Shown here: positions 1-64,000 of the stretch, piece after piece
Layout of the letters: every line of letters begins with the position of its first letter
Numbering within the stretch: position 1 is the stretch's first letter
Assembly: GCA_037447655.1 (NCBI GenBank)
Contig: JBBHKE010002117.1
Location: forward strand, 27,501-91,500
Reading direction: 5' to 3'
DNA from: Zygnema cylindricum
Taxonomy: Eukaryota > Streptophyta > Zygnematophyceae > Zygnematales > Zygnemataceae
Length of the DNA stretch: 64,000 nucleotides
Position numbers and translations under genes: made by a program
The notes under the pieces: model-generated
Seen by the model: the letters and a program-made list of their open reading frames with translations, nothing else
Told to the model about the DNA's origin: nothing
Databases searched by the model: none

Positions 1-1128
1 GCTCTCTGTGAATGGTAGCAGGATCGTAGCAGGATGGGCTTTACAAAAGTATTGTCGCCTCGCCAATTTGTAATAATTATATGAACGCTAAATCGCACTT
101 CGCGAACCAATATTTCCTCAAAATCGTCTAACGCCCGAATGTAGAATTGGATAAATAAAGCGTAAACGTGAACTGTCAAAAGTATCAAACGAAACAAAAC
201 ATAATTGTTGCACTAAGTCGAACCAAACATTGGTGGCGCAATTTCGGCCGACGCTGATTCGCCCAATAACCTAATGTATGAGTCTCCCTATGGCCCGAAG
301 TAAGTGCTCAAAACATGGTAATTTCGCTTGCACAAAGTTTTCGCAAAGTTTTGCCTCCTCCGTGTTGTTTCCAATTCGGGCGTTTATGTAAAAGGGGACA
401 TCAAAAATCTTAAAACTTCAGTATATATCTATGACTTTCTAATGACATATGCCTAGAAATGATAAGCGAATGGAAAGCCTTTTTACGACTTCATATTATT
501 GTTAGCGATTGTGGGGACGTCCTTTTCATTTTGGGAATAGATATCAGTCGTCCCTCGAATGGTGACATTAGATTTCGTCAAACTTAGTATTTCACAAAAG
601 TGTTAACCCGATTTGCCATGCTTAACTTGAAACTAGTTTCTACACCTTAAGATTCCGAGATGCAATATCGCGAGTGAATGCGTCCAAATATTTTGAGCGT
701 CATCTCTATAGTAAGCCTATACTGCCATGAATCGAAAAACTCTCACCAAAAGTCGCTAAAACGAATATTTTGATACTTAAAAGGAACTAACAACATCAAC
801 TGTGGTTTGTCATCAAATCGTTTTGTTGCACGGGGGACCCAAATCAGGGTTGTTTTGAGTTGGAGTTGGTACACAACAATAAGGGAAATGTTGAATTGCA
901 TCGTGGAGTCAAACCTCTTTTGATTGGGCACTTTAGCAAATCATCGCAATTTATTGGGGTTGATGTGGATATTGACGTTTCCGTTTCCCGTTAGTACTCT
1001 ATATTTGTGTCCTTAAATTTGTGTATTTTTGTTTACCTTTGTACTTCGAGTACTTTTGCAGGCGTCATTTGATGGGCGCCCATTAGCGCGTTCACTGTAT
1101 CTCTGTGTAAACGGCTACCCATACAGAC
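1..1128. repeat. Unknown 1.2-kb repeat, left copy
   Basis: This stretch matches 5209-6402 in the same orientation almost throughout, with scattered substitutions and small indels. Both copies open with GCTCTCTGTGAAT and share the stretch around 880-1130 (GTACACAACAATAAGGGAAA onward) most closely. Homology starts at the first base of the window, so the unit probably extends to the left. No long open frame, tRNA, or known transposon domain is visible. It could be a long LTR, a non-autonomous DNA element or a segmental duplication; I cannot choose between these. Confidence 0.7.
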
Positions 1129-1130
1129 CA

Positions 1131-1540
1131 CTACATCATGTATCGCTATTAGTATTAATAATTTTTTTTTTCTCTAAAAACATTTTTTTCTCCGTAAACA
1201 CTCTTCCGATTTCCCTGCCATTCTTTCGTATTTTTGTCGATTTTGCCTTGATTTTCCTCTTTGTTTGTTCCGTAGTCATGTGGTTTTTTCAGTTTTAGCA
1301 ATGTTACTTCCCTTTGTTCCTATGGACTCAGATGGTTTACCATCGCGCTTTTTAATAAAGTCGGCCCCTTTTTTTTCATAAAAACCTTGTCCGATTTTCA
1401 GAAAGAGATCGCCATTGGAAAGGTGAGAATATTCGCTTTCAATCGCATCCATCAGATCTATAATCCGACAAGTGTGTACGGAGAAAAGATGTTTTAAGTG
1501 GCGACAAAATTATTAACTTGTAATAGCGATACACGTACAC
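1131..1540. mobile_element. Foldback MITE, family II, expanded copy
   Basis: The left arm (TGTATCGCTATTAGTATTAA, then an ACATTTTTTTCTCCGTAAACAC segment) is the inverted complement of the right arm around 1465-1535, where TGTGTACGGAGAAAA and GTGGCGACAAAATTATTAA are seen. The same arms bound the compact copy at 6405-6600. This copy carries an extra T-rich block at about 1230-1380, so it is longer. There is no coding capacity. The ends are eroded and the boundaries are approximate. Confidence 0.55.
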
Positions 1541-1544
1541 TGGA

Positions 1545-1680
1545 GGAACAATCAAAGGGAAGGAAGATGAGGTGAAGGGAATGAGGAAGAGATGAACGAA
1601 AGGTGGAATAGACAAAGAGAAGGATGAAGGCGAAGAGGGTGGGAGGGAGGGACACAAGAAAGAAAGAAAGGAGGTGTTTC
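1545..1680. repeat. Purine-rich low-complexity tract
   Basis: Roughly 130 bases in which the plus strand is almost all A and G (repeated GAAGG, GAGGG and AAAGAAAG words), giving a strong strand asymmetry. The open frames across it on the minus strand are Ser/Pro/Phe-rich by composition alone and are not credible genes. Confidence 0.6.
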
Positions 1681-1743
1681 GTTGATGTTTTCATGCTTGT
1701 TGTCTCTTTCGATATCTTTTGTTGACTTGTCCTTGTTCCAATG

Positions 1744-1860
1744 ATATACCGCTAATCGTAATTAGTGCTAAACAAATTTTCGCCACTTAAAACATCTTTT
1801 CTCCGTGCACACTTGTCAGATTGTCGACCAGAGGCCGCCAATATGAAGGTGAGAAACTTG
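1744..1860. mobile_element. MITE family II, single-arm fragment
   Basis: Begins TACCGCTAATCGTAATTAGTG and continues into the CGCCACTTAAAACATCTTTT and CCGTGCACACTTGTC segments, which match the arm of the copies at 1131-1540 and 6405-6600. The opposite arm is not evident downstream, so this is probably a truncated or diverged copy. Confidence 0.45.
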
Positions 1861-2191
1861 CCTTCCAATTGCAACCATCGAATCAACAATTGGTTTCTAT
1901 TGGAAGGCAAGATCCTTGCCTTTTTATTGGCTTTAAGACTAATAACGATGACCGGATTAATTTGTTTCTTTCATCTTGTTTTTCCTTTTTGTTTGCTTAC
2001 CATTTAATTTCCCAATTTCGTATTTGCTTTTCTTTTTATGTTTGTTTTTTCATTTGTTTCTTCCACCTCAGTTTTTATTTTTCGTATTTCTCGTTCCTTT
2101 TTTATTCCCATGTACTTTAAATGGTTTACCGTCGTACTTTTTTGGATAGAGGCTTATTAACTTTCTTAAAAGTCTTACAAAAAGCAAAAAT

Positions 2192-2253
2192 TGGAGAAAA
2201 AGTGAAAAAGTAAAAAAAAAAAAAAAACATAAACTATAAAATTNNNNNNNNNN
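2192..2253. other. A-rich tract ending in an assembly gap
   Basis: An A-rich stretch runs into ten N bases at 2244-2253. The true length of the gap is unknown, so features should not be joined across it. Confidence 0.95.
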
Positions 2254-3536
2254 TAAAGTGCAACTGACCAGTCCTCTGCGCTTCCGTTTCGCGTAGAAGA
2301 AGCTGGCACTTTATGTATACGTCGACAATACCTGTGACGGTTGTCAACGTCTACAATCTGTGTTGTCGCACGTTATTTTTTGGAACTGCTTGTGACGTCG
2401 CATGTCTTACCGTGACATTGTAGACGTACCGCCTTCCAGCTTGTGCCATTTCACGGTCGAAGAAGATGCGCTTTGCCTTCGCGTCTCCTGACCAGTCAAC
2501 GTGAAATGGCTTCGGAATTTCGAGACCCCTACAAAAAAAAAAAAATCCGTACTGAAAGAAAACGGACAAAATCAAACAAATTGTGTACTTCTCTTTGTCG
2601 TATTGAACACAAACGGACAAAACATAGCGAATTCTGCACTTTTCTTTGTCCTTGGAAATCGTATGAAAAATTTCAAAAATTACGGCACGTGCGAATATAT
2701 GTTCCTATTTGTTTATAGAAAATCCCTAGTTTTAAAACACATCGCGCATGTGTTTTAAAATAAGGTTGAAGATGACGTTTTTTGTCGTCGAAGTGGGTCG
2801 AAAAACACAAGACAAAATTTTGTACATCCTAAGTTCGAGGATGACGCAAATTGTACTCTACAAAATTTGCGATTCCTTCGTACGGTTTGAACTTAGGCAG
2901 TAAGGCGCTAAAACGACAGAAAAAAACCCTTATGCACATGGGGACATACCCTTAGGAGCTTGTTCACTGTCCGTTTATCTCGAGCGATCAGCTTCTTTTC
3001 TTATCTTGTGCCACCTCAGCATACCAACATCACATCTTGCGTCAACGTCTCAGGGTGACGTTCCATTAGGCGGTCCCAGTAAATGTACGGACAAGTCTAC
3101 TGGCAGCGTTTACTGGAAGTCCGCTCCATTGTGTCGGGCAAGTAACAAACCTTCCTCAATTATGATTGGCGCCACGTAAGTTACAGTCCAGATTCTAAAT
3201 TTCTTGAAAAAAATCTACAAACGGAATATCTGTACGAAATTTCTGAACCACCGGAGGTAATTAATGATTCGTACATAAAGTTTTCGGCTAGATTTTGATT
3301 TTGAAAGTGGAAATCAAAATGTCGAAACAGAATGGCAAAAAGACGCGAAACTTTTAAGGTCGCGGCAAACTTTGAATGTCGGCAAATGTCAGACGAAGCG
3401 TGCGAGGATATTTTCACATCACCTGCATTCAACGTGGCAAGAGGCACGTGGCATATACGACGTGCACGCCTGTGATCGCTTGTACAACGTAGATATTTTT
3501 TTTCCTTTTCACGTGTACCAATGGTAATGAATGGAA
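2254..3536. other. No gene recognised
   Basis: Apart from the hairpin at 2730-2760, I see no coding region, LTR or known element here. Short open frames (for example 2351-2620 minus and 3181-3447 minus) have no motif that I recognise. GTAC-containing words are frequent, as in the rest of the window. Confidence 0.5.
2730..2760. repeat. 13-bp-arm perfect hairpin
   Basis: TTTTAAAACACAT at 2730-2742 is the exact reverse complement of ATGTGTTTTAAAA at 2748-2760, with the 5-base loop CGCGC. It may be the fused end of a small inverted-repeat element or a transcript hairpin. There is no gene next to it. Confidence 0.8.
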
Positions 3537-3593
3537 ATCATCTAGTGGGCCCCAACTCTCCTACTCAAGGAGAGTTGTGGCCCACTAGATGAT
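3537..3593. repeat. 26-bp-arm near-perfect hairpin
   Basis: The left arm is 3537-3562 (starts ATCATCTAGTGGGCC) and the right arm is 3568-3593. They are complementary at 25 of 26 positions, with loop ACTCA. This is too long to be chance. It could be two abutting terminal inverted repeats or a cruciform-forming element. Confidence 0.9.
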
Positions 3594-3910
3594 GTGCTCG
3601 ATTGCTTCGCGGATCTAAAAGAGTGAAGCATCCAACGGTCAAGAATTACACCTACATCATTAGAGCTTCCTGACAGCTTTCCAGTAACGATGTTTTGTCT
3701 GACAAAAAAAAAATTCTGGTACGTCTCTGTACGGCGCTGTACGAAAACGTACGGCGTCCAGTAACGAACCCCACTTTACGTCTAATGGAACGTCACCTTC
3801 AGACATCCATTCATCAAATCACTGCGATTTCTTCGTTAAATCAACCTCTACTTTGTTTCGCCTCTCGGATTTGAAACAGTGGAAGACTTTTTCGTCTCTT
3901 CTGCCAACTA

Positions 3911-4436
3911 CACCGCGAATCGTTATTAGTGTCAAAGTTTAAATAGTGTTTGAGAAAATTTGCCGCAATGATAATAATTAAGAATTTGAAATGAAAAAAA
4001 GGGTGCATTCTAATTTCGGCATTAGCTAATTTGTGAACAGCAAAAATGGAATATTCGCCGTACGATTATATACATTACTATATGTCTCCGTACATAATAT
4101 TAGAAATCGTACGCCGTCGTGAAATTTAAGTATCCGTACATGTCAGAATAATTTAAATGTCAGTCCATTTTTTGAGCGCACGTTCCTATGCGTGCGCGTC
4201 TGATTTAATTCATTTTTTGTAAAATTTTCACTTGAAAAGGTACATTTATGTACGGTCTGACATAGACCGCACACCACACTGTTTAGATCTTATTGTACTT
4301 TAGTTCTTTACGCTATTTGTACGGTACCTTAATTAACGTCAAGGAAAAATTAAAGTCATGTATCCTATTTGAGGAAAAAAATCAAAATTTTAAGAACCCA
4401 AATTAGTGACTTTGACACTAATAACGATTCGTAGTG
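3911..4436. mobile_element. MITE family I, copy 1 (TA-flanked)
   Basis: A 526-bp element flanked on each side by TA. The left end CACCGCGAATCGTTATTAGT and the right end (inverted CACTACGAATCGTTATTAGT) match over about 27 bases, extending into GTCAAAG. The interior is AT-rich, non-coding and studded with GTAC. It shares a recognisable core (GGTACATTTATGTACGG and CACACCACACTGTTTA) with the copies at 42796-43297 and about 56283-56789. TA duplication is typical of Tc1/mariner-type targets, but the terminus is not the standard Stowaway one. Confidence 0.85.
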
Positions 4437-4643
4437 TAGTTAATTCCCATTCCCAAAACCAAATAATTGAGAATTATCTGCTTGAGGTTCCTTTTAGAAG
4501 TATCGCTTATTCGGTGATGCCATGTCTGGAGTGAAAACTGGTTGGCCGAAGGCACGCCTTATCTCTTAACTTTTGGTCTTCTCCAATTAAACAGCTATAC
4601 ATGCTATCCAACACGAATCCAGCAGCCACCTTTGTCCCCTCGG

Positions 4644-4683
4644 TATTCTCCACTACAATGCCCTATTCTCCACTACAATGCCC
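4644..4683. repeat. Tandem duplication, 20-bp unit x2
   Basis: TATTCTCCACTACAATGCCC occurs twice without a gap (4644-4663 and 4664-4683), inside the copia protease relic. Confidence 0.95.
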
Positions 4684-4901
4684 TAATCACATTTAAGATC
4701 AACTTGAAGCTGACTTTCTAAATTTGTGTGAGACGCACGAGATTCACGGCTCTATTGGGAATGTAGAGAGCGTCATGAAACCTCGTTGAATTCCACTCTC
4801 TCATTTCCCAATTTATCTTGAATTGGTAAATCCAACTGTACGGTGCCGATAGTATCAACTAGGATCTCATGGCCGCTTGCAACCTTAACTCTCTTTGGAA
4901 C

Positions 4902-4935
4902 GTCAACTCCTCAAAGAGGTCAACTCCTCAAAGAG
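4902..4935. repeat. Tandem duplication, 17-bp unit x2
   Basis: GTCAACTCCTCAAAGAG occurs twice in tandem (4902-4918 and 4919-4935). As 17 is not a multiple of three, it shifts the protease frame. Confidence 0.95.
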
Positions 4936-5074
4936 TGTTTTATCCGCACAAACATGATGAGTTGCACATGAGTGAATGATCAACTCCTTGGTAGCATTCT
5001 CATCCACAACAGAATTCAAATCCATGTCAAGAGAAATTGATTTTTTTGAACTTCATCTTTGGACTAGTCACCAA

Positions 5075-5205
5075 ACTATGTAGTATTCTTGACTTCCTCC
5101 ACAAAATCGTCTTTTCAAGCTACCATTAATTTGAAAAAACTGTGTAGTATTCTTAACTTCCTCCACAAAATCAACGTCTTTTCAAGCTACCATTAATTTG
5201 ACAAA
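5075..5205. repeat. Tandem duplication, about 65-bp unit x2
   Basis: Two adjacent copies (about 5075-5138 and 5139-5205), each containing TAGTATTCTT, CTTCCTCCACAAAATC and TTTTCAAGCTACCATTAATT. They differ by a few substitutions and a 3-base indel. Confidence 0.9.
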
Positions 5206-5208
5206 TTT

Positions 5209-6402
5209 GCTCTCTGTGAATCGTAGCAAGATCATAGCAGGATGGGTTGTACAAGAGTATTGTTGCTTTGCCAATTTTTAATAATTACGCGAACGCTAAA
5301 TCGTGCTTCGCAAACCAACATTTCCTCAAAGTCGTCTCAACGCCCGAATGTAGAATTAAATAAATAAAGCGTAATCACGACCTGTCAAAAGTATCAAACC
5401 AAACAAAACATCACCGTCGCACTAAATCGAACCAAACATTAGTGGGGGGATTTCGGCCTACGCCGATTCGCCCATTATCCTAATGTAAGAGTCTCACTAT
5501 GGCTTGAAGCAAGTGCCCAAAACGAGGTACTTTCGCCTGCACAAAGTTTTCGCAGAGTTTTGCCTCCTTCGTATTTTCTCCACTTCGGGCGTCTATGTAA
5601 AAGGGGAAATCGAAAAGCTTAAAACTTCAGTTTATATCCATGACTTTCTAATGACTCATGCCTATAAATGATAAGCAAATGGAAAGCCTTCTTACGACTT
5701 CATGTTACAGTAAGCGATTGTGGGGACGTCGGACTTCGTTTGGGAATAGATTTCATTCGTCCCCCAAATGGTGACAATACATTTCGTCAAACTTAGTATT
5801 TTACAGAAGTGGTAACCCGGTTTGTCGTGCTTAACGTGAAACTAATTTCTACACCTTTAGATTTCGAGATGCAATATCCTGAGTGTGGGGAGGAAGAGGT
5901 TGTTGAGGTGTCATATCAAGATTCGATGGGAATATTAATGACGTGGGAATGCGTCCAATTATTTTGAGCGTTGTATTTATCGTAAGCTTATTCTGCCATT
6001 AATCAAAAAAGTCTCACCAAAAGGCGCTAAAACGAATATTTTGATATTGGAAGGGAACTAACAACATCGATTGTGGTTTGTCATCAAAATTTGTTGTTGC
6101 GCGGGGGACCCAAATTAGGGTATTTTTGAGTTGGAGCTAGTACACAACAATAAGGGAAATGTTGAGTTACATCGTGGAGCCGAACCTCTTTTGATTGGGC
6201 ACTTTAGCAAATCATCGCAATTTATTGGGGTTGGTGTGGATATTGACGTTTCTGTTTCCCGTTTGTACTTTTTATTTGTTTCCTTGAATTTGTATATTTT
6301 TTTGTACCTATGTACTTCGAGTAATTTTGCTGGCGTCATTTGATGTGCGCGCATTAGCGGGTTCAGTGTATCTCTATGTGAGCGGCTACCGATACACACT
6401 AC
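5209..6402. repeat. Unknown 1.2-kb repeat, right copy
   Basis: Direct repeat of 1-1128. It contains a short stretch (about 5880-5940, GTGGGGAGGAAGAGG onward) that is absent from the left copy. A frame of about 70 residues at 6131-6343 plus has a counterpart in the left copy but no motif that I recognise. The repeat ends where MITE family II begins, and in the left copy a member of the same MITE family follows at the equivalent place, so the MITE was probably part of the unit before it was duplicated. Confidence 0.7.
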
Positions 6403-6404
6403 TA

Positions 6405-6600
6405 CACCTTAATTTTCCGCCATTTAAAACATTTTTCCTCCGTACACACTTGTCCAATTTTCACAAAGAGACCACCATTGGAAAGGTGAGAATCTTCACT
6501 TCCAATCGCATCCGTCAGATCCATAATCCGTCAAGTGTGTACGGAGAAAATATGTTTTAAGTGGCGACAAAATTATTAACACTAATAGCAATACACGGTG
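6405..6600. mobile_element. Foldback MITE, family II, compact copy
   Basis: A 196-bp element flanked by TA on both sides (6403-6404 and 6601-6602). Ends: CACCTTAATTTTCCGCCA on the left and, inverted, CACCGTGTATTGCTATTAGT on the right, both leading into a shared TTTAAAACAT and CTCCGTACACACTTG segment. Nearly the whole element is the two arms. It has no coding capacity. The right end begins with the same CACCG as MITE family I. Confidence 0.75.
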
Positions 6601-6602
6601 TA

Positions 6603-7215
6603 CATTGCCCATCGTTATTATAATTAAAGAATTTTTCAAGCCTCTGTGATGAGCCGTCGGATTTTTCTTCAGAGAAATAATTGAAAGATAACGATCATAC
6701 CCGTTGATCGTGATGTCGCAATTGAAAATGGAAAATATTAGTGTTGTGTCTCAGCAAGAAATTTATCGCGATAACACTAGTACTGATAGTTATCGGTTAT
6801 AGAACAATCGGTTATGGAATGGTGGGTCTTGATATATCGCTCCAAGACCAACAAATTCCTTATCGATGATGAGTGGAAATAATATAGTACAGTATATAAT
6901 AATAGTTTTCAATATACGATATTATGTTTTTAATTATATATAATGTGGCATGCCACGTGCAACAATATGTTTCGTACACTGTGTAACGGAATAGCCGCGA
7001 TTCAGTTTGACTAAAAAACCGTCCATTTGTACGGTAAAAGCCGTACAATTATTACCCATAGTTATCGGTACCGTAGTTCTCGCGATGAAAAACTGATAAT
7101 AATAACGGTTTTTCATCGCGATAACACCAGTGTCGATTTATCGTGACGATGTATTGATTATCATCAAAATTTTCCGATACACAACAAATATGTGACAAGA
7201 AAAAAAACTTGTTAT
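6603..7215. other. AT-rich spacer with repeated TCGCGATAACAC motif
   Basis: No gene. TCGCGATAACACYAG appears near 6768 and 7116, with GATAGTTATCGG-type words in both orientations near 6790 and 7060. This could be the subterminal repeats of a decayed DNA transposon, but no ends were found. Confidence 0.4.
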
Positions 7216-7585
7216 TGTCGAGCGTGCTTGGGAAACATCAGAGAAGGGCCCACAGCTCGATAGAGTCTGCCTCGGAGTCCTGCAAATAACCCCCCAAATG
7301 CGGATGCTTCCCATAATGGTGATAATGCCCACCCATTTTTTGCCCCTATCCCTCTCGTAAACATACATGCAAAACATGGGAGACAATGGGACAGGAAATA
7401 GAAATGAATGCATTGGAAGGCAAAAAGACATCCCCTCCCCCTTCCTTTTCTTTTTTGGTCGGGGAAAGGGAATGAGGTTCTGAGAATCGGGCCGATATCC
7501 CAATTTTGTGCTTTTCCACTTGAAGTCATAACAAATGCTCCCTCAAAACCCAATGTTTTCATCAAAAGGTTCTGGCAGTAGTGTT
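7216..7585 (-). repeat. Gy1 3' LTR end
   Basis: Reads TGTCGAGCGTGCTTGG on the plus strand, so on the minus strand the LTR ends in CGACA. Related ends are at 34326 (same orientation) and 17840 (inverted). Only the last 370 bp or so remain. The solo copy suggests a full LTR of about 1.46 kb. Confidence 0.65.
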
Positions 7586-7589
7586 TTCC

Positions 7590-7984
7590 CGAAAATAGAG
7601 AGAGGATACGGAGTCCGGAATCGGGAATTCTTAGGGACACCAATTGTCTGTTAAATTTTTCACCTTTATGCAAGATCTCCAAATATTTTGACCGAAGGCG
7701 TGGAATAGTTTCCCTTGGTAATATAACTCAATGTGCCTAATTTACCTTTTGTCGAAGTGTGGCCATTCGTAATAACCTTTCTTGATATTCCTCTTCCCAC
7801 CGCTTGGAAATGGGGAATTACTAAATCTCCTCCGCTATATCCGAGGAGCTGGCGAAAAGTTGCGCTGGAGAGGAGGTTGCATACACGGGGTAACACCTAG
7901 ACAGAGGGACATTGGTGTTCCCCCTATTCTATAAATACAAGGGGACCACCACCTTTGTTCCTTCTAGGTTGTTGGGGTCCCTTA
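7590..7984 (-). pseudogene. Gy1 region downstream of protease
   Basis: The minus strand continues the Gy1 protease frame after the copia A insertion. The sequence GGACCACCACCTTTGTTCC and the ccgcttggaaatg stretch have close counterparts in Gy2 at about 53090-53280. The frame is disrupted and no catalytic motif is present; it corresponds to the protease-RT linker. Confidence 0.65.
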
Positions 7985-9035
7985 TGCAATTCTGTGTCCT
8001 CCATTGGACTACAGAATACAGGAAGCCTCTAGATAGTGTTTAACTAACCCACTTTAAGCCACGAACACTTCTGTCCAAGAAGGCAAATTGACAATTTGAC
8101 TGCACCCCTGTGCAGCCTGGACTCCCCTGAGTCCGTAGCAAAAAGAATCACTGAAAACGGCCAACCAACCGATAAGTTATAGGGTGGCAAAGATGCCAAT
8201 TTATACAAACTCTCAAAGAGAGAGGACTATCTACCTAAATTTTCCTAAGTCCTAGTTTTTCCTAATTCCCTCTCACAGCTCCTATCTACTGCCTGTACGA
8301 ACCAATCACAAAACTGTATAGTACTAGAAAGTACTACTGCCGATGTACTTTCTGTACGGCCTCTGTACGACAAGGCCATTAAGTGGACGCGTGTCCACTT
8401 TCCACTCGTCCGTACGTTCCTCGGAATTCCCGCGACCGAATGATGTCTTCCCACGTGGTGCTAGGTCATGCCACGTCAATAAATGCCAAAATGATCATTC
8501 CGGGATTTTGGCGATGATGCGCGCCGTTAGATTTGACGCGAAATTCAATCTCGACCGTAATAAATACTTGCGCGATATTTGTTTCGTTGTCGAAACAAAA
8601 TGCGCGATATCCATTTCAAACAAGTACAGTACTTCGTAATTTATAGAACTGTATCTATGTGTGGCGTTAAGGGTTTCAGTTAAATGAATCTAGTACATTA
8701 CAATAGTTTAAATAGTAATGAAACCCTATATCTCCTAACGGACTTCTACGACAGACTGGTTAGAGCTAACGGCTACGCCGCGCTCTGCCGGTCGGGGGTT
8801 CGAGTCCTGCCGGACTCAACCTTTTGTTGAGAGTGGCTTAAGCCACTCTTTAGTCCTTCCTATGGAGTTGAGGCAGCCATGGCTCCATTGCTCTCTCTCT
8901 CTCTCCTTCAGTGACTACAACAAGTATGGGGGCGAGAGAGAGAGAAGAGATAGAGGCAGGCTGCCTACATTTTCTTTTCATGTTTTCTAATAAATTTAGA
9001 CCTAGAAAATATACTAAAAACTACTTATTTCAACA
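7985..9035 (-). repeat. Copia A 3' LTR
   Basis: 1051 bp, TGTTG...TTGCA on the minus strand. It carries a TATA box (TATAAAT, complement of 8199-8205), the conserved ACTTGTTGTAGTCACT loop, the AGCCATGGCT palindrome at about 8876-8885, and an antisense tRNA-like unit at 8752-8825. A CGAAACAAA-type inverted repeat lies at about 8572-8605. Confidence 0.95.
8752..8825 (+). other. tRNA-like unit with Pol III boxes in the LTR
   Basis: Antisense to copia A. An A-box-like word TGGTTAGAGCT (8757-8767), a B box GGTTCGAGTCC that fits the GGTTCRANTCC consensus exactly (8797-8807), and a TTTT run (8822-8825) follow in Pol III order. The 5' and 3' acceptor strands do not pair as in a true tRNA, so this is tRNA-derived and not a working tRNA. 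Confidence 0.65.
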
Positions 9036-9048
9036 CTCCCCTTATTTT
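9036..9048 (-). promoter_or_regulatory. Polypurine tract of copia A
   Basis: AAAATAAGGGGAG on the minus strand, directly before the 3' LTR. The same 13 bases precede the 3' LTRs of C (30526-30538), D (28771-28783), E (complement of 40037-40049) and I (50644-50656). It primes plus-strand DNA synthesis. Confidence 0.9.
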
Positions 9049-9486
9049 CTAGTCTAATTTTAATTTTTCTTTTAAGCCACATTTTTCCCTACAATATTTT
9101 AACTTTGGAGAGGGCACAGGTTTTGTCATCATGTCAGCCACCATTTCCTCATCAGATCTATATACAAGATTCACTATTTTATTCTCCACTTTTTCTCTTA
9201 CAAAACTTAATCTTATGCCCATTTGTTTAGCCTTAAAATGATGTTTTGGATTGGTTGCAATTGCTATGGCTGCTTGATTATCACAAAAAACTTCATGCAC
9301 TCCCTCTTTCATACACCCCAGTTCTTGCAGTAAGGACTTGACCCACATCAACTCTTTCACAGCACAACAAGAGGCCATGTACTCAGCCTCCATAGTGGAC
9401 TGAGCAACCACCTTTTGTTGCTTACTGCTCCAACAGCAAGCACCTTCCCCAACATACAACACATACCCAGAAGTGCATCGTCTCAT
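9049..9486 (-). CDS. Copia A RNase H segment
   Basis: C-terminal RNase H of the copia polyprotein, which degrades the RNA template. The frame has the catalytic Glu in STMEAEYMA and Asp in FCDNQAAIAI, then the KHHFKAK and MVADMMTKPVPSPK tail typical of plant copia. The preceding part (TTWSDASYGD, with the first Asp) lies in the upstream frame; a single missing base at about 9486 separates the two. The stop falls 1 base before the polypurine tract. Confidence 0.9.
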   Translation of the reverse strand: MRRCTSGYVLYVGEGACCWSSKQQKVVAQSTMEAEYMASCCAVKELMWVKSLLQELGCMKEGVHEVFCDNQAAIAIATNPKHHFKAKQMGIRLSFVREKVENKIVNLVYRSDEEMVADMMTKPVPSPKLKYCREKCGLKEKLKLD

Positions 9487-10679
9487 AGGTCGTCCCCATA
9501 ACTGGCATCACTCCAAGTAGTGATGCCAGTGTGCTCCCCTCCCAAATGCAACCATAACTCTCTAGTTCCTACAAGATATCTCATGACTCTCTTGGCTGCC
9601 TCCCAATCCCTCTTCCTAGGATCATTAAGACTCCTACTGAGTACACTAACTGCCGCCGCTATGTCCGGCCTGGTACAATTCATAAAATAGATTAAGCTTC
9701 CTACGACCTGTCTATAAGGGATAGACTTCATGAACTCTCTCTCCTCTGGACTCATCTGATCGTCTAAGATCATCACTCCTCCTTCTACACTCCCATCACT
9801 TACTTTTTTCAAGTCCATGGGAGTGGTACAACTGTTAGCATTTTCCATCTGGAATTTCTCAAGCATATTACCTATTGCTTCTTCGTGAGTAAGTCTGATA
9901 ATCTTTTTCCCCCTATCTCTCTCCATTTGGATCCCCAAAATATATTTTGCCTCCCCTAAATCCTTCATATCAAATCTGCCCCTAAGATCTTTCTTTAGCC
10001 TATTGATATTCTCCAAAGACTTACTTAACACAAGCAGATCATCCACATAAATTGCAATAAAAATGACACCATTCTCATCTTCAAACATATAGATAGAATG
10101 GTCAGAGCTGATCCGGATGTATCCCAGATCGGTGAGAAACTCATCTAGTTTCTTATTCCACTGTCGGGGAGCCTGTTTCAGTCCATATAAGGACTTTATG
10201 AGCCTGCAGACTTTGCTCTCTTCTCCTTCTTCCACAAACCCCTCGGGTTGCCTCATAAAAATTTCTTCCTCTAACTCACCATTAAGAAAAGCAGTCTTAA
10301 TGTCCATCTGGTGTATTTCCATGTCTTCGGCTGCGGCCAGACTGAGGAGAATCCTTACCGATGGGAATCGAACAAGTGGAGCAAAGGTCTCCTCATAGTC
10401 AATCCCCTCTTTTTGGGTGAACCCCTTCGCTACCAATTGAGCCTTATACCTCTCAATTGTATTATCTGGGTTCAGTTTTAGTTTAAATACCCATTTATAT
10501 CTAATAGGTTTTCTGTCCGGAGGGCAATCCGCTAGTTCCCAAGTATTTGCTTCCATGATAGAAGCCATCTCATCATTTATGGCTATAATCCATCTTTCTT
10601 TCTCTGGACTATTCACTGCCTCTAAGTAAGACTGAGTCTCATCTGGGTGAGATAGCTTAGTTACCTTATGGGCAGCTTG
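9483..10679 (-). CDS. Copia A reverse transcriptase segment
   Basis: Copies element RNA into DNA in the particle. Starting after the stop at 10680-10682, the frame reads KVTKLSHPDE, then [83 protein letters not shown] and the catalytic YVDDLLVLS, followed by the connection MKDLGEAKYILGIQ and YRQVVGSLIYFMNCTRPD. All RT blocks are intact. It ends just after TTWSDASYGD because of a 1-base deletion. Confidence 0.95.
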   Translation of the reverse strand, partial: QAAHKVTKLSHPDETQSYLEAVNSPEKERWIIAINDEMASIMEANTWELADCPPDRKPIRYKWVFKLKLNPDNTIERYKAQLVAKGFTQKEGIDYEETFAPLVRFPSVRILLSLAAAEDMEIHQMDIKTAFLNGELEEEIFMRQPEGFVEEGEESKVCRLIKSLYGLKQAPRQWNKKLDEFLTDLGYIRISSDHSIYMFEDENGVIFIAIYVDDLLVLSKSLENINRLKKDLRGRFDMKDLGEAKYILGIQMERDRGKKIIRLTHEEAIGNMLEKFQMENANSCTTPMDLKKVSDGSVEGGVMILDDQMSPEEREFMKSIPYRQVVGSLIYFMNCTRPDIAAAVSVLSRSLNDPRKRDWEAAKRVMRYLVGTRELWLHLGGEHTGITTWSDASYGDDL

Positions 10680-11945
10680 TTATTCCTGTATCCTTTTGCT
10701 GCTCCTCCTTCCTCCCTCAAACTCCGAAGCTGGAATGGATGGAAGTCTTGGATTTCTTCTCACTGTCTCATCAGCTCCCCTGTCCATAAAAACTATATCT
10801 TGTCCCGCTTCTTCTATCTCCTCGAAGTCCATTGGAGTATGTGAGGTTTCCGATGAGTCTCCTGTATCTTCGATCTCCCCTGAATCTGTAATCACGGTTT
10901 CACTCATGTCCTTTTCGGGAAGGACCGAGTTCTCCTCACTTTCGGACTCAAATCTGATCCTTATCTTCTTTGTATATTTGAAGGGGTCAAATGACTTCCC
11001 TTCATCCATGACAACTAAGTGTTTGACCAGAATGATATCTTTCTTTGCTAAGTCATAGACTCTATATCCCTTAACATCCTCATCATATCCCACAAAGTAT
11101 CCAAGTTTTCCCTTAGCATCTAGTTTCCAGTTTTTCCTATCCGTGTCAAGACTGTAAACTTGGCTACCAAATACTTTAAGGTGTGAGATATCTGGTTTCC
11201 TTCCAATCCATCTCTCATAAGGTGTCATTCCCTTTACAGCTGAGGTAGGGACTTTGTTCTTAATGTAGTTCGCACAGTTCATTGCTTCTACCCAAAATCT
11301 CTTTCCTATTTTCTTGTCTGCCAACATACTGCGCACACTATCTCCTAGTGTTCGATTCAACCTCTCAGCTACCCCATTTTGTTCCGGGTTATATGGTACA
11401 ATTTTCTGGTGCTGCACTCCCTCATCTCTCAGATATTCCTCAAACTCGTTAGAGGTATATTCCCCCCCATTATCACTCCTTATCCTCTTAATGGGGGTTT
11501 CATGCAACTTCTCACTCCAAGCTTTATATTCTTTGAAGTAAGTTGATGCTTCAGACTTTGTTTTCAGAAAGTAGACTCGAGAGTATCTAGACCAATCATC
11601 AGTTATTGTCATCATAAACCTCTTTCCTCCAACCGAAGGTACTTTTGCAGGTCCCCAAATATCTGTGTGGACCAAATCTAACACTTTCTCACCTCTATAT
11701 GTGGCGGCTTTAGGAAAGGGAAGTTTGTGAGCCTTACCTTGAGCACAACCACTACAATCATCCATCATTTCATTATCCTCAAACTGAATGCCATCTACTA
11801 CCCCAAGCTTTTTCATTTCCCTCAACCTATCAAAATGCACATGCCCCAACCGCTTATGCCAAATCATCACCTTAGGAACACCAACATAATAAGCATTCTT
11901 CTTTTCATTACTCAGGTTAAGCCTAAACATTCTTGGCTACCCTTA
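10680..11945 (-). CDS. Copia A integrase segment
   Basis: Inserts the DNA copy into the genome. On the minus strand: the zinc-binding HHCC region (WHKRLGHV then CSGCAQGKAH), and the DDE core with Asp in VHTDIWGP, Asp in RSDNGGEYTS and Glu in GVAERLNRTL. An acidic linker follows, up to the stop TAA at 10680-10682. At that codon copia B has AAA, so this is one substitution. The frame opens after a lesion near 11945. Confidence 0.95.
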
Positions 11946-12013
11946 TCTGCTGTGAAGCAAACTTAATTCCCATACTTAGCTGTAAAGACTCCCTTTCTGG
12001 TGAAAGCATCAAA

Positions 12014-13354
12014 CTATTTGTCATCTAACACAGACGTAGAGACAAGATTTTTACTCAGCTGAGGAATGTAAAGTACATATGAGAATGTAAGTATAGAAGT
12101 CTTACCCTCCACTAAGACTTTCAGATCTACTGATCCCACTAGATCTGTAGTAATCACTCTCCCATCCCCATACTCTATCTCTACAGTAGGAATCTTTCTT
12201 AGCTTAGTGAAGAGTTCTTTATCACGACACATATGCATGGATGCACCTGAGTCGATGATCCATCCTTCCTGTGGAGCTTCCCGAATTGCTCCAAGGGCAC
12301 ACTTTTGCCTCTGAGGGATCTCATTCTCCTCCAGATTCTCGGAAAGAAAAAGCTCCTCATCCTCCTCAGATGACTCATCCTCGATTTCTCTTGACACTTT
12401 TGTAACCACAAGTGCCTTTTTCTTCCCTCCGGAACAACCTCCTCCACGGTTCTCTTGGAGCCTCAGCTCTGATAGCTTGACACAATCAGCAATAAAGTGT
12501 CCCGACTTTTTGCAATAATGACAAAGACCCTTTGGGGGCCTCTGTCCCCCAGAATGATCTCTTTCCCCTCTATAAGTTTTCTTCGGGTCCTTCCCCCATC
12601 GGTCCCCTCCTGCTGCTAGAGCTCGAATGCTCTTTCCTCCTCTCCTAATCTCCATTGTGTTTTCTTGCACAAGTATCATCGTGACTACTGTGTTCCATTT
12701 CCATGAACTATCACGCATTCCTTGTACTCGGTACACTATGTTTTTGAACTCATCTGGTAATTTCATGATAAGGGTGTTAACTTTCATTTTCATTGTACCT
12801 GTCCACCGGGCACTTTCCATTTCGATATACAAACAAGAAAGATCATTACAGTAATCTAACATCTTTCCTCCTTTGTAAGTGTAACTCAATAGCTTTTGCT
12901 CAGCCAACTGGAGCTCCTGAATAGTTCCAGCTCTATAAATCTCCACTAAACTCTCCCACAACTCCTCCGCCTTGTAAATGTGAAGATAAGGAGTGGCCAA
13001 ACCTTGAGTGAGGTGCCTCAGAATGAAGTTCTTGGCAGCCATGTTTACATCCTCCCACATTTGAGTATCGTTCTCCACGGTCTTCACGGTTGCGGCTCCC
13101 GATACTGTGGCAATAGGACTGAGTGGTGTCTCCTTCCCTTTTTCCTTTTCGGACACACTGCTGTCCCCATCATCTGCCTCCTCCGCTGAGGCAGCCGTTG
13201 TTGCAGAAAACCTTACTCCCCCAAATCCTGGTGGAGTTCTTGAAGGTGGACGTTTCACTTGTCCACTGACTATACCCCAGTATCGTTTTTCACACAAAGC
13301 TCCCATCATCATGGCTTCCCAATAGATGAACCCAGATCCATTGAAGGTGGGCAC
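12014..13354 (-). CDS. Copia A Gag-protease segment
   Basis: Gag (particle shell and RNA binding), then protease. The CCHC knuckle is CHYCKKSGHFIADC and the protease active site is WIIDSGASMHMC. The frame is closed by TAG where relatives encode Gly (LDDK-stop-FD against LDDKGFD). In relatives Gag starts with ATG inside the LTR and reads through the primer site. In A a missing G in that site breaks this frame, leaving no ATG at the usual place, so translation would need a downstream Met or a frameshift. Confidence 0.9.
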   Translation of the reverse strand: MPTFNGSGFIYWEAMMMGALCEKRYWGIVSGQVKRPPSRTPPGFGGVRFSATTAASAEEADDGDSSVSEKEKGKETPLSPIATVSGAATVKTVENDTQMWEDVNMAAKNFILRHLTQGLATPYLHIYKAEELWESLVEIYRAGTIQELQLAEQKLLSYTYKGGKMLDYCNDLSCLYIEMESARWTGTMKMKVNTLIMKLPDEFKNIVYRVQGMRDSSWKWNTVVTMILVQENTMEIRRGGKSIRALAAGGDRWGKDPKKTYRGERDHSGGQRPPKGLCHYCKKSGHFIADCVKLSELRLQENRGGGCSGGKKKALVVTKVSREIEDESSEEDEELFLSENLEENEIPQRQKCALGAIREAPQEGWIIDSGASMHMCRDKELFTKLRKIPTVEIEYGDGRVITTDLVGSVDLKVLVEGKTSILTFSYVLYIPQLSKNLVSTSVLDDK

Positions 13355-13360
13355 CCTAGA

Positions 13361-13375
13361 GGGTGGGCCATAACC
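13361..13375 (-). promoter_or_regulatory. Primer-binding site of copia A
   Basis: GGTTATGGCCCACCC abutting the 5' LTR. Relatives have GGTTATGGGCCCACC, the complement of the initiator tRNA-Met anticodon arm; A has lost one G. This suggests priming by a cleaved half-tRNA instead of a tRNA 3' end. Confidence 0.8.
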
Positions 13376-14424
13376 TGCAATATTATGTCCTCCATTGGAC
13401 TACAGAATACAGGAAGCCTCTAGATAATGTTTAACTAACCCACTTTAAGCCACGATCACTTCTGTCCAAGAAGGCAAACTAGCAATTTGACTGCGTCCTT
13501 GTGCAGCTTGGACTCCCCTGAGTCTGTAGCAAAAAGAATCACTAAAAACGACCAACTAGCCGATAAGTTATAGGGTGGCAAAGATGCCAATTTATACAAA
13601 CTCTCAAAGAGAGAGGACTATCTACCTAAATTTTCCTAAGTCCTAGTTTTTCCTAATTCCCTCTCACAGCTCCTATCTACTGCCTGTACGAACCAATCAC
13701 AAAACTGTATAGTACTAGAAAGTACTACTGCCGATGTACTTTATGTACGGCCTCTGTACGACAAGGCCATTAAGTGGACGCGTGTCCACTTTCCACTCGT
13801 CCGTACGTTACTCGGAATTCCCGCGACCGAATGATGTCTTCCCACGTGGCGCTAGGTGATGCCATGTCACTAAATGCCAAAATGACCATTCCGGGATTTC
13901 GGCGATGATGTGCGCCGTTAGATTTGACGCGAAATTCAATCTCAGCCGTAATAAATACTTGCGCGATATTTGTTTCCATGTCGAAACAAAATGCGCGATA
14001 TCCATTTCAAACAAGTACAGTACTTCGTATTTTGTAGAACTGTATCTATGTGTGGCGTTAAGAGTTTCAGTTAAATAAATATAGTACATTACAATAGTTT
14101 AAATAGTAATGAAACCCTATATCTCCTAACAGACTTCTACGAAAGACTGGTTAGAGCTAACGGCTACGCCGCGCTCTGCCGGTCGGGGGTTCGAGTCCTG
14201 CCAGACTCAACCTTTTGTTGAGAGTGGCTTAAGCCACTCTTTAGTCCTTCCTATGGAGTTGAGGCAGCCATGGCTCTATTGCTCTCTCTCTCTCTCCTTC
14301 AGTGACTATAACAAGTATGGGGGCGAGAGAGAGAAGATATAGAGGCAGGCTGCCTACATTTTCTTTTAATGTTTTCTAATAAATTTAGACCTAGAAAATG
14401 TAATAAAAACTAATTATTTCAACA
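13376..14424 (-). repeat. Copia A 5' LTR
   Basis: 1049 bp, partner of 7985-9035. TATA box TATAAAT on the complement of 13590-13596 puts the U3/R boundary near 13560. U3 holds the GTAC-rich palindrome (13685-13765), the antisense tRNA-like unit (14143-14216) and the ACTTGTTATAGTCACT loop region (about 14299-14314). The outer neighbour is the duplicated CCTTA, then Gy1. Confidence 0.95.
14143..14216 (+). other. tRNA-like unit in copia A 5' LTR
   Basis: A-box-like TGGTTAGAGCT (14148-14158), B box GGTTCGAGTCC (14188-14198) and TTTT (14213-14216), antisense to the element. Same layout as 8752-8825. Confidence 0.65.
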
Positions 14425-14429
14425 CCTTA

Positions 14430-15049
14430 CGGTAAAATGCTCTTTCCACACACTAAACCCCATATTCAATCGGGTCCATGTGGCCATACCCAACAAAATT
14501 TCAAATTGCGTACCTTTAACCACAAAGAATGGGAGCTTGATTTGGACTCGTTGGTTGGCATCGTCGGAAACTTCAATTTCCATGGCTTTGATTATTCCAT
14601 GGACTGGCTGATTTCCGCTGCTGACTGTACTTAGACAGATGTTGCTCGGGTAGATTTCTGGCCGGAGTTCTTTTGGCATCTGCTGTAAGGCCGAGGTGGT
14701 GATGAGGTTTGGGAGTGCCCTTGTATCGACCACTGCGTCTTGATACCCGATGTATCCATTTTGCTTCAAATTTCTGGTCCGGTTCAGGATTAGAGCCAGC
14801 GACAATGCCTTATAATCATAGGCGTTTTTGGTTCTGCGGACAAAAAGACAGCGCTCGACAGTTTTTCCATGGCACCTTTCTCCCTTCCAAAGTGTATCTC
14901 CTCTCTTAAGCCTTGAATGAGGATCTCTTCAGGCAGATTGTGGGATGAGGCTAGAGTTTTGACGTGAGTGAGAGCGTAAGGCATGAGGTAACTTACTAAC
15001 ATAACATCCGCCTTGGAAGAAAGAGGTCAAGCTCTTGGTGATGAAATAT
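14430..15049 (-). pseudogene. Gy1 protease region
   Basis: The frame contains YQDAVVDTRALPNLITTSAL, matching Gy2 at 53438-53815. The retropepsin signature DTGA reads DTRA here and DTTA in Gy2. Downstream FEILLGMATWTRLNMG is conserved in both, the hydrophobic strand expected after the active site. Catalytic ability is doubtful. The frame is cut by copia A on the left. Confidence 0.75.
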
Positions 15050-15378
15050 GGAAAATCCTACCTTTAACTATTTAGATATTTATCAAACCCTATACGTACC
15101 AGTACTAGTCCTAGACTAAATGGACAATGCTAACGACTGCGGGATGTTTGACGGCCGGTAGGTACCGGGATCAATGCCTGGATCCGTCAAACATCTTTTT
15201 AGTAAACATATTTATCTACTCCTGTCTCTCTGAAGAGCTTAGGCAGCCATGGCTCTAGCTCCCTCTCCAGCCTTCAGTGACTACGACAAGTGTGGGGACT
15301 TGGAGAAGGGAGTCAGAGGCAGACTGCCTCTACCCTTTTCTATCTAATAAAGACCTAGAAAATACCCAAATATCAACA
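15050..15378 (-). repeat. Copia LTR fragment (family D/E type)
   Basis: Minus strand starts TGTTGATATTTGGGTATTTT at 15378 and keeps only the first 325 bp or so of an LTR. It retains GAGGCAGACTGCCTC, the ACTTGTCGTAGTCACT loop and the AGCCATGGCT palindrome. Antisense to it, a perfect 12-bp stem (GATGTTTGACGG 15143-15154 with 15184-15195) encloses a B-box-like GGGATCAATGCC and is followed at once by TTTTT (15196-15200). The left limit is approximate. Confidence 0.75.
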
Positions 15379-16320
15379 GTCCCTCTGACCCATTTTTTGC
15401 TTGTCCTTTCTTTGCTCCGAGGTAGAATTGCAGAGTTGTTGGCGGTTATCTCCCACCCCCACATTCCAGGCTCCGGACAAGAAGTGCGTGCATGGTGGGC
15501 ATTTGGGGGTTCCAAATCCTAGCCCATTAAGTCATCATCATTGTCACGCGCACTGTCTTGAAGTTCAAGCTCTGCAAGCTTTTCTAACAACTCCTGTTTC
15601 TGTTTTTGGAGTCTTTGTGGTGAAGTGAGAGGAGCGGGCCGAGATGAAGATCCTAAGCGGAGGACAAATAATTCTGTTGCCATTGCGGCCAATTGTTGAC
15701 TTTGCTGCTGAATGATTCTTTCCGCGGTGAGTGTTGGTGGAATAACTGGGGTGCGGTCAGGTTCCTCCAGTGTAGACAGTACACGGCGCCCCCAAGGGTA
15801 AAGGAGTTGAAGTGGGAGATGGTTTACGACAGTTTCCCCTTCTCCAATGAACATAGGGAACTACATCATTTCTTTCGGGACTCCATTCTTGCGGAAACAC
15901 TGTTCTTGTTGATGTCCCATGAAGTCGCAGGCTGCACACTTCGAGCCTCGGTAGTATATTTGCTCCTTAGGTCATTGGAGATTTGGGCATCATCGAATTT
16001 GGGAAGTTTAATTTGCCTCAGCTAAGATGGGGCCATTTTCGCGGTTTCTGCTCGAGAAGTAGGGCGGTAAGTTTCCTTGTTAACGGGTGCTTTCCTGTCC
16101 CCCCCTTCTCATTGTTTCCATTCTAGGTGCCTCCGAGTTCTTTCCGAACGCTATTTTTCAAATTCTTTTTCCTTGAAGGCGAACTCTTGTTTGAGTTTCT
16201 TGGGGCAGTGTTTCCACCCATGTTTTGTTTGTTGGCAATTGAGATAGTTGTAGCGGAAAACCCTGTCATCTGCCCCTATTGCGGGTTTTGACCCGCAATC
16301 AACCACCTATTTCCCTTTAA
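15379..16320 (-). pseudogene. Gy1 gag C-terminal region
   Basis: Two CCHC-type knuckles can be read on the minus strand: LNCQQTKHGWKHC at about 16195-16250 (first Cys lost) and CAACDFMGHQQEQC at about 15895-15940, matching CLNCQQTGHGWKHC and CEACGFMGHKEG in Gy2. Between and after them come IQQQSQQLAAMATEL and an acidic coiled-coil-like end (LQKQKQELLEKLAELELQD). Frameshifts separate the pieces. The N-terminus is missing beyond 16320. Confidence 0.8.
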
Positions 16321-16376
16321 TCTACGACAGACTAGTTAGAGCTAATGGCTACGCCGCTCTTTGCCGGTCGGAGGTT

Positions 16377-17840
16377 TGTCAAGCTTGTGTGTGTTTCCGG
16401 CACACCTTTATATTACCAAGGATTTTTAGACCCTTTTTAACTTGTACGGTCATCGGAGTACAAAAGAGTGAGCGCACCAAGCTGGACGAGATCATTGTAT
16501 TTACTAAACTTAGCAGTACACACTTTATTTAGCGCCTAACGGAGGCTGGACGACCAAGTTCTACCGTCTCAAAGATTGCATTTTCGTTACATGGGACTAG
16601 TTTCCGCCAGCCCTTGTGGGGAGTTCACTGTGGATGGCCATGTAACTTTTTGGATTGTTGTCTAGATTATGCTGTTAGCTGTCGATATGAATTCAGTTCA
16701 AGTTCAACTGACTTTCGGTCCATTAAGTACCTTAGGTCTAAGTCTAGCACTTTCGTGTCTTTTTCCAGTACTTTGTCTTATAATAGTGGGACGAATAATT
16801 ACTTCCGGCCGCGGATCTAGCCGCAATCAGGAGCATAAATTTTTACCTCAAAGTGTAGTGCGGATAATTTTGTCTTATGTCAGTTCAGTTACACTTGCTT
16901 GCCGCTCATTTGTTAATAACATGGCTTTGACTTTTGGACCTAAAATTGGACTAACTTTGATGTATAAGGCACTTAGGGCCGAAAGAGACAGTTTGCTTTT
17001 CAGTACTTTCTCATGTGAAAACCCTCAAAAAATTCCAAACAAACCTTCTTTTGGAGAATCTTTGTTTTGCTTGAGTGTTTGACTCTATTGCCATCTTGGT
17101 TTGGATTTGTCTTATCTGGAGGTCATAGTTCGGGCGGTTAGTCGGCACTTTTGGGCGATATTGACTTTTGCCATTTTGAAATTGAGAAGAGTCCAGTCGG
17201 TTCCGATATGCGGAAATCGAGGTGTGAAGGAGGATCGTACCGGTCATCGGTGCCAACGGAAGATATTTGGCCTTCTCTTTGTGTTTGCTTGGCTTTCCGG
17301 GTTATGTTGAGTTTGCTTTAATATCATTAGTAATTCTATCTTTTATTCCATTTTCTATGTCAAAGTGATATAGGTAAATCTGAAACAACCACTTCTTTTT
17401 ATTTTCGTTATTCTTGCGTGGAAGTTTATTTGGTCCTCTTTTGGAGTCCTTTTTGGCTTCGGTGGCGGTCCCGCCGGAAAAAACTGCTAGAATCTTTTGT
17501 ACCAGAACAGTGGGTTTTGAGGACACATTTGGCCGAATTTCAGCGGATCAACAAAATTGGGACCTCAACCCGATTACCCCAACACAAGCCCTTTTCTCGG
17601 ACCGATGGAAAAAAAAAAGGGGGAGGGGGGTATCTTTTTTCACCTTCCCATGCATTCCATCCCATTTCCTGTTCTATTTTCTCCTACGCCTTGCATGCAT
17701 GTCCACGGAAGGGATAAAGGGGAAATTGGGCATTCCCTCCAACACGGGAAGCATCCGCATTTGGGGTTATTTGTAGGACTCCAATGCACACTATTTTTGG
17801 CGGTGGGCCCTTCCCTTTTGTTTCCCAGGCATGCTCGACA
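16377..17840 (+). repeat. Solo Ty3/gypsy LTR
   Basis: 1464 bp, TGTCAAGC...CTCGACA, inserted in the tRNA-like part of copia B's 3' LTR. The B sequence reads GCCGGTCGGAGGTT on the left and GGTACGAGTCCTGCC on the right, which join to A's GCCGGTCGGGGGTTCGAGTCC with a 4-bp duplication (GGTT/GGTA). The last 340 bp are the inverted counterpart of 7216-7560 and 34326-34625. No body is present, so it is a product of LTR-LTR recombination. Open frames inside it are not credible genes. Confidence 0.75.
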
Positions 17841-18071
17841 GGTACGAGTCCTGCCAAACTCAACCTTTTGTTGAGAGTGACTTAGGTCACTCTTTAGTCC
17901 TGCCTATGGAGCTGAGGCAGTCATGGCTCGTCACTCTCTCTCTCCTTTAGTGACTACAACAAGTATGGGGGCAAGAGAAAAGGGATGGAGGCTGGCTGCC
18001 TGCACTTTTCTTATCTTTTTCCACTAACCTATTTAGACCTAGAAAATACCAAAAAACTAGTTTTTTCAACA
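17841..18071 (-). repeat. Copia B 3' LTR, inner part
   Basis: Starts TGTTGAAAAAACTAG at 18071 on the minus strand, following the usual polypurine tract, and runs to the solo gypsy LTR. The remainder continues at 16376-16321 and is then lost. It keeps the ACTTGTTGTAGTCACT loop and the B box. Confidence 0.85.
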
Positions 18072-18078
18072 CTCCCCT

Positions 18079-20059
18079 TATTTTCTAGTCTTATTTTAGC
18101 TTTTCTCTTAATGTACATTTTTCCCTACAATATTTTAGCTTGGAATAGGGCACACGTTTCGTCATCATGTCTGCCACCATTTTTCATCAAATTTATACAC
18201 AATATTTACAATTTTATTTTCAACCTTTTCCCTCACGAAGCTCAATCTTATGTCCATATGCTTAGCCTTGAAATGATGTTTTGGATTGGCTGCAATAGCA
18301 ATTGCAGCTTGACTATCACAAAAAACCTTATGCACTCCCTCCTTCATATACCCCAATTCTTGCAACAAGGATTTGACCCACATCAACTCTTTCACAGTCA
18401 AACAAGATGCCATATACTCAGCCTCCATAGTAGACTGAGCAACCACCTTTTGTTGCCTACTGCTCCAACAGCAAACACCTTCCCCCACATACAACACATA
18501 CCCAAAAGTGCATCTTCTCATAGGTGCATCCCCATAACTGGCATCACTCCAAGTAGTGATATCAGTGTTCTCCCCTCCTAAATGCAACCATAACTCTCTG
18601 GTTCCTACCTGATATCTCATGACTCTCTTGGCTGCCTCCCAATCTCTCTTCCCAAGATCGTTAAGACTCCTACTAAGGACTCTTACTGCTGCCGCTATGT
18701 CCGGCCTTGTACTGTTAATAAATTGATCAAACTTCCTTCGACCTGACTATAAGGGATAAAATTCATAAACTCTCTCTCCTCTGGACTCATCTGATCATCT
18801 AAGATTATCACTCCTCCTTATACACTCCCATCACTTACTTTTTTCAAGTGCATAGGAGTGGTACAACTGTTAGCTTTTTCAATCTAGAATTTCTCAAGCA
18901 TATTACCTATTGTTTTTTTTTGAGTGAGTCTGATAATCCTTTTCCCCCTATCTCTCTCCATTTGGATCCTCATAATGCATCTTGCCTCACCTAAATCTTT
19001 CATATCAAATCTGCTTCTAATATATTATTTAAATTGATCTTTTTCAAAAACTTACTTAACAAAAGCAGATGATCCACATAGATTGCAATAAAAATGACAC
19101 CATTCTCATCTTCAAACATATAGGTAGAATGGTCAAAGCTAATCCATATATATCCCAGACGTGTGAGAACTCATCTAGTTTGTTATTCCACAGTCGGGGA
19201 GCATGCTTCAATCCATATAAGGACTTTATGAGCCTGCAGACTTTGCTCTCTCCTCCTTCCTCCACGAACCCCTCGGGTTGCCTCATGAAAATTTCTTCCC
19301 TTAACTCACTATTAAGAAAAGCAGTCTTAATGTCCATCTGGTGTATTTCCATGTCTTTCACTGCTGCCAGACTAAGGAGAATCCTTACTCATGGGAACTG
19401 AACAACTCGAGCAAAGGTCTCCTCATAGTCAATCCTCTCCTTTTGAGTGAACCTCTTCGCTACCAATCGAGCCTTATATCTCTCAATGGTATTATTTGGG
19501 TTCAGTTTTAGTTTAAATACCCATTTACAACCAATAGGTTTTCTATCAGGAGGACAATCCGCTAGTTTCAAAGAATTTGCTTCAATGATGGAAGCCATCT
19601 CATCATTAATGGCTCTAATCCATCTGTCTTTTTCAAGGTTGTTCACTGCCTCCAAGTATGACTAAGGCTCATCTTTATGAGATAGCTTAGTTACCTTATG
19701 AGCAGCATGTTTCTCTTGTATCATTTTGCTGCTCCTTCTCCCTCCCTCAAACTTTGAAGCTGGAATGGAAAGAAGTCTTGGGTTTCTCCTTATTGTCTTA
19801 TCCGATCCCCTATTCATAGACGACAATTCCAGTTCCATCTCTTGTGTCTCTTTGAGGTCCATAGGAATACGTGAGGTGTCTGGTAGATCTCCTATTTCTT
19901 AGATCTCCCCTGAAATCTGCAATCATTGTTTCACTCATGTCCTTTTCGGGAAAGACAGGACTCTCCTCGCTTTCTGACACAAAACAGATTTTTATCTTTT
20001 CAGTATATTTGAAGAGGTCATATGACTTTCATTCATCCATGACAACTAGGTGTTTGACC
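18079..20059 (-). pseudogene. Copia B RT-RNase H relic
   Basis: RNase H at 18165-18620 retains ITTWSDASYGD, STMEAEYMAS and CDSQAAIAIA. RT blocks at 19056-19655 retain KWVFKLKLNPNNTIERYKAR, HQMDIKTAFLNSEL and SLYGLKHAPRLW. The YVDD region is frame-shifted (about 19060-19080), and the IN-RT linker lies at 19662-20040. Several stops and indels relative to A. No function expected. Confidence 0.9.
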
Positions 20060-20385
20060 TCGGTGTATAGAAGTAGGACTTAGTGAATTTGATTCATTAG
20101 GAACAAATGATATGAAAACTGTACACTCAGTTTTATGTAATTTCATTTCTGCATATCTCACAGATCTGTGAGCGGAATTCATTGAAATTTTGTGTGTGTG
20201 TTCCTTTGTATGTTATCTACAATGTGGTAAATTTTCAAGACCATTGGGGCATTTTTCTGAAAGTTATAGTCTGTCAAAGTTTCTGTTCAGCCATCGGTAT
20301 TTGTGGAAGCTTCCTCTTTTGATTTGTTATACGATGACTACTACTGCATCTTCTTCATCTTCAGTGCCAGCAGTTGTCTCAGAAC
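20060..20385. other. Unrelated 326-bp segment replacing part of B
   Basis: B matches A up to GTGTTTGACC (20059) and again from AACACATACTT (about 20386), but the 294 bp in between in A (11029-11322) are replaced here by non-homologous sequence. The segment contains a perfect 16-bp palindrome CTCACAGATCTGTGAG (20157-20172). On the plus strand it also has an ATG followed by MTTTASSSSSVPAVVSEQ (from 20334), which looks like the start of a Gag or other low-complexity N-terminus. Its origin is unknown: template switching or gene conversion with another element are both possible. Confidence 0.6.
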
Positions 20386-20924
20386 AACACATACTTCATG
20401 CACTATCCCCTAGTGTCGGTTCAACCTCTCAGCTACCCCATTTATTTCTGGGTTATATGGTACAATTTTCTTGTGCTGAACTCCCTCATCTCTCAAGTAT
20501 TCCTCAAACTAGTTAGACGTATATTCCCCCCCATTATAACTCCTTATTCTCCTAATAGGGGTTCCATGCAACTTTTCACTCCAGGCTTTATATTCTTTGA
20601 AGTAAGTTGATGTTTCAAACTATGTTTTTAGGAAGTAGACTCTAGAGTATCTAGACCAGCCATCAGTTATTGTCAACATAAACCTCTTTCCTCCAACCGA
20701 ACGTAATTTTGCAGGTCCCCAGATATGTGTGTGGACCATATCTAGTACTTTCTCACCTCTATATGTGGCAACTTTGGGAAAGGGAAGTCTGTGAGCCTTA
20801 CCTTGAGCACAGCCACTACAATCATCCATCATTTCATTATCTCCAAACTGAATTCCTTATACTACCCCAAGCTTTTTCATTTCCCTCATCCTATCAAAGT
20901 GCACATGCCTTAATCGCTTATGCC
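20386..20924 (-). pseudogene. Copia B integrase relic
   Basis: On the minus strand CSGCAQGKAHRLPFPKVATY and HIWGPAKLRSVGGKRFML are readable at 20620-20832, with the GEYTSN and ERLN blocks in other frames toward 20400-20560. The integrase is cut at 20924 by copia C and resumes at 32635. Confidence 0.85.
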
Positions 20925-21958
20925 TCTAGAAATTAAAGGCTATTTTAGTATTTTCTAGGTTGTGTAAAATGCAGAAAAAAAGCAGAGGCAGTCTGCTTCT
21001 AACTCCTCTCTCTAGCTCCTTCACTTGTCGCAGTCACTGAAAGTTTGAGAGGGAGATAGAGCCATAGCCGCCTATGCTATCCAGACAAGGACAGACTTTA
21101 GATTAGTAGATTTACCAAAATAGTTATTGATGGACCTAGGATTTGAACCTAGTAGCTACTGTCCGTCAAAAGTGCCTGTAGGCGGTAGCCTTAGCCAATT
21201 TGACTAGAATCAAGGTTATAAGATATTGGGTTTGATAATTAAATAAATCTTTACACGTAGGCTATTTCATTTAACGGGATATTTGGACATAGAAAGAGTT
21301 TGTTATGTAGCGCGTACGGAATAGTCGAAACGGATGCCGCGCAATTTGTTTCGAAGGCGAAACAAATATCGCGCAAGTATTTATGACGGCTACGATTGAA
21401 ATCCGTTTTAATGTGACTGCCGCGAAGCATGCCGAGATCGTGGAATAGTTTTTCGGCAGTTTGCGGTTAACGTCACATCAAATGACACGAGGTACAACCA
21501 TATTGGAATAGGGCATCTCCAAGGATTTCAGGATCGAATCCAAAAATGACATGTGTCGACTTATTGGCCATGTCTTACAATAGCCGTACAAAAAGTACAC
21601 CGACACCTGTACCTTTCTGTACAACACAGTATTATAATTGGTGCCGTATTTTAGTAGATAGAGTTTTAGAGATAGATAGGACTTAGAAAAATTTCATAGA
21701 TTGGACCCTCTCTCCCAGAGAGCTTTTGTACAATAGGTCAACTTTGACCGTTCATAACTTACTGCTCAGGGGAGCAAATTCAGAGATTGTTTTTGCTATC
21801 GACTCAAGGGAGTCTTGCTTTCACAAGGTTGAGGGTGGTCAGATTTTTGTCTGCAAGGGTGGTAGTTATTCTTGCTGAAACACAAAGAGGTCAGGGTTAT
21901 CCTAGAGGCTTTGTGTGAGCTGCCTACTCTGAGGACCTATGGAGGTCTCAAAGTTACA
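20925..21958 (+). repeat. Copia C 5' LTR
   Basis: 1034 bp, starting TCTAGAAATTAAAGG (TGT in the 3' copy) and ending AAAGTTACA. It shows GCAGAGGCAGTCTGCTTC, the ACTTGTCGCAGTCACT loop (about 21025-21040), the CGCGCAATTTGTTTCG/CGAAACAAAT inverted repeat (about 21335-21376) and a GTAC cluster at 21583-21650. The TATA position is eroded (TTGTACAATAG). Confidence 0.9.
21117..21214 (-). other. tRNA-like unit in copia C 5' LTR
   Basis: Antisense to C. B box GGTTCAAATCC (complement of 21139-21149), exact consensus, sits in a CTAGG/CCTAG stem with the 7-base loop TTCAAAT, as in a tRNA T-arm. It is enclosed by TTGACGGAC pairing with GTCCATCAA and followed by TTTT (complement of 21117-21120). Upstream, TTGGCTAAGGCTACC resembles a D-arm/A box. 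Confidence 0.65.
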
Positions 21959-23088
21959 GGTTACGAGCCCACCATCTAGGGTGCCCATATTCAATAGAGT
22001 TGGCTTCATATACTGAAAAGTATGATGATAGCAACTGTATGTGAGAAATGTTTTTTGGGAATAGTGAGTGGACGGGTGAGGCGTCCATCAAGTCTTAGGA
22101 TACCTCCAGGGTTTACAGGAGACAGATTCACTAGAGATGCTGATCCATCTTCAATGGAGAAGACAAACGAAGGGGAGGTGGTGGACAAAAGAAAGGAGAA
22201 GGAGACGGTCACACCAATAGCAACCAATTCGGCATTCATGTCACCCATTTTGAGGAACGAGGAGAATGATAACGATACCTAGGACTACAACAATATGGCA
22301 GCTAAGCACTTCATCCTCCGCCATCTTACTCAAGGGCTTGCATCTCCCCATTTGCAGGTAGAGAGGGCATCCGATCTTTGGGTGGCTCTCGTAGATATGT
22401 ACCGAAGTGGTATGATTCAGCAACAACAATTGGATGATTATAAATTTTTAGGAGTATGTATACAAAGGGGGGAAGATGTTGGTTTTTTGTAATGAGCTTG
22501 CTAGACTTTTCATGGAACTAGAGAGTGCTGGAAAAGTATTTAGGGAAAAGGAAAAGGTTAGCAGTTTACTGATGAAGTTACCCGATGAGTTCGAGAACAT
22601 AGTCAACCGTGTGTAGGACTTAGCGGACTTAAGGTGGATTTGGAATTCAGTGGTAGGGATGATTTTTGTTTGGGAGAATACGATTGAGATCCGAAGGGGA
22701 GGAAAGAGTGGGCAAGCTTTGGCAGTTGGGACCGATTGGAGGAACAATGATTCCAAGAAACAGGTTGGAAATTATCGAGGGGAGGGGCAAAAAAATCAGA
22801 CCGAGGAGTTCGGACCAAGGACTCTTAAGGGTTTGTGCCATTTTAGTAAGAAACCCAAGCACTATATGGTTGAATGCACTAAGTTAACCAAAGCTGCGGT
22901 TAAAGGAGGGGCAGACTGGCGGACCCCCAAGAGGAAAGAAAAAGGCTCTTGTGACACAAGTACATGAGGCGGATTCTGAGGACGAGGACGATGAACTCCT
23001 ATTGGATAAGGAATTAGAAGCGAAAAACGAGGTCAAAATTCCACGAAAGCAGAAATGTGCTTTCGGTGGATTGAAAGGTGAAGCAGGC
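21939..23088 (+). pseudogene. Copia C gag relic
   Basis: The ATG lies 20 bases inside the 5' LTR and the frame runs through the primer site. The shared Gag blocks MAAKHFILRHLTQGLA, DLWVALVDMYRSG and a decayed knuckle CHFSKKPKHYMVEC (second Cys is Ser) are present. Stops occur at about 22012 and 22280 (Trp codons), and there are frameshifts near 22450. It ends in the acidic stretch before TAG 23089-23091. Confidence 0.85.
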
Positions 23089-24660
23089 TAGATTGTAGAC
23101 TCAGGTGCATCCATGCACATGTGTAAAGATAAACACCTGTGCACTAAGATAAGAAAGATTCCCATCGTAGAGATAGAGTACGGGGATGGGAGGATAGTCA
23201 CTACTACTCTTGTACGATCGGTAGATCTAAAATTGTTAGTATACGGAAAAACATCCATAGTTACATTCTCATATGTATTGTTTATTCTGGAGTTAAACAA
23301 AAACCTCATCACTACGTCTGTATTAGATGATAAGGGTTTTGATATTAGCACTAGGAAAGGAGTCTTTGCTGCTAGTTTTGAGGAGGAAGTTTATTTTACT
23401 GCTAAAAATGGTAGCCAAAGGATGTTTAGGCTGATTTTAAGCAATGAAAAGAAGAAACTTTATTATGTTGGTGTTCATGATATAATGTTGTGGCATAAGA
23501 GGCTTGGGCATGTGAATCTAGATAAGTTAAGAGAGATGAAAAAGATGGGAGTAGTGGAAAGAATTCAGTTTGGTGAGAGTGAGAATCTAAGTGATTGTAG
23601 TGGATGTGCTCAAGGTAAAGCACACATGTTACCCTTCCCAAAAAACTGCCACGTATAAGGGAGAAAATATTGTAAATTTAGTACACATAGATATTTGGGG
23701 GCCAGCTAGAGTGCCATTACTTGGGGGGAAGAGATTTATGATGACTATCACCGATGATTGGTCTCGGTATTCTAGGGTGTATTTTTTGAAAAATAAGTCA
23801 AAGGCTCAAGAGTTTTTTAAACAATATAAAGCATGGAGTAAAAAACTCCTTGCAACAGCGAAAGACAGTTCTTGAAAATCTTGAGCAGAATGGTGTAGCT
23901 GAAAGATTAAATAGAACACTGAGTGATAGTGCTAGGAGTATGCTGTTAGATAAAAAGATAGGAAAGAAGTTTTGGGGCGAAGCAATAAACTGTGCATATT
24001 AACTCAAGAATAGAGTTTTTACTTCAACCGTAAAATGCCAAACACCCTATAAGAGATAGAGAGGCCGAAAACCATATATTTCACACTTAAAGGTTTTCGG
24101 TAGTCAAGTGTTCAGTTTAGACACAGATTGGTCAAACTGGAAGTTAGATCCAAAAGGAAAACGAGGATATCTACTAGGATATGATGAAGATGTAAAAGGA
24201 TATAGAGACTTTGATCTCAAAAGAGAGGATATTATCCTAGTGAAACATCTAGTGGCTATGGATGAATGAAAATCTATAGATCCCTTTAAGCATACAAAGA
24301 CAGTCAGAATTAGGTTTGAGTCAGAAAATTGTGATGACTTTGAGCTTCTTAACTATCCAGGATTTCAAGAAGATGATGATCATGCAAGCACAAATCAAAT
24401 CGAGAAGGACCCAAATGTGAAACCTCTAGTATTAACTCCAACCGAAGCGGAAGACGTATTGGAAATCGACCCGGAAGCAAGGGATAGGGAAGAAGTAGAA
24501 ACTGTTGGGAAAAATTCAAGAGAGCCCTCTATTTCGGCAACCGAGTTTGAGGGTGGAAGAAGAAGCAGCAAAAAGCTGCAAGAGAGGCAAGTCAACAATA
24601 AGGTAACTAAACTGTCTCACCCTGATGAACCTCAAACTTACAATGAGGCAATGACTTGTC
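23089..24660 (+). pseudogene. Copia C protease-integrase relic
   Basis: Opens at a TAG (23089-23091), where A and I have TGG, directly before IVDSGASMHMC. It continues through the LDDKGFD segment, MLWHKRLGHVNLDKL, CSGCAQGKAHMLPFP and DIWGPARVP. The core Asp-Asn-Gly-Gly block is lost to a deletion near 23850 (KKLLATAKDSS). The GVAERLNRTLSD block is at about 23890, and an acidic linker with EGGRRSSKKLQ follows. Not functional. Confidence 0.85.
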
Positions 24661-25650
24661 CTGAGAGAAACCGGTAGAAGACAACCATTAATGAGGAGAT
24701 GGCCTCAATTATGACTGCCGATACATGGGAATTGATGGATTGTCCTCCTAGCAAAAAGCCAATTGGGTGTAAGTGGGTATTTAAGTTGAAACTCAACCCG
24801 GATAACACCATTGAGTGCTACAAGGCTTGGTTAGTGGTGAAGGGATTTACCCAGAAAGAGGGAATTGACTACGAGGAGACTTTTGCTCCCGTCATTAGGT
24901 TTCCTTCGGTTCGGATACTTCTCGGTATGGCGGCAGCAGAAGACATGGAAGTGCATCAAATGGACACCAAGACGGCCTTCCTACATGGAGAGTAGGAAGA
25001 GGAGATTTTTATGCGACAGCCCGAAGGATTGGTGGAGCAAGGGGAGGAAAGCAAGGTATGCCGATTGATCAAATCTTTATATGGGCTGAAACAGGCGCCC
25101 CGACAATGGAACATGAAGCTCGATGAGTTTTTTACAGGTTTTGGATATATTCAGATCAGCTCAAATCACTCAATTTATTTGTTTGAGGATGAGGAAGGAA
25201 TTATTTTTATTGCAATTTATGTTGATGATTTGCTTGTTTTAAGTAAATCTATGGATAAAATAAATAAGTTGAAAAATGATCTAAAAGGAAGATTTGAGAT
25301 AAAGGATATGGGAAAAGTAAGGTATATTTTGGGAATCAGGTAGCGAGAGACAGAGATAGGAAAATAATAAGATTAACTCAAAAGGAGGCCATTGGAAATA
25401 TGTTAGAAAAATTCCAAATGGACAAGGCTAATAGTTGTACCACTCCTATGGAATAAAAAAAGGGGAGTGAGGGGAGTATGGAAGATGGAGTTATAATCCT
25501 AGATGATGAGGTAGGCCCGGAAGAGAAAAATTATATGCAGACCATCCCTTATAGACAAGTAGTGGGCAGCCTAATATATTTCATCAATTGTACCCGTTTT
25601 GACATAGCCGCAGGTGTAGGAGTACTAAGTAGGAGTTTGAATGCTCCCAC
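24661..25650 (+). pseudogene. Copia C RT, 5' part
   Basis: Contains [70 protein letters not shown] and the catalytic YVDDLLVLSKS. Stops at 24676 (Trp), 24994 and 25342. At 25650 the frame is cut after GVLSRSLNAP by copia D. The RT continues at 29964. Confidence 0.9.
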
Positions 25651-26824
25651 TGTTGATATTTGAGTATTTTCTAGGTCTTTATAGAAAAAGAGCAAAGGCA
25701 GTTTGTCCCTAACTCCCTTCTCCAAGCCCCCACACTTGTTGTAGTCACTGAAGGCTTGATAGGGAGCTAGAGCCATGGCTGCCTAAAGCTCATTAGAGAA
25801 GACATGGGGTGGATTAGATCTATTTACTAAAAGTTAGTTGCCGGACCCAGGAATTGATCCTGGTACCTGCCGTCCGCCAATTTCACATAGACGTTAGCTC
25901 TGACCGTTAGGCTAGGACACATATTACGATATATTAGATTTGGTAAATATATAAATCGTTACATGTAGATTAATTCGTTTAACAGCGAATAGATACTTAG
26001 TGCATAGATACAGTTTGAATTAGTGCGTAGTACGGTACGCGGACAGAACGGATATCGCGCATTTGTTTCGATAGCGAAACAAATACCGCGCGTCGAATTT
26101 CAGCGGCTAGGATTATAGCCGGTTTTGATCGGACGGCCGCTATAGGCGCCGCGATCACGGAAAAGGTACTTTTGGCGTTTTACAGTATTTGACACGTCAG
26201 ATGACACGTGGCATGATAACATTGGATTACGGTGATTCCGAAGATTACAGGAACTAATCCTGATTTGACACGTGTCGACAATTTGGCCATGTCGTACAAT
26301 GGCCGTACAGAAAGTACACCGGCACCTGTACTTTTCTGTACGACACAGTAATTTGATTGGTGCCGTACTTCAGTAAATAGAGTTTTAGAGAGGGAATAGG
26401 ACTTAGAAAATTTTGGGTAGATTGCTGCCTCTCCCAGAGAGCACCTTGTATAAATGGCAAACTTTGGCCAGCCATAACTATCAATTTACTTGACCATTTT
26501 CAATGATTCTTTTTGCTGCTGACTCAAGGGAGTCTAGGCTACACAGGGGTGTAGTCGGTCAGAGTTTTTGTATGCCAGGGTGGCTGCATTTATAAGGGAA
26601 AGTCAAAGTGGGTGAATGTGTCTAAATCTCATATTCTAACTTTGCATTCTGTGGTGGAACTGAGCACACAGAAATTGTTATTTCACAGGGGTGAATCTAT
26701 ATTGGGATTGTGACTGTCAAGGGGTCAGTCATTTGGGTTTATATTAACTTGGAGTCGGCACTATCTAGATTAGCTTCTTTTGGATCTGCATACTCTGAGG
26801 GCTAATGGAGGTCTCAGAGTTTCA
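25651..26824 (+). repeat. Copia D 5' LTR
   Basis: 1174 bp, TGTTGATATT...GAGTTTCA. TATA box TATAAAT at 26449-26455. U3 carries the ACTTGTTGTAGTCACT loop, the AGCCATGGCT palindrome at about 25770, the CGCGCATTTGTTTCG/CGAAACAAAT hairpin (26056-26092) and a GTAC palindrome (about 26286-26345). The Gag ATG at 26805 lies inside the LTR end. Confidence 0.95.
25829..25920 (-). other. tRNA-like unit in copia D 5' LTR
   Basis: Antisense to D: D-arm-like TAGCCTAACGGTCAGAGC (complement of 25897-25914), B box GGATCAATTCC (complement of 25850-25860; one change from consensus) in a CCAGG/CCTGG stem with a 7-base loop, then TTTT (complement of 25829-25832). Confidence 0.65.
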
Positions 26825-28003
26825 GGTTATGGGCCCACCACCTAGGGTACCTATGTTTGATGGAATAGGCTTCACGTATTGGGCCTTTACAATGGAGGGA
26901 TTGCTTTTCGAGAAGCACTTATGGGGAATTGTTGCGGGACAAGTGAGATGTCCGCCACCTGGCTTTGGAGGAGCTTACTACGGAGAATTATCTGAGACTG
27001 CCCAGAATATCATCCGGAGTTCAGATGCAACGGAAGGTGAAGGGAAAAACCTTTCCGTGGATGGGGAAATAGGGGAGAAGGAAAAAGGGACACCTATGGT
27101 GAGGGGAGCTAGGCTCTCAGCTATGGTACCACATGTACGGATTAAAAATGAAGAAAATGACAGGAAAATATGTGAATACAAAAACACTATAGCAAAACAT
27201 CTCATACTTAGATATGTGTCTAAGTCGATAGCTATCACTCTTTTAAGTCTAACTAAGTCTTCAGAGATATGGGAAGCACTAACTCAGATTTATAAGAGTG
27301 AGACTATTCAGAGGCAGCAATTAGTAAAACAAGAAATAGATGCCTACGTTTATAAAGGCGGTAGCATGATAGAGTTTTGCAATGATATTGCTGCGTTATA
27401 TGTTGAGCTTACTAGTGCGGGATATGTAGAATCTGAGGAGAGTAAGATTAATACACTAATTATCAAACTCCCAGATGAGTACGAAAACATAATTTGTCGT
27501 ATGTAGGCAATGGATGGCTCCTCATGGACTTGGAGCTTTACCATGGGGATAATTCTTGTGAGGGAAAGCACTTTGGAGCTTTGTAGGGGAAGGGACAGGG
27601 TCAATGCATTGGTGACGAGCGGAAGCGTGATGAGAGGAACGGTGGTGAAGAGCGGAAGCGTGATGAGAGAAAGAAAGACAACGGTAAACCTTATCGGAAC
27701 TTTGGTGGAAAGAGAGGGAGAAGAAAAGAAAACGCTTTGAAAAAGGGGGTTTGCTTCTTTTGTAGGGAACCGGGTCATTATATGGAGGAATGCCGTTGTT
27801 TGGAAAAACTTAGAAGTTGGAATGTGGATGAGGAGGAAGAAGGGGAAGAGGAGAAAGAGGATGAAGATATTTTAGAGCTTCTCCAGATTAGTAGTATGGG
27901 GAAGAGAGAAAATCACACAGTAATTGCACGAAGGCAACAGTGTGCTTTTGGAGGTATAAGGGAAGTAAAGAGAGAGGAGTTACTTGAGGATGTCGAGGAG
28001 TGA
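26805..28003 (+). pseudogene. Copia D Gag
   Basis: Starts MEVSEFQVMGPP, in which VMGPP is encoded by the primer-binding site. The first frame runs to TAG at 27504-27506, where relatives have CAG. It continues with DGSSWTWSFTMGIILVRES and, one frame over, the CCHC knuckle CFFCREPGHYMEEC (about 27750-27790), an acidic Glu-rich run and CAFGGIREVKRE, which in full-length relatives leads directly into the protease DSGAS. One stop and one frameshift away from a complete Gag of about 400 residues. Confidence 0.85.
26825..26839 (+). promoter_or_regulatory. Primer-binding site of copia D
   Basis: GGTTATGGGCCCACC directly after the LTR, complementary to the initiator tRNA-Met anticodon arm. The same sequence occurs at 45368-45382 in I, and on the minus strand with one change in B (34126-34140) and two changes in E (42377-42391). 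Confidence 0.85.
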
Positions 28004-28049
28004 AGAGTGTATGACTTAGAAATGAGAAAGTCAATTCTAGGATCGATAA

Positions 28050-28718
28050 GTGAAAAACGGGAAAGATAAAATTAATCAGGATAATTTTATAGATAATAAG
28101 GAAACAGAAAACTGGTCGGAAAGGGAGACTTCAACGGATTCCGAGGAAAGGGGAGAAGTGAAACTCGAAGAGGTTTTCAAGGATAGGGGAGAAGAGAAAT
28201 ATTTGATTAAAGGTTTAGGGGAGAAGAAATATTTATTGGGAATTAAATTAGAAAGTAATAGTGGAAAGAATTCCATGGGAGAGTGTGAGGGAAGTTCAGA
28301 AAATGGGGTAATTATCATGGATAAAAATATGAGTACGAAAGGTGTAGATCTTATGAGGAACTTAGTGGGGACTAGTGTTTTTTGGGAATATTTGGGGGTG
28401 GATGGATTTGACATCACTACTTGGTGTGATGTCACTTGTGAAGATGTGCCTGTAAAAGGGTTATCATCCGGATATCTGTTGCAGGTTGGGGATGGGGCTG
28501 ACTGTTGGAAATGCAAAGGGGAAAGTAGATTCTGGTTGGATGAAAACGTGAGGAGGTGGATAAAATCTTTGATCGGATTTATGATAAGTGAGGTGCTAAA
28601 TGAAATGTGTGATGCAATTATTATTTCACTTCATCTAATGCATTGTTTTAAATACGACAGTATTTTTCTTAAGTTTTATAAAAGGAAAAGAAAAAGGAAA
28701 AGAAAAAAAAGAAAATAG
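28050..28718 (+). CDS. Copia D 'mini-Pol' open frame
   Basis: A 222-residue open frame that is a collapsed Pol. KGLGEKKYLLGIKLES matches the RT connection DLGEAKYILGIQMER. GVIIMDKNMSTKGVDLMRN matches the block before YRQVVGS. GFDITTWCDVTCEDVPV matches the first RNase H block, and VRRWIKSLIGF onward matches the VKELMWVKSLLQEL region. YVDD, the integrase and the RNase H Glu are missing, so catalysis is not possible. It ends in a basic run (KRKRKRKRKKRK). The start is uncertain: the first Met has no special context. It could be translated, or be a passenger whose frame has survived by chance; E has a matching open frame. Confidence 0.7.
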   Translation: MKNGKDKINQDNFIDNKETENWSERETSTDSEERGEVKLEEVFKDRGEEKYLIKGLGEKKYLLGIKLESNSGKNSMGECEGSSENGVIIMDKNMSTKGVDLMRNLVGTSVFWEYLGVDGFDITTWCDVTCEDVPVKGLSSGYLLQVGDGADCWKCKGESRFWLDENVRRWIKSLIGFMISEVLNEMCDAIIISLHLMHCFKYDSIFLKFYKRKRKRKRKKRK

Positions 28719-28770
28719 GGGAAGGAGTGTTTGTTTATTTGTTTGTAAGAGTTGAGAAAAAGTAGACTAG

Positions 28771-28783
28771 AAAATAAGGGGAG
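28771..28783 (+). promoter_or_regulatory. Polypurine tract of copia D
   Basis: AAAATAAGGGGAG immediately before the 3' LTR, as in A, C, E and I. Confidence 0.9.
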
Positions 28784-29958
28784 TGTTGATATTTGAGTAT
28801 TTTCTAGGTCTTTATAGAAAAAGAGCAAAGGCAGTCTGTCCCTAACTCCCTTCTCCAAGCCCCCACACTTGTTGTAGTCACTAAAGGCTTGATAGGGAGC
28901 TAGAGCCATGGCTGCCTAAAGCTCATTAGAGAAGACATGGGGTGGATTAGATTTATTTACTAAAAGTTAGTTGCCGGACCCAGGAATTGATCCTGGTACC
29001 TGCCGTCCGCCAATTTCACATAGACGTTAGCTCTGACCGTTAGGCTAGGACACATATTACGATATATTAGATTTGGTAAATATATAAATCGTTACATGTA
29101 GATTAATTCGTTTAACGGCGAATAGATACTTAGTGCATGGATACAGTTTGAATTAGTGCATAGTACGGTACGCGGACAAAACGGGTATCGCGCATTTGTT
29201 TCGATAGCGAAACAAATACCGCGCGTCGAATTTCAGCGGCTAGGATTATAGCCGGTTTTGATCGGACGGCCGCTATAGGCGCCGCGATCACGGAAAAGGT
29301 ACTTTTGGCGTTTTACAGTATTTGACACGTCAGATGACACGTGGCATGATAACATTGGATTACGGGGATTCCGAAGATTACAGGAACTAATCCTGATTTG
29401 ACACGTGTCGACATTTTGGCCATGTCGTACAATGGCCGTACACAAAAGTACACCGGCACCTGTACTTTTCTGTACGACACAGTAATTTGATTGATGCCGT
29501 ACTTCAGTAGATAGAGTTTTAGAGAGGGAATAGGACTTAGAAAATTTTGGGTAGATTGCTGCCTCTCCCAGAGAGCACCTTGTATAAATGGCAAATTTTG
29601 GCCAGCCATAACTATCAATTTACTTGACCATTTTCAGTGATTCTTTTTGCTGCCGACTCAGGGGAGTTCAAGCTACACAGGGGTGTAGTCGGTCAGTGTT
29701 TTTGTCTACCAGGGTGGCTGCATTTATAAGGGAAAGTCAAAGTGGGTGAATGTGTCCAAATCTTATATTCTAATTTTGCATTCTGTGGTGGAATTGAGCA
29801 CATAAAAAGTGTTATTTCATAGGGGTGAATCTATATTGGGATTGTGACTTTCAAAGGGTCAGTCATTTGGGTTTATATTAACTTGGAGTTGGCAATATCT
29901 AGATTAGCTTCTTTTGGATCTGCATACTCTGAGGGCTAATGGAGGTCTCAGAGTTTCA
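28784..29958 (+). repeat. Copia D 3' LTR
   Basis: 1175 bp, matching the 5' LTR with few differences. It repeats all U3 modules and also carries the LTR-borne ATG near 29939, which after insertion points out into copia C. Confidence 0.95.
28962..29053 (-). other. tRNA-like unit in copia D 3' LTR
   Basis: B box GGATCAATTCC (complement of 28983-28993), then TTTT (complement of 28962-28965). Same as the 5' copy. Confidence 0.6.
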
Positions 29959-29963
29959 CCCAC

Positions 29964-30525
29964 TAAGAAAGATTGGGAGGCAGCTAAGAGAGTCCTTAGA
30001 TATCTTATAGGAACTAGGGATTTACGGTTGCATTTGGGTGGGAACAATATTGACATCACCACTTGGAGTGATGCTAGCTATAGGGATGCTTCTATGAGGA
30101 GATGCACATCTGGATATGTATTGTATGTGGGTGATGGAGCTTGCTGCTGGAGCAGCAAGCAGCAAAAGGTCATTGCCCAGTCCACCATGGAGGCTTAGTA
30201 CATGGTTTTTTGCTCTGCTGTAAAAGAACTAATGTGGGTGAAGTCTTTGCTTGGTGAGCTTGGTCATCTTAAGAGTGGTGTCCAAAAAATGTTTTGTGAT
30301 AATCAAGCAGCAATCGCTATTGCTACCAATCCTAAACATCATTTTAAAGCCAAACACATGGACATTAGACTCAGCTTTGTTAGACAAAAGGTAAAAAATG
30401 AAATAATCTGTTTAGAGTACATACTAGATAGCGAGATGGTAGCAGATATGATGACCAATCCTGTGCCATCCCTAAAGCTAATTTTCTGCTGGGAGAAGTG
30501 TCGTCAAAAATTAAAAAGTGACTAG
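29964..30525 (+). pseudogene. Copia C RT end and RNase H
   Basis: Resumes after the duplicated CCCAC with KKDWEAAKRVLRYLIGTRDL, then ITTWSDASYRDASMRRC, the Glu-containing STMEA followed by a stop at 30196-30198 (Glu codon in A), MFCDNQAAIAIATNPKHHF and the MVADMMTNPVPS tail. Catalytic residues are nearly all kept despite one stop. It ends just before the polypurine tract. Confidence 0.9.
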
Positions 30526-30538
30526 AAAATAAGGGGAG

Positions 30539-32634
30539 TGTAGAAATTAAAGGCTATTTTAGTATTTTTTAGGTTGTGTAAAATGCTGAAAGAAGCAGAG
30601 GCAGTCTGCCTCTACCTCCTCTCTCCAACTCCCACACTTGGTGCAGTCACTAAAAGTTGGAGAGGGAGATAGAGCCATGGCCGCCTATGTTATCCAGACG
30701 GGGACAGACTCTAGATTGGTAGATTTACCAAAATGACGGACCCAGGATTTGAACTTGGTACCTACCATCCGTCAAAGTCGCCTGTAGCCGGTAGCTTTAG
30801 CCAATTAGACTAGAATCAAGGTTAAGATATAGGGTTTGATAATTAAATAAATCTTTATACGTAGGCTATTTCATTTAATGGGATATTTGGACATAGAAAC
30901 AGTTTGTTATGTACGGCTTACGGAATAGTCGAAACGGATACCGCGCAATTTGTTTCGAAGACGAAATATATATCGCGCAAGTATTTATGATGGCTACGAT
31001 TGAAATCCGTTTTAATCGGACGGCCGCGAAGCATACTGAGATTTGGAATAATTTTTTGGCGGTTTGCGGTCAACGTCACATCAAATGACACGTGGCACAA
31101 CCATATTGGAATACAACATCTCCAAGGATTTCAAATCGAATCTTAAAATGACATGTGACGACTTATTGGCCATGTCGTACAATGGCCGTACAGAAAGTAC
31201 ACCGACACCTGTACCTTTTTGTACGCTAAAGTATTATGATTGGTGCCGTACTTCAGTAGATAGAGTTTTAGAGAGAGATAGGACTTACAAAAAATTTATA
31301 GATTTGACCCACTCTCCCAGAGAGCTTCTATACAAAAGGTCAACTTTGACCCTTCATAACTTACTGCTCAGGGGAGCAAATTCAAAGATTCTTTTTTCTA
31401 TCGACTTAGGGGAGTCTTCCCTTCACAGGGGTGAAGATGTTCAGAGTTTTTGTCTTCCAGGGTGGTAGTTTTTGTTCATAGCCATTTTCAGCCATGGATT
31501 TACCCTCGGAAGCACCATAGACTACCCCAAAACAGCCCACTTTGATTCCACTCAGAAATCTTCAGAATAACCAAACCAAGATAAAACTACTCAAAAAGAT
31601 ATTTCTTAGGCCACTTAGTATTCCCACCAATTTTCATATAACAATACCAAACTGAATTATCACAACACGCAGTCAAAGTTGCACAAAAACAGCTTGCCAG
31701 AACTTTGATAAATCTGACCAACTTCGCAATGAAGCCCCTAGCAAATCAGAAAAACAATAGGTCTGAAAATTTGCCACAATATCTCCAATAAAAATTGGAA
31801 CACAAATGCAAATTTTCAGATAATTTTGCCAGTAGAACTGAGAGAAATTCTCAGATGAAATTCCCAAAATAGTGCAAAAACAGTTTCTGTCCAAGAAGGT
31901 TCCTTAGTCTAAAAATGACTAAGTCCTACAAATATACACTACAGCTTACTACTAACTGTACGGAGGTATACCAGCCGTACGTAATAAATCAACTACCTCA
32001 ATTAATGTGAGTGTACCTGAGATCTACATTAATAATTAATACACAAGAGAAAACATTGCTAAATATTTACAAGTCTTACGAATTGCGTCAAACGAATCTG
32101 GACTGTCCAAAATAAATATCATGTGATGGATGCGATTTCGCGTCCCTCACCAAACTGACGGCGTCGCCGTCTGTAGCTCTTATTTGGCACCCTTGATGTC
32201 GTGAAGCATAATCACCAAAATCCACTTGGCGAAATGATATCACTCCATCCAAATTAGTCCGTACCGGCGACGTACTTCTTCAAAAACATTCCAGATCGGA
32301 TCGCTTCACGATCCGCCGTACATTTACATATTCTGTACCTTTCCTTACGTTTTGTTCGCGCCACTCAAATAATAACGTACATCCCAAAACAATTAGTACC
32401 ATTACTCCCCCAATTCCCAAATCAATTCGAACCTCCACAGTAAATCAAGATAGCATTAGAGTAGCGTACTGTACCCAAGAAACATTGTGTACGCACGAAA
32501 CGACACGCATGCACGAAACTAACTTTTCAAACCAACTGTAGTTATTCTTGCTGAAACACAAAAGGGTCAGGGTTATCCTAGAGGCTTCGTGTGAGCTGCC
32601 TACTCTGAGGACCTATGGAGGTCTCACAGTTACA
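30539..32634 (+). repeat. Copia C 3' LTR, interrupted
   Basis: TGTAGAAATTAAAGG...CACAGTTACA. Without the insert at 31470-32537 it is about 1.02 kb and matches 20925-21958. The antisense tRNA-like segment is at about 30728-30815, with AGTTCAAATCC as a slightly changed B box. The ACTTGGTGCAGTCACT loop sits in a stem CTCTCTCCAACT/AGTTGGAGAGGG. Confidence 0.9.
31470..32537 (-). repeat. Solo LTR, family L
   Basis: 1068 bp with 5-bp duplication GTAGT (31465-31469 and 32538-32542), placed exactly where the C 5' LTR reads GGTGGTAGTTATTCTTGC. On the minus strand it runs AGTTGGTTTG...GAACAAAA, a worn TG...CA. It is related to 48938-50245: both have a TTTCGTGCATGCGTG-like start and a GGCGGATCG...CGATYCGAT segment. 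No coding region. Confidence 0.8.
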
Positions 32635-32639
32635 ATGCC

Positions 32640-34125
32640 AAATCATCAACTTTGGAAAACCATGATAGTAAGCATTCTTCTTTTCATTACTCAGGTTAAG
32701 CCTAAACATTCCTTGGCTACCTTTATCTGCCGTGAAGTAGATTTCATCCCCATATCTAGTTGTAAAGACTCCATTTCTCGTGAAGGTATCAAACTCTTTG
32801 TCATATAACACTGACGTAGTGACAAGATTTTTACTCAGCTGAGGAATGTAGAGTACATGTGAGAAGTTAAGTATAGAAGTCTTTCCCACCACTAAGACTT
32901 TCAAATCTACTAATCCCACTAGATCTGTTGTAACCATTCTCCTATCCCCATATTCTATCTCTACAGTAGGGATTTTTTTAGCTTTGTAAAGAGATGCTTA
33001 TCACGACACATATGTATGGATGGAACTTAGTCGATAATCCATCCTTCCTGTGGAGCTTCCCGAATTGCTCCGAGAGCACAATTCTGTTTTTGAGGGATCT
33101 CCTTCTCTTCCAAACTCTCGTCTAGAAGAAGCTCCCCATCCTCCTCCTCGGTCTCTCCTCTTACTTTTGTGACCACAAGTGCCTTCTTCTTCCCTCTAGA
33201 AAAATCCCCTCCATGGTTCTCTTGATGCCTCAACTTTGACAGCTTGACACAATGTGCTATCAAGTGTCCCGCCTTTTTGCAAACATGACAAAGGACCTTT
33301 GCAGGCCTCGATCCTCCAGATTGATCTCTTTCCCCTTTGTACGGTTTCTTCGGGTCCTTCCCCCATCAGTCCCCTCTTGTAGCTAGAGATTGAATGCTCT
33401 TTCCTCCTCTCCTAATCTCCATGGTTTTTTCCTGCAAAAGTATCATCCGGACCACTCTATTCCACTTCCATGAACTATTAGTCATTTCTTGTACTCGGTA
33501 CACTATGTTCTCGTAATCGTCTGGTAACTTCATGATGAGAGTGTCAACTTTCATCTTCATTGTACCTGTCCTCCCGACACTTTCTATCTCCATATACAAA
33601 CAAAAAAAATCATTACAATAATCTAACATCTTTCCTCCTTTGTAAGTGTAACTCACTTGCTTTTGCTCAGCCAATTGGAGCTCCTGAATAGTACCAGCTA
33701 TATAGATCTCCACCAAACTCACCCACAAATCCTTGGCCTTATAAATGTGAAGGTGAGAAGTGTCCAAATCTTGAGTGAGGTGCCTTAGAATGATGTTGTT
33801 GGTAACCATGTTTACGTCTTCCCTGATTAAAGTATCGTTCTACGCGGTCTTCACGGCCTCCGCTGTTGGTGCCGTGGCAATAGGAGTGAGGGGTGTCTCC
33901 TTCCCTTTCCCCTTTTCGGACACACTGCTGTCCCTATCATCTGCCTCCTCCTCTGAAGCAGTCGCTGCTGTAGGACACCTTACTCCAAATCCTGGTGGAG
34001 TTGTGGAAGGTGGACGTTTTACTTGTCCAATGACGATACCCCTATATCATTTTTCGCACAAAACCCTCATCATCATGGCTTCCCAATAGATGAACCTTGA
34101 TAAATTGAAGGTGGGCACTTTATAG
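32640..34125 (-). pseudogene. Copia B gag-protease relic
   Basis: Continues B beyond copia C. Minus strand: the LSNEKKNAYY and LVVGKTSILNF segments, the protease stretch with GWIID followed by stop/Glu changes (about 33027), a knuckle with CHVCKKAGHLIAHC at about 33247-33290, and Gag blocks NIILRHLTQDLDTSHLHIYK, YRAG-like YIAGTIQELQLAEQK and DYENIVYRVQEMTNSSWKW (33366-33809). Fragmented by stops and shifts. Confidence 0.85.
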
Positions 34126-34140
34126 AGTGGGCCCATAACC
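34126..34140 (-). promoter_or_regulatory. Primer-binding site of copia B
   Basis: GGTTATGGGCCCACT on the minus strand, one base different from the family site, next to the LTR. Confidence 0.8.
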
Positions 34141-34325
34141 TGCAATTCTGTTTCCTCCATTGGACTACAGAATTAAGGAAGCCTCTAGATAGTTTTTAAC
34201 TACCCCACTTCAAGCCACAACCACTGTTGCCCAAGAAGGCAAACTGACAGTGTGAATGCATCCTTGTGGAGCTTGGACTCTCATGAGTCGGTTGCAAAAA
34301 GAATCACTGAAAATGGCCAACCAGC
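34141..34325 (-). repeat. Copia B 5' LTR, truncated
   Basis: Only the last 185 bp remain (TGCAATTCTG... on the plus strand). It matches 13376 onward of copia A. It ends abruptly at AACCAGC, where the Gy2 LTR begins. Confidence 0.85.
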
Positions 34326-34625
34326 TATCGAGCGTGCCTGGGGAATAAAAAGGAAGGGCCCAGAGCTCGGAATGGTCGGCCTCGGAGTCATGCAACGAAC
34401 CCACAAATGCGAAGGCTTCTCGTAAAAACGATCATGCCTACTGCTGCCCCCATCCCTCCCATGGACATGAATGCACAAATAGGAGAGACACACGGACTAG
34501 GACTAGGAATGAGTGCATGGGAAAGCGAAAAAACCTCCCATCCCCCTCCCTTCCCCCATCTGGTCGGGAAAAGGGATTGGCTTTTTAGTAATAGGGCCGA
34601 TGTCCCAATTCTCCCCCCTTCTTAG
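34326..34625 (-). repeat. Gy2 3' LTR end
   Basis: TATCGAGCGTGCCTGGGG on the plus strand, the same terminus as 7216 (TGTCGAGCG) with one change. About 300 bp are comparable with Gy1 and the solo LTR. The junction with copia B at 34325/34326 could mean that Gy2 inserted into B's LTR, but the far side has no matching B sequence. Confidence 0.65.
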
Positions 34626-34652
34626 TCAACCGAGACTAAGACATAAGAATTA

Positions 34653-34880
34653 TTACCCGCCCAATTCATAGTTCCCGCAGAACAATGTGTTGGAGGGCAG
34701 AGAGCGTTGTTCCCACGAGGAGGGGAGACAAGTTGGATGCCAACATTGACCACACTGATTGCAGATCAAGATGTCGTGCAGCTGGGTGGACAAGTTGCAA
34801 GCTGATGAACAACAAAGAGGATCGGCAAAGTAAGTGAAGTGAAAAGTAAGTTCGTCCTCCAATCCTTGAAGATGGCAAGG
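34653..34880 (-). pseudogene. Gy2 C-terminal PHD-like finger
   Basis: Minus-strand frame with CCSSACN, then ICNQCGQCWHPTCL and a closing LFCG. The spacing Cys-x2-Cys, Cys-x2-Cys, His-x2-Cys, Trp/Phe-Cys follows a PHD finger (compare the general form C-x2-C ... C-x2-C-x4-H-x2-C). PHD fingers read histone tails, and when fused to integrase could steer insertion to certain chromatin. It follows the integrase C-terminus, as reported for some algal and moss gypsy elements. One Cys pair is uncertain. Confidence 0.6.
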
Positions 34881-34910
34881 TGCTTGATTGACCTGATTCT
34901 CTTTAATTCT

Positions 34911-36038
34911 TCAACCATCTTTCCCCTCTAACGTCTGAACCCCCTTATTGGAAACTTCTACCACTTTCAAAATCACCCGCCGGGTAGAAATATCAAGCGT
35001 GTCCTTCTTCTGTTGCATCCGATATACAAAGTCTCTTGGAATAAATCGTCGTTGTCGTGGCACGTAATTTCCGCTCTGGCGATGGGAATACCACAACTAA
35101 TCCCGCTGTTGGGTTGCCTGTAAATTCCCCATGGCGAGGGGCATCTCTCGGTGGAATATTTTGGTCCTGTTGGCGATCAGTTTCTCGAGAGTTCCCTTTT
35201 CATCCATTTTTGGGAGGACCACCGCTTGGGCAGAGGCAGCCCCGGGCAGGATGGGATGTCGTTCGTATAAAATAAAGTAAGGGCTATATGAGTGGAGAGA
35301 AGCTTGTCTGCTGAATCTCTATCACATGGCAATCTAAGGCACCCTCCTTTCCCACTCTCCCAAGTCCTCTTCAACGATATATTTACGTAGTGACCGCTTC
35401 ACTGTCTGTACGCACCTTTCGGCCAAACTGTCGGCTTGAGGGTAGTCGCGACTGGTAAGTCAATGGTAGATGAGGCATTTCTCCAAAAAAATAGTAAATT
35501 CTCCGGCAAATTTTGATCTTTCAAATTGTTAGAACCTCTGCTGGCGCCCTTAATTGTGATAGGACCCTCTGCAAAAAGGCGTCTGCAATTGACTTGGATT
35601 CCTTCAGGGAAAAACCACCAACTCTATCCATTTTGAGAATTGTTCAATCATAACCAGCATAAAACGGTTCCCCTGTCTGCAAGTCGGAAGAGGTCCCGAA
35701 AGATCTAAAGACCACCGATAAAACATTCATTCGATAGGAAGAGAATGAAGCTTTGTTTCGCCCTTTTTGTCAAAGGATGCCTTGACTCGATCGCAGGAAG
35801 AGCAAGTCTGCAAAATTCGGTTGACTTCGGCCTGCAACCCGTACCACCAATAAGAGCTTGTTACCAAGGAAGTTCTCCGCTTTTGTCCAAAGTGTCCACA
35901 ATGCTTATGGAGATTGGTAATCAGAGTTTCTTGATCTGAGGGAGGAGGAACCACTTTCCTTGTGTTGTTTGACCATTTCCAGAAGAGAACGCCTTGGTCC
36001 CAATCATACGCCGCAATCCGGGCCTGAACTCGGGACAA
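34911..36038 (-). pseudogene. Gy2 integrase
   Basis: At 35727-36038 the zinc-binding H2C2 domain reads LHKHCGHFGQKRR then CSSCDRVKASF. The core begins WSLDLSGPLP with the first catalytic Asp (about 35640-35690), and the rest of the core is frame-shifted across 35100-35640. The C-terminal GPY/F-like barrel FVYRMQQKKDTLD and ILKVVEVSNKGV lies at 34911-35096. The style resembles gypsy integrases of green algae and bryophytes. Confidence 0.8.
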
Positions 36039-36049
36039 TTGAACTCAAG

Positions 36050-36639
36050 CCAGGTGGGGGAGAGGAGATCCCTGCTGGATAGATTGGAGTTCTTTGGAGT
36101 CATTCCAAATATCCTTGCGTCTGACTCTTATGGGCGCCTGCCCCTCAACATCTGCCACAAAAGTTGACCATTCCCCTCCTCATGGGAGAAGCCAGATTCA
36201 AGCAGAGGATGCTGGAATGAGTCCTAAATTGATTTGTGGGTCTTCGTCATGTCGAGCCTCGGTAGAATCTAGGGTAGAGGGATCGGGATTTCGGCTAAGT
36301 CTGTCACCATTCGTGTGGATTTCCCTTGCCCGATGAACAATGCTGAAATCATATTCTTGCAGGATAAGCACCCATCTGGCGAGTTTGCTTCTCAACTTAC
36401 TATTTTCCATAATTCATTTCAGTGGTTGGTGGTCGGTAGTCAGGGTGAAATGGACCCCGTACTTAAGGTCGGAAATGCTGTATGGTCTAAACAACTGCCA
36501 AGAGCTCCCCATGGTAACTGGTGTAATTTCCTTCCTCTCGGTTATTGCTCTGGCTGGCGTAAGCCACCACGTACTTAGCTCTAGCGTCATGAAATTGAGC
36601 TAAAACTGCTCCCAATCAAAATCTGCTCCAATCAATGTA
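36050..36639 (-). pseudogene. Gy2 RNase H
   Basis: Readable blocks on the minus strand are VHFTLTTDHQPLKW, MENSKLRSKLARWVLILQEY and FSIVHRAREIHTNGDRLSRN, the gypsy RNase H order with the last catalytic region changed (canonical N-x-ADxLSR is NGDRLSR here). Frames are broken between the blocks. Confidence 0.8.
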
Positions 36640-37586
36640 AAGGAGGAAAGTCCTCTGGTGATTTGGCATCCGGAGCACTAGGTGTTGCTTTAGAGCATCC
36701 TTCTAGAACTAGAAGGCTATTTGTTGCTATTTGGCCCACTGCCATTCCTGGTCTTTCCGCAATAGCTGATTGAGGGGCTGGGCGTAACTACAAAACTCGA
36801 GGATAAACCTTCGATAGTAGTTAGCCACGCCAAAAAAGGTGCGCAAGGCAGAGATTTCCTACGTTGGAGGAAGAGAGTCAAGGGCTACCACCTTGACCAT
36901 ATGGGGACCCAAAGTCCTGGGTGTCACCTCATGTCCGAGGTTAATAATTTTTGCACCCTAAAAATACCCTTGCCAGGGTGACATTTCAAGCCTGCTGCTT
37001 GGAGGGCCCGAAGGAAGATCTTGATGTGCTCCAAGTGCTCTTTAAAGGTCTTTGAGAATATGATCACATTATCAATATAGCACCGGGCACAATCGATTCC
37101 TTAGAGCGCTTCGTCCATGGCCCGTTGGAATTTGGCTGGTGCATTCGTCAGCCTAAAGGCAATGTAAATCCACTCATAAAGTCTAGATCTTGCCAAAAAT
37201 GTCGTTCTCTCTCGGTGTTTTTGTTCCATGGCAATATGGTGGAATCCGTTTTTCATGTCCAGTGTAGAGAAGATGGTGGCCGCAGCAAGAGAGTCGAATA
37301 TCTCTTTTGGGGTTGGCATTGGATACCGCTAAGATATGGTAGCCGTGTTCAGCATGCGGTAATCCCCACACATTCGGAAATCTAAAGTTTTCCCAGATGA
37401 GTCTTTCTTTGGAGGGAGAACAGTGGGGGAAGGAAACAAATGGAGTCCGGTACTTTCATGCACCAATCTGGTGTCGACCAAGGTTTTCACCTTAGCTGTA
37501 GTGAACTCCTTCTCCTTGAAGCTGAGAGGATATTATTTCTGCCAAACAGTTTCCGTTTCGTCAATCAAGTCAATCCAAAAAGGGGC
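36640..37586 (-). pseudogene. Gy2 reverse transcriptase
   Basis: Minus strand: FRMCGDYRMLN (about 37350-37390), MPTPKEIFDSLAAATIFSTL followed by DMKNGFHHIAM with the first catalytic Asp (37183-37320), and FRLTNAPAKFQRAMDEAL (37101-37160). The region expected to hold the YxDD box lies at about 37060-37090, where CYIDNVIIFS can be read: one of the two Asp residues is replaced by Asn. The fingers and thumb continue in shifted frames. Confidence 0.8.
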
Positions 37587-38197
37587 TCATTTGTAGATTG
37601 CGACATCTGTTTTTGACCATGAGAACACCTGTTTATTTTTGGCCAATAATTCTGTTAGTTGCGCCTTCTGCTCAAGGTCTAACTGCTCCCCAAGGGTCCA
37701 ATCCATTTTTCTTCGCTCAACAGCTGCCCAAGCTTCCGGTGGTTTTCCCCAGAGGTTTATGTCGAATTCTAGCTCTACCTGTGGGTCTGCCTCTACTCCT
37801 ATGGATAAGACCCTAGTGCTGACAACTTCCGCTAAGCTGTCGGGTTCTAAACTACCGTCCCCCCCCAATGGCGAAACCCTCGGGTGTAGATTGTGAAGTT
37901 TCCTCCTTTCTCTCCCCCCCTCAAGTTGCAAATTTGCTTGCATTGCCAACAATTTAGGAGCTTGAAGGTAACTTGTGCAAGAATCTGCTGACTGGAGGCT
38001 GGTATAGGCAAGAGTGTGCTTTAAGACCCATGTAATTGTATTCAAATCCATGCTCTGCCCTTTTAAGTTGCTCTTTTGGAGTTCTGAAATACCAGGTGCG
38101 GCCGTGGTTTTTGGATGGAATCCCATTGCTTGTTCTCGTTCTGCAATTGTCAGTACCGTTCATATTTTTTTTTTTTTGTCAAAGATCATCCCAACTG
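37587..38197 (-). pseudogene. Gy2 protease-RT linker
   Basis: A 180-residue open frame (37587-38126) without a catalytic motif. It ends LLAKNKQVFSWSKTDVA, the typical entry to gypsy RT (NxxVFAWSxxD). The coding strand comes from 52143 across solo LTR H. Confidence 0.7.
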
Positions 38198-38726
38198 TGT
38201 TAAAATTTGGGTATTTTCTAGGTCTAAATTTATTTTATTGTTTTGTCAAATGGTCTTTCTAAGTCAGCCATACTTGTCGTAGTCATTGGAAGACTCAGAT
38301 AGCCATGGCTACCTAAATTACAAAGGAGACACGTAGGAGGGGAGCTGCCTAAGTAGTGAAAGAGAAAGCATAGAGGGGAGTGTGTCTAGGCGTTACCAAA
38401 AGTTAACCAAAGAGTCCTTGATTTGATCCTGAAACAACCAATCTGTGATCGTACAAGTTTTGGTATCCGCCTTATTTGCTAGATGTAGATGTGATCGATG
38501 CATATGAATGGTTTGAGTAAGTTATAAAATGTGATATACCACTATCATCTATTTTACGGCGAAACCAAACTAAATGAACATCTAAAGGTATCGCACTGTA
38601 ATAATAAAGGGCGCACCAAACAAATATCGAAGACATTTGTTTTGACGGTCAAGATTAAAAGTACGAAATAAAATCAAACTGCTCACGTTTAAGCTGGGTG
38701 TGCGGAATGGTAATTCCGGCGGTTTT

Positions 38727-40036
38727 TGAAATTCTATCGGCTCTATTTCCTTACAGAATTCGCAGGTCCAAAGGAAGCTAATCTAGATATTGCTGACTCC
38801 AAGTTTATATAAACCCAAATGATTAACCCCTTGACAATCAAAACCCCATTACAGCTTCACCCTGTGAAGTAAGACTTTGTGTGTACTCAGTTCCAACACA
38901 GAATGCAAAGTTAGAATATGAGATTTGGACACATTCACCCACTTTGAATTTCCCTTAGAAATGCAGCCACCTTGGCAGGCAAAAACTCTGACTGACCATA
39001 CCCCTGTGTAGCTTGGACACTCTTGAGTCCGCAACAACAAGAATCACTAAAAATGGTCAAGTAAATTAATTGTTATGGCTCGCCAAAGTTTGCCTTTTAT
39101 ACAGATGCTCTCTGGGAGAGAGGTGGCTACCTACCCGAAATATTCTAAGTCCTAAACCCCTCTCTAAACCCTCTAGTACTGAGGTAGGGACCAATCACAT
39201 TACTGCATAGTACATAAAGGTACAGGTGTCGGTGTACCTTTTGTACGACCATCGTACGACATGGCTAAAATGTCAACACATGTCTTATCCTGATTCGCTC
39301 TTATAATCTGCGGAATTCCTACCTCCAAATCTTATCTCTCCACGTGGCGCCATGTCATGCCATGTCAAGAAAACGGTACGAGACAAGAAAGTACAGGTGC
39401 CGGTTTACTTTCTATACGGACATTGTACGATATTGCCATAATGTGACATTTGTCACATCCGGATTTGTTGTGTTCCGTTCCAGATATTCCGCAACCTGTA
39501 TCATGTCACTACGTGTCATCCGAAGTGGTGACGTCCGCAAACCGCCAAATTATCCTTTCCGCGAAATCGGCGTTAACCATGGCCGTCCGATTTATATCGT
39601 CATTTATTACGGACTGTCGAAACAAATGTCTGTACTATATATTTCGTCCGGTACTAAAAGTACAATTGTTTCTATGTCCTATGTAGCGTAATCCAGTTAA
39701 ATGAAAAACCCTACATGTAACTATTTAAATTCCTATCAAACCCTATATGTCACAGCACTAGTCCTAGACTATATGGATAAGGCTAACGGCTACAGGTGAC
39801 TTGACGGACGGCAGGTTCCAAGATCAATTCATGGGTCCGTCAAGTACCTTTTGGTAAGTCTACCCACTTTTCCCACTGTCTTCTCTTGAGAGCTTAGGTA
39901 GCCATGGCTCTTGCTCCCTCTCCAGTCTTTAGTGACTACAACAAGTGTGGGGGCTTAGAGAAGGGAGTTAGAGGCAGAATGCCTCTGCTCTTTTCCCATC
40001 CTAAATAAAGACCTAGAAAATACTCAAAATACAACA
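38727..40036 (-). repeat. Copia E 3' LTR
   Basis: 1310 bp. Starts TGTTGTATTTTGAGTATTTT on the minus strand, after polypurine AAAATAAGGGGAG (complement of 40037-40049). Contains a duplicated GTAC/CATGTCA-rich block (39240-39450), which makes it longer than the D LTR. Confidence 0.9.
39775..39852 (+). other. tRNA-like hairpin in copia E 3' LTR
   Basis: Antisense to E. Perfect 10-bp stem CTTGACGGAC (39800-39809) with GTCCGTCAAG (39835-39844) around a degenerate B box AGATCAATTCA, upstream GGCTAACGGCTAC, then TTTT at 39849-39852. Confidence 0.6.
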
Positions 40037-40071
40037 CTCCCCTTATTTTCTAGTCTATTTCCCTTTATTTC

Positions 40072-40275
40072 TTACAAGTAAATAAACAAACATTCCCTTC
40101 GCCTTTTCCTTTTCCTCTTCCTTTTTCTTTTCCTTTCATAAAACTTTAAGACAACACCATCATATTTAGTATGGTCTATTAAATGAGCTGAAGTAAACAT
40201 TCCATCTAGTTGATCATACGTTTTATTTAGCATCCCACTTTTCATAAATTCGAGCAAAGATATTATCCACCTCAA
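40072..40275 (-). pseudogene. Copia E mini-Pol C-terminal end
   Basis: Minus strand RWIISLLEFMKSGMLN, then HTKYDGVVLKFYERKRKRKR. It matches the D mini-Pol end (RWIKSLIGFMISEVLN ... FKYDSIFLKFYKRKRKRKR). The basic tail is coded by a GGAAAAG-type purine repeat that has a different length in D and E. It is detached from the rest of its frame by the foreign segment. Confidence 0.75.
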
Positions 40276-40947
40276 CAAGCTACCTTGTTAATGAGAAGTA
40301 TACCTAAAGAATATAAGAGCGCATTCGATCGATTGAGTGTAATTGACAAAAGGGATTGGTGGTTAACTATAGCTAGACGAGTTGTTCTAGATGAAGAGGC
40401 TAATAGAAAGGTTCTATCAAGTGAGAGGAATATAAAGGAATCTATGTCTCAGTTTCAGAAAATTATAGGAAATAGTGAGTTCGGAGATCTACCTAAAAAT
40501 TGTTTTTACAATAATGATTTAGGACATACCTTCAGGGTATGTCCATCATATAAAACTGCATGTGCTACAAGAAATTTCAAAGTTGGATGGGACAACAACC
40601 TAGTCCGTCCCTCAACAAGAAAGGAATCAAGTGCTTTCGTAAGTGAGACACAAGAATCGACATCTGACAAAAGGAATACACAGTGTGTTGAAGAATTTAT
40701 TTATTTACCGACCTTCTGTGTTGTTCAGAATGAGGAGAAATATATGACAGAAAAGGATCCGGGTACTGTCAATATTTCCTATAACAAATTGGTGAGTGAC
40801 ACAGAATTACTAAAGGAAAAGGCAACTACGACAAGAGAAGCCAAAGGAAGTGAAGGGCACATGAAAGTGGAAGAAACTGGAAAGATTATTGTCACCAAAA
40901 TTAGTGAGGAGAAAAAAGAAAGTGAAAAAAACTCGGTTTTCTTCTAG
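40276..40947 (+). pseudogene. Gag-like segment captured in E (antisense)
   Basis: Open frame from about 40276 to 40947 on the opposite strand to E. It starts without its own N-terminus (QQATLLMRSIPKEYKSAFDR) and has WWLTIARRVVLDEEANRK, then CFYNNDLGHTFRVC, a CCHC knuckle whose second Cys is Asn. Such a (L/A)-x-SIPKEY block and knuckle are the C-terminal half of a copia Gag of another family. A hydrophilic Lys/Glu-rich tail follows. No LTR or primer site accompanies it, so it is a fragment, not an inserted element. Confidence 0.65.
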
Positions 40948-41668
40948 TGATAAATTGGTGTGTAAGCATGACGTACAAGGAGAAGAAATTCATAAAGTAA
41001 AGGGAGATAAAAACCCAGTAAACTCTAATTTGGTTGAAGAACATTCTTTAGAAATAGAGAACAGTGAAATGAAAACAAAACTTTAAGAAGGGAAAGAGAT
41101 AACGATGAGATGGAAAAGAGTGTATTTACACAAAATGGGAAATTAACACCAGAAGTGGAAAATACTGTGGGTTTAAAAACTACTGAACTCATCGCATAAC
41201 AAGTAAAAATTGCTAATAAAATGAGACTAAAGAAGAAAGTTCGTGAAAATGCTAGGAAGAGGAAAGAGCAGCTAACTAAAAAGAGGGTCAGAATGAATAC
41301 ACTAAAGAGAAGTGGCAGATCTATGGAAAAAGACCGAAAGTTAGTAAGAAAAATTTCACTTTGTAGAGGTAGTAAGAAGGGAAACCATGGAAAAACTATG
41401 ATCAGATCAGAGAATCATAAGAAAACAAGAAAAAAAGACAAATTGTGGATACACATTTGGAGATGAAAACTGTTACAAAATAGATCACACCGAAGAACGC
41501 AACAGGAAACAGTGAGAGAATGTGTAACGGGAAAATGTGGAGACTTGAACGCCTTTTCAAGAAATTTTATGAGACTTTGGTGCAGTAGCGTCAGCAACAT
41601 ACATCTAACGAAATGGAGGTCGTGGAAGATTTTAATGGGGGATAATGTGTAGCAATTGTTTGATAAAA
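40948..41668 (+). other. Rest of the captured segment in E
   Basis: Continues from the gag-like frame with Lys/Glu/Arg-rich short frames (for example 41221-41466) and ends with TTTTAATGGGGGATAATGTG (about 41632-41651). This resembles a copia polypurine tract plus LTR start, so the captured piece may run from the middle of gag to the 3' end of a deleted retroelement. Homology to the D internal region resumes at about 41669. Confidence 0.45.
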
Positions 41669-41712
41669 GTGTGTTCCACACAAAAACCGATTTCCCTCTT
41701 GCAATTCAACCA

Positions 41713-42387
41713 TCAAACCCCATCTCCATTCTGCAACACACACCTTGATGCTATCCCTTTTACAGGCACACCTTCATAAATGGCATCACTCCCATTAGTG
41801 ATGTCAAAGCCATCACCCCCAAAACTTATCATTAAATCAATAATCCCCACTAAGTTCCTCATAAAACCTACATCTTCCGTACTCATATTTTTGTCCATGA
41901 TACTTACCCCATTTTCCTCACTCTCTCCTATGGAATTCTTTCCACTATCACTTTCTGACTTAATTCCCAATAAATATTTCTCCTCCCCTAAACCTCTCAT
42001 TAAATATTTCTCTTCTCCCCTATCCTTTAAAGGCCTTTCTACTTTTACTTCTCCCCTTTCCTCGGAATCCGTTGAAGTCTCCCTATCCGACCAGTTTTGT
42101 GTTTCCAACATATCTATAAAATTATCCTCATTATTTCTAACTCCCTCAAGTACCTCCCTTCCCTTTACTTCCCTTATACCTCCCGTTGCATCTGAACTCC
42201 GGCTAGTTTTTTTGGCAGCCCTAGATGATTCTCCATAGTGAGCTCCTCCAAAGCATGGTGGCGGACACCTCACTTGTCCTGAAACAATTCCCCATAAGTG
42301 CTTCTCGAAAAGCAATCCCTCCATCGTGAACTCCGAATAAGTGAAGTGTGTTCCATCAAACATAGGCACCTTAGATGGTGGGCCCAT
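41713..42387 (-). CDS. Copia E fused Gag-mini-Pol open frame
   Basis: A single open frame on the minus strand: MGPPSKVPMFDGTHFTYSEF (Gag start), LLFEKHLWGIVSGQVRCPPP, then directly GIREVKGREVLEGV (Gag end) and the mini-Pol blocks GLGEEKYLLGIKSESDSGKN, GVSIMDKNMSTEDVGFMRN and GFDITNGSDAIYEGVPV. The LTR-borne ATG is followed by a stop (MEPI), so the first usable Met is 42387-42385 in the primer site. No catalytic residue set is complete. Two independent copies (D and E) keep this part open. Confidence 0.7.
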   Translation of the reverse strand: MGPPSKVPMFDGTHFTYSEFTMEGLLFEKHLWGIVSGQVRCPPPCFGGAHYGESSRAAKKTSRSSDATGGIREVKGREVLEGVRNNEDNFIDMLETQNWSDRETSTDSEERGEVKVERPLKDRGEEKYLMRGLGEEKYLLGIKSESDSGKNSIGESEENGVSIMDKNMSTEDVGFMRNLVGIIDLMISFGGDGFDITNGSDAIYEGVPVKGIASRCVLQNGDGV

Positions 42388-42795
42388 CACTTGAAATTAT
42401 ATGGGCTCCATTGCCACACAAAATTCGCAGGTCCAAAGGAAGCTAATCTAGATAGTACCGACTCCAAGTTTATATAAACCTAAATGATTGACCCCTTGAC
42501 AATCAAAACCCCATTACAGCTTCACCCTTGTGAAGTAAGATTTTCTGTGTGCTCAGTTCCACCACAGAATGCAAAGTTAGAATATGAGATTTGGACACAT
42601 TCACCCACTTTGAATTTCCCTTAGAAATGCAGCCACCCAGGTAAGCAAAAACTCTAACCGACTACACGATTGTTTAGCGTGGACTCTCTTTAGTCCGCAG
42701 CAACAAGAATCACTGAAAATGGTCAAGTAAATTAATTGTTATGGCTCCCCAAATTTTGCCTTTTATACAGATGCTCTCTAGGAGAGAGGTGGCTA

Positions 42796-43297
42796 CACCG
42801 CGCATCGTAATTAGAGTAATGAAAAAATTAGAGTAAAAAAAGAGAAAAAAATAATTAGAGTAATTTACTCTGATTTATGCGATAGAGCTATTTCAAAAAG
42901 GAATTTACTCTAATTTATGCGGTGTACTCTAATTTGGCAAGTTAATATCCTCTACTGTAAATAAGGTATTTGTACAGAATCTCACAAAACGTACAGTTTA
43001 TCGTCACTATGACATTCGCACTACGCTTTTTGTTAAAACGCGGTTACATGATAATGGCCTGTATTAAATCATTTATTTGTACTTTTTTACTTATAAAAGT
43101 ACAACTTTGCACGGTCGGACGTCGTCCGTATTCCACACTATTTAAAACGAACATATATTAGAATTAAAAACGCTAATTAAACCTTACCTAAATTAGAATA
43201 ATGAAAAAATTAGAATCGATTACTCTATTTGATATGATAGAGTCAAAATTTCGAGCGACCGAATTAGAGTATTTTACTCTAATTACGATTCGCGGTG
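42796..43297. mobile_element. MITE family I, copy 2 (TA-flanked)
   Basis: 502 bp inside the E 5' LTR. The 3' LTR of E has GTGGCTACCTACCCG where this LTR has GTGGCTA-element-TATCTACCCG, giving an empty-site comparison with TA duplicated. Ends CACCGCGCATCGTAATTAGA and inverted CACCGCGAATCGTAATTAGA. The core CACACTATTTAAA and AAAAGTACAACTTTG match copies 1 and 3. Confidence 0.92.
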
Positions 43298-43970
43298 TAT
43301 CTACCCGAAATATTCTAAGTCCGAAAACCCTCTCTAACCCCTCTAGTACTGAGGTAGGGACCAATCGCATTACTGTATAGTACATAAAGGTATAGGTGCC
43401 GGTGTACCTTTTGTACGACCATCGTAAGACATGGCTAAAATGTCAACACATGTCTTATCATGATTCGCTCTCATAATCTTCGGAATTTCTGCCTCCAAAT
43501 CCTATCTCTCCACGTGGCGCCATGTCATGCCATGTCAAGAAAACGGTACCTGACAAGAAAGAACATGTTCCAGAGTACTTTGTGTACGGACATTGTACGA
43601 TATTGCCATAATGTGACATTTGTCACATCCGGATTTGTTATGTTTTGTTCCGAAGATTTCGCAACCTGTATGAAGTCACCACGTGTCATCCGGAGTGGTG
43701 ACGTTCGCCAAACCGCCAAATTATCCTTTCTGCGAAACCGGCGCTAACCATGGCCGTCCGATTTATATCGTCATTTAATACGGACCGTCGAAACAAATGT
43801 CCGTACTATTTGTTTCGTTCGGTAGTAAAAGTACAATTATTCCTATATCCTATATAGCGTAATCCAGTTAAATGAAAAACCCTACATGTAACTATTTAAA
43901 TTCCTTACAAATCCTATATGTCATAGCACTAGTCCTACACCAAATGGATAAGGCAATCAACTACGGGTGA

Positions 43971-44015
43971 CTTGACGGACGGCAAGTTCCAAGATCAATT
44001 CCTGGGTCCGTCAAG
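43971..44015 (+). other. tRNA-like hairpin in copia E 5' LTR
   Basis: CTTGACGGAC (43971-43980) pairs perfectly with GTCCGTCAAG (44006-44015) around AGATCAATTCCTGG. Only three T residues follow, so the Pol III terminator is weaker here. Confidence 0.55.
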
Positions 44016-44367
44016 TTCCTTTGGTAAGTCTATTCACTTTTCCTCTTGTCTTCTCTAGAGAGCTTAGGAAGCTATGGCTCTAGCTCCCTCTCCAGCCTTG
44101 AGTGACTATTACAAGTGTGGGGGCTTAGATGAAGGAGTCAGAGGCAGACTCCCTCTGCTCTTTTCTATCCTAAATAAAGACTTAGAAAATACTCAAATAT
44201 CAACAGTTTTTGGACACGCCGACACTGGATGACACGTGGCAGCATCCTGGAGGATTGTGCAATCTCCAGAACGCAAGATGACAAATTCGGATGGGACAAT
44301 TGTCACCATTATAGACATGCCGTACAGGTACTATACAAAAAGTACTCCGGCACGTGTACTTTCTTGT

Positions 44368-45367
44368 AGTTGGAATTAAAAGTTTTTCTTATGTGTTTTC
44401 TCGGTTTCTTAGGTAATTTAAAATGAGGAAAGATAAGCAGAGGCAGTCTGCTTGTAACTCCTCTCTTTAGCCCCCATACTTGTCGTAGTCACTAGAGGCT
44501 GAAGAAGAAGTTAGAGCCATGGCTGCCTATGCTTCTCGTAGAGTGAGAAGGCAGTCCTTTGTTAAACTTACCAAAAAGGTTAACGGACCCAGGATTTGAT
44601 CCTGTTACCTATCGTCCGTTTGAATAGCCCAGCGTCGTTACCATATAGCCTAGCACCTGTGTCAAAATATATAAGGTACGATAGCTACTTAAAGATGTGC
44701 AAATAGGAAAGTTCATTTAACTCACGAACGGACCACAATCACATAGACATAGTTAGATAAAATCACATCGAAATGTACTATTTATATTTTAAACAGCTAT
44801 AAATTAACGCTGATATCAATTGGACAGCGGAGGAAGAAGCCGACATCACGGAAAAGACGATTTGGCGGTTTGCGGTCGCAGCCACGCCGGGTGACACGTG
44901 GCAACATGACATTGGATGGCGTCATCTCCGAGACATACCATGACGAACTTGGATATAGCAGGCGTCGCCTTCTTGGCCATGTCATACAATGGCCGTACAG
45001 AAAGTACTCCGGGCCAAGTACCTTTTTGTACTGTACACTGAATTAATTGGCTCCGTACTTCAGTAGTAGAGGGATAAGAGAGGGGTTCAGGACTTAGAAA
45101 ATAATAGGTAGCAGCCTCTCACCTAGAGCTTATCTGTATAAAAGGTCATCTTTGACCATTGATTATTAATTGCTTAGGGGATTAATTTCTTGGATTTATT
45201 TTGTGGCAGACTTAGGGGAGTCAGCTCTTTCAAGGGGTACAATTTGGTCAGTCTGTATTCTGTCAGGGTGTCTCAAATACTCATACAAAGACTAAAGGAT
45301 CGAGATTATCCTAGAGGCTTTTGGTAAGCTGCCTACTCTAAGTACCAATGGAGGTCTCAGAGTTGCA
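44368..45367 (+). repeat. Copia I 5' LTR
   Basis: 1000 bp. TATA box TATAAAAG at 45137-45144. Contains the ACTTGTCGTAGTCACT loop (about 44478-44493), AGCCATGGCT at 44515-44524 and a GTAC cluster at 44990-45060. The Gag ATG at 45348 is inside the LTR. Confidence 0.93.
44573..44660 (-). other. tRNA-like unit in copia I 5' LTR
   Basis: B box GGATCAAATCC (complement of 44592-44602), stem AACGGAC/GTCCGTT, and TTTTT (complement of 44573-44577). D-arm-like TAGGCTATATGGTAACG upstream on the minus strand. The matching 3' LTR unit is at 50861-50946. Confidence 0.65.
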
Positions 45368-46497
45368 GGTTATGGGCCCACCCTCTAGGGTGCCCATATT
45401 CAATGGGACTGGGTTTATCTATTGGGAGAGTATGATGATAGGAGCCCTATGTGAAAAAAGATTTTGGGGAATAGTTAGTGGGCGAGTAAAGCGCCCTTTC
45501 AGTCCGGCTATCCCTCCAGGGTTTGGAGGAAGAGGATTTGGTAGGAAACCAAATCGACCGCCATCAGAGGACTCAGAAGACGGAGAAAACATCGTGATGG
45601 AAAGGGGGAAGGAAAAAGAGATAACCACACCTATAGCAACTGGATTTGTTTTCATGTCTCCCATTCGAAGGACTGAGGAGAATGACATCGATACCTGAAC
45701 TACAACAACATGGAAGCCAAGCATTTTATCCTCTGTCATCTCACACAAGGACTCGCAGGTCCTCATTTGCAGATGGAAAGGGCATCCTATCTGTGGGATA
45801 CGCTTATAGAGATGTATCGTAGCATTACTATTCAGGAACAAAAGCTAGCAGATCAAAGAATCAATGGATATTTTCATAAAGTAGAGAAGATGCTTGATTT
45901 CTACAATGAGTTGGCTATACTTTTTATGGAGTTAGAGTGTGCCAGAAAAGTAGAAACCGAGAAGGCAAAGGTTCACTACTTACTCATGAAACTACCTGAT
46001 GAGTATGAGAACATTGTGAACCAGGATCTGCCGGACTCCAAGTGGATATGGAATTCGGTAGTTGGTATGATCCTTGTACGAGAGAATACAATTGAAATCC
46101 GGAGGGGAGTTAAAAATGGACAAGCCCAAGCGGCCGGAGCAAGTTGGAGAAACTAAGATTCATGAAAACCCCTTGGAAGTCATGGAGGGGAAGACTAGAA
46201 ATATCAATCCGATGAGTCCAGAACAAGGGGACCTATGGGGCTTTGTCATTTCTGCAAGAAACCCAGGCATAACATGGTGGAATGTACCAAACAGACAGAG
46301 CTTCCGATAAAGGAGGGGCAGACCGTGGGTTAGCCACGACGGAAGAAAAAGGCACTTGTCACACAGGTTCGCGAGGAGGAATCCGATGAGAGGCCGACGA
46401 ACTTCTTTTGGATGAGGAGTTGGAGGCTAGGACAGGAGTCGAAATTCCACGGAAGCAGAAATGTGCTTTCGGTGGACTGAAAGGTGAAGGAGGTTGG
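45348..46497 (+). pseudogene. Copia I gag relic
   Basis: MEVSELQVMGPPSRVP, then FWGIVSGRVKRP, a lost base at about 45697 (TW becomes T-stop), EAKHFILCHLTQGLAG, ENTIEIRRGVKNGQ and a shifted knuckle CHFCKKPRHNMVEC-like region at about 46240-46280. An acidic end precedes GGWIVHSGAS. Stops and frameshifts throughout. Confidence 0.85.
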
Positions 46498-47870
46498 ATT
46501 GTGCATTCAGGTGCCTCCGTGAACATGTGCAAGGATAAGCATCTGTTCACTAAGCTGAGAAAGATTCCTACAGTAGAGATTGAATATGGAGATGGAAGGG
46601 TAGTTACTACTACTTATGTAAGATCGGTAGATCTCAAAGTCATAGTGGAGGGAAAAACCTCAATAGTTACATTCTCCGATGTACTGTTCAATCCGGAGTT
46701 AAACAAAAACCTTATCTCTACATCTGTATTAGATGATAAAGGATTTGAAAATAGCACTAGAAAATGAGTTTTTACAGCTAGTTTTGAGGGAGATGTGTAT
46801 TTCACTGCTGATAAAGGTAGCCAAGGAATGTTCAGGCTTGCTTTAAGTAATGAAAAACTCAAAATTTACTATACTGGTGTCCATGATATTATGTTGTGGC
46901 ATAAAAGACTAGGGCATGTGAATCTAGAAAAGCTAAAATTGATGAAAAAGATGGGGATAGTTGAAGGGATACGTTTTGGGGAAAATGAGAATTTAAGTGA
47001 TTGCAACGTGTGTGCTCAAGGTAAAGCACACAGATTACCATTTCCAAAGGAAGCAACTTATAAAGAAGAAAAAATTATAGATTTGGTACACACAGACATT
47101 TCGGGACCGGCAAGAGTGCCATCACCCGGAGGGAAAAGATTTATGCTAACCATTACCGATAATTGGTCTCGATACTCCGGGTATACTTTCTGAAAAACAA
47201 ATCAAAAACTCTGAAGTATTTCAAACAATATAATGCGTGGGTCGAGAAGCTTCACGAGACCTCAATAAAGAGAGTAAGAAGTGACAATGGAGGGGAATAT
47301 ACCTCCAATCAGTTTGGAGAGTTCTTAAAAGAGGATGGTGTGCAACATCAAAAGACAGTTTCGGAAAACTTGGAACAGAATGGTCTTGCCGAGAGATTGT
47401 ATAGGACACTGAGTGATAGTGCCCAAAGTATGTTGTCAGATAAAAGGGTACAAAAAAGATTATGGGCCGAAGCTATGAATTGTGCTAATTATTTGGGAAA
47501 TAGAGTACTTACATCGGCGGTGAAAAACAAAACTCCATATGAGAGATGGACCGTCCGAAAACCAAATCTATCTCACTTAAAGATTTTCGGTTGTAAAGTC
47601 TTTAGTTTAGATACAGACAGATCTAATTAGAAACTAGATCATAAAGGGAAACCCAGATATTTGCTAGGATATGATGAGGATGTAAAAGGGTATAGAGTGT
47701 ATGATCTAAGAAGATAAGATATAATTCTAGTAAAGCACCTGGTAGCTATGGATGAAGGGAAGTCGCTAGATCCCTTCAAATCCTCAAAGTCAGCCAGAAT
47801 CAGATTTGAGTCAGACAATTCTGATGACTTTCACCTTCCTAGCTTTCTGGGTCTCTAAGAAGATGATACT
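46498..47870 (+). pseudogene. Copia I protease-integrase relic
   Basis: Protease motif IVHSGASVNMC (the catalytic Asp is His). Integrase: LWHKRLGHVNLEKL, CNVCAQGKAHRLPFP, VHTDISGPARVP, RSDNGGEYTSNQF and GLAERLYRTLSD, so the DDE residues are present, but the frame breaks near 47190 and stops at about 47628 (Trp in NWKLD becomes TAG). Confidence 0.85.
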
Positions 47871-47921
47871 CATGTAGGGCCGGATGATATCCTTGCAGGC
47901 TCAAAACAGACCGAGAAAGAA

Positions 47922-48937
47922 TTGGAAACACCGGTGACACCTATAATTGAAGTGGAAGACGTAGTGGAAACATATATGGATTCGAAGGACAGGGGAGAAG
48001 CCCTGGTGATTCGAAAGAATCCACGAGAACCATCTATTCCGGCTGCAGATTTTGAGGGAGGAAGAAGAAGCAACAAAAGACTTCAAGAGAAACTAGTTAA
48101 CAACAAGGTAACTAAAATTTCTCACTCAAACATATGGAGAGGCAATTAACTGCCCGGAGAGAAACCGGTGGAAGACAGCCATCAATAAAGAGATGGCTTC
48201 AATCATGGCGGCTAATACATGGTAGTTGGTGGACTGGCCACCTGATCACAAACGAATCAGATGCAAGTGGGTTTTAAAATTAAAACTGAATTCTGACAAT
48301 AATATTGAGCGGTATAAGGTCCGGTTAGTAGCCAAAGGTTTTACTCAGAAAGAGGGAATAGACTACGAAGAAACATTTGCTCCGGTCGTCAGATTTCCAT
48401 CCGTCCGGATACTTCTCAGTGTCGGAGCTGTAAACGACATGGAAGTGCACTAGATGGACATCAAAACTGCCTTCTTGCATGGAGAACTAGAGGAGGAGAT
48501 CTTCATGCGACAGACGGAAGGATTCGTGGAACAAGGAGAAAAAAGTAATATGCCGGCTGATCAAATCTCTCTATGGTTTGAAATAGGCGCCCAAACAGTG
48601 GAACAAGAAACTTGATGAGTTCCTTACTGGTGTGGGATACATTCGGATCAGTTCACATCATTCAATTTATGTTTTTGAAGATGAGAAAGGTGTCACCTTT
48701 ATTGCAATTTACGTTGATGATTTGCTTGTCCTGAGTAAGTCAATGGAGAAAATCAACAAACTAAAAACAGATCTGAAAAGAAGATTTGAGATGAAGGACA
48801 TGGGGGAAGCAATATATATTCAATGAATACAAGTAGAGAAAGGTAGAGAAAAGAGAATAATTAGACTAACTCAGAAAGAGGGAATTGGAAACATGTTGGA
48901 AAAATTTCAGTTGAACAAAGCGAACAGTTGTACAACT
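47922..48937 (+). pseudogene. Copia I RT relic
   Basis: [40 protein letters not shown], a stop in HQM (48451-48453, CAG to TAG), TAFLHGELEEEIF, another CAG-to-TAG in KQAP, and intact YVDDLLVLSKSMEK. Interrupted after NSCTT by the solo LTR at 48938. Confidence 0.88.
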
Positions 48938-50245
48938 TGTTGTTTTTTAAGATTCAGTTTCGTACGTGCGTGCGCATGTTTGCGTGCGTACGTAAACACT
49001 GAAAGTAATGTGGTGGTACGAATGGATTTACGGGTTTGGGGTAGAAGCAAAATGAATTTTCAGTGACGTAAAGTACAAATTGAGTGACGCGAAGAAGCGT
49101 ACGAAAAATTACGGAATGCGAAATAGAAATGGACGGCGGATCGCTTCGCGATTCGATTTGAAATATTCAAAGGATTTGAAAAATACACCGGCCATACGAA
49201 ACATAACGCGATAGACCGCATTTATTAAATGTGACGCCGCCGGTAAGGAGCGTCGTATTTTGACAGGTGCACTTCAAATTTGGCACGTGACATTTATGAC
49301 GAAGTACGTGATTTCGGTACGGACAGGATTTGGATGGTACGGGTTATATCGGCAACTGATTCGAGTTACACGTGGAGGGCGGACGACGTCCGCCGATATT
49401 TCCAAGGGATCGTATTGTTTGATGACGTGTTATTAAGTGGACCGTACATATGCGATGTCGGTTCACTACGTGGATTTATCTGCAAGTGACTAAGCGAGTT
49501 GTCGCTTATGACGCGTATTTTGCGGACGCGTCGGTGTAAATATTTGAAACAACATTGTCTTGTCTTACGTGAATTAATATTTTAGTGTTGATTATTACAG
49601 TTTCTATTTAGGTGATCATTTAGGGTTTCGGTATTTTAATTTGTGTGTATGCAGTGTCGTACTTGCAGACAAGTGTACGCTTATGATTGGTCAACTCTCA
49701 GGTGTACACTTACGGTTAGGCTATTTGTCGTTGTAGATTATTATGGTTAAATAATATTTAGTGGAAGTTATGTTGTTTAATTTGACACGTAGCTATTTGT
49801 TGACAGCTCACAAATGTATATATAGATTTGAGCTTCATTAAGAAATCATCAATGCTTAGCATGAAAAGTAGGGACCGAAGATGTAGACTTTTAGGGTTGC
49901 CGATTAGGTCATGCATTTGAGTAATATGTTTATTGATATACTTTTGTTTATTTAATGTTTATGTGAGATTGGACTCTTTTTGTTATTATTTATTTATGTT
50001 ATTTTATGTTTGTTTGATATGCATTATTTATGCATTTGTCCTAGGGTTTGCTTATGTTGATTATTCCATCAAACCTTAGATGTTGTCCTAAGGTTTGTTT
50101 ATGTTGATTTTTCCATCAAACCTTAGTTGTTGTATGTTAAATGGAGGATGCATTTCAAATGATTGTTCATTGGCCTAGCTTCGCTTAGCTTTTTGCATGA
50201 TAGTTTGGGTGGCTTCTGCGGTCTATTTTAGACCAAAGAACAACA
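48938..50245 (+). repeat. Solo LTR, family L, in copia I
   Basis: 1308 bp, TGTTGTTTTTT...AAGAACAACA, with 5-bp duplication CAACT (48933-48937 and 50246-50250). A candidate TATA (TATATATAG, about 49817-49825) sets its orientation. Near the start is an alternating purine-pyrimidine run (about 48962-48993, CGTACGTGCGTGCGCATG and so on). Two tandem 47-bp units (about 50038-50131) each hold an inverted repeat CTAAGGTTTG/CAAACCTTAG. No coding region. Confidence 0.88.
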
Positions 50246-50250
50246 CAACT

Positions 50251-50598
50251 CCCATGGATCTAAAGAAGGGAAGTGAGGGGAGTGAGGAAGGAGACATCCT
50301 AATTCTAGATGATGAACTAGGTCTAGAAGAGAGGAAGTTCATGCAATCTATCCCATATAGACAGGTAGTGGGCAGTCTGATACATCTTAAGATTGGAATT
50401 CAAAAAATATTTTGTGATAATCAAGCACCAATTGCAATTGCTGCTAATCCTAAACATCACTTTATAGCAAAGCACATGGATATTAGACTTAGCTTTGTTA
50501 CGGAAAAGGTGGAGAACAAAATAATAAGTCTAAAATATAGACCAGACAGTGAAATGGTGGCAGACATGATGACAAAGCCTATGCCTTCTCCTAAATAA
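50251..50598 (+). pseudogene. Copia I RT-RNase H junction relic
   Basis: PMDLKKGSEGSEEGDILILD and YRQVVGSLI lead straight into HLKIGIQKIFCDNQAPIAIA, so about 400 bp (end of RT connection and first RNase H blocks) are deleted. It ends MVADMMTKPMPSPK before the polypurine tract. Confidence 0.88.
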
Positions 50599-50656
50599 AT
50601 ATTTTGCAGAGAGAAGTATAGACATAAACTTAGAAGTGACTAGAAAATAAGGGGAG

Positions 50657-51654
50657 TGTTGAAATTAAAAAAAAATCTTATGTATTTTCTAGGTTTTTTA
50701 AGTAATCTAAAATGAGGAAATATAAGCAAAGGCACTTGCTTCTAATTTCTCTCTCTAGCCCCCATACTTGTCGTAGTCACTAGAGGCAGAAAAAGAAGTT
50801 AGACCCATGGCTGCCTATGCTTCTCTTAGAATCAAAAGGTAATCCTTTGTTAAACTTACCAAAAAGGTTAACGGACCCAGGATTTGATCCTGGTACGTAC
50901 CGTTTGTCTGAATAGCCAAGCGTCATTACCATATAGCCAAGCACTTGTGTCGAAGTATATAAAGTACGATAGCTACTTAAAGATGTGCAAATAGGAAAGT
51001 TCATTTAACTCACGAACGGACCACAATCACATAGACATATTTCGATAGAATCACATCGAAATCAACTATATATATTTTAAACGGCTATAAATTAAGGCTG
51101 ATATCAATCGGACGGCGGAGGAAGAAGCCGACATCACGGAATGGAAGATTTGGCGGTTTGTGGTCGCAGCCATGCTGGGTGACACGTGGCAATATGACAT
51201 TGGATGGCGGCATCTCTAGGACATCCATGACGAACTCAGATATGGCAGGCGTCGCCTTCTTGGCCATGTTGTACAATGGCCGTACAAAAAGTACTTCGGG
51301 CCAAGTACCTTTCTGTATTGTACACTGAATTAATTTGCTCCGTACTTCAGTAATAGAGGGATAAGAGAGGGGTTCATGACTTTGAAAATAATATGTAGCA
51401 GCCTCTCTCCTAGAGCGCATCTGTATAAAAGGTCATCTTTGATCATTGATTATTAACTGCTCAGGGGAGAAATTTCCAGGATTCATTTTGTGGCAGACTC
51501 AAGGGAGTCAGCTCTTTTATGGGGTGCAATTTGGTCAGTCTGTATTTTGTAAGGGTGTCATAAATAATCATATAAAGACTAAGGGATTGAGGTTATCCTA
51601 GAGGCTTGAGGTAAGCTGCCTACTTTGAGTACCAATGGATGTCTCACAGTTGCA
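50657..51654 (+). repeat. Copia I 3' LTR
   Basis: 998 bp, TGTTGAAATT...CACAGTTGCA. Its antisense tRNA-like unit (50861-50946) has B box GGATCAAATCC at the complement of 50880-50890 and TTTTT at the complement of 50861-50865. Confidence 0.93.
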
Positions 51655-52142
51655 CTTGTAGGGTACAGTCTTGTGATTGGACCATATTATAGTACTGGGG
51701 GGCTTAGAGAGGGATTTTAGGACATAATTTTTGGGTAGGTAGTTGCCTTTGTGTGAGAGCACCTTGTATAAAAAGGCTAACTTTGGGTTGCTATAACTAT
51801 CAATTTACTTGACCATTTTCAGTGAGTATTTTTGGTGCCCACTCAAGGGAGTCGAAGCTACTCAAAGTGTAGTCGGTTAGAGTTTTTGTTTGCCAGTGTG
51901 GCTGCATTTCTAAGGGAAAGTCAAAGTGGGTGAATGTGTCCAAATCTCATATTCTAACTTTGCATTCTGTGGTGGAACTGAGCACACAGAAAGGGTTATT
52001 ATACAGGGGTGAAGTTATATTGGGGTTGTGACTGTTAAAGGGCCAGTCATTTGGGTTTATATCAAGTTAGGAGTTGCAACTATATAGTTTAGTTTCTTTT
52101 GGATTTGCGATTTTTGTGGGCAATATAGCACACATAGTTTCA

Positions 52143-53148
52143 AGCTGCTCTTTGCCGGTAGGCGTGACTTTGAGGAAAAAATACTAATGTGGGGAGTGCT
52201 TTCTGTGGGAATCCTGGTCAATTGCACTGAAAGAATGAAGCGCGGTCGGGTTTCTTTACAGGCATGGCAATTCTTCCTTCCCCAAGTATTTGCTACACAT
52301 AATTTTTCGGGTCGGGTTTTTGCTGATTCAACAATTGCCGGAGTGCCTGAAGCGGGATCATATTGGTCCAATATGCTCTCACTGTGTGTGCACGTGATCC
52401 CATCTGGGCAGCGTTGAAAACCAAGGGAGCTCCTAAAATCTTGGTTACCTGATCCAACTGTCCGCAACCTGTGTTCGTTTATCATCTCCTGGGTGACCAT
52501 TTTCTAGAACATACCCAACCGGTGTGTCCTCGAGCTTTGAAGCCACGAGATTGATTTGATCATCTGATAAAATGTACCACTTTTCGATCTTGATGCCCTT
52601 TTCTTTGTTTTGCTAGGGAGTATCATTGAGAAGGCCATCCTGGTAACACCAGATCTACTCTTCCAAAATTGGCCAGCTGTGGTGCCATTATGTTTTCTAT
52701 GTTTTGGGGAAGACTACGGTGAGCTTTGGAAATGGCAAACACTAGTAGCTGTTAAGGGTATAGGCGGTGCAGTTGTTGGATGCGGTGTTTGGTGACAGCC
52801 CATGCCTCGGGGGATATCTGCACAATAGCATATGACTCCACGTGATATTCGTTTTTAAAACCGCTTACAAATCGGAACTAATTCCCGAAAATAGAGATAA
52901 AATTCAGAGTTTGGAATCGGGGACTGTCAATGACACCACTTGTCGGTTGAATTGCTCTTTGTCGGACCTGGTTTCAAAAGCATTTGACATAGTTTTTCGG
53001 AACTACTTCTTAAAATAATAAAGCTGAGAAAGCCTAATCCACTCCCCACCAAAGTTTCGCCACCTGTAATAATCAGTTCTTCTATTCCTCTTCCCACCGC
53101 TTGGAAATGAGGAATTGCTTGATCTCTTCCACTATATCTGTAGAAATA
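52143..53148 (-). pseudogene. Gy2 region after protease
   Basis: Continues the Gy2 coding strand between protease and the RT half. No catalytic motif is visible. The stretch at 52880-53130 aligns with Gy1 7590-7840 (shared TTCCCGAAAATAGAGA and CTCTTCCCACCGCTTGGAAA). Confidence 0.6.
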
Positions 53149-53820
53149 TCAAACAGTTCCGCTCGAGAGGATGTATAATACACAAGGTACCAACCACACA
53201 TCGAACATTCGTTTTCCCCGGTTCCATAAATCCAAAGGGACCACCACTTTGGTTCCTTCGGGGTTTCCGGGGTCCCTAACGGTACATTGTTCTTTCCACA
53301 CGCTTAAATCCATATTTAGCCGTGTCGAGGTGGCCATTCCCAACAGAATTTCAAATTGAGTCCCGTAAAACACTAAAAATGAGAGCTCAATTTTCACTTT
53401 CTAGCATGCGTCATCGGAGAATTCAATGTCCATGGCTTTAAATAATTCCATGGATAGAATGACTGCCGTTGGTTACCGTGTTTAAGTAGATGTTACTTGG
53501 GCAGAATTCTGGTCTGATTTTTTCGGGCATTTTCTGCAAAGCGGAGGTGGTGATGAGGTTGGGGAGTGCTGTGGTGTCGACCACAGCATCGTGGTATCCT
53601 CCGTACCCGTTGAGTTTGAAGTTCCCTGTCCCGTTCAAGATGAGAGCCTCGGATAAGGCTTTATAGTCCCTATCCACCATAGGTGTCTTCGGATTGGTAA
53701 ACAAATATACGGCCATTGGCGGAGATGCCCTGTCAACTTTCTCTTGTCCAGAGTGTATCTCTTTTCCAAAGGGTTCAATTAGGATATCTTCAGGTAGATT
53801 GTGGGAGGATGCCAAAGTCT
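53149..53820 (-). pseudogene. Gy2 protease region
   Basis: Minus strand ASSHNLPEDILIEPFGKEIH, YHDAVVDTTALPNLITTSAL and, one frame on, FEILLGMATSTRLNMDLSVW. Retropepsin-like with DTTA in place of DTGA. A lost base at about 53420-53440 separates the two pieces. Confidence 0.75.
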
Positions 53821-54279
53821 AGACGTGAGTAAGGGCATAAAGCATGAGGTGCCGAACTAGCATGGCAACAAGCTTGGAGGACAGCAAGCTTGGAGGACGG
53901 AAGCAGATCTCTTGGTGATGATGTTGGCGAATCCGGTTCCTAGTGATCTTGCTCTTTCCCTTCTCGGTCATCACTTTCGGAGCCGAAAATCAGGGTTTGG
54001 TGGAGTCTTGGCTGTATCATTGTCCGGGTGTTCTGCCATGTATCTCTCAAACGAATCCTTGTTACTCTGTATTTCTCTTTCCAATGACTCCTTTTCCCGT
54101 TGCTATTTTTTGCTCTTATAAATTCGAAACTGGGAGGTAGTTTAGGTTTTGTAGTCAGAGACGAAGGTTGAGCCGGTTTAATCCGAGGCCGATGTTGTTG
54201 TTGAGGATCACCGGCCAAGGGAGTATCGCCAAAGGAGTAAATGATAAAGTTTCGGTAGCCTTCCGGTTGTGGTCCCTCT

Positions 54280-55873
54280 TACCCATTCTTTGCTTGTCTT
54301 TCCTTTGCTCCGAGGTAGAATTGCGGAGTTGTTGACGGTTATCTCCCACCCCTACATTCTATGCTCTGGACAGGAAAGTTCGTGCATGGTGGGCATTTGG
54401 CGGTTCCAAATCCCAACCCATTAAATCATCCTCATTAGCACCCGTTGTGCTTTGAAGCTCAAGCTCCACAAGCTTCTGTTACAACTCCTTCTTTTGTTTT
54501 CTAGAGTCGTTGTGGTGCAATGAGAGGGGCAGCTCGTGATGTAGATCCCAAACGGAGGGCGGCCAATTCTGCGGCCATGGCGCCCAGTTGTTGGCTCTGC
54601 TGCTGGATAACGGTCTCCAGTGTAAGCTTCGTAGGAGCAATCGGTGCTCGTTGTGGATCCTCTTGGTTTAGCGGAACTCTGCGTCCCCAAGGGTATAGAA
54701 GTTGAAGTGGGAGAGGGTTAACGGTAATTTCTCTTTCTCCTGTGAACAAGGCAAATTGCATCATTTCTTTAGGGACCCCATTCTTGCGAAAACATTACCC
54801 TTCTTTATGCCCCATGAAACCACAAGCTTCGCATTCTGATCTTTCAGTGGTATATTTGTTGCGGATTTCATTTGAAATTTGGGCGTCATCAACCTTAGGA
54901 AGTTTGATTTGTTGTAGTTGAGATTGGGACATTTTAGATGTTTCGTTCGAAGGAGATGGACGGTAGGGGTCCTTGGTCACCGATGTTTTATCTCCCCCCC
55001 CTTCTTCTTTAAACCGTTTTTGCTGTTTCCGGGTCCTCTCTACAGGTTCTTTTTCCCATTCCTTCAGTTTTGGAGCCAGTTCCGGTTTCAGTTTTCGGGT
55101 GCAGTGCTTCCACCCATGACCGGTTTGTTGACAATTCAGGCAATTGAAAAGTAATAATCGGTTATTCTACTCCCATTGCTGGTTCGGGCTCGCTGTCCCC
55201 CACCTGCTTTCCTTTAAGCTTCCGCAAAGCTTGAAGTTCAGCTTGTTCCTCCTCACTCAAGGAGGTCTCCCCGACGAATCCTCCAAAATTGGCGCGCGCC
55301 TTGTCGGTCACGGTCTTCTCCCTTGCCTCACTGTGAACAAAGTGGTCGTACAATTTCATCGCCACTAGCGAAATATCCTTGGCGGAGGGGTTAATGTCAT
55401 TGATTGCCTGTCCAATAATCAAATTGTCTAGAGCGGTTTGCCATGTCGGCCCGAAGGAATTTCGGACAGGCATAAAACATTTTGTTGCCATCGCCGAAAG
55501 GTCAATAGTTGACAGCTTCTTTTTTCTGGCAAAGGCTAGAAAGTCGATTGAAGAGCGTCTGTGAGGTTTCGTTCATCAAGCATCTGAATTCTGTAAATTC
55601 CTTCATGGTAGACTCATTCCTTTCGGTGTATAAAAGTCTTCATATGTTCAGTAGAGTGGTACAAGGGTGGGGATTTGCGACCATCCGAGTCGCAGCCCGG
55701 GCGGCCTGAATGGCTTGCAGCTGATTTACATAGGCCCTTCCTTGGGCTTGCAGCTTCATGTCATCTGTGAAGGTGGCAGTCACAGGTGTTGCCGCCGCTG
55801 CATCCAAGTTGACCTCCTTTTGTTAAACTGCCGCGTTAAGAGTTGGAACTGAGATCTTGATGCTAGGAGCCAT
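54280..55873 (-). pseudogene. Gy2 gag
   Basis: Begins at ATG 55873-55871 (MAPSIKISVPTLNAAV then a stop). An alpha-helical Gag core follows (LQAIQAARAATRMVANPHP, TALDNLIIGQAINDINPSAK), then an acidic linker, knuckle 1 CLNCQQTGHGWKHC (about 55100-55142), a basic linker, knuckle 2 CEACGFMGHKEG-stop-C (about 54795-54835) and IQQQSQQLGAMAAELAALRL. Two knuckles in one Gag are also seen in Gy1. Frames are broken in at least four places. Confidence 0.8.
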
Positions 55874-56080
55874 CAAGAGTGGTTGACGCTCCTTTTAATC
55901 CGCCAACGCCCCTCCACAAAGGTAGTTGACCATCATAGGGAAATGTGTAATCTCGAAGTCATTCAAAATGACTCCTCCCCTGTATTTGTTGATCTCTTAT
56001 TGTGTGAAAGATTCCCACAACAACTCGAAATCCGAAAAAGCGATCCCCGAGCTATCTCCAATAAAGATCCGTAAACCTGC

Positions 56081-56282
56081 GCCGGCCGTGTGATTTTTTT
56101 TTTTTTTATGAAGGTCGACGTTCGCAAGAGCGGCATTTTTTTAATTGTCGTTACAACATTTCGCCAGTCAAAGTTGTTTGACGGATTTACCGTCAAATCT
56201 GAACTCAAAGGTACGTAACTTTTAATATACTACACTTCAAATATACATTTTTTGAAAACTACCTGCGCGCAGCAAAAATTGT
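56081..56282. other. Gy2 outer limit and spacer
   Basis: A run of 16 T (about 56085-56107) marks the end of recognisable Gy2 leader. The rest is AT-rich and unassigned. No 5' LTR of Gy2 can be identified. Confidence 0.4.
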
Positions 56283-56789
56283 CTCTGCGATTAGCAATTC
56301 TCAAAAATGATTAGTGTTATTAATGCTTATTGGGAATTTGAAAAATTTGAAAAAAAAACATATATTCTAGCTTTTTACTAATAGATTTGGTTTTAAAAAA
56401 AAAACCCTAAACATGCTTACACTAATATAGGTATCCGTACAAAAATCTTTGAAATCGTACGTCGTCGCGTAATTTTACCGTCCGTACTTATTAGACTCTT
56501 TTAATTCAGTTAAAATTTTCACTTTCTTCCAATGCACATTCACATACGCATGCGTCTATGTTAAATATTTTTCTCTACTTTTTCACTTAGAAAGGTACAA
56601 TTTTATACAGGTTTGACACTGCCGGTACACCACACTATTTAAATCGCATTGTACTTTCATTATTAACGCTAATTGGAACTTAACCCTTATAGGCGTAAAG
56701 AAAAAAAAATATTAATGCTATTTAAGAATTTAGGTCAAAATTTGGGGGAACCAAATTAGCGTTGAATACGTTAATAGCAATTCCCGGTG
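56283..56789. mobile_element. MITE family I, copy 3, eroded left end
   Basis: The right end inverted is CACCGGGAATTGCTATTAAC, followed by TA (56790-56791). The core AGGTACAATTTTATACAGG and ACACCACACTATTTAAA matches copies 1 and 2 closely. The left terminus is degenerate (GCGATTAGCAATTC near 56286), so the start is approximate. Confidence 0.75.
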
Positions 56790-58640
56790 TAGTTTACACA
56801 ATATCTCATCATTACTCTTTCTAGTGTGAGAATTGTCATAGACAATAAAATCCTTAACTTTGCTTGACCCCTCGCGAAAAAATCACACATCGCAGGTTTT
56901 GTCAATTAGCCTCTTCCGTTGTAGGCACATAGAGTTTTCCGTTTTAGGCGGCACATAGTTAAACTGTAGCTTGTTCGCTTTCACAACATCCTTTACGAAT
57001 CTTTCTTTCAAAATTAATCGTTCTTTTAAAAAAAAAAAGATATCTACGTACCATTTTACTAGAACAACGGTATGCGGAAAATGTCTACAAGCATAATATA
57101 GGCTTGTTGCATAATCACAATATTTGTTTTAAAAATATTCAACATTTAAGCAGATTTTTGTAAAAATGTTCGAGAACCGGAGTCCTGTTTGTCCCACATT
57201 CACCACTCAAAAGATGATTTTTATTAAGAAAGTGAGATGGTAAATCATTCGAGTACAAAAGGAACAATGGAAACGAATAGCTAGAAAGAAAATATTGAAA
57301 AAGTGGGGAAGCAAACCTAAGAGAAAAAAAAAATAGAAAGGGGCGAACACACGAAGCGCAAACAAACAAAGTACATGGAAAGGAAAACCAATATAGAACA
57401 ACAAAATATTAATTTCTCGAACAAAAACCACCCAAATTACCATCAACAAAACGAAAAACCACTAAAAGCAACCTTGCCCATACTCGCCGCTAAAATCTTA
57501 GGGTCCGATTTTTTAAGTATCTCATAATCGAAATATACAAAATATTTGCTTAGGCTTAATCCATTTCTATAGAGATAGAATGATTGATTGCAATAAACTA
57601 CAGGGTTTATTGAGGTTTAGTTCTATTATTGTATGATGGGTCCATTCCCAAGATTAAGTTGCCATTACAACTGACAAAGATAAAATAAGGTGTCAAGGAG
57701 GGGAATGAGTGGAAATCATTGCCTTCATTGTGAAGAAAGGAATTGGAGTTTCTATGGACATTTTTTAGAAGGTTTGGAGATCTATTGCATAACAATGTTA
57801 AGAAAAAAAAGGTTTGGAGAGTTGTTGTAAAACACAATTTCAGGAATATGCTTACTCCCACATATTCCACATACCCTTGATGATTTCACTAACGTTCGAT
57901 CAAGGTTGACCAGATTATTGAACTATCCTATGGCACGGTATATAGATACATATACATGTACCTTATGTAATGCACGAAAAAAAATCGTAAAAGGTTCCCT
58001 ATTATGTGATTTTCATATGTGATTGGTCCGCGACCGTATAGAACCCCAAAACTGACCAGAATATTCACCAGGTGCAAACAAATGCCGAACGAGCGCCCGA
58101 AAAATCCTTGCAGGACCGCTAATTCCCAAACAACAATGACTATGGTCTTATATAGGCAAATGGAATTCTTGGAAAACAAGTTTTATAACCTCCGCAACGC
58201 AACTACTAATACTAATAAAAGATAAACAGACACAAATAATTATAATAAGTGATAATGTAATAATAGACAGAAGAAAATAAAATTACTTACATTGATATAA
58301 CTATGATTATAATGAGAAATATTAATAAACAAAAAAAAATTATTATGACTATGATAAATAATAGTGATAAATATATTATTGAAAAAGGTAGTTTTTTTAG
58401 GGATAAAAACAACTTTATCTTTAAGTTTTTATCGTCGATGTTTAATTTTTACCTCTCTAAAGTTATCGTTTTTATTTTTCACTTGTTTCATACTTAAAAA
58501 ATCGTAATCAGGTAAAACAAATCAACGTGATGTGTTTTGCATAATGTGTAAGAAAAGGTCAAAAGTATGATTACACAAAAAAACGTAATTCAAGTTAAGT
58601 TTTTTTTTTTTCTTTTCAGGTGTCATGGTAGATAAAATCC
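56790..58640. other. AT-rich spacer, no gene recognised
   Basis: Low-complexity AT-rich sequence, with a particularly A/T-biased block at 58200-58400 (many TAATAAT words). A short plus-strand stretch at about 57630-57900 gives MMGPFPRLSC and other pieces that might be LRR debris in several frames, but this is weak. No promoter, RNA gene or transposon ends seen. Confidence 0.4.
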
Positions 58641-58684
58641 TTTAACATGTATTTACTAAGATTTTACACCCATTTTATTTTGCA

Positions 58685-58852
58685 TGTCTAATCTTGAAGC
58701 CATCCTAAGTAGGAAGTATTGAAGGGTCGGGGATTGGTGGGTGAGATCGACGTGTGTCACAGATATGTAAATAGCAACCAGTTGACTGGAAGTATTCCAA
58801 TGTCCATTAGACAACTCAAATCTATTAAAAAAATGTAAGACATATGACACTA
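58685..58852 (+). pseudogene. LRR-protein gene fragment
   Basis: Plus strand, two frames: MSNLEAILSRKY at about 58685-58720, then after a shift LKGRGLVGEI and YVNSNQLTGSIPMSIRQLKS (about 58725-58840). This has the plant extracellular LRR pattern LxxNxLxGxIPxxIxxLxxL found in receptor-like kinases and receptor-like proteins. Only about two repeats remain, with at least one frameshift and a stop right after. It is the only host-gene-like sequence in the window, and could be a decayed gene, a processed fragment or sequence carried by a transposon. Confidence 0.6.
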
Positions 58853-58869
58853 TGTACACTATGGTCATA

Positions 58870-59539
58870 CGGTGTATGGCATTTGTAGTCTAGATGTTTA
58901 TTTTAAGATCCTAAACAAAATACATTCACTCTTAATAATTCACAAAAGATAACTCATTACACAGCGGAAGCTCATAAAAGACAAGAGGAATATTCAGCCA
59001 AAAAGAATTATAAGTGTTCTTGGCCGAAGCCTTTTTATATCATCTCTTCTCTCTTCTCTCTCTTCTTTAAATAATCTCTACTCCAAGATTAATCATCTAA
59101 GATAGATTGATTAATTCATTAAATACTCTGCACAAACACATTGCTGCCTATATACTCGCTACTCTACACTAAGAGACAACAAGGTAAGACAAACAAAACT
59201 TAGCGTAGCGACGAAGTCTGTCCTTAGTTGACAGTGGACTCTTCAATGAAAGTTCCACGAAGGAAGGCGCACGCGCTTTCTTCCTTCAAAACATCTAATT
59301 TCCAAACATTGAATTTACACGTGTCACTTCACGAACACACCTACACGCAAATTGAAACACCTGCGCACGAAACAAAAAAGTGACGCGAAACGAAATAGAA
59401 CATTTCGTTCGCGGATATCAAAAGTACCATCGCGAAACGACGTAGAAATTTTTATATGATGACGCGACACTTCGCATCAAGCAAACAAATATTGGTATGA
59501 CGCTTCGCGAAATGTCGCGAAAAGGACAATAACCCAACA
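58870..59539 (-). repeat. Copia K 3' LTR
   Basis: Starts TGTTGGGTTATTGTCC at 59539 on the minus strand, preceded by the polypurine tract AATAAGAGGGGAAT (complement of 59540-59553), different from the A-J families. Contains GCG/CGC-rich inverted words (TTCGCGA). The left end is not certain. Confidence 0.55.
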
Positions 59540-59581
59540 ATTCCCCTCTTATTGTCAGAATCGCCAAACTCTTCAAAATAA

Positions 59582-60045
59582 TCAAAGTTTTGGTCGCCCC
59601 CTCTTAAATACATCATGCGTAGCTGCTTTCGTCATCAAATCTACCGCCTCCTCTTTTGTTGGTACGTACGAAAATACAATCTCGTTCGCCGTAACCAAAT
59701 CTCTTACAAAATGCCATTGGATCCTGATGTGTTTCGTCCTCTTGTGAAACACTGGATTTTTCGCCAACGCCATCCAATTCCTTCCTGCAAAGGAGAGACA
59801 CCTTCCGGTACCTTCATATATACCTCTTCCTCCAACTCACCATTTAAAAACGCGGTTTCAACGTCCATTTGATGGGCGTGCTTTTTCCCCATCGCTCGAG
59901 TGCGATAATAATCCGTGGTGAGTCGAACTTCACCACGGGAGCATAAGTCTTCTTAAAATCGATTCCCTCACGTTGTTGGAACCCCTTACAAACAAGCCTC
60001 CCCTTGTACTTAATTATTTCACCCGACGCTCCAGTTTCTGTACTT
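59582..60045 (-). pseudogene. Copia K RT-RNase H deletion relic
   Basis: Minus strand: GEIIKYKGRLVCKGFQQREG, KTYAPVVKFDSPRIIIAL, HQMDVETAFLNGELEEEVYM, then after a large deletion the RNase H end NPVFHKRTKHIRIQWHFVRD and VFSYVPTKEEAVDLMTKA. The YVDD box is lost. It is a different copia lineage from A-J (its own polypurine tract and motifs). It is cut at about 60045 by an LTR fragment. Confidence 0.8.
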
Positions 60046-60437
60046 TTACACTACTATATCTATGTATCCCGTTAACAGTTATAGTTAAATGATTTATCCT
60101 ACGTGTACATGTTTAAATCATTATCGTACTATATACTATGTAAGACTACTTCTAGACTTAACGGCTAAGGCTACCGGCTATCTACTCTCTGACGGCCGGC
60201 AGGTACCAGGATCAAATCCTGTCGCCGGCACATACCTTTTAGTAATTAATCCCTTGACTAATATAAATTTCCCGTAAACCTCAGGATAGCCTAGGTAGCC
60301 ATGGCTCTAGCTTCCTCTCCAATTTCTCAGTGACTGCGACAAGTTTGAGAGTTGGAGAGAGAAGTTAGAGGTAGACTGCCTCGGCTTCTTTATTTCTATT
60401 CAGACCTAGAAAATACTTAAAAACCATTAATTTCTCA
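60046..60437 (-). repeat. Copia LTR fragment before J
   Basis: The minus strand starts TGAGAAATTAATGG at 60437 and keeps TATTTTCTAGGTC, GAGGCAGTCTACCTC, the ACTTGTCGCAGTCACT loop and AGCCATGGCT (60298-60307). An antisense tRNA-like unit has B box GGATCAAATCC (60209-60219) within GCCGGC/GCCGGC and TTTT at 60237-60240. It is truncated at both sides, and its insertion cut off the 5' end of J. Confidence 0.75.
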
Positions 60438-60442
60438 GAGAG

Positions 60443-61351
60443 GTGGTGGACAAAGGAAAGGAGAAGGAGGCGACCACTCTAATAGCAACTGGTTTAGCAT
60501 TCATGTCACCTATTCCGAGGAACGAGGAGAATGATACTGAAACCTGGGACTTCAACAATATGGCGGCAAAGCACTTCATCCTACGCCATCTCACTCAAGG
60601 ACTTGCATGTCCTCATTTGCAGGTAGAAAGGGCATCCGATCTTTGGATGGCTCTCATAGAGATGTACCGAAGTGGTACGATTCAGCAACAACAGTTGGCT
60701 GATCAGAAAGTTAACGAGTATGTATACAAAGGGGGAAATATGTTGGATTTTTGCAATGAGTTTGCTACACTCTTCATGGAGCTAGAGAGTGCGGGAAAAG
60801 TTTTTAGTGAAAAAGAAAAGGTTAACTGTTTACTGATGAAGTTACCTGATGAGTTCGAGAACATAGTCAACCGTGTGCAGGACTTGCCGGACTCAAGGTG
60901 GATATGGAACTCAGTGGTAGGGATGATTCTCGTTCGAGAGAATACGATTGAGATCCGAAGGGGAGGAAAGAGTGGCCAAGCCTTGGCAACAGCGACCGAT
61001 TGGAGGAACAAGGATTCACGGAAACCGGTCGGAATCTATAGGGGGAGGGAGCAGAATAATGAGGTTGACGAGTTCGAACCAAGGGCTCCCAAAGGTTTAT
61101 GTCATTTTTGTAACAAACCGGGGCACTATATGGCAGAGTGCACTAATCTAACCAAGCTTCGGTTAAAGGAGGGGCAGACCGGTGGTACCCCGAGAAGAAA
61201 GAAAAAGGCCCTTGTCACACAGGTACTTGAGGCAGAATCCGAGGACGAGGACGATGAGCTCCTTTTGGATGAGGAGTTGGAGGCGAAAAATGAGGTTAAA
61301 ATTCCACGAAGGCAGAAATGTGTTTACGGTGGATTGAAAGGTGAAGCAGGC
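60443..61351 (+). CDS. Copia J Gag (5'-truncated)
   Basis: An open frame of about 303 residues. MAAKHFILRHLTQGLACPHL, DLWMALIEMYRSGTIQQQQL, ENTIEIRRGGKSGQAL, then knuckle CHFCNKPGHYMAEC (complete CCHC), basic RRKKKALVTQ, an acidic stretch and RRQKCVYGGLKGEAG. It is closed by TAG at 61352-61354 exactly before the protease. The first Met shown is internal; the natural start would lie upstream in the lost 5' LTR. Confidence 0.88.
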
Positions 61352-62330
61352 TAGATTATAGATTCAGGTGCCTCCATGCACATGTGTAAGGATAGGCACC
61401 TGTTCAATAAGATAAGAAAGATTCCCACCGTAGAGATAGAGTACGGGGATGGGAGGATAGTCACCACTACTCTTGTAGGATTGGTAGATGTGAAAGTGTT
61501 AGTAGAAGGAAAGACATCCATATTAACATTCTCCGATGTATTGTTTATTCCGTAGCTGAACAAAAACCTTATTTCTACATCTATATTAGATGATAAGGGT
61601 TTTTTCACTACCAGTAGGGAAGGAGTCTTTACTGCTAGTTTTGAGGAGGATGTCTATTTCATTGCTGAGAAAGGTAGCCATGGGATGTTTAGGCTGATCT
61701 TAAGTAATGAAACGAAGAAACTTTATTAAAGTGGTGTTCATGAAATTATGATGTGGCATAAGAGGCTTGGGCATGTGAATCTAGATAAGTTAAGAGAGAT
61801 GAAAAAGATGGGTGTGGTGGAAGGGATTCAGTTCAGTGAGAGTGATGATATAAGTGATTGTAGTGGATGTGCTCAAGGTAAAGCACACAAATTACCCTTT
61901 CCTAAAACAGCCACCTATAAGGGAGAAAAAAATTCTAGATCTAGTACACACAGATATTTGGGGACCAGCTAGAGTGCCCTTACCGGGGGGGAAGAGATTT
62001 ATGATGACTATGATTGATGATTGGTCTCCGTATTCCCGGGTGTATTTTTTGAAAAACAAGTCAGAAGCTCAGGATTGTTTTAGACAATATAAAGCATGGA
62101 GCGAAAAACTCCATGAAACTCCAATCAAGAGAATACGGAGTGACAATGGTGGAAAGTATGCTTCTAACCAGTTTGAGGATTTTATGAGGGAAGATGGGGT
62201 CCAACACCAAAAGACAATTCCAGAAAACCCGGAACAGAATGGGGTGGCTGAAAGGTTAAATAGAACACTAAGTGATAGTGCTAGAAGTATGTTGTCGGAT
62301 AGAAGATAGGAAAAAGGTTTTGGGCAGAAG
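61352..62330 (+). pseudogene. Copia J protease-integrase
   Basis: After TAG comes IIDSGASMHMC, with a complete protease triad. Stop at about 61554 (in FIP-ELNKNL). Integrase: MWHKRLGHVNLDKL, CSGCAQGKAHKLPFP, VHTDIWGPARVP, RSDNGGKYASNQF and GVAERLNRTLSD, so HHCC and DDE are kept, across one frameshift at about 61930 and another at about 62305. Confidence 0.88.
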
Positions 62331-62857
62331 CAATGAACTGTGCTAATTACCTCAAAAATAGAGTTCTTACTTCAGCTATAAAAGATCAAACACCTTATGA
62401 GAGATGGACAGGCCGGAAACCAGACTTATCTCATTTAAAGGTTTTCGGCAGTCAAGTATTCAGTCTAGATGCAGATCGGTCTAATTGAAAGCTAGATCCT
62501 AAAGGAAAACCGGGATACTTATTAGGATATGATGAGGATGTTAAAGGATATAGAGTTTATGATCTAAAAAGAGAAGATATAATCTTAGTAAAGCATCTAG
62601 TAGTTATGGATGAAGGAAAGTCTGTGGATCCCTTCAAATGTACAAAGTCAGTAAAAATCAGATTTGAGTCAGAAAATTCTGATGACTTTGAGCTTCCTAA
62701 CTATCCAAGGTTTAGAGACGATGACATTCTTGCTGGTAAAAATCAGACTGAAAAGGACTCGGCTGTGGAAACTCCAGTGACAACTCTACCCGAAGCGGAA
62801 GACGTGGTGGAAATTGATTAGGAATCAAGGGATAGGGGAGAAACCGAGTTTGTTCGA
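62331..62857 (+). pseudogene. Copia J integrase C-terminus and linker
   Basis: GRKPDLSHLKVFGSQVFSLD, then a Trp-to-TGA stop in N-stop-KLDPKGK (about 62486), LGYDEDVKGYRVYDL, MDEGKSVDPFKCTKS and an acidic linker. Confidence 0.85.
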
Positions 62858-63956
62858 ATGAATCCACGAGAACCATCTATTCCGGCCTCAGATTTTGAGG
62901 GGGGAAGGAGAAGTAGCAAAAGACTACAAGAAAAACACGTTAATAACAAGGTAACTAAACTATCTCATCAAGATAAACCTCAAACTTATGGAGAGGCAAT
63001 GACTTGTCCAAAAAGAAATCGGTGGAAGACAGCCGTCAATGAGGAGATGGCCTCAATTATGGAAGCCGATACTTCGGAGCTGGTGGATTGTCCACCTAAC
63101 CGAAAACCAATCAGTTGTAAGTGGGTTTTCAAATTAAAACTGAACCCAGATAACACAATCGAGCGCTACAAGGCACGATTAGTGGCAAAGGGATTTACAC
63201 AAAATGAGGGAATTGGCTACGAGGAAACCTTTGCCTCGGTTGTCAGATTTCCCTCCGTCCGCATACTTCTCAGCCTGGCAGCAGCGCAAGACATGAAAGT
63301 GCACCAGATGGACATCAAGACAGCCTTTTTGCACAGAGAATTGGAAGAGGAGATCTTCATGCGACAACCCGAAAGGTTTGTGGAGGAAGGAGAGGAGAGT
63401 AAGGTATGCCGGCAGATTAAATCTCTTTATGGTTTGAAACAGGCGCCTCGACAGTGGAATAAGAAGCTTGATGAGTTTCTTACCGGTCTGGGATATATCC
63501 GGATCAGCTCAGATCACTAAATCTATGTTTTGGAAGATAACGAAGGTTTTATATTTATTATAATTTATGTTGATGATTTGTTTGTTTTAAGTAAATCAAT
63601 GAAAAAAATTAATAAACTGAAAACCGATCTTAAGGGGAGATTTGAAATGAAGGATATAGGGGAAGCAAAAATATATTTTGGGAATTCAAGTAGAGAGAAA
63701 CCGAAAAAGAAATATTATAAGATTGACTCAAAAGGAAGCAATAGCGAACATGCTTGAAAAATTTCAAATGGATAAAGCTAATAGTTGTACAACTCCAATG
63801 GAGTTGAAGAAAGGAAGTGATGGGAGTGAGGAAAAAGGAGTCATAGTCTTAGACGAGAAATTATCTCCTAAAGAACAGAAGTTCATGCAGACTATTCCTT
63901 ACAGGCAAGTAGTGGGAAGTCTAATCTATTTTATGAATTGTACCCGGCCGGATTGA
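62858..63956 (+). CDS. Copia J RT
   Basis: Largely open: SIPASDFEGGRRSSKRLQEK, CKWVFKLKLNPDNTIERYKA, VAKGFTQNEGIGYEETFA, HQMDIKTAFLHRELEEEIFM and SLYGLKQAPRQWNKKLDEFL. A stop at 63518-63520 is followed by YVDDLFVLSKSMKK with both catalytic Asp, then after a shift at about 63680 EAIANMLEKFQMDKANSCTT and YRQVVGSLIYFMNCTRPD. Three small lesions in about 1.1 kb. Confidence 0.9.
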
Positions 63957-64000
63957 GCTACAGTTGTAGGAGTGCTGAGTAGAAGTCTAAATGCTCCCAC

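Follow-up and report, generated by a model that had tools for sequence, protein, structure and literature searches.

Why do the long terminal repeats (LTRs) of several copia elements in Zygnema cylindricum carry a B-box-like word on the strand opposite to the element, and does this word belong to a working Pol III unit or to a segment inherited along with the rest of the LTR? In the window considered here, the whole 64,000-nucleotide stretch of contig JBBHKE010002117.1 that was analysed, such a word lies some 200-230 bp inside the LTR, counted from its start, and antisense to U3, in 12 LTR copies of related copia elements that represent 7 insertions, and the surrounding unit is found in both LTRs of the elements A, D, E, F/G and I. 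Element A is ~6.4 kb long and has gag, integrase and RT reading frames. The copies are as follows.

8745..8832 (+), unit A3, in the 3' LTR of element A (element on the - strand); B box 8797-8807, GGTTCGAGTCC, with TTTT 14 bases past it; the most tRNA-like of all units
14136..14223 (+), unit A5, in the A 5' LTR; B box 14188-14198
15114..15203 (+), unit f15; B box at 15168 with one mismatch, A box 7/8
about 15048-15383 (-), LTR fragment f15
16321..16376 (+), first piece of the C 3' LTR unit, the A-box side up to GGTT
17841..17900 (+), second piece of the C unit; GGTACGAGTCC (one mismatch) and CCTTTTG
21114..21206 (-), unit D5, in the D 5' LTR; B box 21149-21139, A box TAGTCAAATTGG 8/8
25825..25915 (-), unit E5, in the E 5' LTR; B box 25860-25850, A box TAGCCTAACGG 8/8
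28958..29048 (-), unit E3, in the E 3' LTR; B box 28993-28983, A box 8/8
30720..30812 (-), unit D3, in the D 3' LTR; B box 30755-30745 with one mismatch, A box 8/8
39767..39856 (+), unit F, in a 3' LTR; B box 9/11, outer stem 11/12 pairs
43938..44026 (+), unit G, in the 5' LTR of the same element as F; B box 10/11, TTT only at the terminator place
38727-40037 and 42392-44209 (-), LTRs of the F/G element
44567..44655 (-), unit I5, in the I 5' LTR; B box 44602-44592
50855..50943 (-), unit I3, in the I 3' LTR; B box 50890-50880, outer stem 5/10 pairs
60155..60244 (+), unit f60; B box 60209-60219
about 60050-60440 (-), LTR fragment f60

The pairs A3/A5, E5/E3, I5/I3 and F/G are the LTRs of single insertions, with 5-bp duplications, and D5/D3 were paired by layout and 89% identity alone; because the A, E, I, F/G and D copies are LTR pairs of this kind, the units are not independent of one another. 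The C copy, which an earlier note on this DNA had listed with the others, is interrupted by another element at 16377-17840 that lies inside its B box and splits it in two, and its first piece (16321..16376) is 91% identical to A across 56 bases. A sequence model of the unit gave 13 matches in the 64 kb window, the 13th being a piece of C's LTR, and found no unit copies outside LTRs; a candidate free-standing SINE copy at 16326-16376 was rejected, as it is the other piece of the same LTR. A search for related DNA among viral contigs gave no match, and bacterial assemblies contained three distant loci with 41-42% identity, which were left aside; a gag search gave two weak matches.

Exact matches to GGWTCRANTCC occur nine times in the window, where 0.53 are expected and none of 100 shuffles reaches nine; with one mismatch allowed there are 24 matches against 14.2 expected, a number reached by two of 100 shuffles. 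Eight of the nine exact words share a homologous site within the LTR and run opposite to the element (A3, A5, D5, E5, E3, I5, I3 and f60), and the ninth (21531, + strand) lies elsewhere within the D5 LTR. The antisense B box described earlier is exact in 8 of 12 copies, whereas the word at the same place carries one mismatch in D3, G and f15, as well as in C, and two in F. The word GGTTC is present in A3, A5 and D5 only, the other copies having GGATC, AGTTC or AGATC. The A box is mostly eroded: it had been said to precede the B box in most copies, but a full 8/8 match is seen in only four of the 12 (those of D and E, or two of the seven insertions), with 7/8 in I3 and f15 and 6/8 in six copies for which 57-93% of shuffles are equally good. 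In D and E the 8/8 A boxes lie 54-57 bases upstream of the B box, giving the two boxes tRNA spacing, and this arrangement is degraded in the other copies. The T-run noted past the B box is borne out in 11 of 12 copies, where TTTT or longer begins 22-29 bases past the B-box start; the exception is G, in which the first TTTT comes at +46.

One possible reading of these features is that each LTR carries a working antisense Pol III gene, made up of the two boxes and the T-run, and that a short RNA from it counteracts or regulates U3 or the 3' end of the element's RNA. The exact B boxes, the T-runs and the intact A boxes of D and E are what such a gene would be expected to show; we nevertheless regard it as unlikely, given A boxes at chance level in half of the copies, imperfect B boxes in F, G, D3 and f15, the loss of the T-run in G, and a unit that is conserved no better than its flanks. 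On this last point, the rest of the LTRs had been described as diverged, a contrast that disappears on measurement: mean identity is the same in the flanks and the unit core, at 0.68 in each (it is 0.62 when all 163 columns of the unit alignment are counted, and 0.72 for the columns of the T-stem and loop plus outer stem), and Fitch changes average 1.48 per column over 281 columns of flank and 1.89 over 139 columns of unit. Taken as a whole, the unit is under no extra constraint. Compared with random flank columns, those of the B box are somewhat better conserved (P 0.026), which leaves some room for a live B box, but they do not differ in this way from contiguous flank blocks (P 0.11); for the T4 columns the comparison with random flank columns gives P 0.07.

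The pairing around the B box was, along with the retained terminator, the reason for proposing that each LTR yields a Pol III RNA. The stems quoted in the earlier note are present, with CTTGACGGAC/GTCCGTCAAG in F/G (LTRs at 39.8 and 44.0 kb), AACGGAC/GTCCGTT in I5 and a 12-bp stem at 15.1 kb, whereas in A only three of the 11 pairs having letters on both sides can form, so the A-family copies are without the outer stem. When the stem is in register 76% of cells are paired, compared with 27-46% when it is slid by 1-3 columns; its double-change cells are reached by none of 500 column shuffles, and, set against a neutral tree null, the two stems combined show a modest excess in paired fraction (P 0.006-0.019, uncorrected for stem choice). 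Double changes, on the other hand, are not above that null (P 0.13-0.30 in the sets with the outer stem), helices in the LTR flanks are better paired than the unit stem (0.87 vs 0.72), and several compensations differ between the two LTRs of one element. The A box is mostly eroded as well, and the data do not support the view that covariation plus terminator retention point to an RNA made by Pol III from each LTR.

U3 lies in the 3' part of genomic RNA, and the same stem could instead be a structured or palindromic signal, acting as a hairpin in the sense RNA or as a DNA palindrome bound by a factor, with the likeness to a B box incidental. Pairing in register and the paired fraction are in keeping with this proposal, as is the folding of E5, F, G and f15, which among the 10 of 12 copies compared with shuffles fold better on both strands (z -3.2 to -3.5 antisense and -2.2 to -3.8 sense). 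Against it, antisense z values are only -1.3 to -0.15 in A3, D5, D3 and I5, the best antisense folds of E5 and f60 differ from the reported outer stem, and RNAalifold finds no pairs on 12 rows and seven on the 10 rows without A; together with the better-paired flank helices and a tRNA-likeness confined to one strand, these observations make such a signal improbable.

That tRNA-likeness was scored against a panel of 23 tRNAs. Averaged over the panel, the antisense unit consensus scores 22.2, compared with 18.4 (sd 1.0) for shuffles, none of 150 of which reaches it, whereas the sense strand scores 19.1 (P 0.40); individually, the antisense score exceeds the sense score in 12/12 units. Much of this score comes from the B box, the feature that was first noticed. 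When 6388 positions and strands of the window are scanned, the two A copies come first and second among non-overlapping places and 11 of 12 units fall within the top 2%, with f60 at 6.9%; the non-unit places 10341 (-) and 21781 (+) score high too. For the best single tRNA, P is above 0.05 in three of 10 copies (D3, E5 and f15), and the nearest isotype varies by family (Ile for A; Arg for F and G; iMet for I5, E5 and f60; Gln for D3; Gly for f15), which speaks against a single tRNA source.

Dedicated tRNA models do not recognise these units. ARAGORN at default settings reports no tRNAs in the window, and the Rfam tRNA model has no match in the window at gathering score or, at relaxed E, in the five of 12 units tried, and an active tRNA gene is not upheld on this coverage. 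Relaxed ARAGORN (-ps50) draws a cloverleaf in 9/12 units, against 179 of 480 shuffles with at least one match (206 matches), and in 4/12 units when -ss is added, the shuffles having been run without -ss; this is a mild excess among related copies, and no proof of a cloverleaf. A PBS-like GGTTATGGGCCC, which we take to be complementary to the anticodon arm of iMet, stands at the LTR end at 26825 (+), 45368 (+) and 34140 (-). Copying of the T-arm from a half-tRNA primer was also discarded as a source, because a PBS that pairs with the anticodon arm would not lead to copying of the T-arm.

A simpler account is chance, in which an ordinary ancestral U3 segment drifted into a B-box-like word that is now common by descent alone. 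The copies are one homologous site, so their B boxes are not independent, and both the chance-level A boxes and the silence of the Rfam model in five units fit this account; the joint likeness to A box and B box in D and E and the strand specificity of the tRNA score speak against it, and we consider it rather unlikely.

The units occupy a homologous position and are tRNA-like on one strand, and the reading that we favour, with a little better than even confidence, is a tRNA- or SINE-derived module that lay antisense in an ancestral U3 and has been inherited and decaying since. Of the earlier proposals, the best supported is the fusion of an ancestral LTR with an old SINE or some tRNA-like sequence, since likeness to tRNA is confined to the antisense strand. 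The U3 of a common copia ancestor would have held such a module, either a SINE head or a tRNA-gene fragment, presumably acquired in a single event; no empty-site LTR, SINE tail or target duplication was seen that would record the original insertion. The seven insertions with a measurable unit, plus C, would then have inherited it along with the rest of the LTR. Its decay would leave the T-arm and B-box part recognisable in all, the A box intact only in D and E, and the whole invisible to tRNA models, and the stem around the B box would be inherited sequence and not a maintained RNA. At most, young copies may today attract TFIIIC weakly through their B box; they are unlikely to give a stable antisense transcript, and the data do not support a Pol III unit that is maintained and covaries. 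It is also conceivable, if doubtful, that a tRNA-derived Pol III promoter lying antisense in U3 was co-opted by autonomous copia elements, and that young E and D copies may still make a short antisense RNA or recruit TFIIIC, tuning their own Pol II transcription or silencing.

LTRs with sequence resembling part of a tRNA have been reported from Repbase (PMC10886601), and the nearest precedents for the units described here are the Helenus and Cassandra TRIMs, though these are short and non-autonomous. For example, Helenus elements (311-1263 bp) contain a tRNA-like region with A and B boxes within their LTRs, for which mostly no functional tRNA is predicted; many fungal families have a PBS matching the iMet anticodon loop and are mobilised by copia, and a SINE-in-LTR origin was proposed (Kojima, 2024; PMC10886601). 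As in Helenus, the tRNA-like sequence is found in both LTRs, its derivation here being suggested by antisense tRNA-likeness. Unlike in Helenus, the LTRs belong to gag-pol elements such as A, the module is antisense to the element, and the conserved TRGCY..YGG A box and GGTTC B box of Helenus are matched only by the few full A boxes and GGTTC words listed above. Cassandra also has a Pol III promoter-type module inside its LTR, from which transcription was reported, but that module is 5S-derived where the one here is tRNA-like, and Cassandra is non-autonomous (described in PMC10886601). The PBS-like sequence just after the LTR in the copia elements here is shared with the half-tRNA-Met-primed Ty1/copia lineages, which include Osser, Bryco and part of Gymco-II (PMC6317226); the available text of that source mentions no tRNA-like LTR module for these lineages. 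The open-licence literature searched yielded no description of autonomous copia LTRs with a tRNA-like module in antisense.

If the unit is a relic, it serves mainly as a caution that the palindromes and B boxes of related LTRs can mimic covariation through shared descent and decay after insertion. In the literature examined, tRNA-derived Pol III modules in LTRs have been described in detail only from elements that are short and non-autonomous. A module of this kind in the LTRs of gag-pol copia elements, tRNA-like and antisense, would qualify the argument that autonomous partners probably do not have much of such LTR sequence in common with these elements over any great length, and so should lack such modules (PMC10886601), and it would show how such modules enter LTRs.

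In the copia LTRs of this stretch, a tRNA-like unit lies antisense to the element, ~200-230 bp into the LTR. Eight insert-free LTRs have a TATA-like word, 540-730 bp downstream of the unit (none was found in the 3' LTR of D). The copia elements are nested and have LTRs of ~1 kb or more; suffixes 5 and 3 denote 5' and 3' LTRs.

Copia insertions and LTR fragments compared
A: LTRs 7985-9036 and 13376-14425
C: broken insertion
D: LTRs 20925 on and 30539-31476, with E nested within
E: LTRs 25651-26824 and 28784-29958
F/G (F, 3' LTR; G, 5' LTR): LTRs 38727-40037 and 42392-44209
I: LTRs 44369 on and 50657 on
f15 and f60: LTR fragments near 15.1 and 60.2 kb, also used

Five-base target duplications are readable for A, E, I and F/G, so their LTRs are pairs of single insertions, and D5 and D3 were paired by layout and 89% identity. 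At 60440, within 60040-64000, f60 (- strand) adjoins copia internal sequence of the + strand, 80% similar to that of D, so this junction is composite. LTR starts (TGTTG) are preceded by a polypurine tract, AAATAAGGGGAG, and a PBS-like GGTTATGGGCCC, which we take to be the complement of the initiator tRNA-Met anticodon arm, is found at LTR ends (26825+, 45368+, 34140-). An ATG lies ~20 bases before the LTR end (26805-26840, 45348 and 21939 on the + strand; 34160 and 13395 on the - strand); in E, I and C it reads in frame into gag across the PBS (MEVSELQVMGPPSRVP-like), so the primer site appears, from the reading frame, to be translated, and in D5 and A5 the frame breaks later. A PBS for the iMet anticodon arm would fit half-tRNA-Met-primed copia lineages, for example Osser, Bryco and part of Gymco-II (PMC6317226), and may point to a plant host. 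Among the 120 reverse transcriptase relatives listed of 7010, few carry an organism name; those that do are chiefly from flowering plants, with one fungus and one mite. Gag gave two weak matches.

Likeness to tRNA was scored against a panel of 23 tRNAs, with dinucleotide shuffles as the null. For the antisense strand of the unit consensus the mean score was 22.2 (18.4, sd 1.0, in shuffles), and for the sense strand 19.1 (18.9 in shuffles). In individual tests of 10 of the 12 copies, the mean score gave P of 0.05 or less in all 10, and the best single tRNA gave P above 0.05 in three (D3 0.06, E5 0.08, f15 0.10); the nearest isotype varies among families. When the whole window was scanned (6388 positions and strands), the two A copies ranked first and second among non-overlapping places and 11 of 12 units came in the top 2% (f60 at 6.9%, pieces of the C unit at 5 and 12%), a result that is suggestive but not specific, because other places (10341-, 21781+) score high too. 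Relaxed ARAGORN predicted a cloverleaf in 9/12 units vs 179/480 shuffles, which mildly favours tRNA-likeness, and in 4/12 units with option -ss. At relaxed E, the Rfam tRNA family had no match in the units of A3, f60, D3, F and E5; that of A3 had a 14-bit match (E 2.1) to the tRNA-like mascRNA family.

Each of the 12 copies has a B-box-like word with a T-run (only T3 in G) behind it, a pattern described in the earlier note. Exact matches to GGWTCRANTCC number 9 vs 0.53 expected, eight of them at the unit place, but one mismatch makes the excess far less striking (24 vs 14.2). The A box matches at 8/8 positions in both LTRs of D and E, at 7/8 in I3 and f15, and at 6/8, equalled by 57-93% of shuffles, in A3, A5, F, G, I5 and f60. 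Mean identity is 0.68 in the 281 LTR flank columns, 0.68 in the unit core and 0.72 in the T-stem/loop plus outer-stem columns, with 1.89 Fitch changes per column in the unit vs 1.48 in the flanks. Against random flank columns, the ten informative B-box columns show higher conservation (P 0.026), an excess that is lost when contiguous flank blocks are the reference (P 0.11). No such excess is seen for the A-box columns (P 0.46-0.67), and T4 columns gave P 0.07 and 0.17. Two inverted repeats, CTCAACCTTTTGTTGAG and AGAGTGGCTTAAGCCACTCT, follow the B box closely in the A family (8815-8849 and 14206-14240, +), with a version in C and none in the other families compared.

The C copy proved not to be intact: an element interrupts its LTR within the B box. 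The ends of this element are TGTCGAGC and GCTTGACA, and GGTT/GGTA may be a 4-bp duplication flanking it. Match 13 of the sequence model (16326-16376) is the remaining part of the C unit. The repeat starting near TGTCGAGC occurs at three places:

16377-17840 (-), the element in C
34325 on (+), adjoining a truncated copia LTR
7210 on (+)

The insertion inside the B box is a single site and is no evidence of targeting.

Covariation of the outer stem, the helix enclosing the T-stem and its loop, had also been proposed. Over 12 pairs and 12 rows, 69.9% of outer-stem cells are paired (T-stem, 91.1%). Total pairing is 76% in register and falls to 27-46% when the 3' partners are shifted by 1-3 columns; shuffling columns reached the observed double-change cells in 0/500 and the covariation score in 2/500, which favours covariation. 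But these controls ignore relatedness or how the stem was picked. Under a neutral null, in which each column was simulated without structure along a flank-built tree, the T-stem plus 10 outer pairs had a paired fraction of 0.78 vs 0.65 (P 0.019; 0.006-0.013 in three subsets with one copy per insertion), P values that are flattering because the stem was chosen from these same sequences. Double changes did not exceed the neutral tree (7 cells vs 3.9, P 0.15; P 0.205-0.233 in the subsets). Among all 10-bp helices of the unit alignment, the outer stem (0.72) ranked 4th of 3617 and, without the A rows, second after its own one-step extension; the flanks hold helices at 0.87. The 0.87 helix, which lies early in the LTRs (flank-alignment columns 74-121), probably joins pyrimidine-rich and purine-rich tracts of U3. 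RNAalifold predicted zero pairs from all 12 rows and seven without A, two with double changes. Three of the five double-change pairs differ between LTRs of one element (D5 U-A/D3 C-G; I5 A-U/I3 G-U; A5 U-A/A3 U-G), so each of the three includes at least one change that postdates insertion; the pair at columns 76/104, among these three, also has an independent C-G in f60.

The best-supported reading is a tRNA-like module that lay antisense in an ancestral U3, was passed down with the LTR and is now eroding, a history that accounts for strand-specific tRNA-likeness, a homologous position, A-box loss and the lack of added constraint across the whole unit. The copia elements here are not a Helenus, since they carry gag-pol and have mostly lost the A box, and the word 'antisense' is absent from the available portion of the PMC10886601 text. 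At most, the unit would act in the way that promoter modules do in Helenus TRIMs, and a putative Pol III gene function is possible for E and D.
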